The notes below the pieces were generated by a model. The model searched no databases. It had not been told where the DNA came from and worked only from the letters and a program-made list of their open reading frames with translations. From positions 248,001 to 312,000 of the forward strand of contig WHUX01000007.1 in assembly GCA_015179025.1 (NCBI GenBank): 64,000 nucleotides of DNA, in the 5' to 3' direction. Origin of the DNA: Terfezia claveryi. Lineage: Eukaryota; Ascomycota; Pezizomycetes; Pezizales; Pezizaceae. Numbering within the stretch: the first letter of the stretch is position 1; each line of letters opens with the position of its first letter. This document shows, piece after piece, positions 1 through 64,000 of the stretch. Made by a program: the position numbers and the translations under genes.

Positions 1-1507
1 TGAATTTGAGCCTAGTATGGTATGGCACGATACGGACGATATTGTTGCAGACGAGCCAGCACAGGTGTTTTTGCGGAACATGATGACAAAGGGCAGGAGG
101 AGCCTTGAAGAAGTCAAACCTGACTTAGAGAAGAAGAGGAAGGAGGTGGAAGGGTTAAGAGCTAGGAAAGAGGCCGTCAAGGTTGATGATAGTCAAGGGC
201 AAGCAGATGCGGACATCACAAGGGTAGGTCTGCGTGTTCTGTTCTTATTCCCATGACTGATGGAAAATATAGGCATTATTCAATTCTATGGAGGAATTCA
301 TAGTATTTGATAATAAACGGACAACATTCCAAGTGGAAATCGACACTATATTGCTTGCTGTTGGGGGTACTTGTCCTCATCCTTGACATGTGTTTGCTGA
401 ATCTAATCCCAAAGTCATTAGACATCGAGAGGGGCGCATCTACACATAAATTCAAAGCTGCATCCTTCAAAATACCAACAAACTGCGACTACTGTCAAGA
501 GCGGATATGGGGTATGGGTAGCAAAGGGTTCACCTGCCGCGACTGTGGCTACTCATGCCACGCAAAATGCGAGATGAAAGTCCCCGCAACATGCCCAGGA
601 GTTCTTGATAAAGCTGCTAAAAAGGCCCTGAAAGAGGAGAAGCGAGCCAGCGTAGCCGTGAATAGTATTCCGCTGGAATTAGGGAATGGTGATGAGCATA
701 AGTCCACCAGTAGTGTGAGCAGGAGCAATACAATGACCAGTACTCTTAGCTCGTCGCATTCGAGTGGAACGTTGAAGTCTACAGTGGGCAGTAAATTAAC
801 AAAATCAAATTCGACGGCGGGAACAGGGCCGATTAGGAGGGTTTTTGCTCCGCCGCCAGAGAAGTACGTTGCTGCTCCACCACCGGAGCCAATACACGAG
901 ATGCCTGCTGAGGAAGCAGTGAAGGGCAAGATGTTGTACGCTTATAGTGCAGTGGGCGAGGGCGAGATAACGGTTGAGGCTGGAAAGGACCTTATGATTC
1001 TTGAACTTGATGGTATATATGTCTTACGCACGAATAGAAGAGTTTCACTAATTTTTGTCAGATGGTTCGGGATGGATTAAGGTCAAGGCAGGTTTCAGGG
1101 TTGGCCTTGTCCCTGCAAGGTTCGTCTCGTCGCCACCTGCCTACTGCCCTCCAGAGCCGAACTGACAATCTCTGTCTAGTTACGTCGAAACAAACCCCGC
1201 CCCCTCCATTCCCGAGCGGCCCATGAGTGCAAACTCATCCTCCGCCGCCTCTATTTCCCATTCAATCGCCAGCTCCACCATAGGCAAGAAAAAGGGGCCA
1301 GCGGTTGCACCTAGGCGGGGCGCAAAGAAAATGAAGTATGTGGAGGCAGTTTATGCGTATGAAGCACAGACCTCAGCGGAGTTTAGTATGCAGGAGGGAG
1401 ACAAGTTTGTGTTGGTGAAGGAGAACCAGGGTGATGGGTGGGCAGAGGTGGAGTTGAATGGGGTGACGAAGAGTGTGCCGGCTAATTATATCCAGATTTT
1501 GGATTAG
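1..1507 (+). CDS. BZZ1: Bzz1-type F-BAR/C1/SH3 actin-patch protein, 3' part
   Basis: C-terminal part of an endocytic adaptor that couples membrane to actin assembly at cortical patches. The 5' end lies outside the window. Exons: <1-223, 273-366, 422-1012, 1062-1119, 1180-1507; every junction keeps phase (for example g366 joins ac422-423 as Asp). Visible domains: end of the helical F-BAR/linker region, then a C1 zinc finger (about 452-600) starting HKFKAASFKIPTNCDYC with the H/C ligands of the fold, a Ser/Thr-rich linker, a first SH3 (930-1119, containing the Asp-Gly-Ser-Gly-Trp-Ile run) and a terminal SH3 (about 1336-1504, VEAVYAYEAQTSAEF to PANYIQI). The order F-BAR, C1, SH3, SH3 is diagnostic of fungal Bzz1. 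In yeast it binds Las17/WASP. No lesion is seen in the part present. Confidence 0.93.
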
Positions 1508-2121
1508 GTGGAGTAGGAGCGCACTGTTTGTGCTTTGGACTGGTGTATGTTGATTCTCTCATGTGTGGCAATTGATTGGGCTGAACTGGAGTTTTTTGTT
1601 TTCCCTGTTTGCTCCTGTAGATAATATTTGCTGTTCTGGATTTTCAGTACATTAATTACCTACAATTTCTTTTTCTTATTTCGTGTAGCTGATCCTACCT
1701 CTGCGAGTGTGCCAGTTTCCAATTGGATCTATCTATAATGCTTTCCCTGCCTGCAATATGTATTGCATCAGTATCCATATGTTTTCATTGACCAACCAGT
1801 ACCATAACCTTCACCAACGGATCCTATTTAGAAATGCCAATGATTTCCCTAAATCTAAGATAGAGATAAGCGGCGCTTACTTGCTGTCTCTAATTCTCTA
1901 ATTGCTACAAATCATCTTGCTGTTCAGGGTCCAGGGTCCTTGTATCGAGGTAAAGTAACTTCGCACGTGGCAATTTCCTTCAAATCTGGTTCCGTGTCAT
2001 TACGACATTCGATATAACATTTCCCACCTACATATTACATTCCGGCCACCCACGAGAAAGCTTTTGAGATAATTTATGGTACGGATCACGAAGATCGACG
2101 GATACATCGAATCGAAAAGCT
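1508..2121. other. Spacer between BZZ1 and USE1
   Basis: AT-rich 3' region of BZZ1 followed by the USE1 upstream region. I see no convincing reading frame or repeat. Confidence 0.6.
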
Positions 2122-3157
2122 ATGGCTAGAACAATTTCCTCGCCTCCACCGCTCCCGGTGGAGATGGTCACTGTAAATCTTGAGAGGCTGTTGTCGAGGC
2201 TGGATAAGAAGCTGCCGCCCATGGCGAGTACGGAGTATGCGCGCGGAGAAGGAGGGAAGCCGCAGATTGAGAGGGGGGAGGTACCGGGGGTGGTGGAGCG
2301 GAGGAAGATTGCTGCTGTATGTTCAATTGTGGTTTTTTTTGGGTGGGGGGAGAAAGAGGCTAATGGGGGACTAGAATTTGGAGTACGCAAGACAGCTTCT
2401 GTTACATCTCGAGACGGAGTATGCAACGGTGAAGAGTAGCGCGCAGAGGAAGCAGTTGCAGGAGGAGATGGGCCGGAGGAAGGCGGTGATTCGAAAGTTG
2501 AATGAGCGGCTGCATGGGGTGGAGCTGTTGGAGACGATGTGGGAGGATGAGGAGGAGGAGAGGGAAGCTAGGGTGAGGGAAAAGGAGGAAGTACTGGTGG
2601 AGGCGGGGAGTAAAGACCCAGGTTTGTTTTGGAGATATTCTGGGTGAATTGAAATGCGAGGTTTCTAACTCTGGATGTGGTATATAGAGCCCACCTCAAC
2701 CCTCCGCAACCGACTAGGAACCAACCTAGAGCCCACAGCTACCTCAACGTCCGCATCAACAAGCTACCCATCATCCTTCATCAAACCCACCACCTCCGCA
2801 ACCACAACCTCCACCATCCAACCCTCCAGCGGCCCAGTCGAACTCGAAAAACAACTCAGCCTCCACCAACGGCAACAAGACGAAATCACTGCAGACCTCC
2901 TCGCCATGTCCCGCGCGCTAAAAGACTCTAGTCTAAGATTCAGTCAGCAGCTAGAAGAGGAAAAGCCGTATTTAGAGCTGGCTGCGCAAGGGCTGGATAA
3001 GAATGTCTTGGGGATGCAGCAGATGGGGGGAAGGATGGATAAGTTGAGGAAGGATGGGAGTGTGGGGTGGTATAGGACAATTATCAATGTGGCGATTATT
3101 GTGGTTTTGGGGCTTGCGGGGTTGATTATCTTGATGTTGCCGAAGTTGAGGCGATAG
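2122..3157 (+). CDS. USE1: Use1-like ER SNARE
   Basis: Tail-anchored Qc-type SNARE for Golgi-to-ER retrograde fusion, working with Ufe1, Sec20 and Sec22. Exons 2122-2316, 2375-2621, 2688-3157 splice in phase and give about 303 residues, typical for fungal Use1. The start MARTISSPPP is the first ATG of the open frame. The N-terminal helices include LLLHLETEYATVK and an acidic Glu-rich stretch. The SNARE helix near the C-terminus contains DEITADLLAMSRALK and later LDKNVLGMQQMGGRMDKL, followed by a single hydrophobic anchor (IINVAIIVVLGLAGLIILML) and a short basic tail, LPKLRR. The family call rests on the DEITxDLLxMSRxLK motif and the tail anchor. The middle Ser/Thr-rich linker is variable. Confidence 0.9.
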
Positions 3158-3625
3158 TTTAGCACTGGGAGAGACTTTCTTCAGAAGTTGGAGAGGGTAT
3201 ATAGGTTGTGGGTTGTGGTAGAAAGGCATTGGGATTGGTGGGAAGGGAGAGGAAGAATATGGGTCGATTTGGGATGGGAATGGTACACTTTTATGATTCT
3301 TTGCTTTGGGGGGATTGGGCTTCATTCGTCGTATTTGTGATGGGTCTGTTTGGAGTTGGATGGAGTTTACAATATTTTTGCGACCTGTGTTTGGTGGGCT
3401 TGATGTTTATTACAGTATAACCGCGTCAAAAAAATATCACCATAATTAGATTTCTAAACGTTACAATTCTCTCTGCTGTAAACCACCGATCACGTGGGTT
3501 CCCAATCCCATAAGCGGCTCCAAAAAAGATCCACCTCCCCACCGTCCAAGTTCCAAGTTTCAAAATTCACAAACAGAAAACCATCAACATCAACATCCAA
3601 TTCCACTTTTACCTACCGACGCATC
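3158..3625. other. USE1-RRP46 spacer
   Basis: 3' region of USE1 and presumed promoter of RRP46. An open frame (3494) runs in phase into the RRP46 ATG, so a longer N-terminus cannot be excluded. Its codons do not resemble the family and the ATG at 3626 fits the conserved start. Confidence 0.5.
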
Positions 3626-4663
3626 ATGGCACCCACCGCCACCCTCAGCTGCCTCCACCGCGCCGACGGCTCCGCCTCCTTCACCCACAACTCGACCCAA
3701 ATCCTCGCCTCCGTCAACGGCCCCATGGAGATCCGCGCACGGGACGAACACTACAGCAAAGCCGTACTCGAGATTATCGTTCGACCTTCTATCGGAGTCG
3801 CAAGTGCGAATATTTCCTACCCTTAGAAATCTGAGGGGAGGGGAAGCTAACTGACGAAAAGTTTAACAAATAGCATATCGTGAGAAATACCTCGAGTCCC
3901 GGCTCCGTGGGGCGCTGGAGCCTGTTGTGCTCGAAAGTCTGGCACCCAGGACATTGATCCAAGTGGTGGTACAGATTGTGCAGGTGGGGGAGTTGGGTTT
4001 GAAGAAGGTGGGGGCGACAAATGCTAATGAAGTAAACCTCCCCCCTGTCCCATCGCTCACTCTATGGACTCTTCTCCGCATTTGCTGACAGTTAGCGATA
4101 TAGTATACCCCCCTCCTCCTCCTCCCCTCCCTCATAACAACCTCCCTCCTCGCCCTCCTCGACGCCAGCGTACCACTTACCTCCACCCTCGACACCTTCC
4201 TCGTAACAATCAACCCCTCCAACACAGACGACCTTGACTCCAAAATCCACATCAACCCCTACACCTCCCTTTCCCTCCTCTACACCTCAACATCAGCTCA
4301 CGTCCTCGTCTACAGCACCAGCATATCCTCCCCCCAGACTGGCGCTCCCGCGAAGGGCCCTATTATCTAACTGACGGGTCTGGGCCCGAAACCATAAACG
4401 ATAGTCCACAACAAGGAGACCTAGTGCTCGTTGAGAGTGAAGGGAGATTTTCTTGGGAGGAGTGGGAGAGGGTGGAGTGGTTGGTTAGAAGGGAATGCAT
4501 GGGATTATCTGGGAAGGAGGTTGATGTGAATATGGATGTAGATGAAGAAATTGTAGTGAGGGAGGAAGATGGAGGGAGGAAATGGGGGAAGGGGATGATG
4601 GCTAGGTTGGTGAAGGAGGTGATGGGAAAGAAGGTGGGGAGGGAGTTGAGGTGGAGAAAGTAG
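3626..4663 (+). CDS. RRP46: Exosome RNase PH-like subunit Rrp46, frame broken at a C run
   Basis: Ring subunit of the nuclear/cytoplasmic RNA exosome. Exons 3626-3803, 3874-4031 and 4104 onward join in phase. Visible RNase PH-fold signature: LHRADGSASF, ILASVNGPMEIRARDE, YREKYLESRLRG, SLLALLDASVPL. In the last exon the frame as given ends at a TAA at 4368-4370. The conserved tail continues in another frame to the TAG at 4661-4663 (DLVLVESEGRFSWEEWERVE), which is the usual Rrp46 C-terminal segment. Adding one C to the six-C run at 4330-4335 joins the two frames without a stop (SSPPDWRSREGPYYL). I infer a one-base deletion, most likely a sequencing or assembly error, less likely a true truncation. 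No GT-AG pair of usable size can bridge the two frames. Confidence 0.85.
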
Positions 4664-5196
4664 CGGATGTTGATAAAATTGCTGCTGTGTTTTTTCTTAG
4701 GGAAAAAAAAGGTACTTTGTGTGCGGTTCATACACAAGATATTGATAAAAAATTATCAAATTATGCGATGGAATAGGGTGAAATGTGTTGTCTGTCAGCT
4801 CCGAGACAGATCCAGTGGTTGATAGCAGCGCGTGTTTACGGTGTAAGTTCTGTATGGGCTATATCAATAGACCAATTACCCTCAATTGAACCGTGCGAAA
4901 AGATATCAAGAGAATTAACTACTACTGAGAGTTGATGGAGCCATAGCCATTCAACATTCATTGGTCATATGTTCCTCCCAGAAACCAGGTAATTAAACCT
5001 TTTGACCTGCTTTAAGAGAAAGACTACACAAACCCTAGTATTTAATGAAAGTAACCCAGCCCAACTAAGTTCATCATCCATGAATAATAAGAAATCCCAT
5101 CCCCCAAGCCAGGATTAAGAAAAGACAAATATTATACAACTGATATAACCCCTTTGGTGATGCAAATTGAACAGGGAAAGAATAATAAGAATGGAA
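4664..5196. other. RRP46-NFS1 convergent spacer
   Basis: AT-rich spacer between two convergent 3' ends. No gene or repeat seen. Confidence 0.6.
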
Positions 5197-7017
5197 CTAA
5201 TGCTGTGACCACTGAATAGTACTTAGATCCACACCCTCTTGTACCAATTCCCACAGTGGCGAAAGGTCTCTCAAATGCTGTACGCGGTCCCTCACGGCCT
5301 TGAGAACATAGTCAACCTCCGCCTCAGTTGTGAACCGCCCGATACCGAATCGAATACTGGAGTGCGCGGATTCGTCACTGCTACCCAGGGCTCGGAGAAC
5401 GTAGCTGGGCTCCAAACTTGCACTTGTACAGGCACTGCCAGAGCTCAGTGCAATGTCTTTGAGAGCCATAAGCAAGCTTTCGCCCTCAACGTAGGCAAAA
5501 GAAATATTGACACATCCGGGGTAGTGCCTGTCTGGGTCACCGTTGAGGCTGGTGTGCTCCATTGCTAGCAAACCATCGCGGAGGCGGTTGGAGAGCTTTG
5601 TAATGCGTGCATGATCGTACTAAAATTCAATTACATTAGCCCATGCGCATTCATCAGCCTGTAATAAATTGAACATTGGTAGAAGTTGTTTCTTCTTTCA
5701 GTACCCCTGCTTTGGCCGCACCGGACCTCCGATCATTTGACCGAGACCCTCAGACTCTTCCTATCATATTTTTTTTGCAAAAACTCATCAATGAAGAAAT
5801 AGCAATGTGACAAATTAAATTCAATGGGGGATTACCGGTAACTCATCCAAGGCGATCCTACAGGCCTCCCCAAACCCAACAACCAGGTGGGGCGCCAAAG
5901 TACCACTTCGAAGACCTCGCTCCTGGCCACCACCATTGATGAGGGGCTCAAGCCTGACCTTTGGTCGCCTACGAACATAGCAAGCTCCAATTCCCTTCGG
6001 CCCATAAATTTTGTGACCAGAGATGCTCATCAGATCAATATTCCACGTGTTGACATCTACCGGGATCTTTCCAACGGCCTGAGCGGCATCAGTATGGAAA
6101 AACACCTTGTTTTTTCTACAAATCCTCCCAATATCTTCCATTGGCTGTATCACCCCAATTTCATTATTGACGGTCATTATAGACACAATTGAAGTATCCG
6201 GTCGAATTGCCTTCTCAAGTTCCTCTAAGCTGATAAGTCCATTGCTGCCCACTGGTAGGTAAGTAACATCGAATCCATCATCTTGCAGATGACGGCAAGA
6301 ATCCAAGACACACTTGTGCTCCGTTTGGGTGGTGATGATGTGCTTCTTGTTATTCTTATAGAAACGTGCAACACCCTTGATAGACATGTTGTTAGACTCT
6401 GTGGCACCAGAGGTAAATATAATCTCCTTTGGGTCAGCGCCAACGAGCTTTGCAATGTGTCCACGGGCTACATCAGTAGCCTTCTCTGTCTCCCAACCAT
6501 ATGCGTGTGTGCGCGAATGAGGATTACCGTACAGGCCAGTCAAGAATGGGAGCATTGCATCAACTACTCGAGGGTCTGTTGGTGTAGTCGCCTGCATATC
6601 AAGATAAATAGGCCGAGTTCCCTGGTCCATAACAGTAGCATGCTTTAAAAGTCCTGTTGACACAATGTTAGTCACTATCCTTCCCGTTTCTCCGATGGTC
6701 CAGGAAGACGTACCTGCTGTAGGGCTCATCATGGCATCGGCATCAATTCCAGGCACATGAAGGTCACCCGGCTGGCTCCCTGTTTCTGATACAAAGTGCT
6801 CCTTCTCGAGCCTTATCTCAGTGTCCAGGTTGACTTGGGCAGCATTGTCCTTCTTCGATGGAGAAACATAGTTCCTACATGCGTGCAATCTCTGAGGAAT
6901 AACTTGGGCTGCAAAACATCGATATAGTGGTCTCTGTAAAGTCTGAAGAGTAGATGGTCGAGCAGTGTGAGAGCATAGCCTTGCTGCAGCAGAGCGAGCC
7001 GCTGGAAAGGCTGACAT
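5197..7017 (-). CDS. NFS1: Mitochondrial cysteine desulfurase Nfs1
   Basis: PLP enzyme that takes sulfur from cysteine for Fe-S cluster assembly on Isu, and for tRNA thiolation. Two exons: 7017-5836 (394 codons) and 5619-5197, joined in phase (ALDELP to [13 protein letters not shown]) across a 216-base intron; total about 534 residues. The N-terminus is Arg/Ser/Ala-rich without acids, a mitochondrial presequence. The aminotransferase class V core starts at [20 protein letters not shown]. The PLP lysine is in [20 protein letters not shown], the substrate-handling motif is [12 protein letters not shown], and the mobile catalytic cysteine is in [21 protein letters not shown]. The C-terminal Isu-binding segment is present. 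All key residues are intact; an essential, probably constitutively expressed gene. Confidence 0.96.
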
Positions 7018-7664
7018 GATAGCTTCTGACTTCTTATATGTGATTATTGTCCGAGCAGGGGTAACCAGATGAATGCAGGGGAATGATAATGGTGTGGCGG
7101 GGAGCGTTTAGATATCTGATTGATTGATTCCGATGATAACAGAAGAATCGTATGGTGTGACTAGTGGTGTGATGTGGAACAGTTGGGAGGTTTTTTCCAT
7201 TGCGGGGCGCAAAAGAAAAACACGCCAGCGCCAAGCCCGACCGCGCGGGTTAATGGAATGAGATGCCCTGGCCGGATATGACGATGACAATGACATGGTA
7301 GGGCTTGGTAACTTCACCGTACTCGGGAGAAGACGGTGCCGGCATACCTACTTGAATGAATCATGACAAGAGTCCGCGGGCGATACTCAAAAAAGCACAG
7401 TTTAGTCAAAACTAAGAAGCTCAGCCACTCAACCGTTGTCGTCATAAGCAAAGAAGCCCTGGATTAGTGCAGTAGCTGTTACAGCAGAAAGTCAGCCTGC
7501 TTTCGTGATCTCTACCGGACATCAGTTCATAATCTGTTCTCTCTGTCTTGATTTCAACCTTCTTCCACCTGTGAAGTATTACTGTTCGTACGCATCAACA
7601 ATTCACTTTGAAACGGCACAAATCCTTCTCCTAGCTAGTGGGGATTCGGAAACATCAGAGCATC
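7018..7664. promoter_or_regulatory. Divergent NFS1/RVS167 upstream region
   Basis: 647 bases between two divergent starts, so it must hold both promoters. No clear TATA box or operator palindrome is seen. Short open frames here have no recognisable content. Confidence 0.45.
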
Positions 7665-9288
7665 ATGAGCTGGAAGGGTTTTACAAAGGGCGTCCAACGG
7701 GTATTTTTCAGATTTATCTCGCAGGAGAACCATAAAGTGCTAACTTCAAGCCTCATAGACGCCACAACAAATTAAAGCAAAGTTCAATCTGGTGAGTAAC
7801 TGCCTCCCACTCCGAAACGAAACTCCGAAAAGAATTCGCCTGCTAACCCGGTTGGCTGTGCTCAGGGAGAAAACACCAAAGATACGATATATATCGATGC
7901 CGAACGGAGGTTTAGTGAGCTGGAGAAGGAAACAAAGAAGTTGCATGATGAGTCTCAGAAGTAGGCCATTTACTTCGCAGGAATGTGCGGTTGCTTGGCT
8001 AACGGTCTTATGTTGTAGATACTTTGATGCTATCAATAGTGAGAGCATCAGTTAATTTTAACATCTAGGAGTCCTTTCTAACAGTTTCGTCAGACATGCT
8101 TAGCTCCCAAATCGGATTTTCTCAGGCAATTGCTGAAATATACAAACCAATATCCGGAGTTATGTCAGACCCAGAGACCATGAAGATTGAAGGAAATCCG
8201 GAGGGTATCAAAGCATGCGAGCAGTATCAGCAAATCGTTGAGGAGTTGAAGGCCAGCCTAGCACCGGAGCTCGAAATGATAGAAACCAGGATCATTCGGC
8301 CGGCGGACGAATTGATGGAGGTGATAAGATTGATCCGCAAGACCACAACAAAGCGTGATCACAAGCAACTTGACTATGACCGACATCGCGCAAACCACAA
8401 GAAGCTGCAGGAGAAAAAAGAGAAGACCTTGAAGGATGAGAAGGCTCTTTATGCAGCAGAGAACAACGTAGAACTCGCCACACAGGAGTTTAATACCTAC
8501 AATGAGCTCCTTAAGACAGAGCTCCCAAGGCTCTTTGAGCTAGAAGGAGAGTTCATCAGACCCCTATTCCAGAGTTTTTACTATATGCAGCTCAACGTAT
8601 TCTACACCCTTCACGAACGCATGCAAAGCCTAAATATCCCATATTTTGACCTCTCCAACGACATAGAAGCGGCCTTTCGGAAGAAGCGAGGAGACGTACA
8701 AGAGAAAGCTGAGGGGCTTACAATCTTACACTTCAAGACCATTGGCCAAAAAGCCAGTCGTATTGGCACCAAGTTTAACAAGTACGGCAAAAAGGAAGGA
8801 GAGGTCACCAAGCTCGGTCCTGAGCCTGAAGCTAAACCTGGGATGAGAAGAAAGACGATAGACAGCACCGATACCCCACCTCCAACATACCAAGCTGTCA
8901 TGACTTCGTCAGATAACAAGTTGCTTACTCCTGGGCAGCTCAATATTGGACGAAGTAACTCGACAGGGTCTACGCTTTCAACGGTTGGAAAGCCAAAACC
9001 ACCCCTACCCAGGCCAAAGCCGAAGACTTTGGCTGTTCAGGCAGAGAAGGCTACCGCGATGTATGACTTTGAAGCGCAGGTGGAAGGCGACCTGGGGTTC
9101 AAGGCAGGTGATGTCATTGAGATTGTGCAGAGGACTAGTAATGAAAATGAGGTATGTCTCGAATGTTGCATCGGCTTCGCGGTTTGATGGAGGGGTCAAG
9201 CTAACATTGGCGCATCTAGTGGTGGACTGGGAAGCTGCGCGGGGTAACTGGTCAGTTCCCAGGGAACTATGTCAAATTGGGTTCATAA
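7665..9288 (+). CDS. RVS167: Amphiphysin-like BAR-SH3 protein Rvs167/Hob1
   Basis: Membrane-bending protein of endocytic vesicle scission. Six exons: 7665-7700, 7759-7791, 7866-7960, 8019-8038, 8094-9151, 9220-9288, all in phase, about 436 residues. The tiny first exons encode the conserved start MSWKGFTKGVQR, then TPQQIKAKFNL, then GENTKDTIYIDAERRFSELE. The BAR domain continues through AEIYKPISGVMSDP and LEGEFIRPLFQSFYYMQ to about residue 260. A Pro/Ser-rich linker follows (PKPPLPRPKPK), then a C-terminal SH3 (KATAMYDFEAQVEGDLGFKAGD to WWTGKLRGVTGQFPGNYVKL), itself split by the last intron. The 11-codon second exon and 20-base fourth exon are easy for gene finders to miss. The partner in yeast is Rvs161. 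Confidence 0.95.
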
Positions 9289-10846
9289 GTGGGGCCATGC
9301 AGATAGGTGTAAGGATCAAGGCGGTGTAAATATGGCTACCTCTTCCAACCCAGGGTGTGACTGATATTTATGGAGTTAAGAATGCCTCACGGCTACCTGA
9401 GAGGGGGTTAGTGTGGGAGGGCGGCCTTCAGCTACATGGGCAGGCGTGAATGGTGATTGGTGATTGATGGTTGGTTGTTGCCTTTGTTTCTTTAGCGCGA
9501 GTGGCATCCATCTCTCTGGTTATTTTTATGATTTAGATTTTTTTCAACCTGGGTGAATCCAATTACTATTTACCAATGAAGCTCTGGTATCTTATGTGCA
9601 TACAGCTGGTGTGTTGGATTATTATCTAATATTTACTGAATGGCTGGATGCAATAAAGAGCTTCTCCAATAGGAGATTAAATATCACAAAATGATTCGCC
9701 TTGTTGCCCTCGTGGTTATTCAGGTACCGAATTGCGGGGAAGGTACAATAAATATAACCTATCAAGCATGAAAACGTGCAAGACGTCAACGTTAACGCCC
9801 CTTTCCCTGAGCCCAGAAGCCTCTGTGTAACCAACGAATTATGTCACAAGAAGATAAAGTTATAAAAATGTATATTGTATATGAATGATCTGCAAAAGGT
9901 ACAGTAGTCTATGTACTGTAGTTAGTTACCCGCTGTCGTACGGATACAGAGAAGGGGATTTATTTAGCCCCTGAGTAAACCGGGAGTCGAGGAACAACTT
10001 GTACTCCACTTGGGAGTTCGAAGCGCCTGTGCTATGTTTCTAGCTCAGCCACCGGTAGCTTCCGAGGTTATATCCAGAGTCAGTGTCTGTGTAACTATTG
10101 AATTCGAATACACTGTGAAGCAGAAGCGAAGCTCGGTATGGTACACGGATTACCATTATTACCCTCAGCAGCAAACCAAACATGAACGAACTTTATCCTA
10201 TCCCCAGTATTTGTCTTGGCAGCGCAACAGCGAGAGTTCTAAGTTCTTGGGGTTAGGTATGTCAAATGTTAGCGCACATCAAGATCTCCGGAGATATCCA
10301 GCCGAGCAAGAATCTCGAAGCGCTCGCGAATGTTCCTCCTTTCCATTGCAGACCCCCTTGCCCACCTTCGCTTCGAACAGAGTAATGTCTCCAGGCCACG
10401 AGCGACTATTAGATCTTCAGCGTGAGGCCCAACCTCGAGAGCTGACAATTCTAAATATACCTCCTCCTCCTCCTCCTCCTCCGCCGCCACCCACCCCCGT
10501 ATGAACCCCACTCTTCCTGTGCCATCAGATTTTCTCGCCTGTTCCCGCTCTCGGGTGCGGTGCACTAACGTTCTGTACCACCATGGAATATTTTTAGGTT
10601 GCAAGTCCTTGCGGGTGGCGGAGGATCGGCGGCATGGGAATCCTGGGAAGGTTGTTGTAGTGATGTGTCGCGTATGCGAGTATCGCGGTTCGGGTGACGC
10701 GCGCGTTTGGAGCTGACGCACAAAAGAAAAAACATGTGAAGTGTGCATAGATTGCTAAACTATCAGTAGAAGCTCAGATACATATAAGGCATTTTCATAT
10801 CCTGAAATAAAAGCAGCTTTGACACTCAACATAAACCAAGTCCTCC
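9289..10846. other. 1.6-kb spacer with CTC microsatellite
   Basis: No gene is supported. Two overlapping antiparallel open frames (10010-10504 plus, 10269-10748 minus) exist mainly because of a CTC/GAG microsatellite and show no domain, signal peptide or splice evidence. The 3' region of RVS167 is AT-rich. Confidence 0.5.
10460..10488. repeat. (CTC)n microsatellite
   Basis: Nine near-perfect CTC/CCT units running into CCGCCG. It creates Pro/Leu or Glu runs in overlapping frames. Confidence 0.9.
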
Positions 10847-12174
10847 TCATGGCTCGATATCATCCTCGTAATTATCCTCCCCCTCCAAATAATTGCCATC
10901 ACTATCCCAACCATCATCATTTATGTTAAACTCATTTTCATACCCATCCCAACCATCATTTAAGCTATACTCATTTTCATCCTCATCCTCATCTTCACCA
11001 AATTCCCGATACAAATCCTCTGGGTCCCACACACTATAATTCCTCTCTCGAAATTCCCTCAGCAATCTCTGCACCTCATCAGCGGACGTATGCTCTGGTA
11101 CCCCTGCGTGCTCCAATGACGCGACTGAGACACTATCCATATCTGTGATCAACCTTTCATCCTCCTCTGCCTGCAATGGCTTAGCAGTCTTCCTCTTTCG
11201 CTGCCGAGGCGCCTGTGCATCAGCGGCTCCAGTAGGTAATACACTCGCAGGTTCTTTCATGACGGGCCTCCATGTGACCATAGCCACATAGTAATCCAAT
11301 TGATTCGGCTTCGTCTCATCTCTCAACCATCTTTGCCCTTCCCAAGTCGATGCCCCGCTCCACCTCATAATACTAGGTACGCACCCCTCCGCAGACATAA
11401 TAACACCATCCTTCCTCTCAAACTCCCACTTCTTGATTGCCTGCTCGGCAACTTGATCTACACTCGCCTTTTTCCTCTCCAAACTCTCAAACGCAATCCT
11501 CAGCTCCTTCATACTCTCAGGAAACACGCAAACATTAACCCACTTCTCCCCACAACGCAACGGCATATCCATCTCCCACTCCCACCAATCTGTATGGCGA
11601 ATTGTAATAGTCACCACCTTTGGGTGGAAATACTTCATATCCATAATCTCCGTTAACTTTTTCCCTCCTTCCAACTCACAAAGCTGGGCAAACACCCTAA
11701 AATGCCCAATGGTCGGCTCAACATGACCCACATGTAAAGCATTCAGCACTCTTTGCATTTTCCTCACACTTGTCACGCTAGGTGGCGACCTAACCGCCCA
11801 TGCAAGATAAAACGAATGTTCTGCACTCGCCCAAGGTAGATACCATGCCTCGGTGTATATCCTCTTACATGTCCGAAGTAACTCTGTATCTGTCCGTCTA
11901 GGGGCAAGGCAATCCGGCCGCTTGTAGGAGGTGGCATCTTCATACAATTTTAGCTTGTCTTCGTAGTCTTTTAGTGCGTATTCGAAAATGAGGGAGCGAA
12001 TCTCGGGGGGATGCGGGAGAAGAGGGGACAGTCCGACTGGGGGTTTATCGACTCGAGGGAAAAAGTAATGGGTTTAGTATCTTCTTCTACTTCTCCCCCT
12101 TCGAGTTTGTAGTTCCAATATGCAGTTGACCAACCACTAGGCCTTCGGTAGCTGAAACCTGGATAAGTGGCCAT
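10847..12174 (-). CDS. Fungal F-box-like hypothetical protein with acidic tail, frame broken
   Basis: Unknown function. The pattern PLFSRIPPEIRSLIFEYAL followed by LLRTCKRIYTEAWYLPW is common in large fungal families of F-box-like or DUF7730-like proteins; that family name is my inference. The N-terminal part (12174 to about 12005) and the main part (to 10847) lie in different frames. Adding one C to the six-C coding run (forward GGGGGG at 12005-12010) restores PPEIRSLIFEYALKDYED. Without it the first frame stops at 11971. The middle has mixed alpha/beta composition with several Trp. Residues after about 300 are a Glu/Asp/Asn-rich imperfect repeat (DGWDGYENE, DDGWDSDGN). It was probably one continuous gene of about 440 residues; the break looks like a homopolymer error. 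Confidence 0.7.
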
Positions 12175-14357
12175 AGATCATAACCCGTTTTGGCAGGACA
12201 GTATTGTAATAGCTCCCACGCAGATTTGTGCTATGAGGTGATGTATTTGGGGAGATCTGTCTCCAGGCTTTAAGTTATAGAATAGAGTTATATGCGAAAA
12301 TATAGGACTTTGAGATCAAAGTAAATCAGCTCGCGCAATTTATAATGACTGCGGCTGAAGATGTAACGTGACGTCGACAGGGATGTATAAATTAACACTC
12401 ACTGGAGAACTGAGGTTTCTCGTTCAGCACAAAGGAAGTTGATATTATCATTCAAACTATGTGACTGTACTTCCTGTTCAGTGTAATATGGGTTCAAATC
12501 AAGCTTTTAATAGCGTCTAAGTTTATGGACAAGTGTGCGCGTTTACGTATACGTAAGTATTTGTATATGGCCATACGGAGTACACATTCTATCAACTCTC
12601 TCTATTCATATTAGTAATCAAAGCAATTTTAGTCTCGATCAGACCCTCAGCAATTTATGTCACCTAGATTCTATTTTGCACTCAATTTCCGTATATAATT
12701 GTCCTCACCGAGGACCTTGGTCGAATCGCTACAAAGTGCATAAGTATATATCAAGCATGTTTTATCTGCCCCGCAAAAAAAAAAAGTAATATAACATTCC
12801 TGTTTATAGGGGGGCTATTTTAGTCTGACCGGTGGTTGGGAACGTGCACGTCAAGCTCATGCATATGGGGTGTTGTGCCCTGACATCACTAGGGTGATGA
12901 TATTATCATCATGAGTATTGCTCCGCAAACCAAATATTCTTAGAAACCGCAAAGTGGGGACACGTTCAAATGTCCAATCAAAACCTCTCATTCAAATCCA
13001 CAATCTTGGCATTACACACACCGAGACTTGGTCAACTTCACTGAAGTACAGCCACTTGGTTCCTGGGATTAATCACAGACAGATAACGTGCATGTGGATA
13101 CTTGATATAGTACTGATACTTGGTACTTGGGATTAATCACAAACATAGAACGTGCATGTAGGTTTCTTATATCACAACCGTCCTGCCCAACAGTTATGCA
13201 TCCTTATTTTCGGTACCAGGTGCTAGCTCAGTAGTACTTAAAATTACATGCATGAGAAGGGAGTGTGCGTGTCTCAGGTTAATCAGGGATAAGCCTTTCA
13301 TTTCCGTGCGACTTCTCCGAGGCTCTGGTTGCTGGTATAGGGTTTAGCGCAGGAGACGCTCGCGTGTAGGTGAGACATTACTTGGAGTAAGGTGAGCTTG
13401 AGCCGAGTATGAGGCGTATTGTAATGGATTCTTTGAGTTTGTACTATCAAGATATCCTGTGGGCAATACAAATCGATATATCACATAACAGGAATGTGTA
13501 CGCATGATTTGACCCTTGTTTGATTTGATACCCAAACTTGGCTATTTGCTTATAATACATAGCGTATACATCATGTTCATCCGCCCGCCACTCACGCGCG
13601 CATACCGCGGGGTCAGCCCTATATCCATTTCCCATCCATCCATTCTCCCAGCGATATATGCATCTTTTCCATTCCAGTAATATTCCTCCTAATATCCCAC
13701 TAGTGTAGCCCAATGCCCCAAAAGTTGAATCCACAAGAAGCACATGCCTCATCCAAGATAACCCAATCGGTGCCAACCAGGCTATTTAATCTCAAGACTA
13801 TTCCCCAATCCATCCCAAACCCACCGCCGGTCCGCAGCTGATGGCCAGCTGATCCTCCCATTCACCATGCACTCATCCATATCTATCTCCTTCTCCGCCG
13901 CCGGGAACTGGTGCGCTGGGCATAGCCTCGTCATCAAGAAAGAAAAATAGAAATACACAAGAAATAGAACTGTACAAAAAAGCAAAGCAAAGAAAGAATA
14001 GAGTAGCGTAAACCGCCGTGCTGTTGGTCTGGGCGGCTTATACATGTGTCTCTAGGGCGACTAAGTCCACATTGATGGGCTTGCGAGGGGGAAGAAGGTA
14101 CATGAAAAGCGGAGACTAGGCCCAAAAGGAAAAAAAAAGTACCCAGACGAAGAAGATACAGGAATTGGAATTGAGGTAAGAGGTTAATGAAGAAAAAGGA
14201 GAAGAAGAAGAAGTCAAAGAAGAAAAGCAATAAATCTAGATTTCTTTTTAAAACACCATGAAAAACTCCAAGCCGAAGCAAAATGACCGCTCCCACCCAT
14301 AATATTTAGGATAAAACAAAGCTGAAGGCACGTTAGAGCCATAGATACCAGAAACAG
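12175..14357. other. 2.2-kb AT-rich spacer with weak open frames
   Basis: No gene is firmly supported. Two adjacent minus-strand frames (14045-13782, with one predicted membrane helix after MYKPPRPTARRF, and 13776-13447, Trp-rich) look slightly protein-like, but no family is recognised and the second has no ATG at its start. Pyrimidine-rich DNA at 14100-14240 makes spurious Phe-rich frames. A variant of the short insertion head (TGCCAACCAGGCTA) lies at 13771-13784 without flanking duplication. Confidence 0.4.
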
Positions 14358-15449
14358 CTATTGCCAGGTCCTCAGGAAACCCTGTAAACCTATCTTAGGG
14401 GTTAAGCTCTTTGGTGCAGGACTACACGCCCTTGTACTACTCTCACTATGGGCCTCCCTGAACCCATAGTCAATCGCATACGGAGAAATCTCCTTGCCCT
14501 TCCCTCTCCGCTCTCCACTTCCCTCATCTGCAACTTCATTGTTGTCGATAATTATAGGAATAATCCCATCCTCTGAACTTGCTTCAATACTGCTCTTATC
14601 ATCCCCCTCGGTGGAATGTAACCGTGCTGTGGAGTCAGATGGTAAGCCTAGACCTAAGCCCAAGCCTAACCCTACCCCAGGGTGAGGAGAACTTCCGCCT
14701 AACCCCCAGTCCTCAAGTTCAAAGTCAAGGTCGAGCCGCCCTTCGCGCCGCCACTCGAGCCATTCATCGTTCACCCCACTGATTCCTCGTTTGTGATATT
14801 TCCATTCATAAGTTGCTCCGACACGGAGGAGGGTTGAGTCGGACATCTCTAGATTAGGGTAATGTGTGCTGAGGTATCCTTTTTTGACTGGCCGACCTCG
14901 ATTTTTTTTCGTGACCAGCTTGTGAAGGATAGTCACCGTATCCTCTATTGCTGAGATTGACGGCGGCGGGGAGTGTCTCCCCGTCATTGACATCTCATGG
15001 AGCTTCGATTTGAGGGCGTAGGTGTAGTCCACTGCGTACAGAACAAGTGCTTCACTAGAGTAAATCACTTCTTTCTGTTTGAGAGACTCTTGTACCACGT
15101 CACTTAGATAGCCTTGCTTTTCTGCCTTTGCTTGTCCTCGGTTGTTGATCCAATCTGCACCAAGATTGAATTTCTTCGCTGCCTTTTTGGCTGAGGTAGC
15201 AAGGTGTGTCATTTCCTTTTCGGAGAGAGGAGAAGCTGGGATGATTGAAATGTTGGAGCAGAGGTTCGTCGTGTTGAGATGCAAACAAGAGAACGCCTCT
15301 CCAGTTATTATGAGATTGAGGTGCTTCTCTTTTCGACGCAGCCTCTCGCTAACATAGTCCAAAGCTTCACGCATATCTCCTCGCGACATCTCAATGTCAA
15401 ATACTGGCAACGTAGCCTTGCTGGTAAACGGGCCGAACAAACGACCCAT
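14358..15449 (-). CDS. Conserved fungal hypothetical protein
   Basis: I do not recognise the family with certainty. Single exon of about 363 codons from the ATG at 15449 (MGRLFGPFTSK); the open frame continues upstream without an ATG, so an upstream coding exon is possible. The N-terminal 200 residues look globular: MREALDYVSERLRRKEKHLNLIITGEA, then a helical Lys-rich segment (AKKAAKKFNLGADW) and a long helix with KSKLHEMSM. The second half is low complexity, with a Gly-Leu dipeptide run (GLGLGLGLGL), acidic stretches and Ser/Pro-rich tail. No signal peptide or membrane segment. The alternating VSERLRRKEKHLNLII pattern recalls a fungal DUF protein, but I would not assign a function. Confidence 0.72.
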   Translation of the reverse strand: MGRLFGPFTSKATLPVFDIEMSRGDMREALDYVSERLRRKEKHLNLIITGEAFSCLHLNTTNLCSNISIIPASPLSEKEMTHLATSAKKAAKKFNLGADWINNRGQAKAEKQGYLSDVVQESLKQKEVIYSSEALVLYAVDYTYALKSKLHEMSMTGRHSPPPSISAIEDTVTILHKLVTKKNRGRPVKKGYLSTHYPNLEMSDSTLLRVGATYEWKYHKRGISGVNDEWLEWRREGRLDLDFELEDWGLGGSSPHPGVGLGLGLGLGLPSDSTARLHSTEGDDKSSIEASSEDGIIPIIIDNNEVADEGSGERRGKGKEISPYAIDYGFREAHSESSTRACSPAPKSLTPKIGLQGFLRTWQ

Positions 15450-18102
15450 CTTCTTCAAGGCAACTTTGAGTTTGGACGCCGTCGTGAAGGTGTGTAAGAT
15501 CCAGGCGGGATATAGCCCAAGAGATATAATAAATGAATGGATTAAAGGAGATTATTATAGATTTCGTTGGGCAAGGAATGGTTGACATGTGTGCCAATAA
15601 CCAAGAAACCTCCGTCCTGTGCCTTAACAGTAATATCAGACTTCCAATAGTACTCTTTCGAGCCTTACCGCAAAGTCTTCAATCTTGGGCGTCAAAGGGG
15701 TCGATTCTTGAAACAGCGGGACACAACAGAACCAAGGATCTGGGGGAGGGGATGTTTATCAACTCCCTCCTGTAACCTTCATGTAACCCCCCTTCGAGGC
15801 CCTCAAAGGCTTTCGGATCCCTGAGAGCCCGCCTGAGACCTTCAGTTTCAAGATTCAGAAAAGCAAAGTTTCTCGAACTGTCTAGCAAAAAGGATGACGC
15901 CGGCCTAGCTGGGGCAAGTCACAAAGAGTATGTGTGGCCACAATCTTGGCTCCGAACCGAGATTATGGGGTATAAAAAAATAGGGTGGTGTAAGTTCAAA
16001 GATAGAACAACCTCGTTGCAAGGCCAGGCCTGAACAGGCCTTGGATTGTTGGTGTTTCTGTGGAGGGGGGGAGGGAATGTGTCTCTGGCGGAATAAACGC
16101 AGCAAGCGCGAGACAACAGGGCTTTATGGGCGCTGGAACAGCCCCTATACACCCACCCCTACCCTGGCGACCCTGTGGCTAAATAAAGTACGCTCAGCAT
16201 AAAACCCCGGCCACCCGCCAAGCGCCCATCTCCGAATGTTCTGTTATTCTTTTCCAGCCTCTGATGTGCACCAGAGTGCACCAGCCTCAAGCGCGATACA
16301 CGCTGGCACCAATACATAAGTAGTTGCGACGCTCCTGGGTTCCTGTAGGTAAGGGAATTAGCCGGGGCCAGACAGACGACCACGTCAACTCACCTCTTGC
16401 CCAATATAACCGCCTACATATATTGGGCACGCACATAATCGCCTCACTGAACCAAAAGAAGAGAGATTCTTGCACCTTTGATCACTTGTATGGGGCCTCC
16501 CGTTCCATTTACCGTGCGCTAGATAGGCATATCTGTGCTGCTATGCGCTGTCAAAGCAAGGGGCAGGCGGTGTGAAGCCACAGCGTTCATGACAATATTT
16601 TTCGCCATTCAGTCTATCTTTCCCTTCGCGATTACGGTAAGGGGGGCAGAGCGTGTACTGCAAATAAGGTATAGGAAGGGGAGGAGCGGTCCGGAGCGGT
16701 GAACTCACAAACATTGTTTAATGAGTCCGGGTGACAGAAAAGCTGCTTAGGTGACCCTACAATCCCACGTGCCCGTCCAGGATGCACCCAATATGTTCTG
16801 CCATCTGCACAAAATGTAACACCTCATGTATGCGCTGTCCATACATAATGCGATATCCATGCGGGGCCATTGCCCCTGAGATAGGCTTTTTGTGCGAGTT
16901 CGGGATATTTACCCACCTCCAACTCTATGAGTTCCCTTTTTGCGAGTTTTCTGCCGCAATTACCCCAGATCCAGATAAGCACCTGCCCGGCACCTAGCGA
17001 GAACTTTGGCATGTGGAGATATATCACCTCTTTATTCCAGTATGAAATGATATGTGGAAACCAAACAGGTTTATTTCCTTTTCCCGCTGCGCAATAGCCT
17101 TGGTTCTGAGGACGCAGTGGACGATCAATCACAAGCAAACATCATACTTCACATACAATTCGCTCCCCCCGACGTTACGCAACTGAGGCGGCACTAAATA
17201 GACACCAGTCAACATCACAAGTCCATTCTGCCTATTTCGCTGGCATCCGCCCTGATTAGAAGCCAGCCAATGACGCCCAGATAGGTCACCGTATTACTTA
17301 ATTTAAATCCCTTCCCTCAAGCCAGTAGGGAGTCTCAACCCATAGCATAGGCACCAGCTGAGCTCGACATACGATTCACAAAGCAGGACGATCAAAGTTT
17401 GATTGGATATATTCTCCACAGCGGGCACAAGTGCCCACAGAAGGGGAAGAAGAATCAGAACTGGATACCAGACCGTCTCGCTCCATACTAGATCAGAGAA
17501 AGGCAACCGGACACATGCAGGAGCCTCGAAGGGCACTCAGCTCCTTCGACAAAGCCATCATGAATACGAAGAGGATGTTCAACTCAAGAGACGAAATAAA
17601 AAAGTTGCAAAAAGGAATCCCAACTTCACTTTCGATGGGTGCCGTGCTATCGAGAATAGCTGCCAAAAGAAAGATAGAAAGAAATGTGAGTATTACAAAG
17701 AAAGGAAACTACATGATATGCCATATGAAATACCCAGATACCTTTCCCTATATTGTCAAAATACAAAATTCATACATGAATTACTTACCCAAGACTTTTC
17801 CTTATATCCAAATGAAAATAAGAAAAAAGGTCATGCTATCTAAAGAAACAAGATCAAGGAAAAATATGCAAACCCTTCTCTTACATTACATCTTCATACA
17901 TCATTAACGAAAAGAAAAAACGCCGAAATGGATATATATAATCAAACAGAAACAAGAAAACTTTTCCATCTCTTAGCTTTTCTCTTTCCGTTTCCATGTT
18001 TGCCTGTGTGTCTGGTCTGAAAAAAGAAAAAATATGCTCCTACATCGTCCCAAAATCTCAAGTAAAAAAGAAGGCGAAAGACGTTGCTAACTTAATGTGC
18101 CT
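15450..18102. other. 2.7-kb spacer without recognisable genes
   Basis: Several open frames on both strands are shorter than 160 codons and lack domain features. The longest (17431-17907 plus) is Lys/Ile-rich, reflects A-rich DNA, and I do not accept it. No repeat family seen. Confidence 0.5.
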
Positions 18103-21100
18103 TTAGTACTCCCTATGTGAGGGATATACGTTGTGGTGAGAGTGAGGTTGATTAATATGCATTGGGTATTGTGCATGTAGCCCCCCCTGTGCATGTTGTA
18201 CGTGGCCAGCGTGTCTAACCTTGTTGTTCGGGCCCATAATAGTCGCCTTTCGCCCCCCTGTTGGCGAGTGAGGGTTGAACATCTTTGTCGGCTTCGGGCT
18301 CGCAAACCTCACGATTGGCTTGCGCGACTTGGGGTAAAGTTCAACCTCTCGCTGCAGGGGCGCCTCGGCATAACCTTCATCAACCCAGATTTCCTCATCA
18401 TCATCTGGTTCAACAATCATGGACTCTGCAACATTACAAACAGTCTCTGCATCGTATGGGACTTGGAGAAACTTGGCAAAAGCAGTTTCACGAGCATGTG
18501 TAATTGTATGTCTTCTCGGCGAAGCAGAACCACCTCGGATTTTAACTGGCCTCTCAGTACGATCAGAGGCCTTGGAGCTAGGCATGGACCCAGACCCGGA
18601 AGAACCAGAAGACCCGGACGACCCCGACGCAGTCGAGTCAACAGAAAGCTCTGATGGACTTTGGGACTCATAGTCTTCAAAATGAGCCTTGTCTGCTCTG
18701 ATGGCTTCAGCTAGGGTGTTGGTGGAGTGAGTACTGGTTGAACGCTCGCGGGTCTTGTTGAACGCATCCTTACGCTGTTGCTCTAGAGTTGCCTTTTGCT
18801 GTTGTTGGTGAATTTGCTGTTGCTCAAGGCGGACTTGCTCAAGATTACGGCGCTCCTGTTCAACCCGACGCTGATGTTCTTGCTCTAACCGCAACTGATC
18901 CACACGCTGCTGTTCAATTCGTTGACGCTCATACTCCGCCTCCAACTGCTCGGCCTTCACACGTTCCTGCTCAAGCCTTTCCAACTCCGCACGCTTCCGG
19001 GCACGTTCTTGGTTAAGACGCTCCTGTTCACGTTCCCGGGTAATACGATCTTGTTCAGCGCGTGCACGTTGTTGGCGTTCTTGACGCACCTTCTCAGCGC
19101 GCTCGCGATTGATACGGTCTTGCTCGGCCTTAACCCGTTCTTGCTCCGCTCGCTGCTCGATGCGGCGTTGTCTTTCAATGTGCTCCAACAAGTCCGGGCT
19201 TAGCTTCGGGTTCTCTGTCCTCTCCGCCGTGACCTTGGTAATTTGAGAAGGAGTTTGGGAAGGAGAGCGAACAGCAGGAGACTGTGATGACTGTCTGTTG
19301 TCGGTTTTCTGTTCAGCTGAGACATTTCTCTTCTCGGTGATTTTTGGTTCGGGTACTGGGGTAGAGGCTACTTGGGTCTGGGTCTGGGGGACCTCGGTGC
19401 CAGGGGTTGGCTGCCTCTTCTCCGTAACCTGTGGGCGAGGAAGTGATTCGGCTCGGGGCTGAGGTGCCTCGCTAAGCCTCCTCTCTATGCTTGGCTGCCG
19501 CCTCTCTTGCGTAGGGATAAGAATGGGTGGGGGTGGAGGATGTTGTTGCGCCATGGAAAATCTCCTCTGCCCTGTAGAGCGCTGTGGGGGTGTGGGTCTC
19601 TGCTCTGACGGGGTGCGGGGTGGCTGCTCTCGCTTCAGCTCTGGCATTGGTTGCGGAGGGGATGGCTCCACTCTAATCCCATCATGGTTGGAGAAGCTCC
19701 TGTCCCTAGAAGCACCACGCTTCTCCTCCTGTTGTTGTTGTTGTTGCAGGTGCTGTGCAGGACTCGGAGAGGAAACTGTTGCACGCCGTGGCATCTCGCA
19801 TGTGGTAGCTGCAGTGCTGCTAGCTGGGGTAATTCTATCGCCTGACGGTGCCCTAGATCTCTGTGTTGCGGGTTTCTCAGTGAGCATCGATAAGGCTGGT
19901 CGTTCGCTGGATGGGACTCGACAATTCTGAGATGAAGGCACTGAAGAGTTTGGAGTTCTCAGATTAGGGATGGCCGGTGGTGGAGGAATTGGTGGTGGGA
20001 CTGAAGATTCTCGAGACTGAGGCTGTGTGTGAGGGGGGGTTGGGAGGCCCTGTTCGAACCTCGAGAACTCAGGAACAATAGATTTCCTCCTCTCCCTCTT
20101 GATCTCACTTGAGACCGTCACAATAGTCTCTGGATTCAACGGCCTCTCGACTCTTTTCGGTGCTCCTCGCCCATCGCTGCTAGGATCTGGAGTCATTATC
20201 GGGGGAGTAAAATTATCTGGTCGAGCGGAGGGGGTAGAGCCATTGGAGCGAACATCATCAAGCTTGCTGAGATATTGACTCAACCTCTTTTCCAAGTCGT
20301 CATAAGTATTCTGCTTTTCATCAGTATACTTCGGCCAACTAATACCGGCAAACTTAACCAGAGATTCATGCAAAGAGCGGTAAGAGCTAGGTGGTCTGAA
20401 AGATACCGACTGGACTGTCGATGCAGAGGTCTGATTCTGAAGGAGTATACAATTAACCAAGCTAACCTGTTCTGCTGATAGCATTGACACGGGGAAAACT
20501 AGCTCATCCTGCTCCCGATTCTCAACAGCAATCACCTTTCCATCCCACCTTGGCTGACCAAAAAGCTTCTCCAATTCAGGAGGGACCTCCCATCCCTGCT
20601 TCAGAAAAGCAACTTCACCTTTGGTCAAATCCTTATAGTAGTTGTTCGCCAGTGGGTGCGGCAAATCTTCCAGTATTGATCGGCGAAGTCCCCATCGGCG
20701 TCTATGGGCCTTTGTTGAGTTTGGGTGCAAAAGTGTACCATGGCAAAGTGCTAGAACCAATTTCGGCGATAAGACGTAAAGCTGGTGCCACGTGAAGTCC
20801 CTGGTATACGTCCGCACTTCATGCTCCCGGGCAGTCATCTCGATGGTCAACTTCTTCCGCGCACCAAGGGCACCACCCTCGAAACAGCCGAATGCATTAT
20901 CAGTCAAAACAAATTCTTCCCCTGGTCCAGCTTCCCAAAACACAACAAATCTCTCCCGCGCATTCGCTCGATAATCCTCTCGATCCAGATCGAAAATCTC
21001 AGGGTCGGTAGCAATGTTGTAGTGAAAATTGTCCAGAATCAGCTCCGCATTCTGCAGCCACAGATCCCTAGGATGGTCCAAAGCATGTGCTTCCATAAAT

Positions 21101-21788
21101 TTCTTCCTTCTCATTCTCGCATCTTCCATATTCGGGTCCTTCGCCAAGAGATGCTGGTTTCTGTCACGGTTTCTTATTGATGTAGTCAGAAACAGAAATT
21201 TGCGCATTATGTTGATTTCCCCCCGTCGCATTGGAATCATGCCAGACTGATAATTTTGATAGATTTTCCATACTGGCTCGATTAATGCCGAAAAAATTCC
21301 CCTGTCCAATCTTTGCACTGTCTCAAATGTCCTCCACTGCTCTCGCGCAAATGTACTCGGCTTAAAGCTATCGAAATGCCGCCCGTAAATGTTCGCCTCG
21401 CCAAAGCATTCCGACCAGTGTCGCTTATCAAATCGCTTGGTCTGCGGGTCGTAGATCACCAAAATATCGGCTTCATCAATAGGCGACTCCTCACCATAGT
21501 ACCATCCAGCGCTAATAATAATTGAAATTAGCCATACGGCAAAATTCAGGCAAAGGAAAATTTGGCTGTTTTCACATACCTCTGCTGCACTTTCAGCCTA
21601 TCAGCGGTGCAAAAACTCTGCAAAACAAAATGCGGTATATAGTGTCGGAAACGTTGTAGTGATCCATCCCGATCATACTGCGCGAACCAAATTCTCGCCA
21701 TGTAGCGAGAATACTCCAAAGGATCCCCCTGCACCATATGGTGCGATACAGGTGGAACCGGTGGGCCAACCATCGCTATCGCAGGCAT
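18103..21788 (-). CDS. DUF4238 protein with Gln/Pro-rich and long coiled-coil C-terminus
   Basis: Large protein of about 1205 residues. Exons 21788-21580 and 21511-18103 join in phase (CAG-CAG-AG plus C makes Ser). The DUF4238 signature begins in exon 1 with RFRHYIPHFVLQSFC and continues in exon 2 with the YGEESPIDEADILVIYDPQ region and a helical domain up to about residue 430. The rest is disordered: Ser/Pro-rich segments, a short Gln run, then a charged Arg/Glu/Gln segment of over 150 residues with a repeating QERxKAEQDRINRER pattern, expected to form a single alpha helix or coiled coil, then a Ser/Gly-rich tail. DUF4238 function is unknown. The second Met (21788) was chosen as start because the upstream frame opens only with a non-ATG codon. 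Confidence 0.82.
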
Positions 21789-24700
21789 TTCTGTCGTCGA
21801 GGATAATATGTATGTTGCTGAAAGTGGGGGAAATCGCAAGTCGAAGTATCTCTGCAACAGAGATATAGGTATGTCTGATCTGTCAACGTCAATGCATATA
21901 CTGAGTCAAGCTGATTTTCGCAGGTTCTCATCTAGTGAAGCGCTACTTTGCGTTTCGGGAGATCTAATATAGTGCGCAGCGGGTGGGAGTTAAGCACGGG
22001 AATGGATGGGCCACATACCAGGCTTAGTCGCAGTCAAGGCAGTGCAGGACTGCTCTTCTCCCCTCACCGGCTGGAGTATCTTGTCGCTATTATTGTTATT
22101 CTATTTGCTTGTGGTGAGTAATACGATGCGGGTGATTTAGAGTTGCGAGCGTGAAGGTGTATGGGAGGAGGAAGGGACTGGAAATAAGATCAACAGAGGA
22201 AACGCTGTTAGCGCCGGCGTCGTGGTAGTCTTCTGTATATAAACCAGTGCTGCTTATAATATGTGCAGCTGCTGCGCCCTATGATCAGATCCTCAGTTAG
22301 TTTGCTGCGGCGGTAAGTGTGTGATCATATTAAACATGGGCAGAAACTGAAGAACGGAATATTCGAAAAATAGAAAGCAAATAGGGAGCTGTTCTGGAAG
22401 GCGTGTAAGATGGTAAGAACGACGTACAAAATCGGCGTGTTTGTAGTAATTGATTTGCCTCTCCAACGTCCCAAAAAGTAGCTATCAAACCAACGAATGC
22501 AGCCGGCCAAGCAGGAACGGAGAAAAAGAGTAAAAGGGTGTGGGGGGGTGTAAGGGTGAGTAACAGGAAAAGCAGCTAACACAGTAATCTGTAGAAAATA
22601 ATGTGCGTGTGATTGGTATATGTGGGGATTTGCCAGTGCGTATCACAATGATCAAGGAGGGGTGGGGGGGGGGTCTTGTCGGAGCGTGAGCTCACTCATC
22701 CACCGCCGTATATTTTTCTGGGTTGCGCAAGCACACCCTCACACAGCCCGGCACCCACACCCAGCGGTGGAAAAGGGGGTACAGACGGCTGAACAAACAC
22801 AAGACCAAGAGCAAAATCTCACCAGAAAAAGAAAAAGAAAACCGACTTCAGGCAGGACAAGAACAGACGCACGATATGTGAGCTAACAGAGGGGTGGGAC
22901 GGAAGGGAAAATGGAAACAAGCACACAGGAAAAAGGAGCGAGCAGGGGATATGCTACTAGGTACTTTTTTTGAAGCCTGCTCGGGCTTGTATGCTTTTGC
23001 GCGGGGGAAGGAGCAGGACTTTCTGCAGTTGTTGGGCCGGGAGATGAGCGGTGAGGGGGGAATGGGCAAAGCAAAGGATGCAGAAGGTGGTGGGAGATCC
23101 AGAAGCACAGCAGTACTTGACATGAGAGATAAAGTAGATGACGAGAAAGAAGCAAGTTGAAATTGAAATTGATATAAGGGTTGAGATTCAGGATAAGAGC
23201 AAAACTCAGCAGGCCCAGACTTCTGCCAAACCTAGCCACGGGTTCATGGTTCATTTCACGAGGGGTGGGCGGAGGCCTGGAAGGCAAGTGGTGCGGTTCA
23301 TGTGGTTTCTGCCCTATCTGCCCATCGTTTTCATTTTTTTTCATTTTACATGATGAGAGAGCGGAAGATGGTGGGATGAATTGGGGGTTGGACGGACTGG
23401 GATATGAGACGTTTGGAAAGCCCTCATAGCGGCTCCAGCCTCGACTCGTCACTCTTCAGTCCGTCTCCTCCACTCAACCGCCCTCAATGCCATGCCCTGC
23501 CCTGACATGAAGATTTTCTCCCGCCGCCCTCAACATCCTGCACCCAGCTGGTCAGGTTGTAAATCCTACTACACCCAAATAACAGGCGTAATAGGTACAG
23601 TACATAAATTCCTTCGCATTTCCTGGCCGGTTAAGGTTGTGAATGTTCCTGCTTGTCCTTGCTTGTCCTTGCAAAAGTTTAATATATACCTGGGCTCTCT
23701 ACAAGAGCACATCCCCTCCCCTCCGCCTTTGCTAGAGCACCCCCTTATGATGAACGGATATGTTGCCATTATATTACTACTTCCCAGTACCAGCTACCCA
23801 ATATCGTCATACCCCAGTGGCCAGTGGATAATGTAGGTACGGATCATGGGACTTTGGATAGATGAATGGAAAGTTCCCGGGAACTTTGCGCCTCAAGGCT
23901 CTCTTGCTGTGGGCCTAGAACTCCCTACCTAGTTTATCCGGCAAAGGGGCCCTGTCGAAGAAGTTGTTCAAAACGGGGCCCTCTGCCGCTGGTTATCGAT
24001 AACTTTCGTTGGGTGCGAACAGTGATGACTAAGCTGCTTCTCCGAAGTGCAGCGGATTGCCCAGCCGCCCCTGACAGACAGCAAATGACATAAGGCATGA
24101 ACCCATCCTCACATTTCTATTGGCTGCGATTACCAGGGTAATAAGCCACCACGCACCACAGAGCAACATCGAACACCTTCCATCCTTCCATCCCCGACTC
24201 TGGATGCATCATCTCAAACACGTCTCGAAGATACTCCTGCAACCAGACCTAGAAAATCATGTCATAGCCGACTGACCACCCAGGCTGGTTAAATCTAAAT
24301 CCAAACATAGGACCAGATGTATACCGAGGCACTGCCGAGACAAAAGAAAAAATTTAACTTTCCGGGATGTGGACGATGACGCTTCGGATTCTCCAAATAA
24401 TTTGAAGTGTTCCTGTATGACGGATGCGATGCTCTTCCCTCTCCTCAATCTTCACAATAGTTAATAGTTTAAACCTGCCTGCCCGCATAAGTTACATTAA
24501 TTACATGGGGTAATCTACCTTAATTATCACCTGCTGCGGCGCCCCTGTTTCCCTCCACGGGCTGTGATGCTTGAAGGTGTACTATAGGCCGGCCAGTTTG
24601 TATTTACATGTGTAGTTGTATGCCCACAGCCTCGCACTTCCATTGAAAGGCACATAGGTCCAGAGTACCTATCGATCGTTCTTATTTCTTAAAACTGCGA

Positions 24701-25934
24701 AAACGTTCGAAATAAGCATTTCGCCTTCTCCCGGGAATACCCCTTTTCCCCTCACTGATTATATTACGCAATTATTCCAAACCTTAAGAGAGAGCATTTA
24801 CAGTTTCTTTTCTTCGGCCCTCAAGGCCGAAACATCAAGCAAACTAACGCATAAGCATACTCCTTCCAGACAATATATTATCGTGAGCCTATATTTAAAT
24901 TCAATGCTAAATACTCCGCAGGTCTGGATGATGCATTAAAAGCCCGTTCTAGTTTTTTTTCGCAAACATTTACTTGTATACATGTTAAGCTATCGCATTT
25001 ATTATTTCGATTATGATGGCCTTACAACAGCAACAAATTACCCACGAGAACTTGGATAAATTCAACCTTCCACTTGATTTGGGGCTCCCCCGCATCTAGA
25101 CCATAGAAGGCAGCAATCCCTAAAAAAATTTGAAAGAGCCCCTCTCCAATCCCACCATGTTATATTCAACTGATATTTATTGATTTAGTTGACTAGGGCA
25201 GCTCTGGCCACAGCATCTGTTCTCGTTCCAAAAAAAAGTTGGATTTTTGCATCCTATATTTAGTGCCACTATCAATACTGGAAATCAACCCCCCACCCAA
25301 AACTGAGTCGACCACTAAGTCGCGTCCGCGAAACGCCGTGTATCTGTACCACGAAGCCATCCGCATGCCTTAGCTATGAACAAGCACTCCTTCTCCCCAC
25401 AAGTCCCTTATACTCTGCTCGCATACATACAATCTGCAACTCCAACCTTAGCTCTGCTCATCAGTATCCCATGGCAGTACATATGCATAAACCTGGCATA
25501 TTCTAGACCTAAAGTACTATTACAGGTACTCACTTAACGCGTCGTATAGTAGACCATTTCTCTCGATCGATCTCCATCCATCAATCGCGCAAATCACCAA
25601 TTTACGTTCCCCCCCCGCCCCCCGGGCGCTCACCCCCCACACCCGGCAGCGCAGGGTGTAACATCACACGGGATCCCCAGACTTCAGCATTTCCATAATC
25701 GTCATGATTCCGCATTGCACCGCATATTATTATATTATGCGATCGAAACATTTGTACATGTCCCCAGGTAATATTGCTACTCATACCTAATTTCCACAAG
25801 TTTATTTTGCAGTAACACAGCAGCACATCAACCCCTTAACGAAGCCAATCACCGAATATCCACAATTCCGCCCTGAACCTACAAATCCGTAATCATAAAA
25901 ATACCCCATCACAACAATGTACCCTGAAAATTTT

Positions 25935-25960
25935 ACCGACCGACTGACCGACCGACTGAC
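25935..25960. repeat. Short CCGA/CTGA tandem array
   Basis: About six 4-base units alternating CCGA and CTGA. A related GGTC-type cluster lies near 27520-27545. Probably simple sequence. Confidence 0.7.
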
Positions 25961-26903
25961 TTGTGGCCGACGTTTAAACCCGACGACGTTCCCCGCGATA
26001 CGCGACCGAGCCGATGAGATCGCTCAGACCAGATTACTATTTCCACACACCCACATATTCAGCCCGCGGGCCCACAAACCTACATACATGCCCAATGCAC
26101 ATCCGGCGCTCACCTAGATCAATCAAATCGATCTCAGTACGTCTAATCGAGAATATCTTAATCAACTAGACCGTCGAGTAACGAGCCAATGCATCCTGTG
26201 CATAAAGCCCCATGAACCATCCCTACTCATGCATTCTCCGTCTTGAAACGCCTATTTTGGTTGGACCATCATCCCAACAAGGCTTCCTCTGGAGCAGAAC
26301 AAAATGCTTAGCCTGTATATTCACTTGATTCACACATAAAGGGGGAAATCAAAAAAATCAAACGTACATCAAGGCTTCCATCCTCAATAAATCGCCGGGA
26401 AGTTATTCCCCTAACCTCTACTTAACGTCTGTTGTTAATTGGACATGTTTTTTGTGGAGCCAGTGGGGGTATAAAACCCGCAACATATCGTAAATCTCTT
26501 GAAAGATTACAACGGCCGTAATATTATCTCAATTGCGCTCGACCACAAACCCCCCACATTCACCTACGGCCAAAGTAGGAAAGCGCAGCAAATTATGATT
26601 TGCAGAGTCCCCAGCTGAAATCTGGGCACCGCACATCGGCCCCGAGCATGGGGAATTAGCCGAAGCACGGCACTGAATACAGATTTATCGATAACCGTCT
26701 GGGCGCGCGATGTAAACAACTCCAGATCTGCGCGGGAGGAAACAAAGTAGCCTGTTGTGAAACAACGGTGGACTAGTTAGCAAAAAAGATCAGCCCCTAA
26801 GAAGTGCAAGAGTGGGCCTTGACTCCACACTGATTAGAAATTCCAACACTTTACCTCCAACCTGCTCACCTATCTACTACCGTAAGCATCCCCACGAAGG
26901 TGA

Positions 26904-26966
26904 CCTTATTGTAGTCTGGTTGGCACAATCAAAGGAGGGTGTTGTGCCAACCAGACTACCTTATTG
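26904..26966. mobile_element. 47-bp foldback insertion with 17-bp perfect TIRs and 8-bp TSD
   Basis: The inserted segment 26912-26958 starts TAGTCTGGTTGGCACAA and ends with its exact reverse complement, separated by a 13-base spacer. It is flanked by CCTTATTG at 26904-26911 and again at 26959-26966. This defines the outer boundary of the repeat family seen elsewhere in the window: the insertion begins at the T of TAGTC. Far too small to encode anything, so it must be moved by something else. Confidence 0.85.
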
Positions 26967-28019
26967 AGACATATACTACTGTATCCCTACCCCGAGCCGG
27001 GGGCCTACCTGACTTGGCGCCCAAAGCCCGCAGACAAATCTGAAGCACCGTACCCAAGGGGCGATTTACATCGTTTCTTGGTACTGACCCACGCTAGAGC
27101 ATCCTCAACAGTGATCATCACCCCATCAAGAGCCAGGCAGGCATCGGCACCTGCTCTGCCTTAATGATCATGACGACCGGAGCCTGGACAGGGATGTTAC
27201 AACTGCACCGCAAGAGGAAAGCAGGCATTCTTCCGCCGGCTCTCGATACAGCTGCACGCAAGAACGAGGTCCTCCAAATAATGTATCACCGCCTCCGAAT
27301 ACTTCGTAAGCAACATCATGATATATGTCTGAATGAAGCGGGCGTACGCGTGGGTATGCTGATCTCGCATAATCCTGCCGGGTTGTAGGCGTGGGTGTAG
27401 GATCTCAGTTTCCTTTGAAACGAAACTGAACAGTCATAATTGTAGTTGTGACGCTTTATGCATGGTGTAGAGATTGAATTGTTGTCTGACGCACCCTGCG
27501 CAAGCAGCATGCAGTCCGTCCATCAGTCGGTCGTTCGGTCGGTCATAATCCATGCCCATGGGATCGCAGCAGTCGCGATGACGATGCAGCCCAACAGGAC
27601 CAGGCGGCTAACAAATACCGGTACATGTAAAATTGTTCCCTAGAAGTTGCACGCATGGTGCGAAATGTCATCTCCTTTCGATAGAGGGATTTTTTTTTTG
27701 GAAACAAATATTGGGTGACTATGTACCAGACACATAACTTCATGATGCCCTAATTAAATTGGGTGGACACAAACTGAAGGTTTTTGTCACTGGTCACGGC
27801 GAAGAAAAAAAGCAAACAAACCAAAAATCAAGCATAGGTACCTATTCTCGACGTCTGAGCCCTTTTATTTCATTCGCTGAAATGGTCATGTGCCCAACCG
27901 CTGCATGCGCACCCTCCCCAGCCAGTAACTTAGAATTCAAAGCCCCTTCCTGCATTCTACCATTACTGTGAAAAATCTTCAGAGAAATACGTTAGTAAAA
28001 TCGGGCTTTCTCCTATATT

Positions 28020-30241
28020 GATAACATCAAATACTCCTTGAGTGTCGAGACCTTTCCATCAAAGAGCTTATTGTAAAAGTTTTTGTGGCTCCAAAGAGTG
28101 AGCACCCAGGTGCCCCAATGTAACAGGCCACACACAGTTGTTAACATAGAGAAAACGAAAGAGTAGGAATGCTAACCGCTTTCTGGCATCGCATGTCGCT
28201 GGGGATGTTCACACCGTCATATTGGTTGGCGTGAAGGGACAAGAATAACCTAAAAGATCGATCGCAGCGACTCGTTAACTTGCATCACTCCCGCTCCTAG
28301 TCTTGCTAAAGGATTGAAATGGCTGGTAATTCAAGGTGGAGGGGAAGCGAGACCATCTTCGAGGGTTATATGCACCGATTGGAATAAACCCAAGATCGAA
28401 TGGCCCTGGACTCAGCTGACGTTAGACATTATATTCATGGGGTGTTGGTTATGTTCAGGCCAGTCAAATGGAGTACATCTTAGCTCCCCTATCTGCTTGA
28501 ATGCAGGAAAAACGGGTAGATCTTTGTGGGCTTCCCCATAATCAAACTCGCCCTCGGGGATGTGGTCAGGAACAGTTCTGTATCCGGTTTCTCTGTTAAG
28601 AATGATGTCAGTTTTTGGTATAGTCAGTTCTGGCGCTTCTTATTCCAAAGGATAAATTCACACCGACCAATTTCCACTGAAATTATATTGATTGAGGGGT
28701 AAGGCTTGGAGGGGTAATATCTTACTGAAAAAGCCACAGAGTGAACTTAGCCAGCAAATTAGACATTCTTGTCACCGCTCTCAACACTCCAGCTTGCCCA
28801 GAGAGTCCAGAACTGATCATGGACGCCTCGGGCACTTCCATGTTGACAGGGCAGGTGGCCGATCCTTGCTACCCGACCAATTTCCACTGAAATTATATTG
28901 ATTGGGGGATAAGGCTTGGAGGGGTAACATCTTACGGAAAAGCCACAGAGTAAACTTACCCAGCAAATCAGACATTCTTGTCACCGCTCTCAACACTCCA
29001 GCTTGCCCAGAGAGTCCCGAACTGATCATGGACGCCACGGGCACTTCCATGTTGACAGGGCAAGCGGCCGATCCTTGCTACAATCTCACCGAGGGCCCCT
29101 TCGGGATACTAGTCCCTTGCCCGTTTCTTGCAACCGAGGTTACTTCGTGGTCCTTCCGGCTGAGCTTTATCTCCCTCTCTTCGCACCAATCAAGTCTAGT
29201 GAAATTCTCTATTCCACAAGCATGAAACCTAAATAACCATCACATATAGTTAGCGAGAGCGAACGCCGAAAGATACTATCTGAGACTGGCAATCGGGATG
29301 GCAAGCGCAATGCGGTACGGCACTTAAGTTTTAGCTTGACACGAATACGAGTGTTTGAGTTCAGAACGGAATTGCCCTTACTACTGTCTCATCTCACCAC
29401 ACCATAAGATGTACAATGCTGACGATCATATGTATGATACACATGCAAGGCAAATCAAGGAACGTTACTTACCATTGTGCATTACCCAAACCCACAAAAA
29501 ACCACGCACTCGGATGATACTTCTTTAAATCCATTACAGTGCCATGATCCAAATGATCGTAGAGATTGTGTGAAATGATGACAGCGTCAATTGCTGGGAT
29601 ATCGGATATCTTGCAAGGGATCTTCGTGAATCTCGCGGGCCGCATAAACTGAAGAGGACTACATCGGTTAGAGAACATAGGATCAAAGAGTGCACGGAAG
29701 CCTCCGGGAAATTCAACCTATCGATAATAATGCCGTGGCAATGTTAGCAGATGGACCCTGCTTCGATCGAATACGTAAAGTCACTGCAACATACGTAATA
29801 ACATGCATGTCCTAGCCATGTAGCCCTCAGAGATATTACTTGGGTGTCCCGTCCTAGGAAGCTTGGAGGTACAACAGGAACATCCCTTTCTGTTTTTTTC
29901 CTACAAAATTCATTTAGATTTCATATATGTAACCTCCAACGAATATGCCTATAACAACTTACTTCCATAACCCAAAGGATGTCTTCATCATTCTGGAAAC
30001 ATTTTGCCAACCCAAAACGAAATTTCGGAAGCTGAGAAGTCATATGATTAACATGCGGATCTCAGATTCGGAATTTGTTTCATCGATCGATCGGAGAAGC
30101 CCGCCAGGGCAATGGGTTATGGAAACCCCCAGACTTCAAGTGGTGTGATTTCGATCTTGCATCCTCGGGTGAAGCCAGGGCATTCGCAGGTGCACCGACA
30201 GTGGTATTATATGTGATAGCTGAAGCGGAAGCGAGTGACAT
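28020..30241 (-). pseudogene. Decayed NAPE-PLD-type metallo-beta-lactamase-fold phospholipase D
   Basis: Family hydrolysing N-acyl-phosphatidylethanolamines (yeast Fmp30-like). Pieces in correct order: start at 30241 with SKSHHLKSGGFHNPLP; DVPVVPPSFLG to TWLGHACYY (29900-29795); FRALFDPMFSNRCSP and IDAVIISHNLYDHLDHGT (29717-29473); GIENFTRLDW (from 29228); LPCQHGSARGVHDQF..TLWASW inside a duplicated segment (28663-29082); ETGYRTVPDHIPEGEFDYGE (about 28592-28500); GPFDLGFIPIGAYNPR (about 28413-28365); LHWGTWVLTLW (about 28120-28020). Lesions: stop after SPIDR, two stops after SFWVGKMFPE, a stop after SGDKNV in both copies of the duplicated exon, a disrupted frame between GPSVRL and LPCQH, and the metal motif HxHxDH reads HNLYDH. 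Splice sites remain partly intact, so the decay is moderate in age. Confidence 0.8.
28663..29082. repeat. 210-bp tandem duplication spanning one exon of the NAPE-PLD pseudogene
   Basis: Unit 1 is 28663-28872 and unit 2 is 28873-29082, both beginning CCGACCAATTTCCACTGAAA. They differ at about a dozen positions plus one A. Each holds the CQHGSARG exon and its flanking intron sequence on the minus strand. Unit 2 retains a GGTAAGT donor; unit 1 has GGCTAAGT at the same place. Confidence 0.93.
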
Positions 30242-30678
30242 TTTTTCTTTCTCATCGGGCCCAGTGATGTGAAAACTCTATCGGGTCCGTGACAGCGGTA
30301 ACGACGTGAATACTCTGCTGTTGAAGGATTGCTGTTGGCAGACGACGAGCTGTTCCGTTGCAACGTAGGCCACTTTGGGCAGGTGATACTCCCAGAATAT
30401 GATGGCCGAGGCGCATATATACCTTGACCTAGTAGGTTTATTATCGGATATTTTCTGTCAACTATTTTATCGTTGTGCACCTCAGCGTCTACTTCTTAGT
30501 TCATTAACAAATACACCAAACATCCCATTTCATATCCTTCCACTTGAGTTAGAGTCAGAAAAATCCGTCAAGCCGAGTACCTCAGTTCCAGATAGCAAGC
30601 GGCCTGGTGAATTCATTGTTCTGTTACCAGTGCTATTGCAGTCTTGGCAAGATGGCTGACATGCAAACCTACAAAGAC

Positions 30679-30715
30679 AGGGAGATTCTAGTCTGGTTGG
30701 CACTAGGGAGATTCT
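30679..30715. mobile_element. 15-bp head-only insertion with 11-bp duplication
   Basis: AGTCTGGTTGGCACT (30690-30704) sits between two exact copies of AGGGAGATTCT (30679-30689 and 30705-30715). Confidence 0.75.
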
Positions 30716-31172
30716 GTTTGCGACTTCTATGCTGAACCCTGAATCTCGGCCCGTGCCGGTGGCCGATCAGTGAAGAGTTGTGAGTCGGGTTTCGGACAGA
30801 GAAGCTTTCTCTTTAATTTGGCATCGTTCCACAGAGGCAGCCAATTTTCAATGATTTGAGTTAATGCCATTTTGTTCTTCCTCCAATTGTACCCGTCACC
30901 GGGACTGCCCCTTTGTAGGTTTCTTCTTCCAGGTCCATAAGGCTACCCAATCAAAGGTTCTGGAAGGTCACTTTTTCTAGACTAATTCCAATTCTTGACG
31001 AATATCTATGGCAGGCAACATGATGTCAGAGAAAGGTATCCCAATAGTGGCATATGGAAAGAGGTTCTTGATTATTGGTGATAATGCCAGTATTCATAAT
31101 GGCTACTGGCATCTGGGTAGCGTGCTCCTGAAGCTATATATTCAGGGAGAGGTTTCAGTAAAAAAAAACCTA

Positions 31173-31223
31173 GTGGACAGGTAGTCTGGTTGGCACAAGC
31201 CCCTCCACAGGAGGGCGGACAGG
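31173..31223. mobile_element. 33-bp head-plus-hairpin insertion with 9-bp duplication
   Basis: Insert 31182-31214 begins with the 15-base head and then holds the hairpin CCCTCC-ACA-GGAGGG, whose last G overlaps the right repeat. The flanks are GTGGACAGG and GCGGACAGG (one mismatch). Confidence 0.7.
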
Positions 31224-32364
31224 ATACTTGTTCTTCACAATTCTAGTCTAAAAGGTAAACCATTGGGGCTTGTGGTTGGGGTATAATGCATTAAACTCAC
31301 ATATGTCAGGCAGTTGAAGCCTCTTCTCGTCTTTGCCGAAACTTATTATACATCTCTGTCGGTTGTTTGCCGTGGAACTAGGCAATTTAAGATATTGAAC
31401 TGCGAATTTGTCTATGGGCTCCATTCAGGGCATTTGCCTGAATAGCAGACGAAATTCGGGCGAAGACCAAATAGGAGTCATTTAATATTTGAACGATTGT
31501 ACGTACATTGTTCCAAGAGTTCTATTTGATTTATTTCATTTGATTCATTGAAGGCGAGTCGCAGCTAAGGGCGTGGTATCTAAATATATCATGAAGGAAG
31601 GCGATGTGACCTCTATTCCTTTCTTTAACTGACAGGTTAATGCTAGAGACTCATGTAAGAAATACATTCTCGGGCATGGATTTGGCTGCAATATAAATCT
31701 CGGCAAACTTATCACGGCCATAAAAGAGGAGTCTACCTTGGTCATCGATGCCGCTTCGGATTTCCCCCAGACATGGAAATGACAAACCTCTGCAGGATCT
31801 TGGGGTAGTCATAGAATGTGGAGCAACGGACTCTTAAGCCCTGAACAAATTTTAAGCAGTCAATTTTCAGCCTGGGCCATCATCTTGACGGACACAGTAG
31901 ACTATTCACAAATAAATGGAAGGTTGAGGGCATAGATACCAATGTGTTAAAACGAGCTAGGGTTAGAGGTCCGGGCTGGGGGATCCCGTGGAAACGGTAG
32001 CGAGTATAGGACAGCTCGCTTAGACGCTAGAATTCAATCGGGTATTCACAAATGCCCTGCAGCATTGCATATGAAAATGTCCAGAGGTGGCCATTTTTCT
32101 AATGATGGAGGAGGAGTAAGAATCATTGATTTGGAAAAGTTGGCAAAACAACCTCAGGGCCGAAACTAATTTTATAATATATCATGCTAACATGTGAATA
32201 GAAGGCACTTTGTTCTTTCCTGGATGGGAACTACATATTTCATATACTGTTACTGATACACCTAATGCAAACTTTCTTGTGGGATAGATTGGTTTCATGG
32301 AACAGTAGACGGGGAAAGACCTCCAAAAGCGCTAGGCATTTCACGTCAATGGCCCTAGGTAGTC

Positions 32365-32376
32365 TAGTCTGGTTGG
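32365..32376. repeat. Core of the short insertion head
   Basis: TAGTCTGGTTGG without a clear flanking duplication. It is preceded by an overlapping TAGTC. Confidence 0.4.
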
Positions 32377-33796
32377 GTTTGAAAATGAAGAATCCACTCC
32401 TGCTATATGACGTCCGAGCTGGTCAGAGCTCCTACCATCTAATAGTCTGTATATATATCTGCAAAAACAGGGGCTGAGGCTGACGATAAAGGATCCCCTT
32501 CACAGGGCGGGTGCAAGATCCATACAAACGCCAGTCCCTGAGGCATGTGTGGAAACCACTATCAGTCAGTTGAATTGATATTGTGAGGTTCCAAAAAGCC
32601 AATTACTTAAACCAGAAGTCATAACTGCCTATCTGTGCCGTTAATCCATGCCGACACCCTCAGTTCATTACCCATGTCAGATAGAAATACGAACTGACCA
32701 TTTGAACCCCAAGCTGGAGACAAAATTTACATGCACGTGAGAGGATGGGGAAACATTTTCCATAAAGAAAAGATAACCCCCCCAAAAAAACGCTTGGGCT
32801 GTGGTTACCTACAGTATATCCATCTGGGCCCCAAATTTGCTTATTCAGCAGGTAGCTGGGATAAGTTGTAGATCAATCACATCACCCTCACCCTCGGTGC
32901 CCTCATCCAGGGTCAAGTTGTCTTTAAAACTCGTCTGCAGGGAATTTGGGATGACGAGATAGTCAGAAGAGATTTCTTGCGGCCCAATTGGGAAGAGATT
33001 CATGGTCGTGGAAAATAATGACTCGAGCAAATTACACCATGTCACCACGTTGTTAATGACTCGTAAGCTTTGACATTGTGAACCACCAAAGAGGGGTAAG
33101 TCGGCGGCCTCTTGTGTAAGGATTTGCCTATCAAGATATAGAAACATGACGTTCAAAAAAAGAAAAGTGAATTCATGAAAGTGACGGCTAAGCTCAGAAG
33201 CAAAAGCAGGCATCCCGTTATTGAAACCCTATGGCAGGTACTCCTCCAATAAAATTTCATATATGACCGACCTCCATCTCTCGCAGTCCCTGCATCAGCC
33301 CGGCCCGCTGCATTGCCCTCCAAATCTTGGCCCTCTCATGATCACCCTGTTGACCCCGCTAAAAGCAAGCAACTCAAACACAAAGAAAAAGGGAAACAAA
33401 ACGCCTATCCTCTAGCAGTGTTTCCTTTCCCAACCAAACGGCGCCCAGCTGGAACATTACTTGAGATAACATTACCCATGAGAAATTGCAAAAACACCGA
33501 ACCAAAATCCGGTCAAGAAAACAGGGCATTAGAGTTAAAGCAAATGGCGAAAATGGCTCTCCAATAAAGAACACTAGATCCCCCAATCTTCCAACAACCA
33601 AGTGATAGCGAACAGGATTAGAATGACAATAGGATAAGCACACGGAAACGAAGAATATAAAAGATGTAGAAGTCGTTGAATAAATGGATGAGAAGCGTAC
33701 CCTCTGCAGCTAGGTATTTGAATGAGTAGGAAATGATTCCTTACCCGTGTTGCATCAAAGCAGTCCCTTGAATTTCTCTGATTGAGTTCTGTCGTT

Positions 33797-35723
33797 TTAC
33801 TGTGCGGAATATTCGGATTTTGGTGTATTGACTCGATGCCACAACTCCCTAGCCTCTTTCACCCAGATATACCTGACTCGAAGCTCCTCAATCTCATATT
33901 GATACTCTTTTTCATGTATTATCCCCGTATTTAGGAGGGAAACAATGAAGAGGCACAGAAGCTGCACCATCCGAGTCTGTTTTGCTTTAACCTGTAAACC
34001 AGCCAGGCCTCCTTGACCAGGTGTTGCCCCGCCCCTACTACCCGGTGTCGACATGCCATTCAGGCCACCATTGGCTCCGCTGAAATATCCTATATCCGCC
34101 ATTAGACTGTTTGGCCCTGGAGTTCTGGTACTGGCCGGGGAACCAAGGCTTTCGATTTTCAACATTGCGCGAGAAAGGAACCCATGCAGCAAGCGGTCGA
34201 CCTCTTGTTTGGCGAGAAGCGCCTGTCCTCCACTCGCAGATGACACACCACCCCTGCATATTGCGTTTAAAAGCTCTAATACTTCCAACTCAACAGGCAA
34301 TCTTTCCAGAGCATTCAACAACTCGTTCCTTTCAGCGCTTCTTCCGGTGGCAATTAGGTAAATTTTCACCAGCCCTTGCGTGAGTTTTGGATTCACCAGG
34401 ATCAAGGCGGAAAGATTTGGTTCGGAAGGATCAAGCACCGCTAGCAGGTGCTGCGGGAACTCTGTGAAGTGTTTGATGAGTTGACTCGTGTTTGCATCTG
34501 GTAGCACGTCAACCTGTGCTTGTAGTAGTATCGTAATGAGTTTGTTTATGAAATCAGACTCTCTGCGATCCTGTTGCTGTTGCTGTTGTTGCATGGTAAG
34601 GCCGTTGTAATTAACAGGTCTTTGCAATTGAGCAGGAGTATGAGTCTGTTGGCTTTGTTGCGGTTGTGGTTGTGGTTCCTTTCCTTGAAGAGGAGGGGGG
34701 AAGTAACTTCGGCGGGTGGAAAGCCCTGGAGGGGGTGTGGGTGTATGAGCTGTTTGCCATACATCTTTTTGAGCAATTGCTTGCTTTGAGGGTAGCTGCA
34801 TCTCCGAGCTATACGGTTCTGCTCCCCATATGCCACTTTGCGCAGATGGAGCCAAGCTAGCAATATCGCTGTCTCTATCCTGGTTCCAAGGTATTTCACT
34901 CCTGGACTCATAGACTCCTTGCTGCAATAATGCATCATCAAATTTTGATATATCAACAGGGTGATAGGTTGAGTCCATTGCATATTCCTTAGGGGCGTAA
35001 TTGGAGATCTAATTGGCGCAGCTTAGGTGTCAGCATCATACCACCACGAATCAAATATGGCCAAGGTTCTGAGAAGCAAAAAATAAATAGAGGTAATTTC
35101 AAGTAACTGACCTGCTCAACCTCGTTTAACACGGCCCCAATAAAGGCAGCCCTCACTTTCACCAGTCGCACTTCCCCATCGTTCTTCGTGCTATTTTTCC
35201 TATTCCTACCATACTGACTACTGCCATCATCACCATCGTCATCATCAAGATAATCATCCAGCAGCTGTTGGTATAGCTCAATCCATCTGATGAGGAACGG
35301 ATTTCTCCGTATGCCATACTCTGAATACATCTTCACAAGTACGAATTCAGCATTCAACAACAGCGCACATAGTTCGTCCTCATCGATCTTCAGGGTGTAT
35401 TGCCCTTCCGAATATTCGACTTTATATTCCATATAGCCCCCAGCTGAACCGGCAGGAAGACCGTCTGTACGCTTACCACTCCCAATGACACCAAGACCTT
35501 GATCTATTGTAAGTGCTGCATACTGATGCTGTTGGTACTGCTGTTGACCTCCAATCTGGTCGAGTGTATTCTTTAACTGACACCCTCTTGGAAATTCATA
35601 GCCCACAACAGCCTCTAGTGACAAGAACGTCTCAGCGGTAGTCCTGATGGGTGTTGTAGGATTTGTAAGGCTCTGGACGAGTTGAGGCGGAAGTGCCGTG
35701 TGGATGTCCACGATGTGGCTCAT
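33797..35723 (-). CDS. CNOT11-like CCR4-NOT complex subunit
   Basis: About 607 residues from exons 35723-35112 and 35008-33797, in phase across a 103-base intron (AVLNEVEQ to ISNYAPKEYAMDS). The N-terminal domain has the CNOT11 pattern of a helix carrying AEFVLVKMYSEYGIRRNPFLIRW. The middle is Gln/Pro-rich with a short polyQ (TTG/CTG repeats near 34570). The C-terminal domain matches the CNOT11/Caf130-type fold: VNPKLTQGLVKIYL, RNELLNALERLPVELEVLELLN, then QTRMVQLLCLFIVSLLNTGIIHEKEYQYEI. In animals CNOT11 anchors with CNOT10 to CNOT1 and yeast Caf130 is its proposed counterpart. It should act in cytoplasmic mRNA deadenylation or co-translational control. An Ala/Ser/Gly-rich insert splits the C-terminal domain. 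Confidence 0.85.
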
Positions 35724-37948
35724 GATGATTGATCCAGTAAGAATTCTAGAAGTCTTGTGAAGACGACGTCAACGGAATATGCTTATCGGCCTTAATTGAC
35801 GGTTTGGAGTAATTGGCAGTTCAGCTCAGAGATGTCCAATGCGAGGCAAGCCAAGGCGGGAGTGAGAATCTGGTATGGAAAGTCGTGACAAACCGAGCAA
35901 AATAGGTTTATCGCTCGTTCTTGAGGATATCAACAAGAAGCTGGGTAGCCGGCATAAACGAGTTAGCAGAGTTGGGATGATCAGGAAACGCCAATCAGTT
36001 GTCAGCACTGCACCTGCTTCAACCCGGTATTACGCTAGACGACACCAAGGTTGTTGCTCGTGCCAATAAATGGTGCAAATGGGGATGAGTGGTGGGGAAA
36101 GGAACGAGGGGAGGTGAAATTGGAACTTCCAAAGAGATCTTTTTTTTGTTTTTGCAAAAAGACCCAACAAGGGTGTTTTCCAACCAAAGATCCCTATAAG
36201 TGGAGAATTAGGCGGCTGAGGGCTGGTTACTTAAGCTGGGTTTTGTGCCTGCACGTGGCTCGTGCGACTTTTCGCTACATTTGCCCGCATGATAACAGAA
36301 TTAAACATTTGTTATCTGTTCTAACGTTTGTCCGAGTAGATGATGATAAAAGTATTATTTTGGGCCCTTGAGATGCCTGAAACGCAAATTAAACACTAGC
36401 CACATATAATATGAATAAAGCAAGCCGATAGACGCAAATTCAGGCCTCTGCATACCCACAGCATGCATCTAGACCCCAGTGACATGTTCTACCTAGGTGG
36501 TTTGGCGTCCCGAACTACATCTCCACAGACTCCACAACCTGTACTCCCATTCATGAGACGCATCGTCTACTTAGGCGTTAGTTTTCCCATCTTATTTTCA
36601 TGCTTCCACCGAGCCCTGTCTCTTACTCAATACTACTCTTATATGTCAGAGTGATGTATTCGATTACCAGCATGGGTTGTGATACATTCGCAAGCAAAGC
36701 CTGTTCTACTACTTCTCGTACTGTGCAAACACACAATTACTCTACAGTTAGTCTTTAACTTCTTTGCCAAATCTCTTGCTTTTGTTACAACGCCTCAACT
36801 CCAACAAGGGGACCTGGCAGCCTCACGCTCCAGTGGGGCTTCTTGCAGTAGTAGGATATTTATATCATGAAACGAGCCCGCCCCAACTTACAGTTTCATT
36901 GGGCTGGTAATGCGGCGGGTCCTTTCTACATACTGCATGGCATGAGGATGGATATCAGTAAGTTATATCCCTTTATGAACGGAAATAAAATCGATACTAC
37001 CCACATACTAGTGTTCCCATAAACCCACATTCTCCAGGTATTCTGGGGTCTCCAGAAGAGCTTAGGTAGTTCTTGGGTTTGTGCGTAAACCTCAATGGTT
37101 TTGTCATTTTCAGGGTAAAAAGCCAGATTAATGAATTCAGAGTAAACCGCCCCAACCCCGACTAAATCTACAATTGTTTTTAAGAAAACAAAAATCCTAT
37201 GCTAGTTGTAGTAGTTGCACATTAGTTGAACTCCCAGTGCACCATCACCCAGTGATTGTACAGAACTGTCGTTGGTCTGGGATAGTTGCCGTTGAAGAGG
37301 GCCTGGACAAACCATGGCCCCTATATTTAGTTCGGGCTTCGTAAGATAATATGACCATGGAAGCAGGATGCTGAATCTCAGGAATTGGTTGGGGGGAATA
37401 TGCTTGGGAGCGGGAAAATGTGTGTAGCTGGAATAGTGTGTACTTACAATTTCCCTCCACAGATCTCACGTGCCAACCAGACTAGATCTCACGGCTGCTT
37501 AACCTTGGGGGAAAGTATGATGGCCTAATGAACGATTACCCTGAATGTTGAGTCTCCCACGAACCTAAACTATATAGAACATGAAAACACGTTTCCGATC
37601 AACCCATTATTGAGCCGAGCCAGGTTACTAGATGTGTTAAAATACTCTCACCGGTCGAACCAAAGGGGTAACTTGTTAATAGAAGGGTCGGAAATACGGA
37701 AAAATGGGGCTAGTTGTCACTTAAACTATATAAGTTTCAACCTATCAGCTCTAAATGGTGCTCCGACGGTTCAACCTGGTTTGATCTGGTTACGAGTGTA
37801 GTTTAATGTACGTAGTCCTATCATACCATGATAGCCGAGACCCAGTGTTGCATACCGACCTATGTAGGGCGTTATTTACATGCCCTAATGTTTGTTTCAA
37901 TGTATCTGATCTAGTTGGCACGACCTCTCGTAGTCGTAGAGGTTTGTA
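35724..37948. other. 2.2-kb spacer upstream of CNOT11 and downstream of BMT6
   Basis: Contains the CNOT11 promoter. No gene found; open frames are short and featureless. Two short insertions lie at 37.47 and 37.91 kb. Confidence 0.5.
37461..37493. mobile_element. 13-bp head-only insertion (reverse) with perfect 10-bp duplication
   Basis: TGCCAACCAGACT (37471-37483), the reverse complement of the head, lies between two exact copies of AGATCTCACG (37461-37470, 37484-37493). The cleanest case for a true short insertion. Confidence 0.85.
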
Positions 37949-37950
37949 TC
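37901..37950. mobile_element. Diverged head-plus-hairpin insertion near the BMT6 3' end
   Basis: Variant head CTAGTTGGCACGACC followed by the hairpin CCTCT-(9 nt)-AGAGG. TGTATC occurs on both sides (37901-37906, 37945-37950). It ends one base before the BMT6 stop codon, so the right repeat overlaps the last BMT6 codons. Confidence 0.5.
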
Positions 37951-39100
37951 ATACACTCTGATAGACCCTAACCAAATAACGCATGTTTTCCAACTCTATT
38001 GGATACCTCAGTCCTCCCTTCGGTAGTCTATACCAATTGGAATCTTCTGAAACAATCTTTTTCCAGACGCCATTACCATCCTCATCACCCTGACGTCCAA
38101 CCAATATCAAGTCCAGTAACCATGGCATTGGGTATTCCCTTTCCCCCACTTTCACCATCGAATAACTCCCAGCACTTTCTACTATCATCAACAAAGCACC
38201 ACTAGACACCTTAGCGCCAAGAGAGGAAAGGAAGGCCGTGGCGTTGGAGGTGGATTGTGTGAATAGCTCGTTTGTGGTGAATAGTAGTGTTATTAATGCT
38301 GTAGATTTTGTAATCAAAGATGCAGTGGATGGTGAGAGAACATCCCCTTGGTGGAAAGTTGCTGAAAATAGATTTGGGGAGACAAAAGGTGAGTGAGACT
38401 CAGAATATTGTGTGAGGGACGACACCAAAGAAGAGATGGTATTCGTCCAAGAGGCTATATCGATTGTAGTTACGTGAAGCCGTGAGAGTGAGGACCTAAT
38501 TGATTCGTTTCTCTCCTTTTGCTCCTGGTTACCTTCGGGGTTACTAGGAGCTTCATCCGGGTCCTTTGTTTCGCTGGGTTGCTCGCTCCTATGCTCCAGA
38601 GCCTTTGCTTCCTCCTCTTGTATTACTCCACTCCCTTCAGCCAATTCTTTAACTACAGCGGCAATTCCCACAACTTCTGCTCCTGCGCCGCCTCCAATAC
38701 AAACAACCTGTGAATTTTTGTTGTACCCCACTTCCCCCACATCAAATACCCTTCGAATGTCGTTGCAAGTGTCTAGAAAAATCCTTTTGTAAGCCAGAGC
38801 CCTACTTGGGCTCCACCTCACAACATACGCCTGCAGATACTCTTCCGAACCAAACGCTCTTAAATAATCTCTCTTGTATAAATGCCCTTTGACTTCTTGT
38901 AAAGTCTGGGGAAGCGTATCTGTAAATGCATAGGAAAATGTGCGCCTAAAGATCGTGAGAATTTCTTGCTCTGATTGCGCTGCTGAACTGTCTGGTTCCG
39001 GCTTCCTGTTGGGTTTTACGGGGGGTGCGGCCTTCCGTTTGCTCTGAACTGAAGACGGTGGTTTGGAATTGAAATTTTTGTGGGCTCCTTGCGAAGGCAT
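37949..39100 (-). CDS. BMT6: Bmt6-like 25S rRNA (uracil-N3)-methyltransferase
   Basis: Single exon, 383 residues from MPSQGAHKNFNS. Rossmann-type SAM-dependent methyltransferase of the DUF3115 family; in yeast Bmt6 methylates one uridine of 25S rRNA in the nucleolus. Family marks: EILTIFRRTFSYAFTDTLPQ, then EVKGHLYKRDYLRAFGSEEY, the nearly invariant RWSPSRALAYKRIF, and the SAM motif I VVCIGGGAGAEVVG. A Glu-rich loop (about residues 170-205) separates motif I from LHVTTIDIASWTNTI. The basic Lys/Pro N-terminus suits nucleolar targeting. Later strands TALITLLFTTNELF and GALLMIVESAGSYS complete the fold. No lesion seen. Confidence 0.88.
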   Translation of the reverse strand: MPSQGAHKNFNSKPPSSVQSKRKAAPPVKPNRKPEPDSSAAQSEQEILTIFRRTFSYAFTDTLPQTLQEVKGHLYKRDYLRAFGSEEYLQAYVVRWSPSRALAYKRIFLDTCNDIRRVFDVGEVGYNKNSQVVCIGGGAGAEVVGIAAVVKELAEGSGVIQEEEAKALEHRSEQPSETKDPDEAPSNPEGNQEQKERNESIRSSLSRLHVTTIDIASWTNTISSLVSSLTQYSESHSPFVSPNLFSATFHQGDVLSPSTASLITKSTALITLLFTTNELFTQSTSNATAFLSSLGAKVSSGALLMIVESAGSYSMVKVGEREYPMPWLLDLILVGRQGDEDGNGVWKKIVSEDSNWYRLPKGGLRYPIELENMRYLVRVYQSV

Positions 39101-39230
39101 GTCGTTGGCACAATAGGAAGATTTTACATTAATTAGCCTCTACCGGTATCTACTTTTGTATGCAGTTTGTCTAGCTAGACTATAAAAAGTCTAGGCTTGA
39201 TGCTAGTATCTCTGGTATTCGCTAAACCTT

Positions 39231-39259
39231 GCTAAACCTTAGTCTGGTTAGCTAAACCT
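39231..39259. mobile_element. 11-bp truncated head between 9-bp direct repeats
   Basis: TAGTCTGGTTA (39240-39250) lies between GCTAAACCT at 39231-39239 and 39251-39259. A third GCTAAACCT lies at 39221-39229, so local tandem duplication also occurred. Confidence 0.6.
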
Positions 39260-39266
39260 GTACCCC

Positions 39267-39284
39267 GTACTAGTCTGGTTGTAC
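39267..39284. mobile_element. 10-bp truncated head between GTAC repeats
   Basis: TAGTCTGGTT (39271-39280) is flanked by GTAC on both sides. The flank is short, so this alone is weak evidence. Confidence 0.45.
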
Positions 39285-40001
39285 AGCACCATTTGGGATT
39301 CGAACTCACATGTAGACCAGCACCATATCTTGACTGCTGATTATGTATTCAGTTATTCAGCAGCATCACAATATGCTTTACATACATTGTTATATGTTAG
39401 ACTTATACCCATATTCTATGCTTCATCATTTTTAAAGCATTCAACAAATGGTTTTAACATATTCGCCAATGAATGCTTGCCTATAAATCTGACTACTCTA
39501 AAACGGGAACCAGTTTCAAAGTCATCTCAATGAACGCCCTTGACACGGGTGGTCATTGAAGTAGACTTAATAGAACCTGAATGAGAGCAAAGCTGTTGGT
39601 TCCTGGATGACCATTGACAGATCGAATCCTATGATCTACCTCACATAGGTATGGTCGCCCACTCTTCTCTGGCATTACAAACGATACTCACCTAAGTAGA
39701 CGGTATGGTATATAGCCTCTGGCGAGGGGTAGTTGCAACCGGACTAGATATGGTATTCTGGTTAACAATACGGATTTTCTTGGGAGGGTTGGGGGAGGGG
39801 ATTCAATGGTATTACAGGTATTATAGGTAAGTCTCCCGCCCATTGAGAGTGAGAGATGTGGGTATCAGTTGATATCAGGAAGCATAACGGGTAGAATCAA
39901 TATTACTCCAACCAGTTAATCTCCTCGTGCCGAGAATCCCAATTAGGTAGTCTCGAGATCTGCCCTATTTTCCCCTTCCCACCGAGACTGCTGCTATTCC
40001 C

Positions 40002-40016
40002 TAGTCTGGTTGGCAC
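40002..40016 (+). repeat. 15-bp insertion head upstream of secreted-protein gene
   Basis: TAGTCTGGTTGGCAC, followed by AACCTCCTCCTC with no clear hairpin or target duplication. It lies about 130 bases before the ATG at 40147, so it may be in the promoter or 5' UTR. Confidence 0.6.
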
Positions 40017-40146
40017 AACCTCCTCCTCATATCACTACACCACTACACTACTACACCACCAGTTTGTCTACTCTGCACATTCCTTCTGAGAACCCAGTCA
40101 CTCTCTTCGTACTCTCCATCCTAGCTCTAAGTACATACTTCCCACA

Positions 40147-41105
40147 ATGTTTGGCAAGGCTTTTCTATCTCTCGCTTCCTTACTTTTATCAGGGTTTATT
40201 TTTATTACCCCATCTCTCGCTGCTCGTGATAAGAACGGACATTGGATTCCCCTACCCCCTGTGGAGACTATTGTTATACACTCCATAGTGGCAAGTCAAG
40301 CTGCTCCACCTGGGAGGTCAAACTTGCTGCTTCAACCGAGAACTGTTACTGCCACGACGACTATTTTCTTCACAACTTTATTGACTGTGTTGTCAATAGC
40401 GACTACTGCAATAACAGGCAGGATGTCAACCGTTCCTTAACATATATCATAGATGATTGCGAGCAGGCTGGGAATAGGCTTATGCCTTACAATTTCGAAG
40501 AGTTGTATAGCTGGTTTTCGGTGGTAGAGAAGGTAGAGAAGACATCTGTGGCCATGCCTGTTGAGCCGACTACCTACACTTGGACATTCTCAGGAATGAA
40601 TTCGTACTTGGAGGTCATTCCTACTGTTTATCCCTGTGGACATAAGCCAACTACTTCTATTGTTGGAAAATCTGTGAGGGGGATCTCTGTTGATACGATC
40701 CCAACTTACCCGACTACCTCTGCCGAGGCTATTCAAATTACAATCACAGAGGCCGTCATGGTTACTGTTACAGTTCAAGTCACCGCTGCGCAATCGCCAC
40801 AGCACGATGCTTATTCTCTAGGAAAAATAAAAGCTCCTGAAACAATGGACTTTTGTCCCACCAACATTACCATTACACACACGAAGCCACTTATCACGAC
40901 CGTTTACTCCTCAATGGATTATACAATCGTTACTGAGGATACAAGATCGGATCGCCCTACTAGCCCCTATACCTTCTGGGATTCTATGCTCACTACTGCC
41001 CCAACGGAATCTGCCGCTACTGAAACCAACACTTCTAGCGCAAGTAGCAAGTTCTCTGGAAAGAGAAATGTTTTTTCGCTGTCACGGGTATGTTGTTTTC
41101 TATGA
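40147..41105 (+). CDS. CFEM-like secreted or surface protein, frame broken after signal peptide
   Basis: The ATG at 40147 encodes a classic signal peptide (MFGKAFLSLASLLLSG.. ending PSLAA) followed by RDKNGHWIPLP. The Cys-rich domain lies in the next frame from about 40250: PCGDYCYTL with eight Cys spaced C-x3-C-x9-C-x13-C-x-C-x11-C-x6-C-x16-C, which resembles a CFEM domain except for a long third spacing. Adding one C to the CCCC or CCCCC run at about 40248-40258 joins the two frames. A Thr/Ser/Val-rich stalk follows (VTVTVQVTAAQ). The end is uncertain: the frame stops at 41105, but a GTATGT donor at about 41090 and TTTTTTAG at about 41126 could splice towards a hydrophobic IIVGFVVIVGW segment. 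Probable cell-surface or effector-like protein; ligand unknown. Confidence 0.65.
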
Positions 41106-41926
41106 TCTTGCTACGAGTTTTTTAGGGATTATCGTGGGCTTTGTGGTGATTGTCGGCTGGGAAATTCCTAATTTTCTTTGAATCCCCCTTCTTTCAAGAT
41201 TGGTGTTATATTCCCTATCTTTGCTATACTTCTTGCTATCACCAATTACCTTTCTGCTATTTATATAGCTGTCATTTGGTTGAAGTTGGAGGGAACTGTA
41301 CCCCACCCTCAATTCCAGACACATAGTTAGCATTTATAAGGGGGTCAAGCGGTATAATCCCTCCAAAAAAAAGGTTTTCTCTTGAAACATACTCCCTACT
41401 ATCTCAGACTTTTGCAGTGGAAGGTCGAGTCAAACAAAAGTAGTCTGGTTGGCACGACCCTCCTCTAGGGAAGAAAGAAAAGTACTATTAAGAAACTTCT
41501 TGGTGGACATTGGGTGGTAGCGTAGGCTTTAGGTACGCCTGTAACGAAACCTGAGAACAGCCTCGAAATGCGGCGAAATAACCTACGCCAACAAGACTAC
41601 AAACATTTAGCAAGTAGCCTCATGATTTAACACCCATAATTTGCACACTGTATGCATAGCAAGATTATATAGATATTGGAGTACACCACATCATAAATCA
41701 ATCTCCACTACTGTTGATATTGTATACTGTCTTTTCTTTAGTACTTGACTCAATACCCTCGTGGATTATATCAAAGAATACACAACTTATAGTCTGGCTC
41801 AGATGTGATTTGCAGTGGGTACAGTTGAGGGTAACATCACCAACCTCCAACGAGGCCAATGCCAAGACAAAACGGCTTCACCGCGCGGGGGTCACTTGCT
41901 TTTTGCTGGCGACGTACAGCAACACA
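41106..41926. other. Spacer before YSA1
   Basis: Holds one short insertion at 41.44 kb. The reading frame upstream of YSA1 is open to 41714 but does not resemble the family. Confidence 0.5.
41432..41484 (+). mobile_element. Head-plus-hairpin insertion with 11-bp duplication
   Basis: TAGTCTGGTTGGCACGACC is followed by the hairpin CCCT-CCTCT-AGGG. The flanks AAACAAAAGTA (41432-41442) and AAAGAAAAGTA (41474-41484) match at 10 of 11. The A-rich context weakens the flank evidence. Confidence 0.6.
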
Positions 41927-42855
41927 ATGCCGGAAGAAACCCGTACCCCCAAAGTCCTCAGCAAAGATATTTTCCAGAGCACCATCGACAGCGAAGAAAC
42001 CAAATGGGTTAATGTCGTGAAGTAGAAACCCAGACTTCCCATCTCATCACAGACGGTGTTTCACAGACTAACACCGTCCCGGGCCGCGGCAGAATAACCT
42101 ACATGAACCAACTTGGCAAGGACGCAACTTGGGAATCAGCAGAACGGACAACCAGGCCGCCAGGGGTGGAGATTGATGGGGTAGGGATAATTGCTGTGTT
42201 AGAGGGGGAAAAGGATGAGCCGGCGAGGATTTTGCTGCAGAAGCAGTTTAGGCCGCCGGTGGGGAGGATGTGTATTGAAGTACCGGCGGGGTTGATTGAT
42301 GCAGGGGAGACGCCGGAGGAATGTGCTGTGAGTCTACGACCTTGGAGAAGCAGCTAGGGGTGGTGATAATTTGATTGGAGGGCTGGATTCCTATGGGAGT
42401 TACTGATCAGAGTGGGAGTAGTTGAGAGAGTTACAAGAAGAGACAGGGTATTATGGACAAATCGTTAAGACGGAAGATGGGATGGAGAGGAGTTGTATGA
42501 TGTATAATGATCCTGGTAAACCCAACCCCCCTTTCCCCCCCCCCGCCCCCGGGACGCCGCAAAATAACCTTTACGGAGCTATAGTCTAACACTTTCTTCT
42601 TGCCGCCCATTCAAAGGGTTTTGTAATACGAATTTGCATTTCATCCATGTTAAAGTAGACCTTACGGATCCCCGGAATAAGAAGCCGGAACCTAAGCTCG
42701 AGGAGAATGAGTTTATTGAATGCTTTACGGTGCCATTGAGGGATATGTGGCAGATGTGTAGGGATTTGGAGAAGGAGGGATATGCAATCGATGCAAGGGT
42801 GGGTACGCTGGCTGAGGGGTTTGAGATTATGAAGAAGTGGAGTCATATTTGGTGA
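41927..42855 (+). CDS. YSA1: ADP-ribose pyrophosphatase, Nudix family
   Basis: Hydrolyses ADP-ribose to AMP and ribose-5-phosphate. Exons 41927-42021, 42093-42327, 42422-42515, 42617-42855 splice in phase to about 220 residues. The first junction gives KWVNVVKITYMNQLGKDATWE, the usual Ysa1 N-terminus. The Nudix box reads GLIDAGETPEECA, intron, LRELQEETGY, so the GX5EX7REUXEEXGU motif is complete but split by an intron. Flanking Ysa1 marks are QFRPPVGRMCIEVPAGL, MMYNDPGFCNTN and the C-terminal FIECFTVPL. The third intron contains a ten-C run. Catalytic glutamates are intact, so the enzyme should be active. Confidence 0.93.
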
Positions 42856-45800
42856 GCTGGAAAGGGATATGGGGATATATGGATTTTAATGTCTCTGGGA
42901 TACTAGACTAGGTTTATGCGGATTTTGTTGGGTGCTTATCTGGTGCTGTAATGAAACACATTGCGGTGCGCGAGGTGATGTAGCCATTCATAGCCCCTAT
43001 GGAGAGTACTAACGGAGACATCATGCATGAAACTACTGTGCATGACACAACGGCCACAGGAGTAGTATAAGCTTTCCATTTTCGAAGGTAAGTACACACA
43101 GTCGTAGAGGGAGGGAAACTTGTTGGTATGGGAATTGATTGCGTGAGTTTAACGCTGCTGAAATAGGATCTAGGCAGGGCTTACAGCTTAACAGAACCAT
43201 ATCCAATAAGATGCGAGTACCCAGTGGTAATATTCCTTTGCATGTATGAGCATTGAAGTATTCCCGGACTTGTACAGCCTCTACCAGTAGATACGTTGTC
43301 ATACACACTTGGCATCCAACATGTGCATACAGCCTAATGCTTGCTCCCCGCTTAACTGCATAAGTTGTGTGATGCCATGGGGCTTGTGCCAACCAGACTT
43401 CGTTAACGTTTGTTTTTTGGATAGCAACTACGTAACAAGGCATTCATTCACAAACCAGAGCCCCTGTAGCGAGTATATAGCCTCGTACTAACCAGTCTGT
43501 TGTCTCCGGGTAGTCTGGCTTCATTTTCGTCCGGTACAATTGGTTTATATCAAGGTTCATCTGCCAGGGTTATATTTGTGCGCGTCTCGACTTGCCATAG
43601 TCTCGTACCAGTTATACGTTTTTTTCAGGGCTGTCAACTAGCAGCCAAATAGATCTAACACTCATGACAGGCTTACGGAAACATATTAAGACAGTCTCGA
43701 ACTACAGAAATCCTTGAGTACTTGGATATTCACTTAAGCACCTTCACAGCACAGTATACATTGCGTTAGGAGCTCAGTCTCGTTGGAGGCTGCACTCTGA
43801 GAGTAACGATTCTTTGTGAACGAGTTCACTTACCCTTTGCAGAACCTAGTCCTATCAAAGACGTTTTGTGTTCCTATTCAGGAAGTCGCTCTCTCCCTCA
43901 ACCCTGCTCACCCGTTCTCCATCTCTGCAGAAAACGATTAATCAGACTACTGTCCCTGCACTATCGTGAAAGTCCAGCGACTGATAAGGGCAATGCCAAG
44001 ACCGCCTGCCAAGTCGGGCCAACCAAATCCGTATAAATAGTCTACCGTCCCCTTTTCCCTTCTTCTCCACACAACATATCAAACAGTAAGTCAACCCCAA
44101 TGCTACACTTCTTTCCCTACCAACTTTTTGGCAACGACTAACATAGTCTATAGAGCCTAGTGACGATACAAAGAGAGTTCACGACTTCGACACCTAGATA
44201 TGGTTCTTCTGTTATTCTAGTCCATCTTGTATGACCTAGCTAGCAGTTGAACCAATCAAATGTCCTAACATGGGTGGCCATTAAGAACGGAAATCGGAAG
44301 GCTTGTGGTTTGTTTCTTGCTTTTATCTGTTCCTCAGGGGGTTTCCAAGAATGAAGCTCTGACATCTCAAATTGTGTTCGATTTATTTTTTCACAATCCC
44401 ATTTGCTGTTGATGATTCCCTCGCATTCAACTCTGAGGCTGCGACCATGGATAAGTGAAGCATAATCCGACTGGGCTACCAGATATTATGTCAAGGCAGA
44501 GGACTGAATGTGATGTGGCAGTTGATTGCGGCTCTGCTCGATCTTTCATTACTTGGGTTCGACTCCTAAGTATGCACTCGTTTGAATCACCATTTAGGGG
44601 CTAGTAGGCATGATTCGTAGTCTCTCATTCTGTCGGTTGCATTCTGAACTTGTCTGAGCATCTGGTCCTTCTACTAGGAGTACTGAAACAGTGCTGGTTG
44701 GATGGCGATGATGAGAAATGCTAATTTGTAGTTTTCAATCGGAGGCGGTGGTAGCTGTTGAAAATTTCCAACCTGGTTTGAGACAAATGTTGCTTCATTC
44801 GTTGGTTGCTCTAGTAAGTTACAAACCATTTTTGCCTTATGATGATCATACAAAAGCCAAATCTAAGTTGCTTTGCTCTGTACTGGCTACGTCTGACAGA
44901 GAAAGCACGCCTGACCTATTATCCGCCGCGTCAGAATCCTTGTAGGATACCAGGCAACGCGAGTAATAGGATGGGAATGATTAATAAAGGAGAGTTGACT
45001 GAAGGCCCTTCTTTCAAGGATGCTTTGTAGTTTCTAAGGTTACTTTTGCTGTAATTCCCTGTCTTGTTTATTCTTGCTTCATATATGGGGATTGTATTTG
45101 TCTATTTGCAATGAGTGTTGAGCGGGATTCGGCACGAGCCTATTCAGCTGGCTGCCACTTGTGAATCTCTGGTTGTAATCACTGGGGTTTACGGAAGATG
45201 TAGGTTTTAAAAACATAAGCCAATCTCCTGTCAACTAATCTCCTGTCAACTTAAGAACCCTTTTCTAACCATTCTGCAAAACCACTCCTACACAGCGACC
45301 ACTGCTGTCCTCTCCGAACAGGCGCGCTCATTCCACCGTTTTCACGTCCACCCTACAACAAAGGCAAAATGAATGAGCAGCGTAGCCCCTAGCCTCCGCT
45401 ACTTCGCCTTGTTGTGTGAATGACCTACCGACTGGTGCCGGGGGTGAGCAGGATGATGGCAAGAGCAGTGAAGAAGGCGCGGAAATTGGTACTAAAAGTA
45501 GCGCGCGGAAAGTGTCGAAGGGGATGAGATCAAATGTACTAGTTTGGCAAGACGGTATGGTATGGAGCATCGATATTCACACCATCATAAACACCTACGT
45601 ACAGAAAGAGTGCAGGTTTGCTAGAAGCAAGAGGATTATGACAGCTCTAGAGCTACGAGTCATCTATCATCCATGTTTAGTTACCCCTAAACCTCTCCAA
45701 TTTCTATTCCTAGTCCTTCCTAGGTAAGCATGAGAGAAGGAATAAGTGTCAAGTACTAACCAACGAATAGCAACGCCAAAGAGAGCAATACTATCACCAT

Positions 45801-46743
45801 ATCCCATTCTAGAAGATAGCAGTACGAATTGCACCCGAAAACAGGGTTCTCAATGCAGAGAAGGTAAAAGAAAGAGGGAAGCTGAGATATGCAATTCCCT
45901 CCGGCTATTGCCACATAAAATACCAGAAGTTAAATCATACATCAACCCCTAGAAATTCCATCCATACCACTGCCCTCCTAAACCAAACCCGGACCCATTA
46001 TCAGAAAGCGGGAGGCCTAAGAAATTTTCTTTGAGTTAATCGTGTTATTAGACTGTTCAGACCATATAGCAGTTTGATCATCATGATGAGCTATTTCAAA
46101 TCTATTGTCTACTTAAAACATCTGCAGTCAGTCAGACAGATGTGGGATCTAGCCATGACTTTTTATAATGAATGGTGACACGTAGTTCTAATCGTTATTA
46201 TGGGCAATTGATATTTGCTTCCTGGCAAACCTTCTACATAGTTCCGATACTTGTGGATGAGCACCATAAGCTTTATATACCCTGATATACTAAATTCGGA
46301 CGTACTACCAACGGTTATGTAAGCCCTTACCGACAGAGGTCAGGTCACGGAATGCATCATTGAAGTAAACGTCGTGGGGCTTATTCGCCCCATCATTTCT
46401 CCGTATTTAGCTTAGATTAGTCAGTGTGATCAGAGCCTTGGCGCTCGTGAAGGCCTTATGCCTGGTATGTTTTGAAGAATGGAACATCATCACACCACAC
46501 GTCGTAAGACCGCAATATTCAAAACGGAAAAACACAACAATTATCAATACGTTCTTTAGGTTAAAACACTCCGGACCAAGAAAAGCAAAGCCACAATCTA
46601 CCCTCCAAACCCTACCAGGTCTAGCCCTACCAATAAAATTATAAACAATAACCATGCATGAAACAAAAACACCAAAACACAAAGAAACTCGTTTTTCCAA
46701 CCTCCATCCCGATCAAACTCCCTCCAAAGCAGTTGTACAAAAT
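42856..46743. other. 3.9-kb gene-less stretch
   Basis: No gene is supported on either strand. Notable: a reverse insertion head at 43386-43399; truncated TAGTCTGG motifs at 43511; a promoter-like TATAAATAG at about 44033 followed by pyrimidine-rich DNA and CAAACAGTAAGT but no coding sequence; and an isolated GGTTCGACTCC at 44556-44566 without a foldable tRNA around it. Confidence 0.5.
43386..43399 (-). repeat. Reverse copy of the short insertion head
   Basis: GTGCCAACCAGACT. No convincing flanking duplication. Confidence 0.5.
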
Positions 46744-47343
46744 TTATACATTGCTATGAGGATACCCTGTTTTCGCCCTCCCCCCACGAATCGTATTGAT
46801 CCACGACCCCGAATGTGTGTACTTCCTATCTCGATTGAACATAATAAACCCAATAACTGTGGTAATTATCCACATTAACCACGCCGCCAAGCTGAACCAG
46901 ACGGAGACCTTTAACTCCTGGCAATTATGACTGCTCCCACAAGTTCGTGGTATATAACTAAAAACCAGTCAGTCTCATCCCATCAACCAAGTTAATCGTT
47001 CAAATGACGGGAGGGAGCAAACTTACTTCCTCCCCCAAATCGCAAATACAATCAACCAAAACCCACTCAACGCCCCATCTACAAAGAAAAATCTCCAATG
47101 GGTAATCTGCGGCACCATCCATATTATCGTCACAATAAGTGAGATACTGGAGATTACTACGGAGAAGATCCAGTCGCTGTGGATTGTGTTGTTGGAGTTG
47201 CGTGCGGACTGGATGTCCCCGCCCCAGATTACGATAGTGGCGAGGGCGCAAATGAGCTGCAGAAGGCGAAGGGTATAGTGGACGATGATGAGAGGGATAC
47301 CGCCGGCGCGGTGGGAGCGGTTGTCCGTAGATTTTTCAATCAT
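46744..47343 (-). CDS. MARVEL-domain four-helix membrane protein
   Basis: About 176 residues from exons 47343-47027 and 46957-46744, in phase (GRK donor, AA plus T makes Asn). Four membrane segments are visible: IPLIIVHYTLRLLQLICALATIVIWG, IFSVVISSISLIVTIIWMV, FFFVDGALSGFWLIVFAIWG in exon 1 and KVSVWFSLAAWLMWIITTVIGFIMF (shown from its start) in exon 2. A loop carries paired Cys (RTCGSSHNC), typical of fungal MARVEL proteins. The C-terminal cytosolic tail is basic and Gly-rich. MARVEL proteins sit in sterol-rich membrane domains; the exact role is unknown. A model taking exon 1 alone would lose the fourth helix. Confidence 0.85.
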
Positions 47344-48411
47344 CTTTGTAGTGAGACGAAAGGAGGTCTTGGGAGAAGATGCGTCTAAGATACTGGTAGG
47401 TAGATGCAGAGCGAAACTGATGCTAATATCGACAAGTAATGTGTAACGGGGGAGGGAGGGAGGTACTCAGTACACTCTCACTCTCTTTCAATTATTAAAA
47501 GATATATCGAAGTTTTTATCAGACCGTATGCTGAATGAGGCTCGCTCGTTTATAACTGCTTAGGCTCTGCCTTTTAAGAAGAGAAAAGTGACTGTGCCCT
47601 GCTTTATAGAGTCTCCACTGGCATGCGGAGGGGCCACAGGGCAATATATACCCCAAATCCAGTTTTTTTGTGTATCAATATTCCATAGGTAGCCACGATG
47701 GTGCGCTGGCCAATAATTCCATTTGCATCTTTCAAACGATCAAACAGGAGTAGACGCCCTCGGTTTCGGTGGCTCCTATTTTTTTCTTTTTCTTGCTTCG
47801 CTTCCATGACGCGAATGGGGCGACGATCTCGTGTGGTGCCAGTCAGTCTCAGACATATGCACTCCGCCCTACGCATACACCCGTGCTGAGGAATGGGCAT
47901 CTGCCCAAACAGCAAGTCCCGCCCTGCCAAGAAATCCACTACCGGTAGCTAAAGTGTGGCGTCTATCTTTGCATGCGCAATTGTGGCTACTGTCTACTTG
48001 AGACGTTTGATAGGCAAAAGGGGAAACATACCACCGCTGATCACGTCAAAAATAAATATGTATACAGAAACGTAGGTACTATACAAATACACCAAAACGC
48101 CATGAAAGCCAATTAAAAAAAAAATAAAAATCTAATAAAAGGCACAAAAAAGGCAGGAGGCAGCTCGAGCTCTAGAGACAAAAATAATCCGCCCCAATCC
48201 CCATCTCACTGGACATCGGGAAGATCAAACATTTCCCCGCAACTACCACGCCCAGGGTCAACAGGTATACAGCTGTACCTGAAATTGCCGATTTCTTGGG
48301 TATCCATTCAGATGAATTCAACAGCATCATGCCACAGCCAGGACAACTCAAAGCCCTACCCGGAGTTTTAAACTTCCGAATCAAAACCTTTTGTGGATGT
48401 CGACCGCCACC
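47344..48411. other. Spacer between MARVEL gene and MCC alpha
   Basis: Promoter of the MARVEL gene and 3' region of MCC alpha. The minus-strand frame at 48384-48172 (LSCPGCGMMLL..) is probably 3' UTR; I do not call it a gene. Confidence 0.5.
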
Positions 48412-50639
48412 CTACGACGGCAGTGCCTTATTCTCTCCCTCTACCTCGCCCTCCGCAGCAAACTCCACCAACGTAGTCCCCATCTTCACCATCTCCCCCA
48501 CTCCATGCACCACTTTCCCCACCACCCCTTCCCTCGGACTCCTGATCACCGTTTCCATCTTCATACTCTCAATAACTACAAGTGCGTCCCCCTTGCCCAC
48601 TTTCTCCCCTTCCTCAACCATGACCCGCAACACCTTGCACGGCATCGGTGCCAGCACGCTTCCCTCCGTGAGTTTCTTAATACCAAGAGCCTTGTCGAGC
48701 CATGCCGGCCGGGGGATAGTCAAGGTGAATTTTTTGCCATGTTGAAAGACAGTAAGAGTATCTTCGTCTCGGACGACAGTTGTATCGAGGCGCGTGTGTG
48801 GGTAGAAAGATGTGATTTTAGTTTGTGAGGATAACGATGTCGTGATGTTATTGAACGTAGTCTTTCCACCGACAACAACATCATATGACTGTGGGGAAGT
48901 TTGTGTTACCACCACCTCCACATCCCTAGTAGTGATATCCTCCCCACAACCGTTCTTCTCCGTAAAAAGTACTGTGCGAGCCTGCAAACCCCCCGTATAC
49001 CCCACTCCGCCCCCAGCAACGCTAAATGGATCATTATACGCCTGTGGTATATTCTGCTTAACTACGACACTGAGCGCAGCCTGCGCAAAAACCTCACTTG
49101 GGGTCTCCACTTTTTGGAATAGGTCCTCTCGGTACTTCTGAATAAACCCCGTCTCCACATCTCCCTTTACAAACGCGGGATGCACCGCTAGCTTCTTCAA
49201 AAACTCAATATTAGTAGACATGCCGACGACTTCGTATTCCTCGAGTGCTTTCCGAAGCTTAAGTAACGCAGCTTCGCGCGTTGGGCCTTTGACGATAAGT
49301 TTTGCAATCATAGGGTCGTAGTGTGAGCTAATGACGTCACCCTGACCGAAGCCCGCATCGATTCGGACGGTGTCCGTTGGGGTAGGGGTTTTTAGGTGGA
49401 TCAAGGGACCAGAGTCAGGGATGAAGTTCATATCTGGATTCTCAGCATAAATTCTTGCTTCGAAACCCCATCCGTTCATCTTCTCCTCTACCTGCTCCTG
49501 GGTCCAAGGGAGTGGCTCACCCCGGGCGACTAGGAGCTGCCATTCAACGAGGTCGGTTTCGGTGACCATTTCTGTGACGGGGTGCTCGACTTGTAATCGA
49601 GTGTTCATCTCCATGAAAAAGAATTCCCCCGTGTCGTTATCGAAGATAAATTCTACTGTCCCGGCACCGCGGTAGCCAACTGCTAGGGCAGCGGCACGGG
49701 CTTTTTCCAGGATATCCCGCCTGATTTTAGGGTCGAGATTAGGTGCGGGGGATTCCTCGAGGATCTTTTGGTGCCGGCGTTGGACAGAGCAATCTCTCTC
49801 ACCCAAGGCAACGCAGTTCCCATGCGCGTCAGCAAAGACTTGGACTTCAATGTGCCGAGGGGTGGTGATGTATCGTTCGATGAGGACGTTGCTGTCACCA
49901 AAGGAAGAGACGGCTTCCGATTTTGCCGAGGCAAGTTGTTCGAGGAAGTTCAAAGGAGAGTCGGAAATACGCATGCCTTTCCCACCACCGCCTTTGACGG
50001 CTTTAATGAGGACTGGGAAGCCGACTTTAGTGGCCTCGGAGAGGAGGTATTGCGGGTCTTGGTTGGGGCCATGGTACCCGGGGATACAAGGGACACCGGC
50101 GGAGATCATGATGTTTTTTGATTCGCTGCGTATAATCGTAAGGCTACAACCAACCAATTCGGGGAACTTGGGGGAGCATACCTCTTATTCCCCATTTTCT
50201 CAATGGCACTAGGTGGTGGCCCAATGAACATCAACCCCTCTTGCTCACACCTCTCTGCAAATTTTGCATTCTCACTCAAGAACCCGTATCCAGGGTGTAC
50301 ACTGTCACAGCTACTGTCCTTTGCAGCTTTTATTATCTTTTCCACATCGAGATATGCACTTGGAGGGCCGATATTCACGGAGTGCGGAGTACAGAGGGCA
50401 TGAGGAGCGAGTCGATCCGGCTCGGTGTAGACGGTGGTTGTACGGATGCCGTGGGCGGACGCAGTGCGTGAGACCCTGAGGGCAATTTCGCCGCGATTGG
50501 CGATGAGGATGTTTGTTAGGGGTTTAAAATTTGGTTGGGGGGTAGATGTAGATGTGGAAGAGTAACGGGAGCGGAGAAAAAGAGTGAATATGCTGGGAGG
50601 AGGACGGCGGAGTGTGCGGGCGTAGTATTGTGGAATCAT
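48412..50639 (-). CDS. mccA: 3-methylcrotonoyl-CoA carboxylase, biotin-carrying alpha subunit
   Basis: Mitochondrial leucine catabolism: carboxylates biotin and hands it to the beta subunit, which converts 3-methylcrotonyl-CoA to 3-methylglutaconyl-CoA. Exons 50639-50182 and 50125-48412 join in phase (AATAAG-AG plus C: MGNKSESKNIM), 723 residues. The start MIPQYYARTLRRPPPS gives an Arg/Ser-rich presequence; there is no ATG further upstream in frame. Biotin carboxylase domain: ILIANRGEIALRV, SVHPGYGFLSEN, the ATP-grasp loop KAVKGGGGKGMRI, MEMNTRLQVEHPVTE. The C-terminal biotinyl domain has VIESMKMETVIRSP with the biotin Lys. Complete family length, no lesion. The beta subunit gene is 5 kb away on the other strand. 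Confidence 0.96.
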
Positions 50640-50888
50640 CTTTGGGATTTGCGTATAACTCAAGCTTGCATTCAAACAAGAAGGGTATCAAATTGAACAA
50701 GCAAGGACAATCAATAGTCAGTAGTCATGAAGAAGAAAACGAAGGAAGATTGAAGAAGTCGAAGGTGGACTCGACCAGAATTGGGGATATACTATTCCAT
50801 ATGGTTGACCCAAGCGGCTATCGAAGGCATTTCGGTGTGGGAGCTCCATTCTCGCCTATCGCTTGGCGTTGCATCATGCCATATCCCT

Positions 50889-51077
50889 CTGTCCGGGATG
50901 CATAAATGAGGGCGTCCATAACCAGTTCAGGTGTGCTGCATAAAGGGACTAATTTGCTTATGCCAGCCAGCACAATTTCTTTCAACCCCACCTTATAATG
51001 TCCAGACAGCCCAGGCTGGAAATAGTCCCTTTATGTAGCACACCTGAACCGCATCCTCATTTATGCATCCCGGACAG
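50889..51077. mobile_element. 189-bp foldback (MITE-like) element
   Basis: The left arm (50889-50954) and right arm (about 51015-51077) are inverted copies: both outer ends read CTGTCCGGGATGCATAAATG inward and both inner parts carry GTTCAGGTGTGCT.CATAAAG. The left arm has an insertion of about eight bases near 50920. The central 60 bases are unique. No convincing target duplication is seen. Non-coding, so non-autonomous. Confidence 0.8.
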
Positions 51078-51875
51078 TTCTTGAATGTAACTGTATACAA
51101 CGATACCAACCAGATATGGCGTACTCATTGCATTCAGGTGAATTCTTTACGGTATCTATTATATTGGAAGGGAAAATTAATATAGAATGATAGGCCTAAA
51201 CTACGTCCAGGAATAAGGGAGTCTGACATGGTAGGGGGTACCAAGAGGTTGGCCGTGAGCTGAGGGTGGTTGAGGCTGCTGAGACCTCAGCAAAGATGAC
51301 GAAGAGTACCAAAAAGTCTCGAGGACGTTAGTCTCGGCACCCGAGGACGTTGCTTCTCGAGGACGTTGTTGCACGAGAATAGCTCGGTTGGGGCGGAAAA
51401 GGTTTGTGCATGCGAAGTTACTTTGACCCATACAGCATATCCATGAAGTTGGCCTATGCTTTCTGCCTACTGTATGATAGTTATACACAAGGGAACGCAT
51501 AGGGGCTTTGTTCATAATTCGAACAGTTATGTATGGGGGAGGGTTGTCGGGGGCTAGGGGGTTTACAGTACTAGTACTCCATAGCAGAGGGAGTTGACTT
51601 TTGTTTCTGACATTAGCTTTATCCCAGATAGTCCCTTGAAGAGGCCGTATTATATAGTCGTCAATAAAACATGCCATTCTTGTATAAGGGCACAAATACT
51701 TGAGACGCCTAGCATTGGTTGAAGTTCAATTCACCTCAGCTTTACCCTCATATGAATTACATAAGCACTTGCCAAGACAGGTTGAATTAGTCATCCCACA
51801 GAGACAATGACGCACCCAAAAGCGTTTGAAATAGGCCCCATTTTATCAAACCCCAAAACTCGATCATAAACAACC

Positions 51876-51922
51876 AGAAACACTAGTCTGGTTGGCACCA
51901 CCTCTCGTAGAGAAGAAAACAC
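51876..51922 (+). mobile_element. Head-plus-hairpin insertion upstream of an acidic-protein gene
   Basis: The 15-base head at 51884-51898 is followed by the hairpin CTCT-CGT-AGAG. The flanks AGAAACAC and AGAAAACAC differ by one A. It is about 90 bases before the ATG at 52003, so probably in the 5' UTR or core promoter. Confidence 0.6.
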
Positions 51923-52002
51923 CATCCCGACCTCTTTACTCCCCGAACAACAAACTCCACCACATACAAAGAAACATTTCCTAACTTTAAGGAATAAACA
52001 AA

Positions 52003-53194
52003 ATGTCTAACTATGGGGCCGACGACGAAGACTGGTTCGAGGACATGTGGTTTGTAGATGACATTGAGGTATATCCCCAATCCCCCCATCCCCAATCTCC
52101 ACTCTCACCCAAACCCTCTCCACTCTCATCAAACCCAAATTACTAACCCCCCTTAGAACCTTCCCGACATCCTCGCCCCTACCGCCTATGCCCACTCCCC
52201 CCCCTACGCACCAGACACCTACGACTTCTACGACTCTGACTACGACGAGTACCAAACCTCTGGCGACGACTCTTACTTCGATGGGTCCCCCGCCCTGACC
52301 CCACCCACTTCCACAACCCTGTCCCCCGCCACCACCACCCCCACAAGAATCCCCCTCCCAATCCAACCAAGTAAAACCCAAACCCACGTCCACACACCAC
52401 CAACCTCACCAACCCCTAACCCTACATCACGGTTTGTAGCCCGGCTCGAATCCCGCTACAAGGAGGCTGTGCAGGGTAAGAAATTTTACGGGGAGAGGGA
52501 GGTAGGAGATGAGAAGTATCTTTTGCGTGGGATAAGGAGGAGAAGGGCAGTAGGTATGGGGGAAGGGGGGGTGAGGAAGAGGAGGAAGTTCGAAGTGGTT
52601 CACCTTGGTACTACTAATATTACTGGGGAGGCTGTCCCAGTGCAAGTGGGTGTGGTGGAGATTGGATTCCGGAATGGAGAGGTGGGTGAGGTAGGGAGTG
52701 AACTGGGGGGTAGGAAGGAGGGAGAGGGGGAGAAAGACGACGATGGATCTGCCTCAGCAGAAGGGTATAACTCCGACCGGGATTCACTTGAGGATCACCA
52801 ACAACACCCGCAGACAACAGCTACGGCGACAGCGAGGGCAATGAAGAAAGTCCAGGTTGTGATACGTCCTCCACTATCATCACCAGCAGTAGCAGCCGTA
52901 GCAAAACCTCCCCGGACTACATCGACATTGACATCTACTACTGTGGGAGGAGGTGGGGGGGATGGAAGAGGCAGTAGTCGAGGAAGAGGAAACGTCACTG
53001 GTGACAATTGTACTAGCAGCGGGGGAGGGAGATGGGCCTGCGGGACCGGTCGTCGCCGACTAACCACAAAGTCACCAACTGCTCCACCACCACCAGATGG
53101 AGGTCCTGTAACAAAGAAGAAAGCGGAAGTTATCATTGGAGGGGGAAGAAGAGGTGGTGCTGGTGGCAAAAGGAAGACAACGCCATTGGGATAG
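52003..53194 (+). CDS. Unknown acidic then basic low-complexity protein inside the leucine cluster
   Basis: I do not recognise a family. Exons 52003-52068 and 52157-53194 join in phase (DDIE to NLPDILAP), about 367 residues. The N-terminal 60 residues are very acidic and aromatic (MSNYGADDEDWFEDMWF, DTYDFYDSDYDEYQTSGDD), resembling an activation or docking segment. A Pro/Thr linker follows, then the only compact-looking part, SRFVARLESRYKEAVQGKKF with a basic GIRRRRAVG stretch. The C-terminal half is Gly/Arg/Lys/Thr low complexity. No signal peptide, membrane helix, or zinc cluster. It lies between MCC alpha and IVD; a regulatory role would be speculation. Confidence 0.65.
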
Positions 53195-53539
53195 TGAACA
53201 AAAATTGATCTAATCCCATTTTAGGCATTTTTGCTTCAGGATTTAGGGTGGGAGCTGTCATTATTATCACTTCGGGTCGCGTTTTAGGTTTTTGGTTCGG
53301 AATTGAATTTCTTGTTTTACCTGGACTTGACATTGGAATACTTGGGAATACTTGGGAAACTTGGGATGCGTGCAAGGCATTGCATAGCATTGAGAATCTG
53401 AACAAAGTTATGTCCTTGGACACACCGTATACCTATGGGAAAGCATTTTAAAACAACAGACATAAAAATCCTAATGGTATTATACTACCACTCCTCCGCT
53501 CCATATAATATCACCTCGGCCCATTTCACAACCACCTCC
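53195..53539. other. Convergent spacer before IVD
   Basis: 345 bases between two 3' ends; nothing recognisable. Confidence 0.6.
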
Positions 53540-55000
53540 CTACCCCCCGATCCTCCCCTCTTTCCAGTCCCTATTGAACGCCCTCCCAATAACAATCTGC
53601 CTAATCTGCGTTGTCCCTGCGCCGATTTCATATAGCTTCGCATCCCTTAGCAACCTCCCCGCTGGGATCTCATTGACATACCCCGTTCCACCCAAACACT
53701 GGATTGCGTCTAATGCACACTGAGTAGCGGATTCAGCTGCGTGTAGGATTGTACCCGCGCAGTCGCGGGTGTCGAGGATAGATTGCTCATCGGCAGCCCG
53801 CGCGGTGCTCATGGTGTAGCTACGGCTAGTAGCGAGGGCGATGTGCATTTTTGACAGCAAGGCTTGCATTAATTGGGTGTGGGCAATGGGATAGTTGAAT
53901 TGTGTTCGGGTGTGGATGTAGGGGAGGGAGAGGTCAAGGCAGGCTTGCATTATTCCGACAGGGCCGGCAGAGAGGACGAGGCGCTCAAGGTCAAGGCCGG
54001 ACATGAGGATTTTTACCCCCGCGTTCAGGCCGCCGAGGCGGTTCTGTGGGGGTATATAAACATCTTCGAAGACAAGTTCGCCAGTGTTGGACCCTCGCAT
54101 GCCGAGTTTGTCGAGCTTTCTGGTGCAGGAGAAGCCGGGGGACGTTCTTGTTTCAACGACGAAAGCGGTGATACCTTTACTGCCGGCCTGGGGGTCGGTT
54201 TTGGCATAGACGACAACATAGTCGGCGTCGGGGCCATTGGTGATCCACATTTTACTGCCATTGAGAAGCCATCCGCCGTCGTCGGTTTGCTTTGCGGTGG
54301 TTTTCATACCGACGACATCGGAGCCTGCGGAGTGCTCGGATATGGCGAGGGCACCGACTTTAGTCCCGGCGACTAGGCCGGGGAGGAATCGTTCTTTTTG
54401 CTCGGGGGTACCGTGGAGGGTGAGTTGGTTACAGCAGAGCTGGGAGTGAGCAGCATAAGAGAGACCAATAGAGCCAGAGGCCCGGGAGATTTCTTCCATG
54501 GCTAGAGGAGAGTTAGCAGAGTGGGTTCGGATGGTGGTATCGGGGGTTATACCAATGCAATGAGCTTGGTAGCCCATTTCCACTCCGCCGTATTGCTCTT
54601 CTACGGTTATTCCGAGGAAACTGTATATGGTTAGCTGGTATAAAAGACAATTTAGGAGTGACAACAAACCCAGCATCTCCTATCTTCTTCCACATATATT
54701 GTGGGAATTCATTACTTTTGTCGACTTTGGCTGCGACTTCCTCAGGTATCTCCCGTTCTGGAGGATAGTGAGCTTCAGTTCATGTGAACACAAATGTTGA
54801 TATTCACTTGTAAACTCTCGTACTCGCTCTCGAAACTCCGTGAGCTCTTCTGTAGTCAGAGGCCTGAAATTGGGAGTGTGCTTTACGGTGACCAGCCCTC
54901 GCGACTGCAGTATTACAGAGGACCGTGTCGCTAACCGGGGCTGGAGAGCAGATGTAAATGTGGGCCTAGCAAGGCAACGTATTATTGACGGTAGAGACAT
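53540..55000 (-). CDS. ivdA: Isovaleryl-CoA dehydrogenase
   Basis: FAD acyl-CoA dehydrogenase that oxidises isovaleryl-CoA to 3-methylcrotonyl-CoA in mitochondria and passes electrons to ETF. Exons 55000-54808, 54757-54670, 54620-53540, in phase, 453 residues. The start [17 protein letters not shown] is a presequence. The second exon supplies [21 protein letters not shown] and the third [18 protein letters not shown]. Acyl-CoA dehydrogenase signatures: [52 protein letters not shown]. The IVD-type catalytic Glu is in [20 protein letters not shown] (this class carries it there rather than near the C-terminus). The terminal [17 protein letters not shown] is intact. Divergent from MCC beta. Confidence 0.95.
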
Positions 55001-55336
55001 GCTTTCTGTAGATATAATCAAGAATAAAGTATCCTAGAGCTTCACGATGAATCTTCGGCTCACTCGGTGTGGGTGTGAAAGTCTGCGCCGACGAGGTCTG
55101 GGTGCGGCTACCCACGGTACGTACCCCGCAAGCTGGGGGGGTATCCCTGCACGCATTGCAGCTCCGATGCGAATACCGTCATAAGCTGCTTTGGAAATTT
55201 AGAGGGGAATCAGATAACAAAATATATATCTCATTCTTGTATTTTTCCCTTCTTCTGCGTGGCATATCCCATCTCCGTCTTTCCGCGTGTTGTGATACCC
55301 AAGTGCAGTCAATATTCCCATTGCTGTGACATTCAT
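55001..55336. promoter_or_regulatory. Bidirectional IVD/MCC beta promoter region
   Basis: 336 bases between two divergent ATGs encoding consecutive enzymes, so shared regulation is likely. It contains several CGG/CCG triplets (for example around 55168-55186) that could serve a Zn2Cys6 regulator, and CTGGGG at 55133-55138 matching the CreA consensus SYGGRG. These are consensus matches by eye only. Confidence 0.5.
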
Positions 55337-58300
55337 ATGCACGCTTTACGCCGGTCCCTCGCGACGGCGAGGCCTCAACTCTTACGACCTTCTCTCTACT
55401 CGCTCCCTAGATCAATACGACCTATAGCCACTCAATCCTACAATGACTTTGAAAGGGCCGTCTCCACAATCCGCTCCAACGTGGACACATCCTCCCCGGA
55501 CTACAAGAAGAATGCAGCAGATATGGCAGAAATCACAGGCACCCTGCGAGCTCTACACGAGCAGATAAAATTAGGTGGACCAGAGCCACACCGGCAGAAG
55601 CATATCCAAAGGAAGAAGATGTTGCCGCGGGAGTGAGTACACACCAAATTCCAATTCACAGAGTCTCCCGGAACCAGGGATTACCGAAAATTAGATACTG
55701 AAATGGGTGTATAGTCGAATAACAGCTCTCCTTGACTCTGGGTCGGCTTTTCTAGAGCTGTCTGCGATGGCGGGATACCAAGTCTACCCCGGTGAAGATG
55801 TCCCAGCTGGTGGCATCATTACGGGGATTGGGAGGGTTTCGGGGGTCGATTGCATGATCATTGCGAATGATAGCACGTGAGTTTCATCTATGCTCTTAGT
55901 AGGAAGACTAATACGAGGAATTGGATGTACAGTGTCAAAGGCGGGAGCTATTACCCCATTACCGTGAAGAAGCACCTCAGAGCACAGCAAATTGCCATGG
56001 AAAATAGTTGGTTCCTCAAAATCCACGAAATTAGCCCGAAATTTTTAGTATGAATTACTGACGACTTGGGCCCTTTGTAGGGCTTCCATGTATTTATCTT
56101 GTGGATTCTGGTGGAGCCAATTTACCACACCAGGCGGACGTGTTCCCTGACCGTGATCACTTTGGGCGAATATTCTACAATCAGGCTAGAAGTAAGAATA
56201 TTACATAACTCTTGTCTGCAATCTCTGTAATGATTACCCCTGAAGCTCACGTCCAGTGCAGTGTCATCTCAGGGTATTCCTCAATTGTCGGTTGTTATGG
56301 GCCCTTGTACTGCAGGGTAATAACACCCCCCTGTATGCATTGGATCGTTTGGGATCATCTAGATTAACCACTGTGTTGAAAACTAGAGGTGCCTACGTCC
56401 CGTCCATGAGTGACGAAAACATAATTGTCCAGAACCAGGGCACAATCTTCCTTGCTGGTCCACCACTGGTAAAAGCTGCAACCGGCGAAGAAGTCACTGC
56501 GGAGGAGCTCGGTGGAGGGGATCTTCATTCCAAAACGAGTGGTGTGACTGATTATCTTGCTGTGAATGATGCTCATGCTCTCGTGCTTGCCAGGAGGTGC
56601 GTAGCAAACCTCAATTGGCCCAGCAGTGACTTACCAGATGCTGCGGAGGAGGAGGTCAAGGAGCCAATCTACGATCCCAAAGAACTTGATGGAATTATCG
56701 GCATAAACCAGCGGAAGCAAGTTGATGTTCATGAAATTATTGCTAGGATAGTTGATGGCTCAGAATTCGCGGAGTTTAAGGAAAACTATGGCACTACCCT
56801 TGTTACGGGTAAGTACGGATATGTTATAGAGACCACCAACAGCCGAGCTGTCATACTCAGGGACTGAGCCTGAAGCAGATCTAAAAAAATTAAGTTGGTT
56901 AGAAGCTAATATGACAGGGGCATTAGGATTCGCACGTATTCACGGCTACCGTGTTGGCATCCTGGCTAATAACGGTATCTTGTTTTCCGAGGCTTCCCTC
57001 AAAGGTGCGCATTTCATTCAACTGTGCACGCAGCGCAACATACCACTTGTGTTCCTTCAGAACATTAGCGGGTTCATGGTAGGCAAGGATGCCGAGGCTG
57101 GCGGAATTGCGAAGAATGGTGCGAAATTGGTCACCGCAGTGGCGTGTGCAGATGTGCCAAAGTTCACGGTTGTTTTTGGGGGTAAGTCTCACTTATCGCC
57201 AACCTATCCCAAAACCTCAAGACCCAATTCCAGAATTCCAATCCCAAAATCAATTTAAACAATCCCAATAACTTTGTCATTGGTTATGTTGTTTTGGAAA
57301 GGGAGGTTGTTTAGTGGGCGATCCAGATCTACAAGGGCAATTGGCTAACCCACCACACCGGTTTCGACTTACAGCAAGCTACGGCGCGGGTATGTGGCAA
57401 CCCTAATCCCTCCACTAGGAAGAGGAAACTACTGCAAACCACAGCAGTAGTGGACCTCCTGCCTGCTGCTGTTCTTCGCGACGCGATGGTGGTCGGGGCG
57501 TGATATGTGTTGCTGGGCGAATGAAAGGTTGCAGCTAATATTATTGATTGCAGGTAATTATGGTATGTGTGGACGTGCATATTCGCCACGGTTGTTGTTC
57601 ATGTAAGTTGGTCTCGTCTCGGCATTTGTTGTTTTGTTTGGACCTTTTTTTTTTTTTCTTTTTTTTTCGGCTGTTTTGGCTGTGATTATTCTCACGGAAG
57701 TGGCATAAAAGGTATGAAGATAACTCTGATAACCTTAAAAGAGAAAGATAAGCCTATGGTAGCGAGAAAAAAGAATTGTCTAAGCGAAACTTCTCTTGCG
57801 ATTGCGCTTGGACTTGTTTTCCCAATTGCACTTGTTCCAGATACCCAATACGCCTTTTCCTCCCCTCCAATGCGCTCGCAAGAAGCCGGATAGCTCCGTC
57901 TTTGTGTGGTATTGGGCAATTACCACGTTTAATGTATGGGTGATGCAGGCGTTGCCACCGCAAGGGTGGGGGAGGTGGCACTGGAGTTTTGGTTTGCGTT
58001 TTATGTATGCAGTTGAGATATGCATTGGTTTTCTGGGTACATGTACGCACGTACTGACATGAGCTCCTTTCTTACTTAGGTGGCCGAATGCAAAAATTGG
58101 GGTAGGATTTCCCATCCATAATTCGCACAGTGGTGTGGGGTCATGTGGATGGATACTAGCTCCCGCTCCCGCTCCTTCTATTAACCTTTACCCCCTACGT
58201 CTACGCTACTACAGTAGTATACTAACTTGCATAACACAATCCAGGTCATGGGCTCCGAGCAACTTACATCCGTGATGAACATCGTCGGAAAAGCTGTAGA

Positions 58301-58508
58301 TCCAAACCTTAGAAACAGGATTGATAGGGAAAATGAAGCTACATTCTCTAGCGCAAGGCTATGGGACGATGGAATTATTCCTCCGAGCGAAACAAGAACG
58401 GTACTGGGGCTGGGGTTGAGAACGGCCTTGAGCGGGGGGAGAAAGATTGAGGGTGGCCCGAGGAGTGAGGCGGGGAGGGAGGGGAGGTTTGGGGTTTTTA
58501 GGATGTAG
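55337..58508 (+). CDS. mccB: 3-methylcrotonoyl-CoA carboxylase beta subunit
   Basis: Carboxyltransferase partner of mccA. Eleven exons: 55337-55632, 55715-55876, 55933-56006, 56081-56191, 56262-56316, 56387-56808, 56927-57181, 57375-57389, 57554-57602, 58080-58101, 58245-58508. All phases match, total 574 residues, the family's length. Key segments: [76 protein letters not shown], then [58 protein letters not shown] and [15 protein letters not shown]. Exons of 15 and 22 bases are needed to complete the oxyanion-region motif. The intron at 57603-58079 is unusually long (477 bases) and contains a T-rich stretch. N-terminal presequence [14 protein letters not shown]. Confidence 0.95.
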
Positions 58509-59443
58509 GTAGATCTTACATATACCATTGGAGGTATTTTGTTTTTATGTATAGTAGTAGTATCAACACAACATCACTAGTATCAACACAAACACTAGTC
58601 AATCATATGGCTCATACATAATGTAACGAGATAGTAGTAAGTCAAGTCGGAAAATGTCTCTATATCTCCCTTCTTCTTGGTACATTCTCACATACAAAAC
58701 CAGGTAGTCTTGCTGGAAAACCAAGCACATATGAGAACATCCATCCACCACCTAGCACCGGCAAAACACCCACGAGGAATATTGATATAGCCAGCCAAAA
58801 CAAAAAAAAAAAAAGAAGATAGAGATAGAGCAAAGACAGATACAAAAAAAAAAAAAAAAAAAAAAAAAACACTCTGACGCCATAAACAGCCTGCAAGATA
58901 AGCTAGATATTTCTCAACTCCATAGAGGGAAGTCGGGTGAGGACAAGGGCGAGGTGCGGGGAAAGGGGAAAGGGGGAGATAAAAAAGACAAGCCCAAGTC
59001 CATCAAAAATATCTAAACAGGAACATGTAGTAAAAAGGGAAATATTTTTATATACAGTGTTTGCGTTGAGAGAGTTCAGCTGAGCCTTCCCTGCTGTGCC
59101 AGATTATAGCCACACCTAAATGCCAAAGCCAAACCCGTCCGTTTCGCCGTAGGGAGGTGGTAGTGCTATTGGTGATAATTAGTGTTCTGACCGATGACCT
59201 GCCCCGCGCGACCCAAAGCCTCCGACCATGTCGTATGCGCATTCTGCATCTTGCATTTATCAACCACCTACTCAGGTGGCTTTGAGCTATGTGCAATTGT
59301 GCCCTGTGCTGAAGATAGAACTCTTGTCCGAGTGTTGAAAAAAAAGCCGATACCTCTGCACAGGAAAAATACCCTTCTGCAATCCTCACATCCTTTCCCG
59401 CCGCCCACCTGCCGTAGGCTTATTTACCTACAGACCTCGAACC
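58509..59443. other. Convergent spacer between mccB and RSR1
   Basis: 3' regions of two genes. Contains a 26-A run at 58844-58869 and other A-rich tracts. No gene. Confidence 0.6.
58844..58869. repeat. Poly(A) tract of 26
   Basis: Uninterrupted A run. Its survival in the assembly shows long A runs were resolved, in contrast to the suspected C-run errors. Confidence 0.95.
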
Positions 59444-60581
59444 TTACAATATCAAACAAAACCCCTTCTTCTTTCCCAGCGGCTTCTTCTCCGACCGCTC
59501 ACTCCTACTCTCATCCAGCACAGCCTCATTCCTCATAATCTGCCTGCACAAATCCATAAACACCTCATCGACATTCTGTCGTTTCCTCGCACTGGTCTCA
59601 TAGAACGGTACCCTGCCCCATGACTGCGACAGGTGGATAGCTCTGTTTCGAGATACTGCACGGTCTTCTTCAAGGTCTGACTTGTTGCCGACTATAACGA
59701 TGGGGATGTGGTCAGTTTCCTTGATGCGGAGGATTTGGTCCCGGAGATCGGTGAGTTCATGAAGAGTGCTGAGGGAGGTAATGGAGTAGACAAGTAGGAA
59801 GCCTTGGCCTGTGATGGTGGGGGAAAAAAAAATTAATCAGGCAGCTCTACAATACAGGGTTGGGGGGTTGATAATTACCTGTTTTCATATATATCTCTCT
59901 GGAGATAGAGGAAGGGTGTTAGTCATTGTATATTCTACAGGACCTAGTAATATAACAATCTATATACCTCATTGCAGCTGATCCTGTCATTAGCTATTGT
60001 CCAATGAGAGAGGTTATATGCCAAGGTGGGAATTAACATACTGAACTGCTCCGTTCCAGCGGTATCCAGTCTATGGAAATTAGATCATCTTATTAGTTGA
60101 CTGGCTGGAACAACGGTACTTGGGCAAAACAAACATCTCTAAAACACATGAGCGCCCCTATCAGTTGTAGATATTAGTCATGTTACTACAAACTTCCTGA
60201 GTGCTCTTGAACTCTACTGAGTAGACTTACATCTACTTCAATCACCTTCCTGTATGAATCTTCTATCGTGGGGTCATACGACTCTATCCATACGTTCTGG
60301 ACGAATTGAGCTATTCAGAGTAGACTGACGTCAGTTCACAGCTTCAATATGCCCCACTTTAAGGGGAGGGTCAATTTTGTCTAGTAACCAAACGGAAAGA
60401 ACGTACCAGTGAGACAGCTTTTACCGACACCTCCTGTTGAGAGGAATAACAAAACTCCCAATCAGCAATCAACAATCGCTAGAGCCACAGGCGGGTGAAC
60501 GTTGGGGAATTTCCTCTGCACGGTCATACCTGCCCCAAGAACCACGATATTATATTCCCGTCTTGTTCCACGGGAACTCAT
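59444..60581 (-). CDS. RSR1: Ras-family GTPase Rsr1/Bud1 (Rap1-like)
   Basis: Small GTPase for polarity and growth-site choice. Eight exons: 60581-60530, 60433-60407, 60310-60231, 60157-60135, 60070-60042, 59983-59968, 59898-59879, 59808-59444; all phases match, 203 residues. G motifs: [11 protein letters not shown] (P-loop), YDPTIEDSY (effector loop), [17 protein letters not shown]. The stretch [24 protein letters not shown] is the Rsr1/Rap1 signature, and the C-terminus is basic with the box CLIL, predicting geranylgeranylation. Four exons are under 30 bases (27, 23, 29, 16) and one is 20, which most gene finders would get wrong. The F(R)SAMREIYM stretch has Arg where Thr/Ser is usual. Confidence 0.92.
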
Positions 60582-61592
60582 TGTATGTGTTGAAGCTGCT
60601 GGCTATCGAGTTGCTTCTCCCAATTTGGTATTCTTCTTCTTTCAATGAGGGTACCTCTGCTGCATAGCAGCAATAAGATGTTTGGAGGAGTGTTGTTTGC
60701 TCGCTGACAACGAGCGTTGGATGCTGAGAATCGGTCTTCGGATGGTTGGTTAATCCAAAGGAAATTGACAAAGGTTAGTTATTGTATCAGTGTCTCTGCG
60801 GGATGCTTGAGTCGTTTATTGTTACGGCAGGGCTAACTAGTGGTCGACAGGGACTGGTGAGGTAATGAAAGGAATAACCCAGTCCCAATCAGAGCGTATG
60901 GGATAGGTGGAGGTGTACGGGGAAGTCGAGGGAAAAGGGCGCCAAAGGGTAGCTGGTGGTGATCCCTCCTTAGCTGTCTAAGTCAGCCTGCCACGTTTTG
61001 GGACCCGGGTTGTAAGGGGGGGCGAAATATGACTGGGATGCAACTTTTATCACAGGTTGAGCCTTTTCGTAGGTTTCTTTTTCTTTTCCTGTACATCTAA
61101 TCGGAGATCTTTACAGCTGACCGAGCAGACCATGTTGTTTCCCCATCACCGGCGCTGCGACGGAAAAATTACGATACTCGAGATCATCACACATATGCAC
61201 TCACATATCAATGCAATGCAGGGCGTATCGCGAGCTCGAGTACCACCTCAGCTCATCGATTTGGGCTGGCGAGAAACCATGCATAATGTTGGGATAGCCA
61301 TAATCTTCGAACTATCTGCCCGTGCAACCGTGGGGCAGCGGCACTTCGGTGTTGTGCGTATCAAACTCAGTTTGTTCGCTGCTATGCCTCAATTGAGTTC
61401 GGGAATAAATTGCCTGAATTCGAACGAGTAAATGGCAAAATAAGAATAAGTATCCTGTTTATTCTGGATATTCGAGTACATGCCCCTCAGTCGTTATCAC
61501 TAACAACTGTTCCACTCGATTAAACTGACTGATAAATTTCTTAGCCGCAAAAGATGGCTGGAGATATATAGCACCAGCTCTGGGGCTTTAAA
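60582..61592. other. RSR1 upstream region
   Basis: About 1 kb; must hold the RSR1 promoter and the 3' region of the next gene. No gene recognised. Confidence 0.5.
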
Positions 61593-63743
61593 TCAAGCCA
61601 TAATATCCCAGATTGCCAGTTTTCCAATCTCCGAAGACCATCCAAATAAGAGTGTAATCCGAGTGAAGAGCATTCTATGCTCAATCTCTTGAAGGGAGTC
61701 GATTTCGGTGTTAACCAGCTCTTCTGCAGGCCGCCCAAAGAGGCTTTTCCATGCCTTGTCGGATACAAGCAGATTACCCCCATTGAGGCATCCCGTCTCG
61801 TCGGTGATGGTACCGAGCTGCGCACCATTAGCTACATGGAATAGTTCAAACAGAGACACAATGGTATATTGTTTCTCACAATGCGAGGGTTTAGCCTGAA
61901 AGTTACATCAACCTTTTCACATCTCTTGCAAGGCGTACTCGGTGAGTTACTGAAGACACTGTCCCCACAACTTGGCACATACTGACTGTAAGTCGGATTA
62001 CGAGGCCTGGACAGTGGGGTGGTATGCTGAATCACTCACCACACTCCGCTCAAGAGCATTTTCCGCTTATACCTGCAACACGGGCGGAAGTTAACTCATC
62101 GACTAGAATCGTCATAATGAAGTGGTCAATACAAAGTAGTCAGTTTAACATCCACGAACAACACGCTCAGAAATCCCATATGAATTTCTATTTATATCAG
62201 AATCCCGTTGTTCTAATTTGGGGACTGCGGCACAAGTACCTTTCGGGGATTGCCTTATGCTACGCAAAGAAATCAGCTTGGAAATATCAAATTGAAGTAC
62301 CGAATACCTACTATTGGTCAATATCTGCGAGCTTAAACAGGGTTTTCGCTGAAGTCGAGAGGAGAGTTTCCCAGTCGAAAACTTGAACAGGTTAGCAAGG
62401 TAGAAGACATCCAGATCAGTCAATTTCATCCATACGATCTTTCGGAAATTCCTGCTGCAGGACCGGCCGACCCAACGAGCGGGATGCGTACTCGCGTAAC
62501 CAAGCTGCTTCTCGCATGTTGGGATTGACCTCAACCAACGACTTGCGGGTAATTGTAAACTGGGGTCTATTGCCCCAGAGCTTCACATTCGGGCTCGTCA
62601 GGAGCAAGACTTTGTTTCTCATTATCAGAATAATTTTGTATCTCTAGGTGTTGATGGCGAAGAAAGGTACTGGTGTTATTTGGTTGCCAGTTGGCAGTAC
62701 AGACAACCAAAGCTCCCCACAAGATCAAAAGACCGTGTGCCGTTTCATCGAATACCCCGACCTCAACTTTCTCCACAATACCTCCATTCTTGAGGGGAAC
62801 TAAGGAGTGTATCAGAGACACTCTGAATTAGAGACTGGACTATCGGCTTCATACCTTTCTTCCTAGCACCAATCTATGGGAATCAGCTTCATCTTTATAA
62901 AAGACGAGGACCAAGATCTGGGAGGCTGGTGCCTGCTAGACTACCAAAATTACTCACAAACTTAATACACAGTAAGATCTGCAGCCCAGCCGTATCCAGT
63001 TCGGCATTTGAGAAAGTTTGGAGAGCCATCAACTGGAATATAGTACTCCCATCCTGGTTTTTCAAAGACGACTTATACAAAGTCAGATTCTCAGCAGTAT
63101 CTTCATGAACCACAAGCTGTGATTCTAAATCTTCTCCCGAGATCGAAATAAACAGTGGAACGGTAGCATTAGACTTCGAAAATCCCACCGGCTCCAGCCC
63201 CGCAACAAAATTAATATAAATGGTACAGATCTTGTGGATATTCATCGTAGCTAGCATTGGAATAGATTGGAATTGATTACTGAGCCAAATCCGAAACTGC
63301 AAATAGGGAATTAGCAAAGTGTACACAACATCGGGGGGGTGGGGGGTGGGGGGTGGGGGGCAGTTGTCAACCTCAATAATCCCAGTATCATCTCTAATAG
63401 CAAGCTGAAATAACCTAACACTACTTCCATCACTGCTCGAATTTGTCTGGTTGCTCTCCCAGAGATTCACGACTCTCCCAGTGATGGAGACTTTTTTCAT
63501 TCCAAGCTTGAGGCAGGAGATATTGTGGTGGCTGAAGCTGGCATTACTGACACCTTGGTCACTAATTCTCTCTTGAGGAGCATTCTCTACAATGAACCCA
63601 TCTCCGGGCACAATTTGCTGTTTGTAAAGGTGGGCTCGAGTAGATTTTTCTGTGGGAGGGACTTTAGGGGAGAAGAAGTCATCGATGGTAGGGAAGTTAG
63701 GCATGGTTATATGTGATGGAATTGCTTGAGGTAAACGTTTCAT
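61593..63743 (-). CDS. OB-fold / zinc-ribbon nucleic-acid-binding-like protein
   Basis: Fungal protein with two or more OB-like parts and a zinc ribbon, RPA/Stn1-like in layout; exact family not recognised. Exons resolved: 63743-63372, 63296-62958, 62932-62855, 62799-62671, 62609-62436, 62381-62312, then a part around 62160-62080 (EIHMGFLSVLFVDVKLTTL), a short KRKMLLSGV exon, a ribbon exon (CQYVPSCGDSVFSNSP with PCKRCEKVDVTFRLNPRI) and the last exon GTITDETGC to FGWSSEIGKLAIWDIMA at 61593. The exon at 62799 needs one extra C in its CCCC run (forward GGGG 62794-62797) to read FPLKNGGIVEKVEVGVF. The junction near 62312 is not resolved. OB signatures: MKKVSITGRVVNLWES, DDTGIIE, and LLLTSPNVKLWGNRPQF. 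MPNFPTIDDFF at 63704 is an alternative start. Confidence 0.65.
63333..63360 (+). repeat. G-tract repeat inside an intron
   Basis: Four runs of six or seven G separated by single T, in the first intron (63371-63297) of the OB-fold gene. On the plus strand it meets the G-quadruplex consensus; the transcript carries the C-rich strand. Confidence 0.85.
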
Positions 63744-64000
63744 AGAAGAAATATAGTCAAGTAGAATTTAGCAGAATTTGAATATGAGGTCTTAAACTTC
63801 TCGATTTGGTTGGATCCTAGAAGGGAAATTGCCACAGCCATGGCTACCGTAACGGGTATAGTCTAAGGCTGGTAAGCCTGCAACATCGCCAAATCAAATG
63901 ATCAAATGATACCATACTAGTTGTTGGAACAGAATAAGAGATAAGTATTTTATACACCTATGTCCTGGTCCAGCCTCTATGACCAGCTCTCAATTGTGAA
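63744..64000. other. Window edge, no gene seen
   Basis: Upstream region of the OB-fold gene; too short to judge. Confidence 0.5.

Follow-up and report, generated by a model that had tools for sequence, protein, structure and literature searches.

Tiny, mostly one-ended insertions with nine-base target duplications in Terfezia claveryi, a possible record of failed transposition

The genome of Terfezia claveryi carries one family of extraordinarily small insertions that share an exact outer end and lie between nine-base target duplications. We propose, with a probability of about 0.5, that a terminal-inverted-repeat DNA transposon, which cuts its target with a nine-base stagger, left these inserts through integrations that were aborted and mostly one-ended. 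The original prediction had described tiny insertions of a single family and had offered a tRNA- or SINE-derived RNA as their possible source, with staggered breaks or a LINE-type endonuclease as the better-suited mechanism; insertion, family, and small size stand, whereas the RNA source and the LINE-type endonuclease are not supported. It had also called for a search of the whole assembly with the 15-base head of these inserts, which, run on the exact 15-mer, found 2,885 copies in 72.6 Mb and none for a reversed-pattern control. The tiny insertions in this genome probably number thousands.

Head copies in the window

The window, that is, the whole 64,000-nt stretch analysed, contains eight exact copies of the head, TAGTCTGGTTGGCAC, at 26912+, 26944−, 30689+, 31182+, 37470−, 40002+, 41441+, and 51884+. 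At up to three mismatches the window holds 17 head matches versus 1.59 expected, with a maximum of 6 among 100 shuffles, confirming the head family proposed in both orientations between 26.9 and 51.9 kb. Six copies had been placed between direct repeats, and they are indeed so flanked, by exact nine-base repeats at 26.91, 30.69, 37.47, and 39.24 kb and by 8/9 repeats at 31.18 and 41.44 kb; a seventh copy with a repeat (8/9) lies at 39.73 kb.

The 26.9 kb copy is two-ended, in contrast to most others. This palindromic micro-element (26912–26958, 46–47 bases) contains both heads and, together with its duplication, spans 26903–26966 on the + strand. The left copy of the duplication is ACCTTATTG, and the first A of the right copy belongs to the element end as well, giving 9/9 identity for a 46-base insert or 8/8 for one of 47. 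One-ended inserts with perfect (9/9) duplications are found at 30689–30705 (30680–30714 with flanks, + strand), where 17 bases made of the head plus TA separate two copies of GGGAGATTC; at 37471–37484 (37462–37493, − strand), where 14 head bases lie between two copies of CGTGAGATC; and at 39240–39250 (39231–39259, + strand), where the 11 bases TAGTCTGGTTA lie between two copies of GCTAAACCT. Two one-ended inserts on the + strand are 33 bases long and have 8/9 duplications: positions 31182–31214 (31173–31223 with flanks GTGGACAGG and GCGGACAGG) comprise the head, a spacer, and the hairpin CCTCC-ACA-GGAGG, and positions 41441–41473 (41432–41482 with flanks AAACAAAAG and AAAGAAAAG) comprise the head and an imperfect hairpin. 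The insert at 39711–39746 (39702–39755, − strand) is a diverged 36-base form with head TAGTCCGGTTGCAAC, flanked by TACCATATC and TACCATACC (8/9). Finally, the 30 bases at 51884–51913 (51875–51922, + strand), with head and hairpin, are a probable one-ended insert whose degraded duplication, CAGAAACAC and AGAAAACAC, matches weakly at 6/9, with a one-base indel placed by eye.

No repeat of 7/9 or better accompanies heads 40002, 43386, 13770, 32365, and 39271. The exact head at 40002–40016 (+) has no recognisable duplication within 75 bases (best 5/9), and the same is true of two one-mismatch heads on the − strand, 43386–43400 (best 5/9) and 13770–13784 (best 6/9), the latter beyond the 26.9–51.9 kb interval.

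Nine-base target duplications

The nine bases before each head were compared with the next 75, a match of at least 8/9 was taken as a duplication, and re-paired flanks served as the control. Such a repeat is present at 23 of 42 TAGTCTGGTT sites in C1:1-200000 plus the window (0.43 expected), at 10 of 20 C2 heads from loci chosen among listed places (0.16 expected), and at 13 of 33 heads in 15 three-kb C1 loci (0.70 expected). Another 15 of the 30 three-kb loci were left out before counting, L001–L010 lying inside C1:1-200000 and L017, L018, L021, L027, and L029 overlapping others. The octamer TAGTCTGG alone has a repeat at 24 of 53 sites, compared with 7/434 when the 8-mer is shuffled and 558/20,000 at randomly placed positions; two-ended elements count once per strand in both the TAGTCTGGTT and the TAGTCTGG tallies. 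The scoring of flanking repeats against controls that the original prediction had proposed thus gave values far above control in three samples, and chance is excluded as their source. About half of the heads in these samples have no clear duplication.

Exact runs of at least seven bases number 8 sites at length 7, 5 at 8, 21 at 9, 6 at 10, and 1 at 12. This distribution peaks sharply at nine and fits a fixed duplication of nine bases modified by decay and chance extension; the freely variable duplication length suggested earlier is not borne out. Scanning without reference to the head recovers the same tiny-insert family, since 13 of 83 short-spaced repeats of 9–12 bases enclose inserts opening with at least ten head bases. 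Of the 37 duplication-positive sample sites tested, 3 have a paralogous counterpart that is empty, self matches having been set aside by eye. Together with the excess of nine-base repeats, these empty sites uphold the copies as insertions with target-site duplications. A strong target preference was rejected; the duplications (57 sites after merging) show a weak base bias alone.

Insert lengths, hairpin module, and two-ended forms

At 46 duplication-positive sites, the inserts start with TAGTCTGG and have a ragged other end. Their lengths fall into two classes, 9–17 bases (24/46) and 25–36 bases (19/46, with the two-ended elements of 30 and 34 bases counted once per strand and one nested compound included), with none at 18–24 bases. 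Inserts within inserts also occur. The longer class contains a head-spacer-hairpin plan, common to several subfamilies. Among 88 head-plus-hairpin copies, the stem is complementary in 83, as CCTCC/GGAGG in 54 and CCTCT/AGAGG in 29, and unmatched in 5. Of the 20 that were fetched, 14 satisfy the 8-of-9 test, and the hairpin closes the insert, 32–34 bases long, in 11 of those 14. For the fetched copy L076 the 8/9 match falls at an insert length of 21, within the 18–24 gap, which probably reflects overlap with its own hairpin.

Exact head pairs within 60 bases number 46 + 18 = 64 genome-wide. Twenty two-ended elements were fetched from the 46 close pairs, and exact nine-base duplications lie outside both heads in five of them.

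Longer ends and the search for a parent element

In four of the six fetched head-plus-hairpin copies that fail the 8-of-9 test, the hairpin module continues with GTCTGG, and three of these four have a longer end in common. This longer end forms an inverted pair on C235 (51349–59448), 8,100 bases apart and with identical eight-base variable parts, so that the 33-base head-plus-hairpin module opens both ends of an 8.1 kb pair. On this ground, the head is most likely a DNA-transposon terminus and not a tRNA or SINE derivative. A second inverted pair of about 2.3 kb, C2:291883-294148, shares a subterminal motif; the matches listed include no exact head at its ends. No long repeat starting at the head was seen in a self-comparison of 264 kb plus 15 loci, and C1:1-200000 is rich in repeats other than head-started ones. 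Farther than 75 bases from a head, the sample holds one exact nine-base match (L016), with no reverse-complement head before it.

No transposase was found in either inverted pair among the candidates scored. PF10551 (MULE transposase) has 21 matches in the genome and PF18758 (KDZ, Kyakuja-Dileera-Zisupton) has 9, none of them within C235:51349-59448 or the C2 pair; PF05699 (hAT dimerisation) gave none there among 150 of 182 candidates scored, nor did PF18759 (Plavaka) among 123 of 598. Neither hAT nor Plavaka is favoured as the parent. For hAT, at least five listed heads, counted by reading, have a hAT domain no more than 5 kb away (C21, C23, C67, C124, and C179) versus about four by chance, our own estimate for 200 listed places; on C179 the domain lies between heads 327330+ and 334116−. 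For Plavaka, the distance between head and match is 1,524 bases on C46, C277, C512, and C723 and 1,329 on C300, and the head is oriented away from the gene, a recurring distance and orientation that indicate an old insertion carried along. PMC12730594 gives a usual target duplication of 8 bases for hAT and of 2–3 bases for Plavaka, against a mode of nine here.

Alternative origins

We consider it very improbable that the inserts are retroposed fragments of a small tRNA- or SINE-like RNA, placed by LINE-type machinery. One fixed and one variable end would resemble truncated retrocopies, and the head, in the consensus first quoted, resembles a tRNA A box, a likeness that is most simply a coincidence. 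Against this reading, no Rfam family reaches its gathering score in the window and ARAGORN finds no tRNA there; a permissive Rfam scan of window positions 39100–39500 returned two matches, both far below gathering scores, and ARAGORN with introns found nothing in that segment or in L012. The head also begins both ends of the 8.1 kb inverted pair, two-ended palindromes exist, and the sharp duplication peak at nine, as for a transposase, goes against the LINE-type endonuclease that had been favoured over a DDE transposase.

Within DNA transposition, the inserts might be mobile in their own right, the 33-base module and perhaps the 10–17 base heads being moved in trans by the transposase, for example as short hairpin-ended donors. 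The 32–34 base inserts ending at the hairpin (11 of the 20 fetched copies) speak for such a unit, as do a stem complementary in two versions and a plan shared by several subfamilies, and a defined mobile unit would explain equally well why the 33-base class ends so sharply. To our knowledge, known transposases synapse two ends, which are hardly available in 10–33 bases of DNA, and the short class is mostly ragged (9–17 bases) with no single defined unit, so we regard this reading as possible but unlikely. Stubs could also be two-ended elements that collapsed after insertion, losing one end together with the interior as the palindrome formed a hairpin. Two-ended palindromes with nine-base duplications (5/20) are what such a history would start from, their near-palindromic centres are often asymmetric, and a few inserts retain bases that could derive from the other end, namely the TA closing the window insert at 30689 and the GACTA closing that at L028:1515, as collapse would predict. 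The deletions would, however, have to end repeatedly and exactly at the duplication, close head pairs are few against 2,885 exact heads, and no long element in the sample has both a duplication more than 75 bases away and a preceding reverse-complement head; we judge collapse improbable.

A model of abortive integration

We favour abortive one-ended integration, a model in which the transposase, the use of a single end, and all repair steps are inferred. The transposase would cut the target with a nine-base stagger, and a single transposon end beginning with TAGTCTGG would join it. Breakage, followed by trimming as far as the protein-bound end, would remove the remainder of the element; alternatively, the gap-filling strand would copy only a short way into the element. 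Once the opposite side of the cut had been filled in and joined to the stub, nine target bases would flank it on both sides. Stubs of 10–17 bases would represent the bound terminal repeat, those of ~33 bases would reach just far enough to complete the terminal hairpin (CCTCY-loop-RGAGG), and a stub captured on both sides would yield a two-ended palindromic micro-element. The pattern suggests that transposition is often aborted, with a scar as the result.

Comparison with known systems

Usual MITEs measure ~100 to several hundred bases. Like them, the present inserts are non-coding, small, and multicopy, have a target duplication of fixed length (peak at nine, empty sites at 3/37), and have ends in common with a longer element, here the 8.1 kb inverted pair, in which no transposase was found; the two-ended forms of 30–60 bases fit this class. 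Unlike MITEs, most duplication-positive sample inserts are one-ended, lacking inverted repeats at both ends, with a two-ended minority, and measure 9–36 bases. Mutator-like elements (MULEs) make a nine-base target duplication, and papers on them use the term '9 bp TSD'. A duplication of this length is found here for the small inserts, and none of the PF10551 matches falls inside the C235 or C2 pair.

PMC4478555 describes a 42-nucleotide GC cluster of yeast mitochondria and AG or ACT flanking repeats. Such clusters and double-hairpin elements are likewise tiny hairpin-bearing mobile inserts, but mitochondrial with AG/ACT flanks, whereas ours lie on nuclear-size contigs with nine-base duplications and one fixed end. 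Single-ended piggyBac transposition products are reported in PMC3952818, and the term solo TIR (Galileo) occurs in PMC3573991; both present one transposon end without its partner. As described there, these are plasmid products or long repeats, unlike the natural 10–36 base stubs with intact duplications seen here. The exact terminus and target duplication of a single-ended product are both present, and a capable transposase is presumed.

The head and its reverse complement, as 15-mers, are absent from the literature text searched, and the 14-mer occurs in one unrelated mouse paper. By title and start of abstract, none of the matches listed on solo or single terminal repeats, abortive or aberrant transposition, small fungal MITEs, or nine-base MULE duplications describes such inserts.

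Significance

We hold it somewhat likelier than even that thousands of one-ended nuclear inserts of 10–36 bases with a precise nine-base duplication record either failed transposition or micro-transposition of a bound end or 33-base hairpin module. If true, no nuclear family of mobile DNA would be smaller, and what a transposon chiefly leaves behind for good could be aborted integrations. Counts of DNA transposons usually rest on intact or two-ended copies, whereas here 2,885 exact heads compare with 64 exact close pairs. If the inserts are failed integrations, that outcome becomes countable in nature, repeat annotation would overlook the stubs because they are so short, and a transposase may lie behind small indels of other genomes. 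Where the process halts could then be read directly from the two stub lengths and from the stop at the hairpin.

Head abundance and the 9-base target duplication

In the window (C667:248001–312000), the 15-base head TAGTCTGGTTGGCAC occurs eight times exactly and 17 times with up to three mismatches, against 1.59 expected. Exact copies in the whole assembly (72.56 Mb, 794 contigs) number 1,432 + 1,453, with none for the reversed-pattern control. Across the first 200 kb of contig C1 (C1:1–200000) and the window, the full 15-mer is found 18 times (control 0) and its shorter form TAGTCTGGTT 42 times (reversed control 1), from which we infer a genome total of ~6,000–7,000 heads. The head at window position 39271 adjoins a T-arm-like stretch (39286–39310; GAGTTCGAATCCC, minus strand), where tRNA and Rfam scans report no tRNA or family. 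The window also contains a 209-base unit in two tandem copies (28663–29081, 94% matches), and seven of its ten long ORFs carry Pfam domains, including BAR, CNOT11, and DUF7582; the best protein match of one is from Terfezia claveryi, at 89% identity.

The 9 bases preceding each TAGTCTGGTT were searched for in the next 75, with at least 8 of 9 matched counted as a duplication and flanks re-paired among sites serving as control. Duplications were found at 23 of 42 sites in C1:1–200000 plus the window (0.43 expected), 10 of 20 in the C2 loci (0.16 expected), and 13 of 33 in 15 C1 loci (0.70 expected). Exact runs of at least 7 bases have lengths of 7 (8 sites), 8 (5), 9 (21), 10 (6), and 12 (1). 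The other 49 of the 95 sites fail the test, some having weaker or shifted repeats and others none. A scan blind to the head, covering the same 264 kb for exact 9–12 base repeats at lags of 12–69, kept 83 repeats, 13 of which enclose an insert opening with at least 10 head bases.

Paralogs lacking the insert were sought for 37 duplication-positive sites by deleting the insert and one repeat copy and comparing the joined flanks with the sample. Three have a paralog continuous across the junction. The insert at C1:152120 measures 15 bases, and its paralog is C1:129399–129537 (81% identity). The other two inserts measure 34 bases each; the one at C1:65888 has its paralog at C1:65333–65426 (90%), and the one at C1:152598 has its best at C1:128880–129017 (80%), with three weaker paralogs. 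For the remaining 34 sites, the sample contains no paralog.

Insert lengths and architecture

Inserts at the 46 duplication-positive sites measure 9–17 (24 sites), 25–36 (19), 46 (2), and 72 (1) bases; the two 46-base inserts are the window's single two-ended element counted from both strands, and the 25–36 base group takes in one nested compound as well as the 30- and 34-base two-ended elements, each likewise counted on both strands. Longer one-ended inserts usually consist of the head, a few bases, and a short hairpin, CCTCY-loop-RGAGG. This pattern has 88 copies genome-wide, though those belonging to the same subfamily are not independent of each other; counted from the list, 54 have CCTCC/GGAGG stems, 29 CCTCT/AGAGG, and 5 are unmatched. 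Their loops include ACA and its reverse complement TGT on an unchanged stem, as if the hairpin had been flipped. The duplication test is passed by 14 of 20 fetched copies, 11 of them with inserts of 32–34 bases, so that the hairpin is the insert end. L076 passes at a length of 21, where the match probably overlaps its own hairpin. The six failing loci are L073, L074, L083, and L088–L090; in L073 and L088–L090, the sequence continues with GTCTGG. A second subfamily, TAGTCTGGTTGCACTACCCCTCGCA, is represented by one two-ended insert of 34 bases and one one-ended insert of 25.

Exact head pairs genome-wide include 46 with 0–30 and 18 with 31–60 bases between the heads, and an exact 9-base repeat lies outside both heads in 5 of 20 fetched pairs. 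Solo inserts lie inside another insert at two of the fetched pairs (L053, L066), and, by eye, a 15-base insert at C1:174445–174483 is nested in an older one of 11–12 bases. Two opposed one-ended inserts at C1 ~16774–16840 have abutting duplications; by eye, the target AGACCAAGC-CCTTCAA(AG) looks split and doubled, and the two might be a single event with two ends.

Candidate parent elements

Loci L088–L090 share the extended end TAGTCTGGTTGGCAC-AACGACCTCTGAAAGAGG-GTCTGG-N8-TTTTATTTTTTG. Used as a DNA query, this end gave 25 listed places, and a pattern search for its subterminal part (up to three mismatches) found 24, with none for the reversed control. An inverted pair on contig C235 (51349–51407, plus strand; 59391–59448, minus strand) aligns at 87–88% through the head, hairpin, and T-rich part, and its two ends are identical across the subterminal part, N8 included. 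A second inverted pair with the subterminal part, C2:291883 (plus) and C2:294148 (minus), differs by one base in N8; the head listing covering that part of C2 has no exact head at these ends. Most probably, then, the head forms the outer terminus of a transposon that has long terminal repeats, a reading drawn mainly from C235. Profile searches gave no match inside either pair for KDZ transposase (PF18758) or MULE (PF10551), nor for hAT dimerisation (PF05699) among 150 of 182 candidates scored or Plavaka (PF18759) among 123 of 598.

At C179:327330–334140, a hAT domain is flanked by two heads that face one another across 6.8 kb; the arrangement may reflect chance or another parent. On four contigs (C46:14088, C277:23735, C512:42382, and C723:220200), the 33-base module and a Plavaka transposase match stand in the same geometry, separated by 1,524 bases; at C300:34700 the distance is 1,329 bases. 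The module seems to be an old insertion carried along by Plavaka, and therefore not all copies are independent events.

Proposed origin of the inserts

The fixed duplication and exact outer end point to a putative transposase behind the inserts. Because the inner end is ragged (9–17 bases) or stops at the hairpin (~33 bases) while the duplication is intact, the inserts suggest a route in which one transposon end would integrate into the target, the remainder of the element would then be lost, and the stub would be joined to the filled-in other side of the target. The stop at stem completion may arise where a copying strand peels off once it can fold on itself, or where a trimmed end is protected. 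MITEs, solo terminal repeats, and products of single-ended transposition are already known; literature searches found no stubs as short, precise, and numerous as those of Terfezia claveryi.
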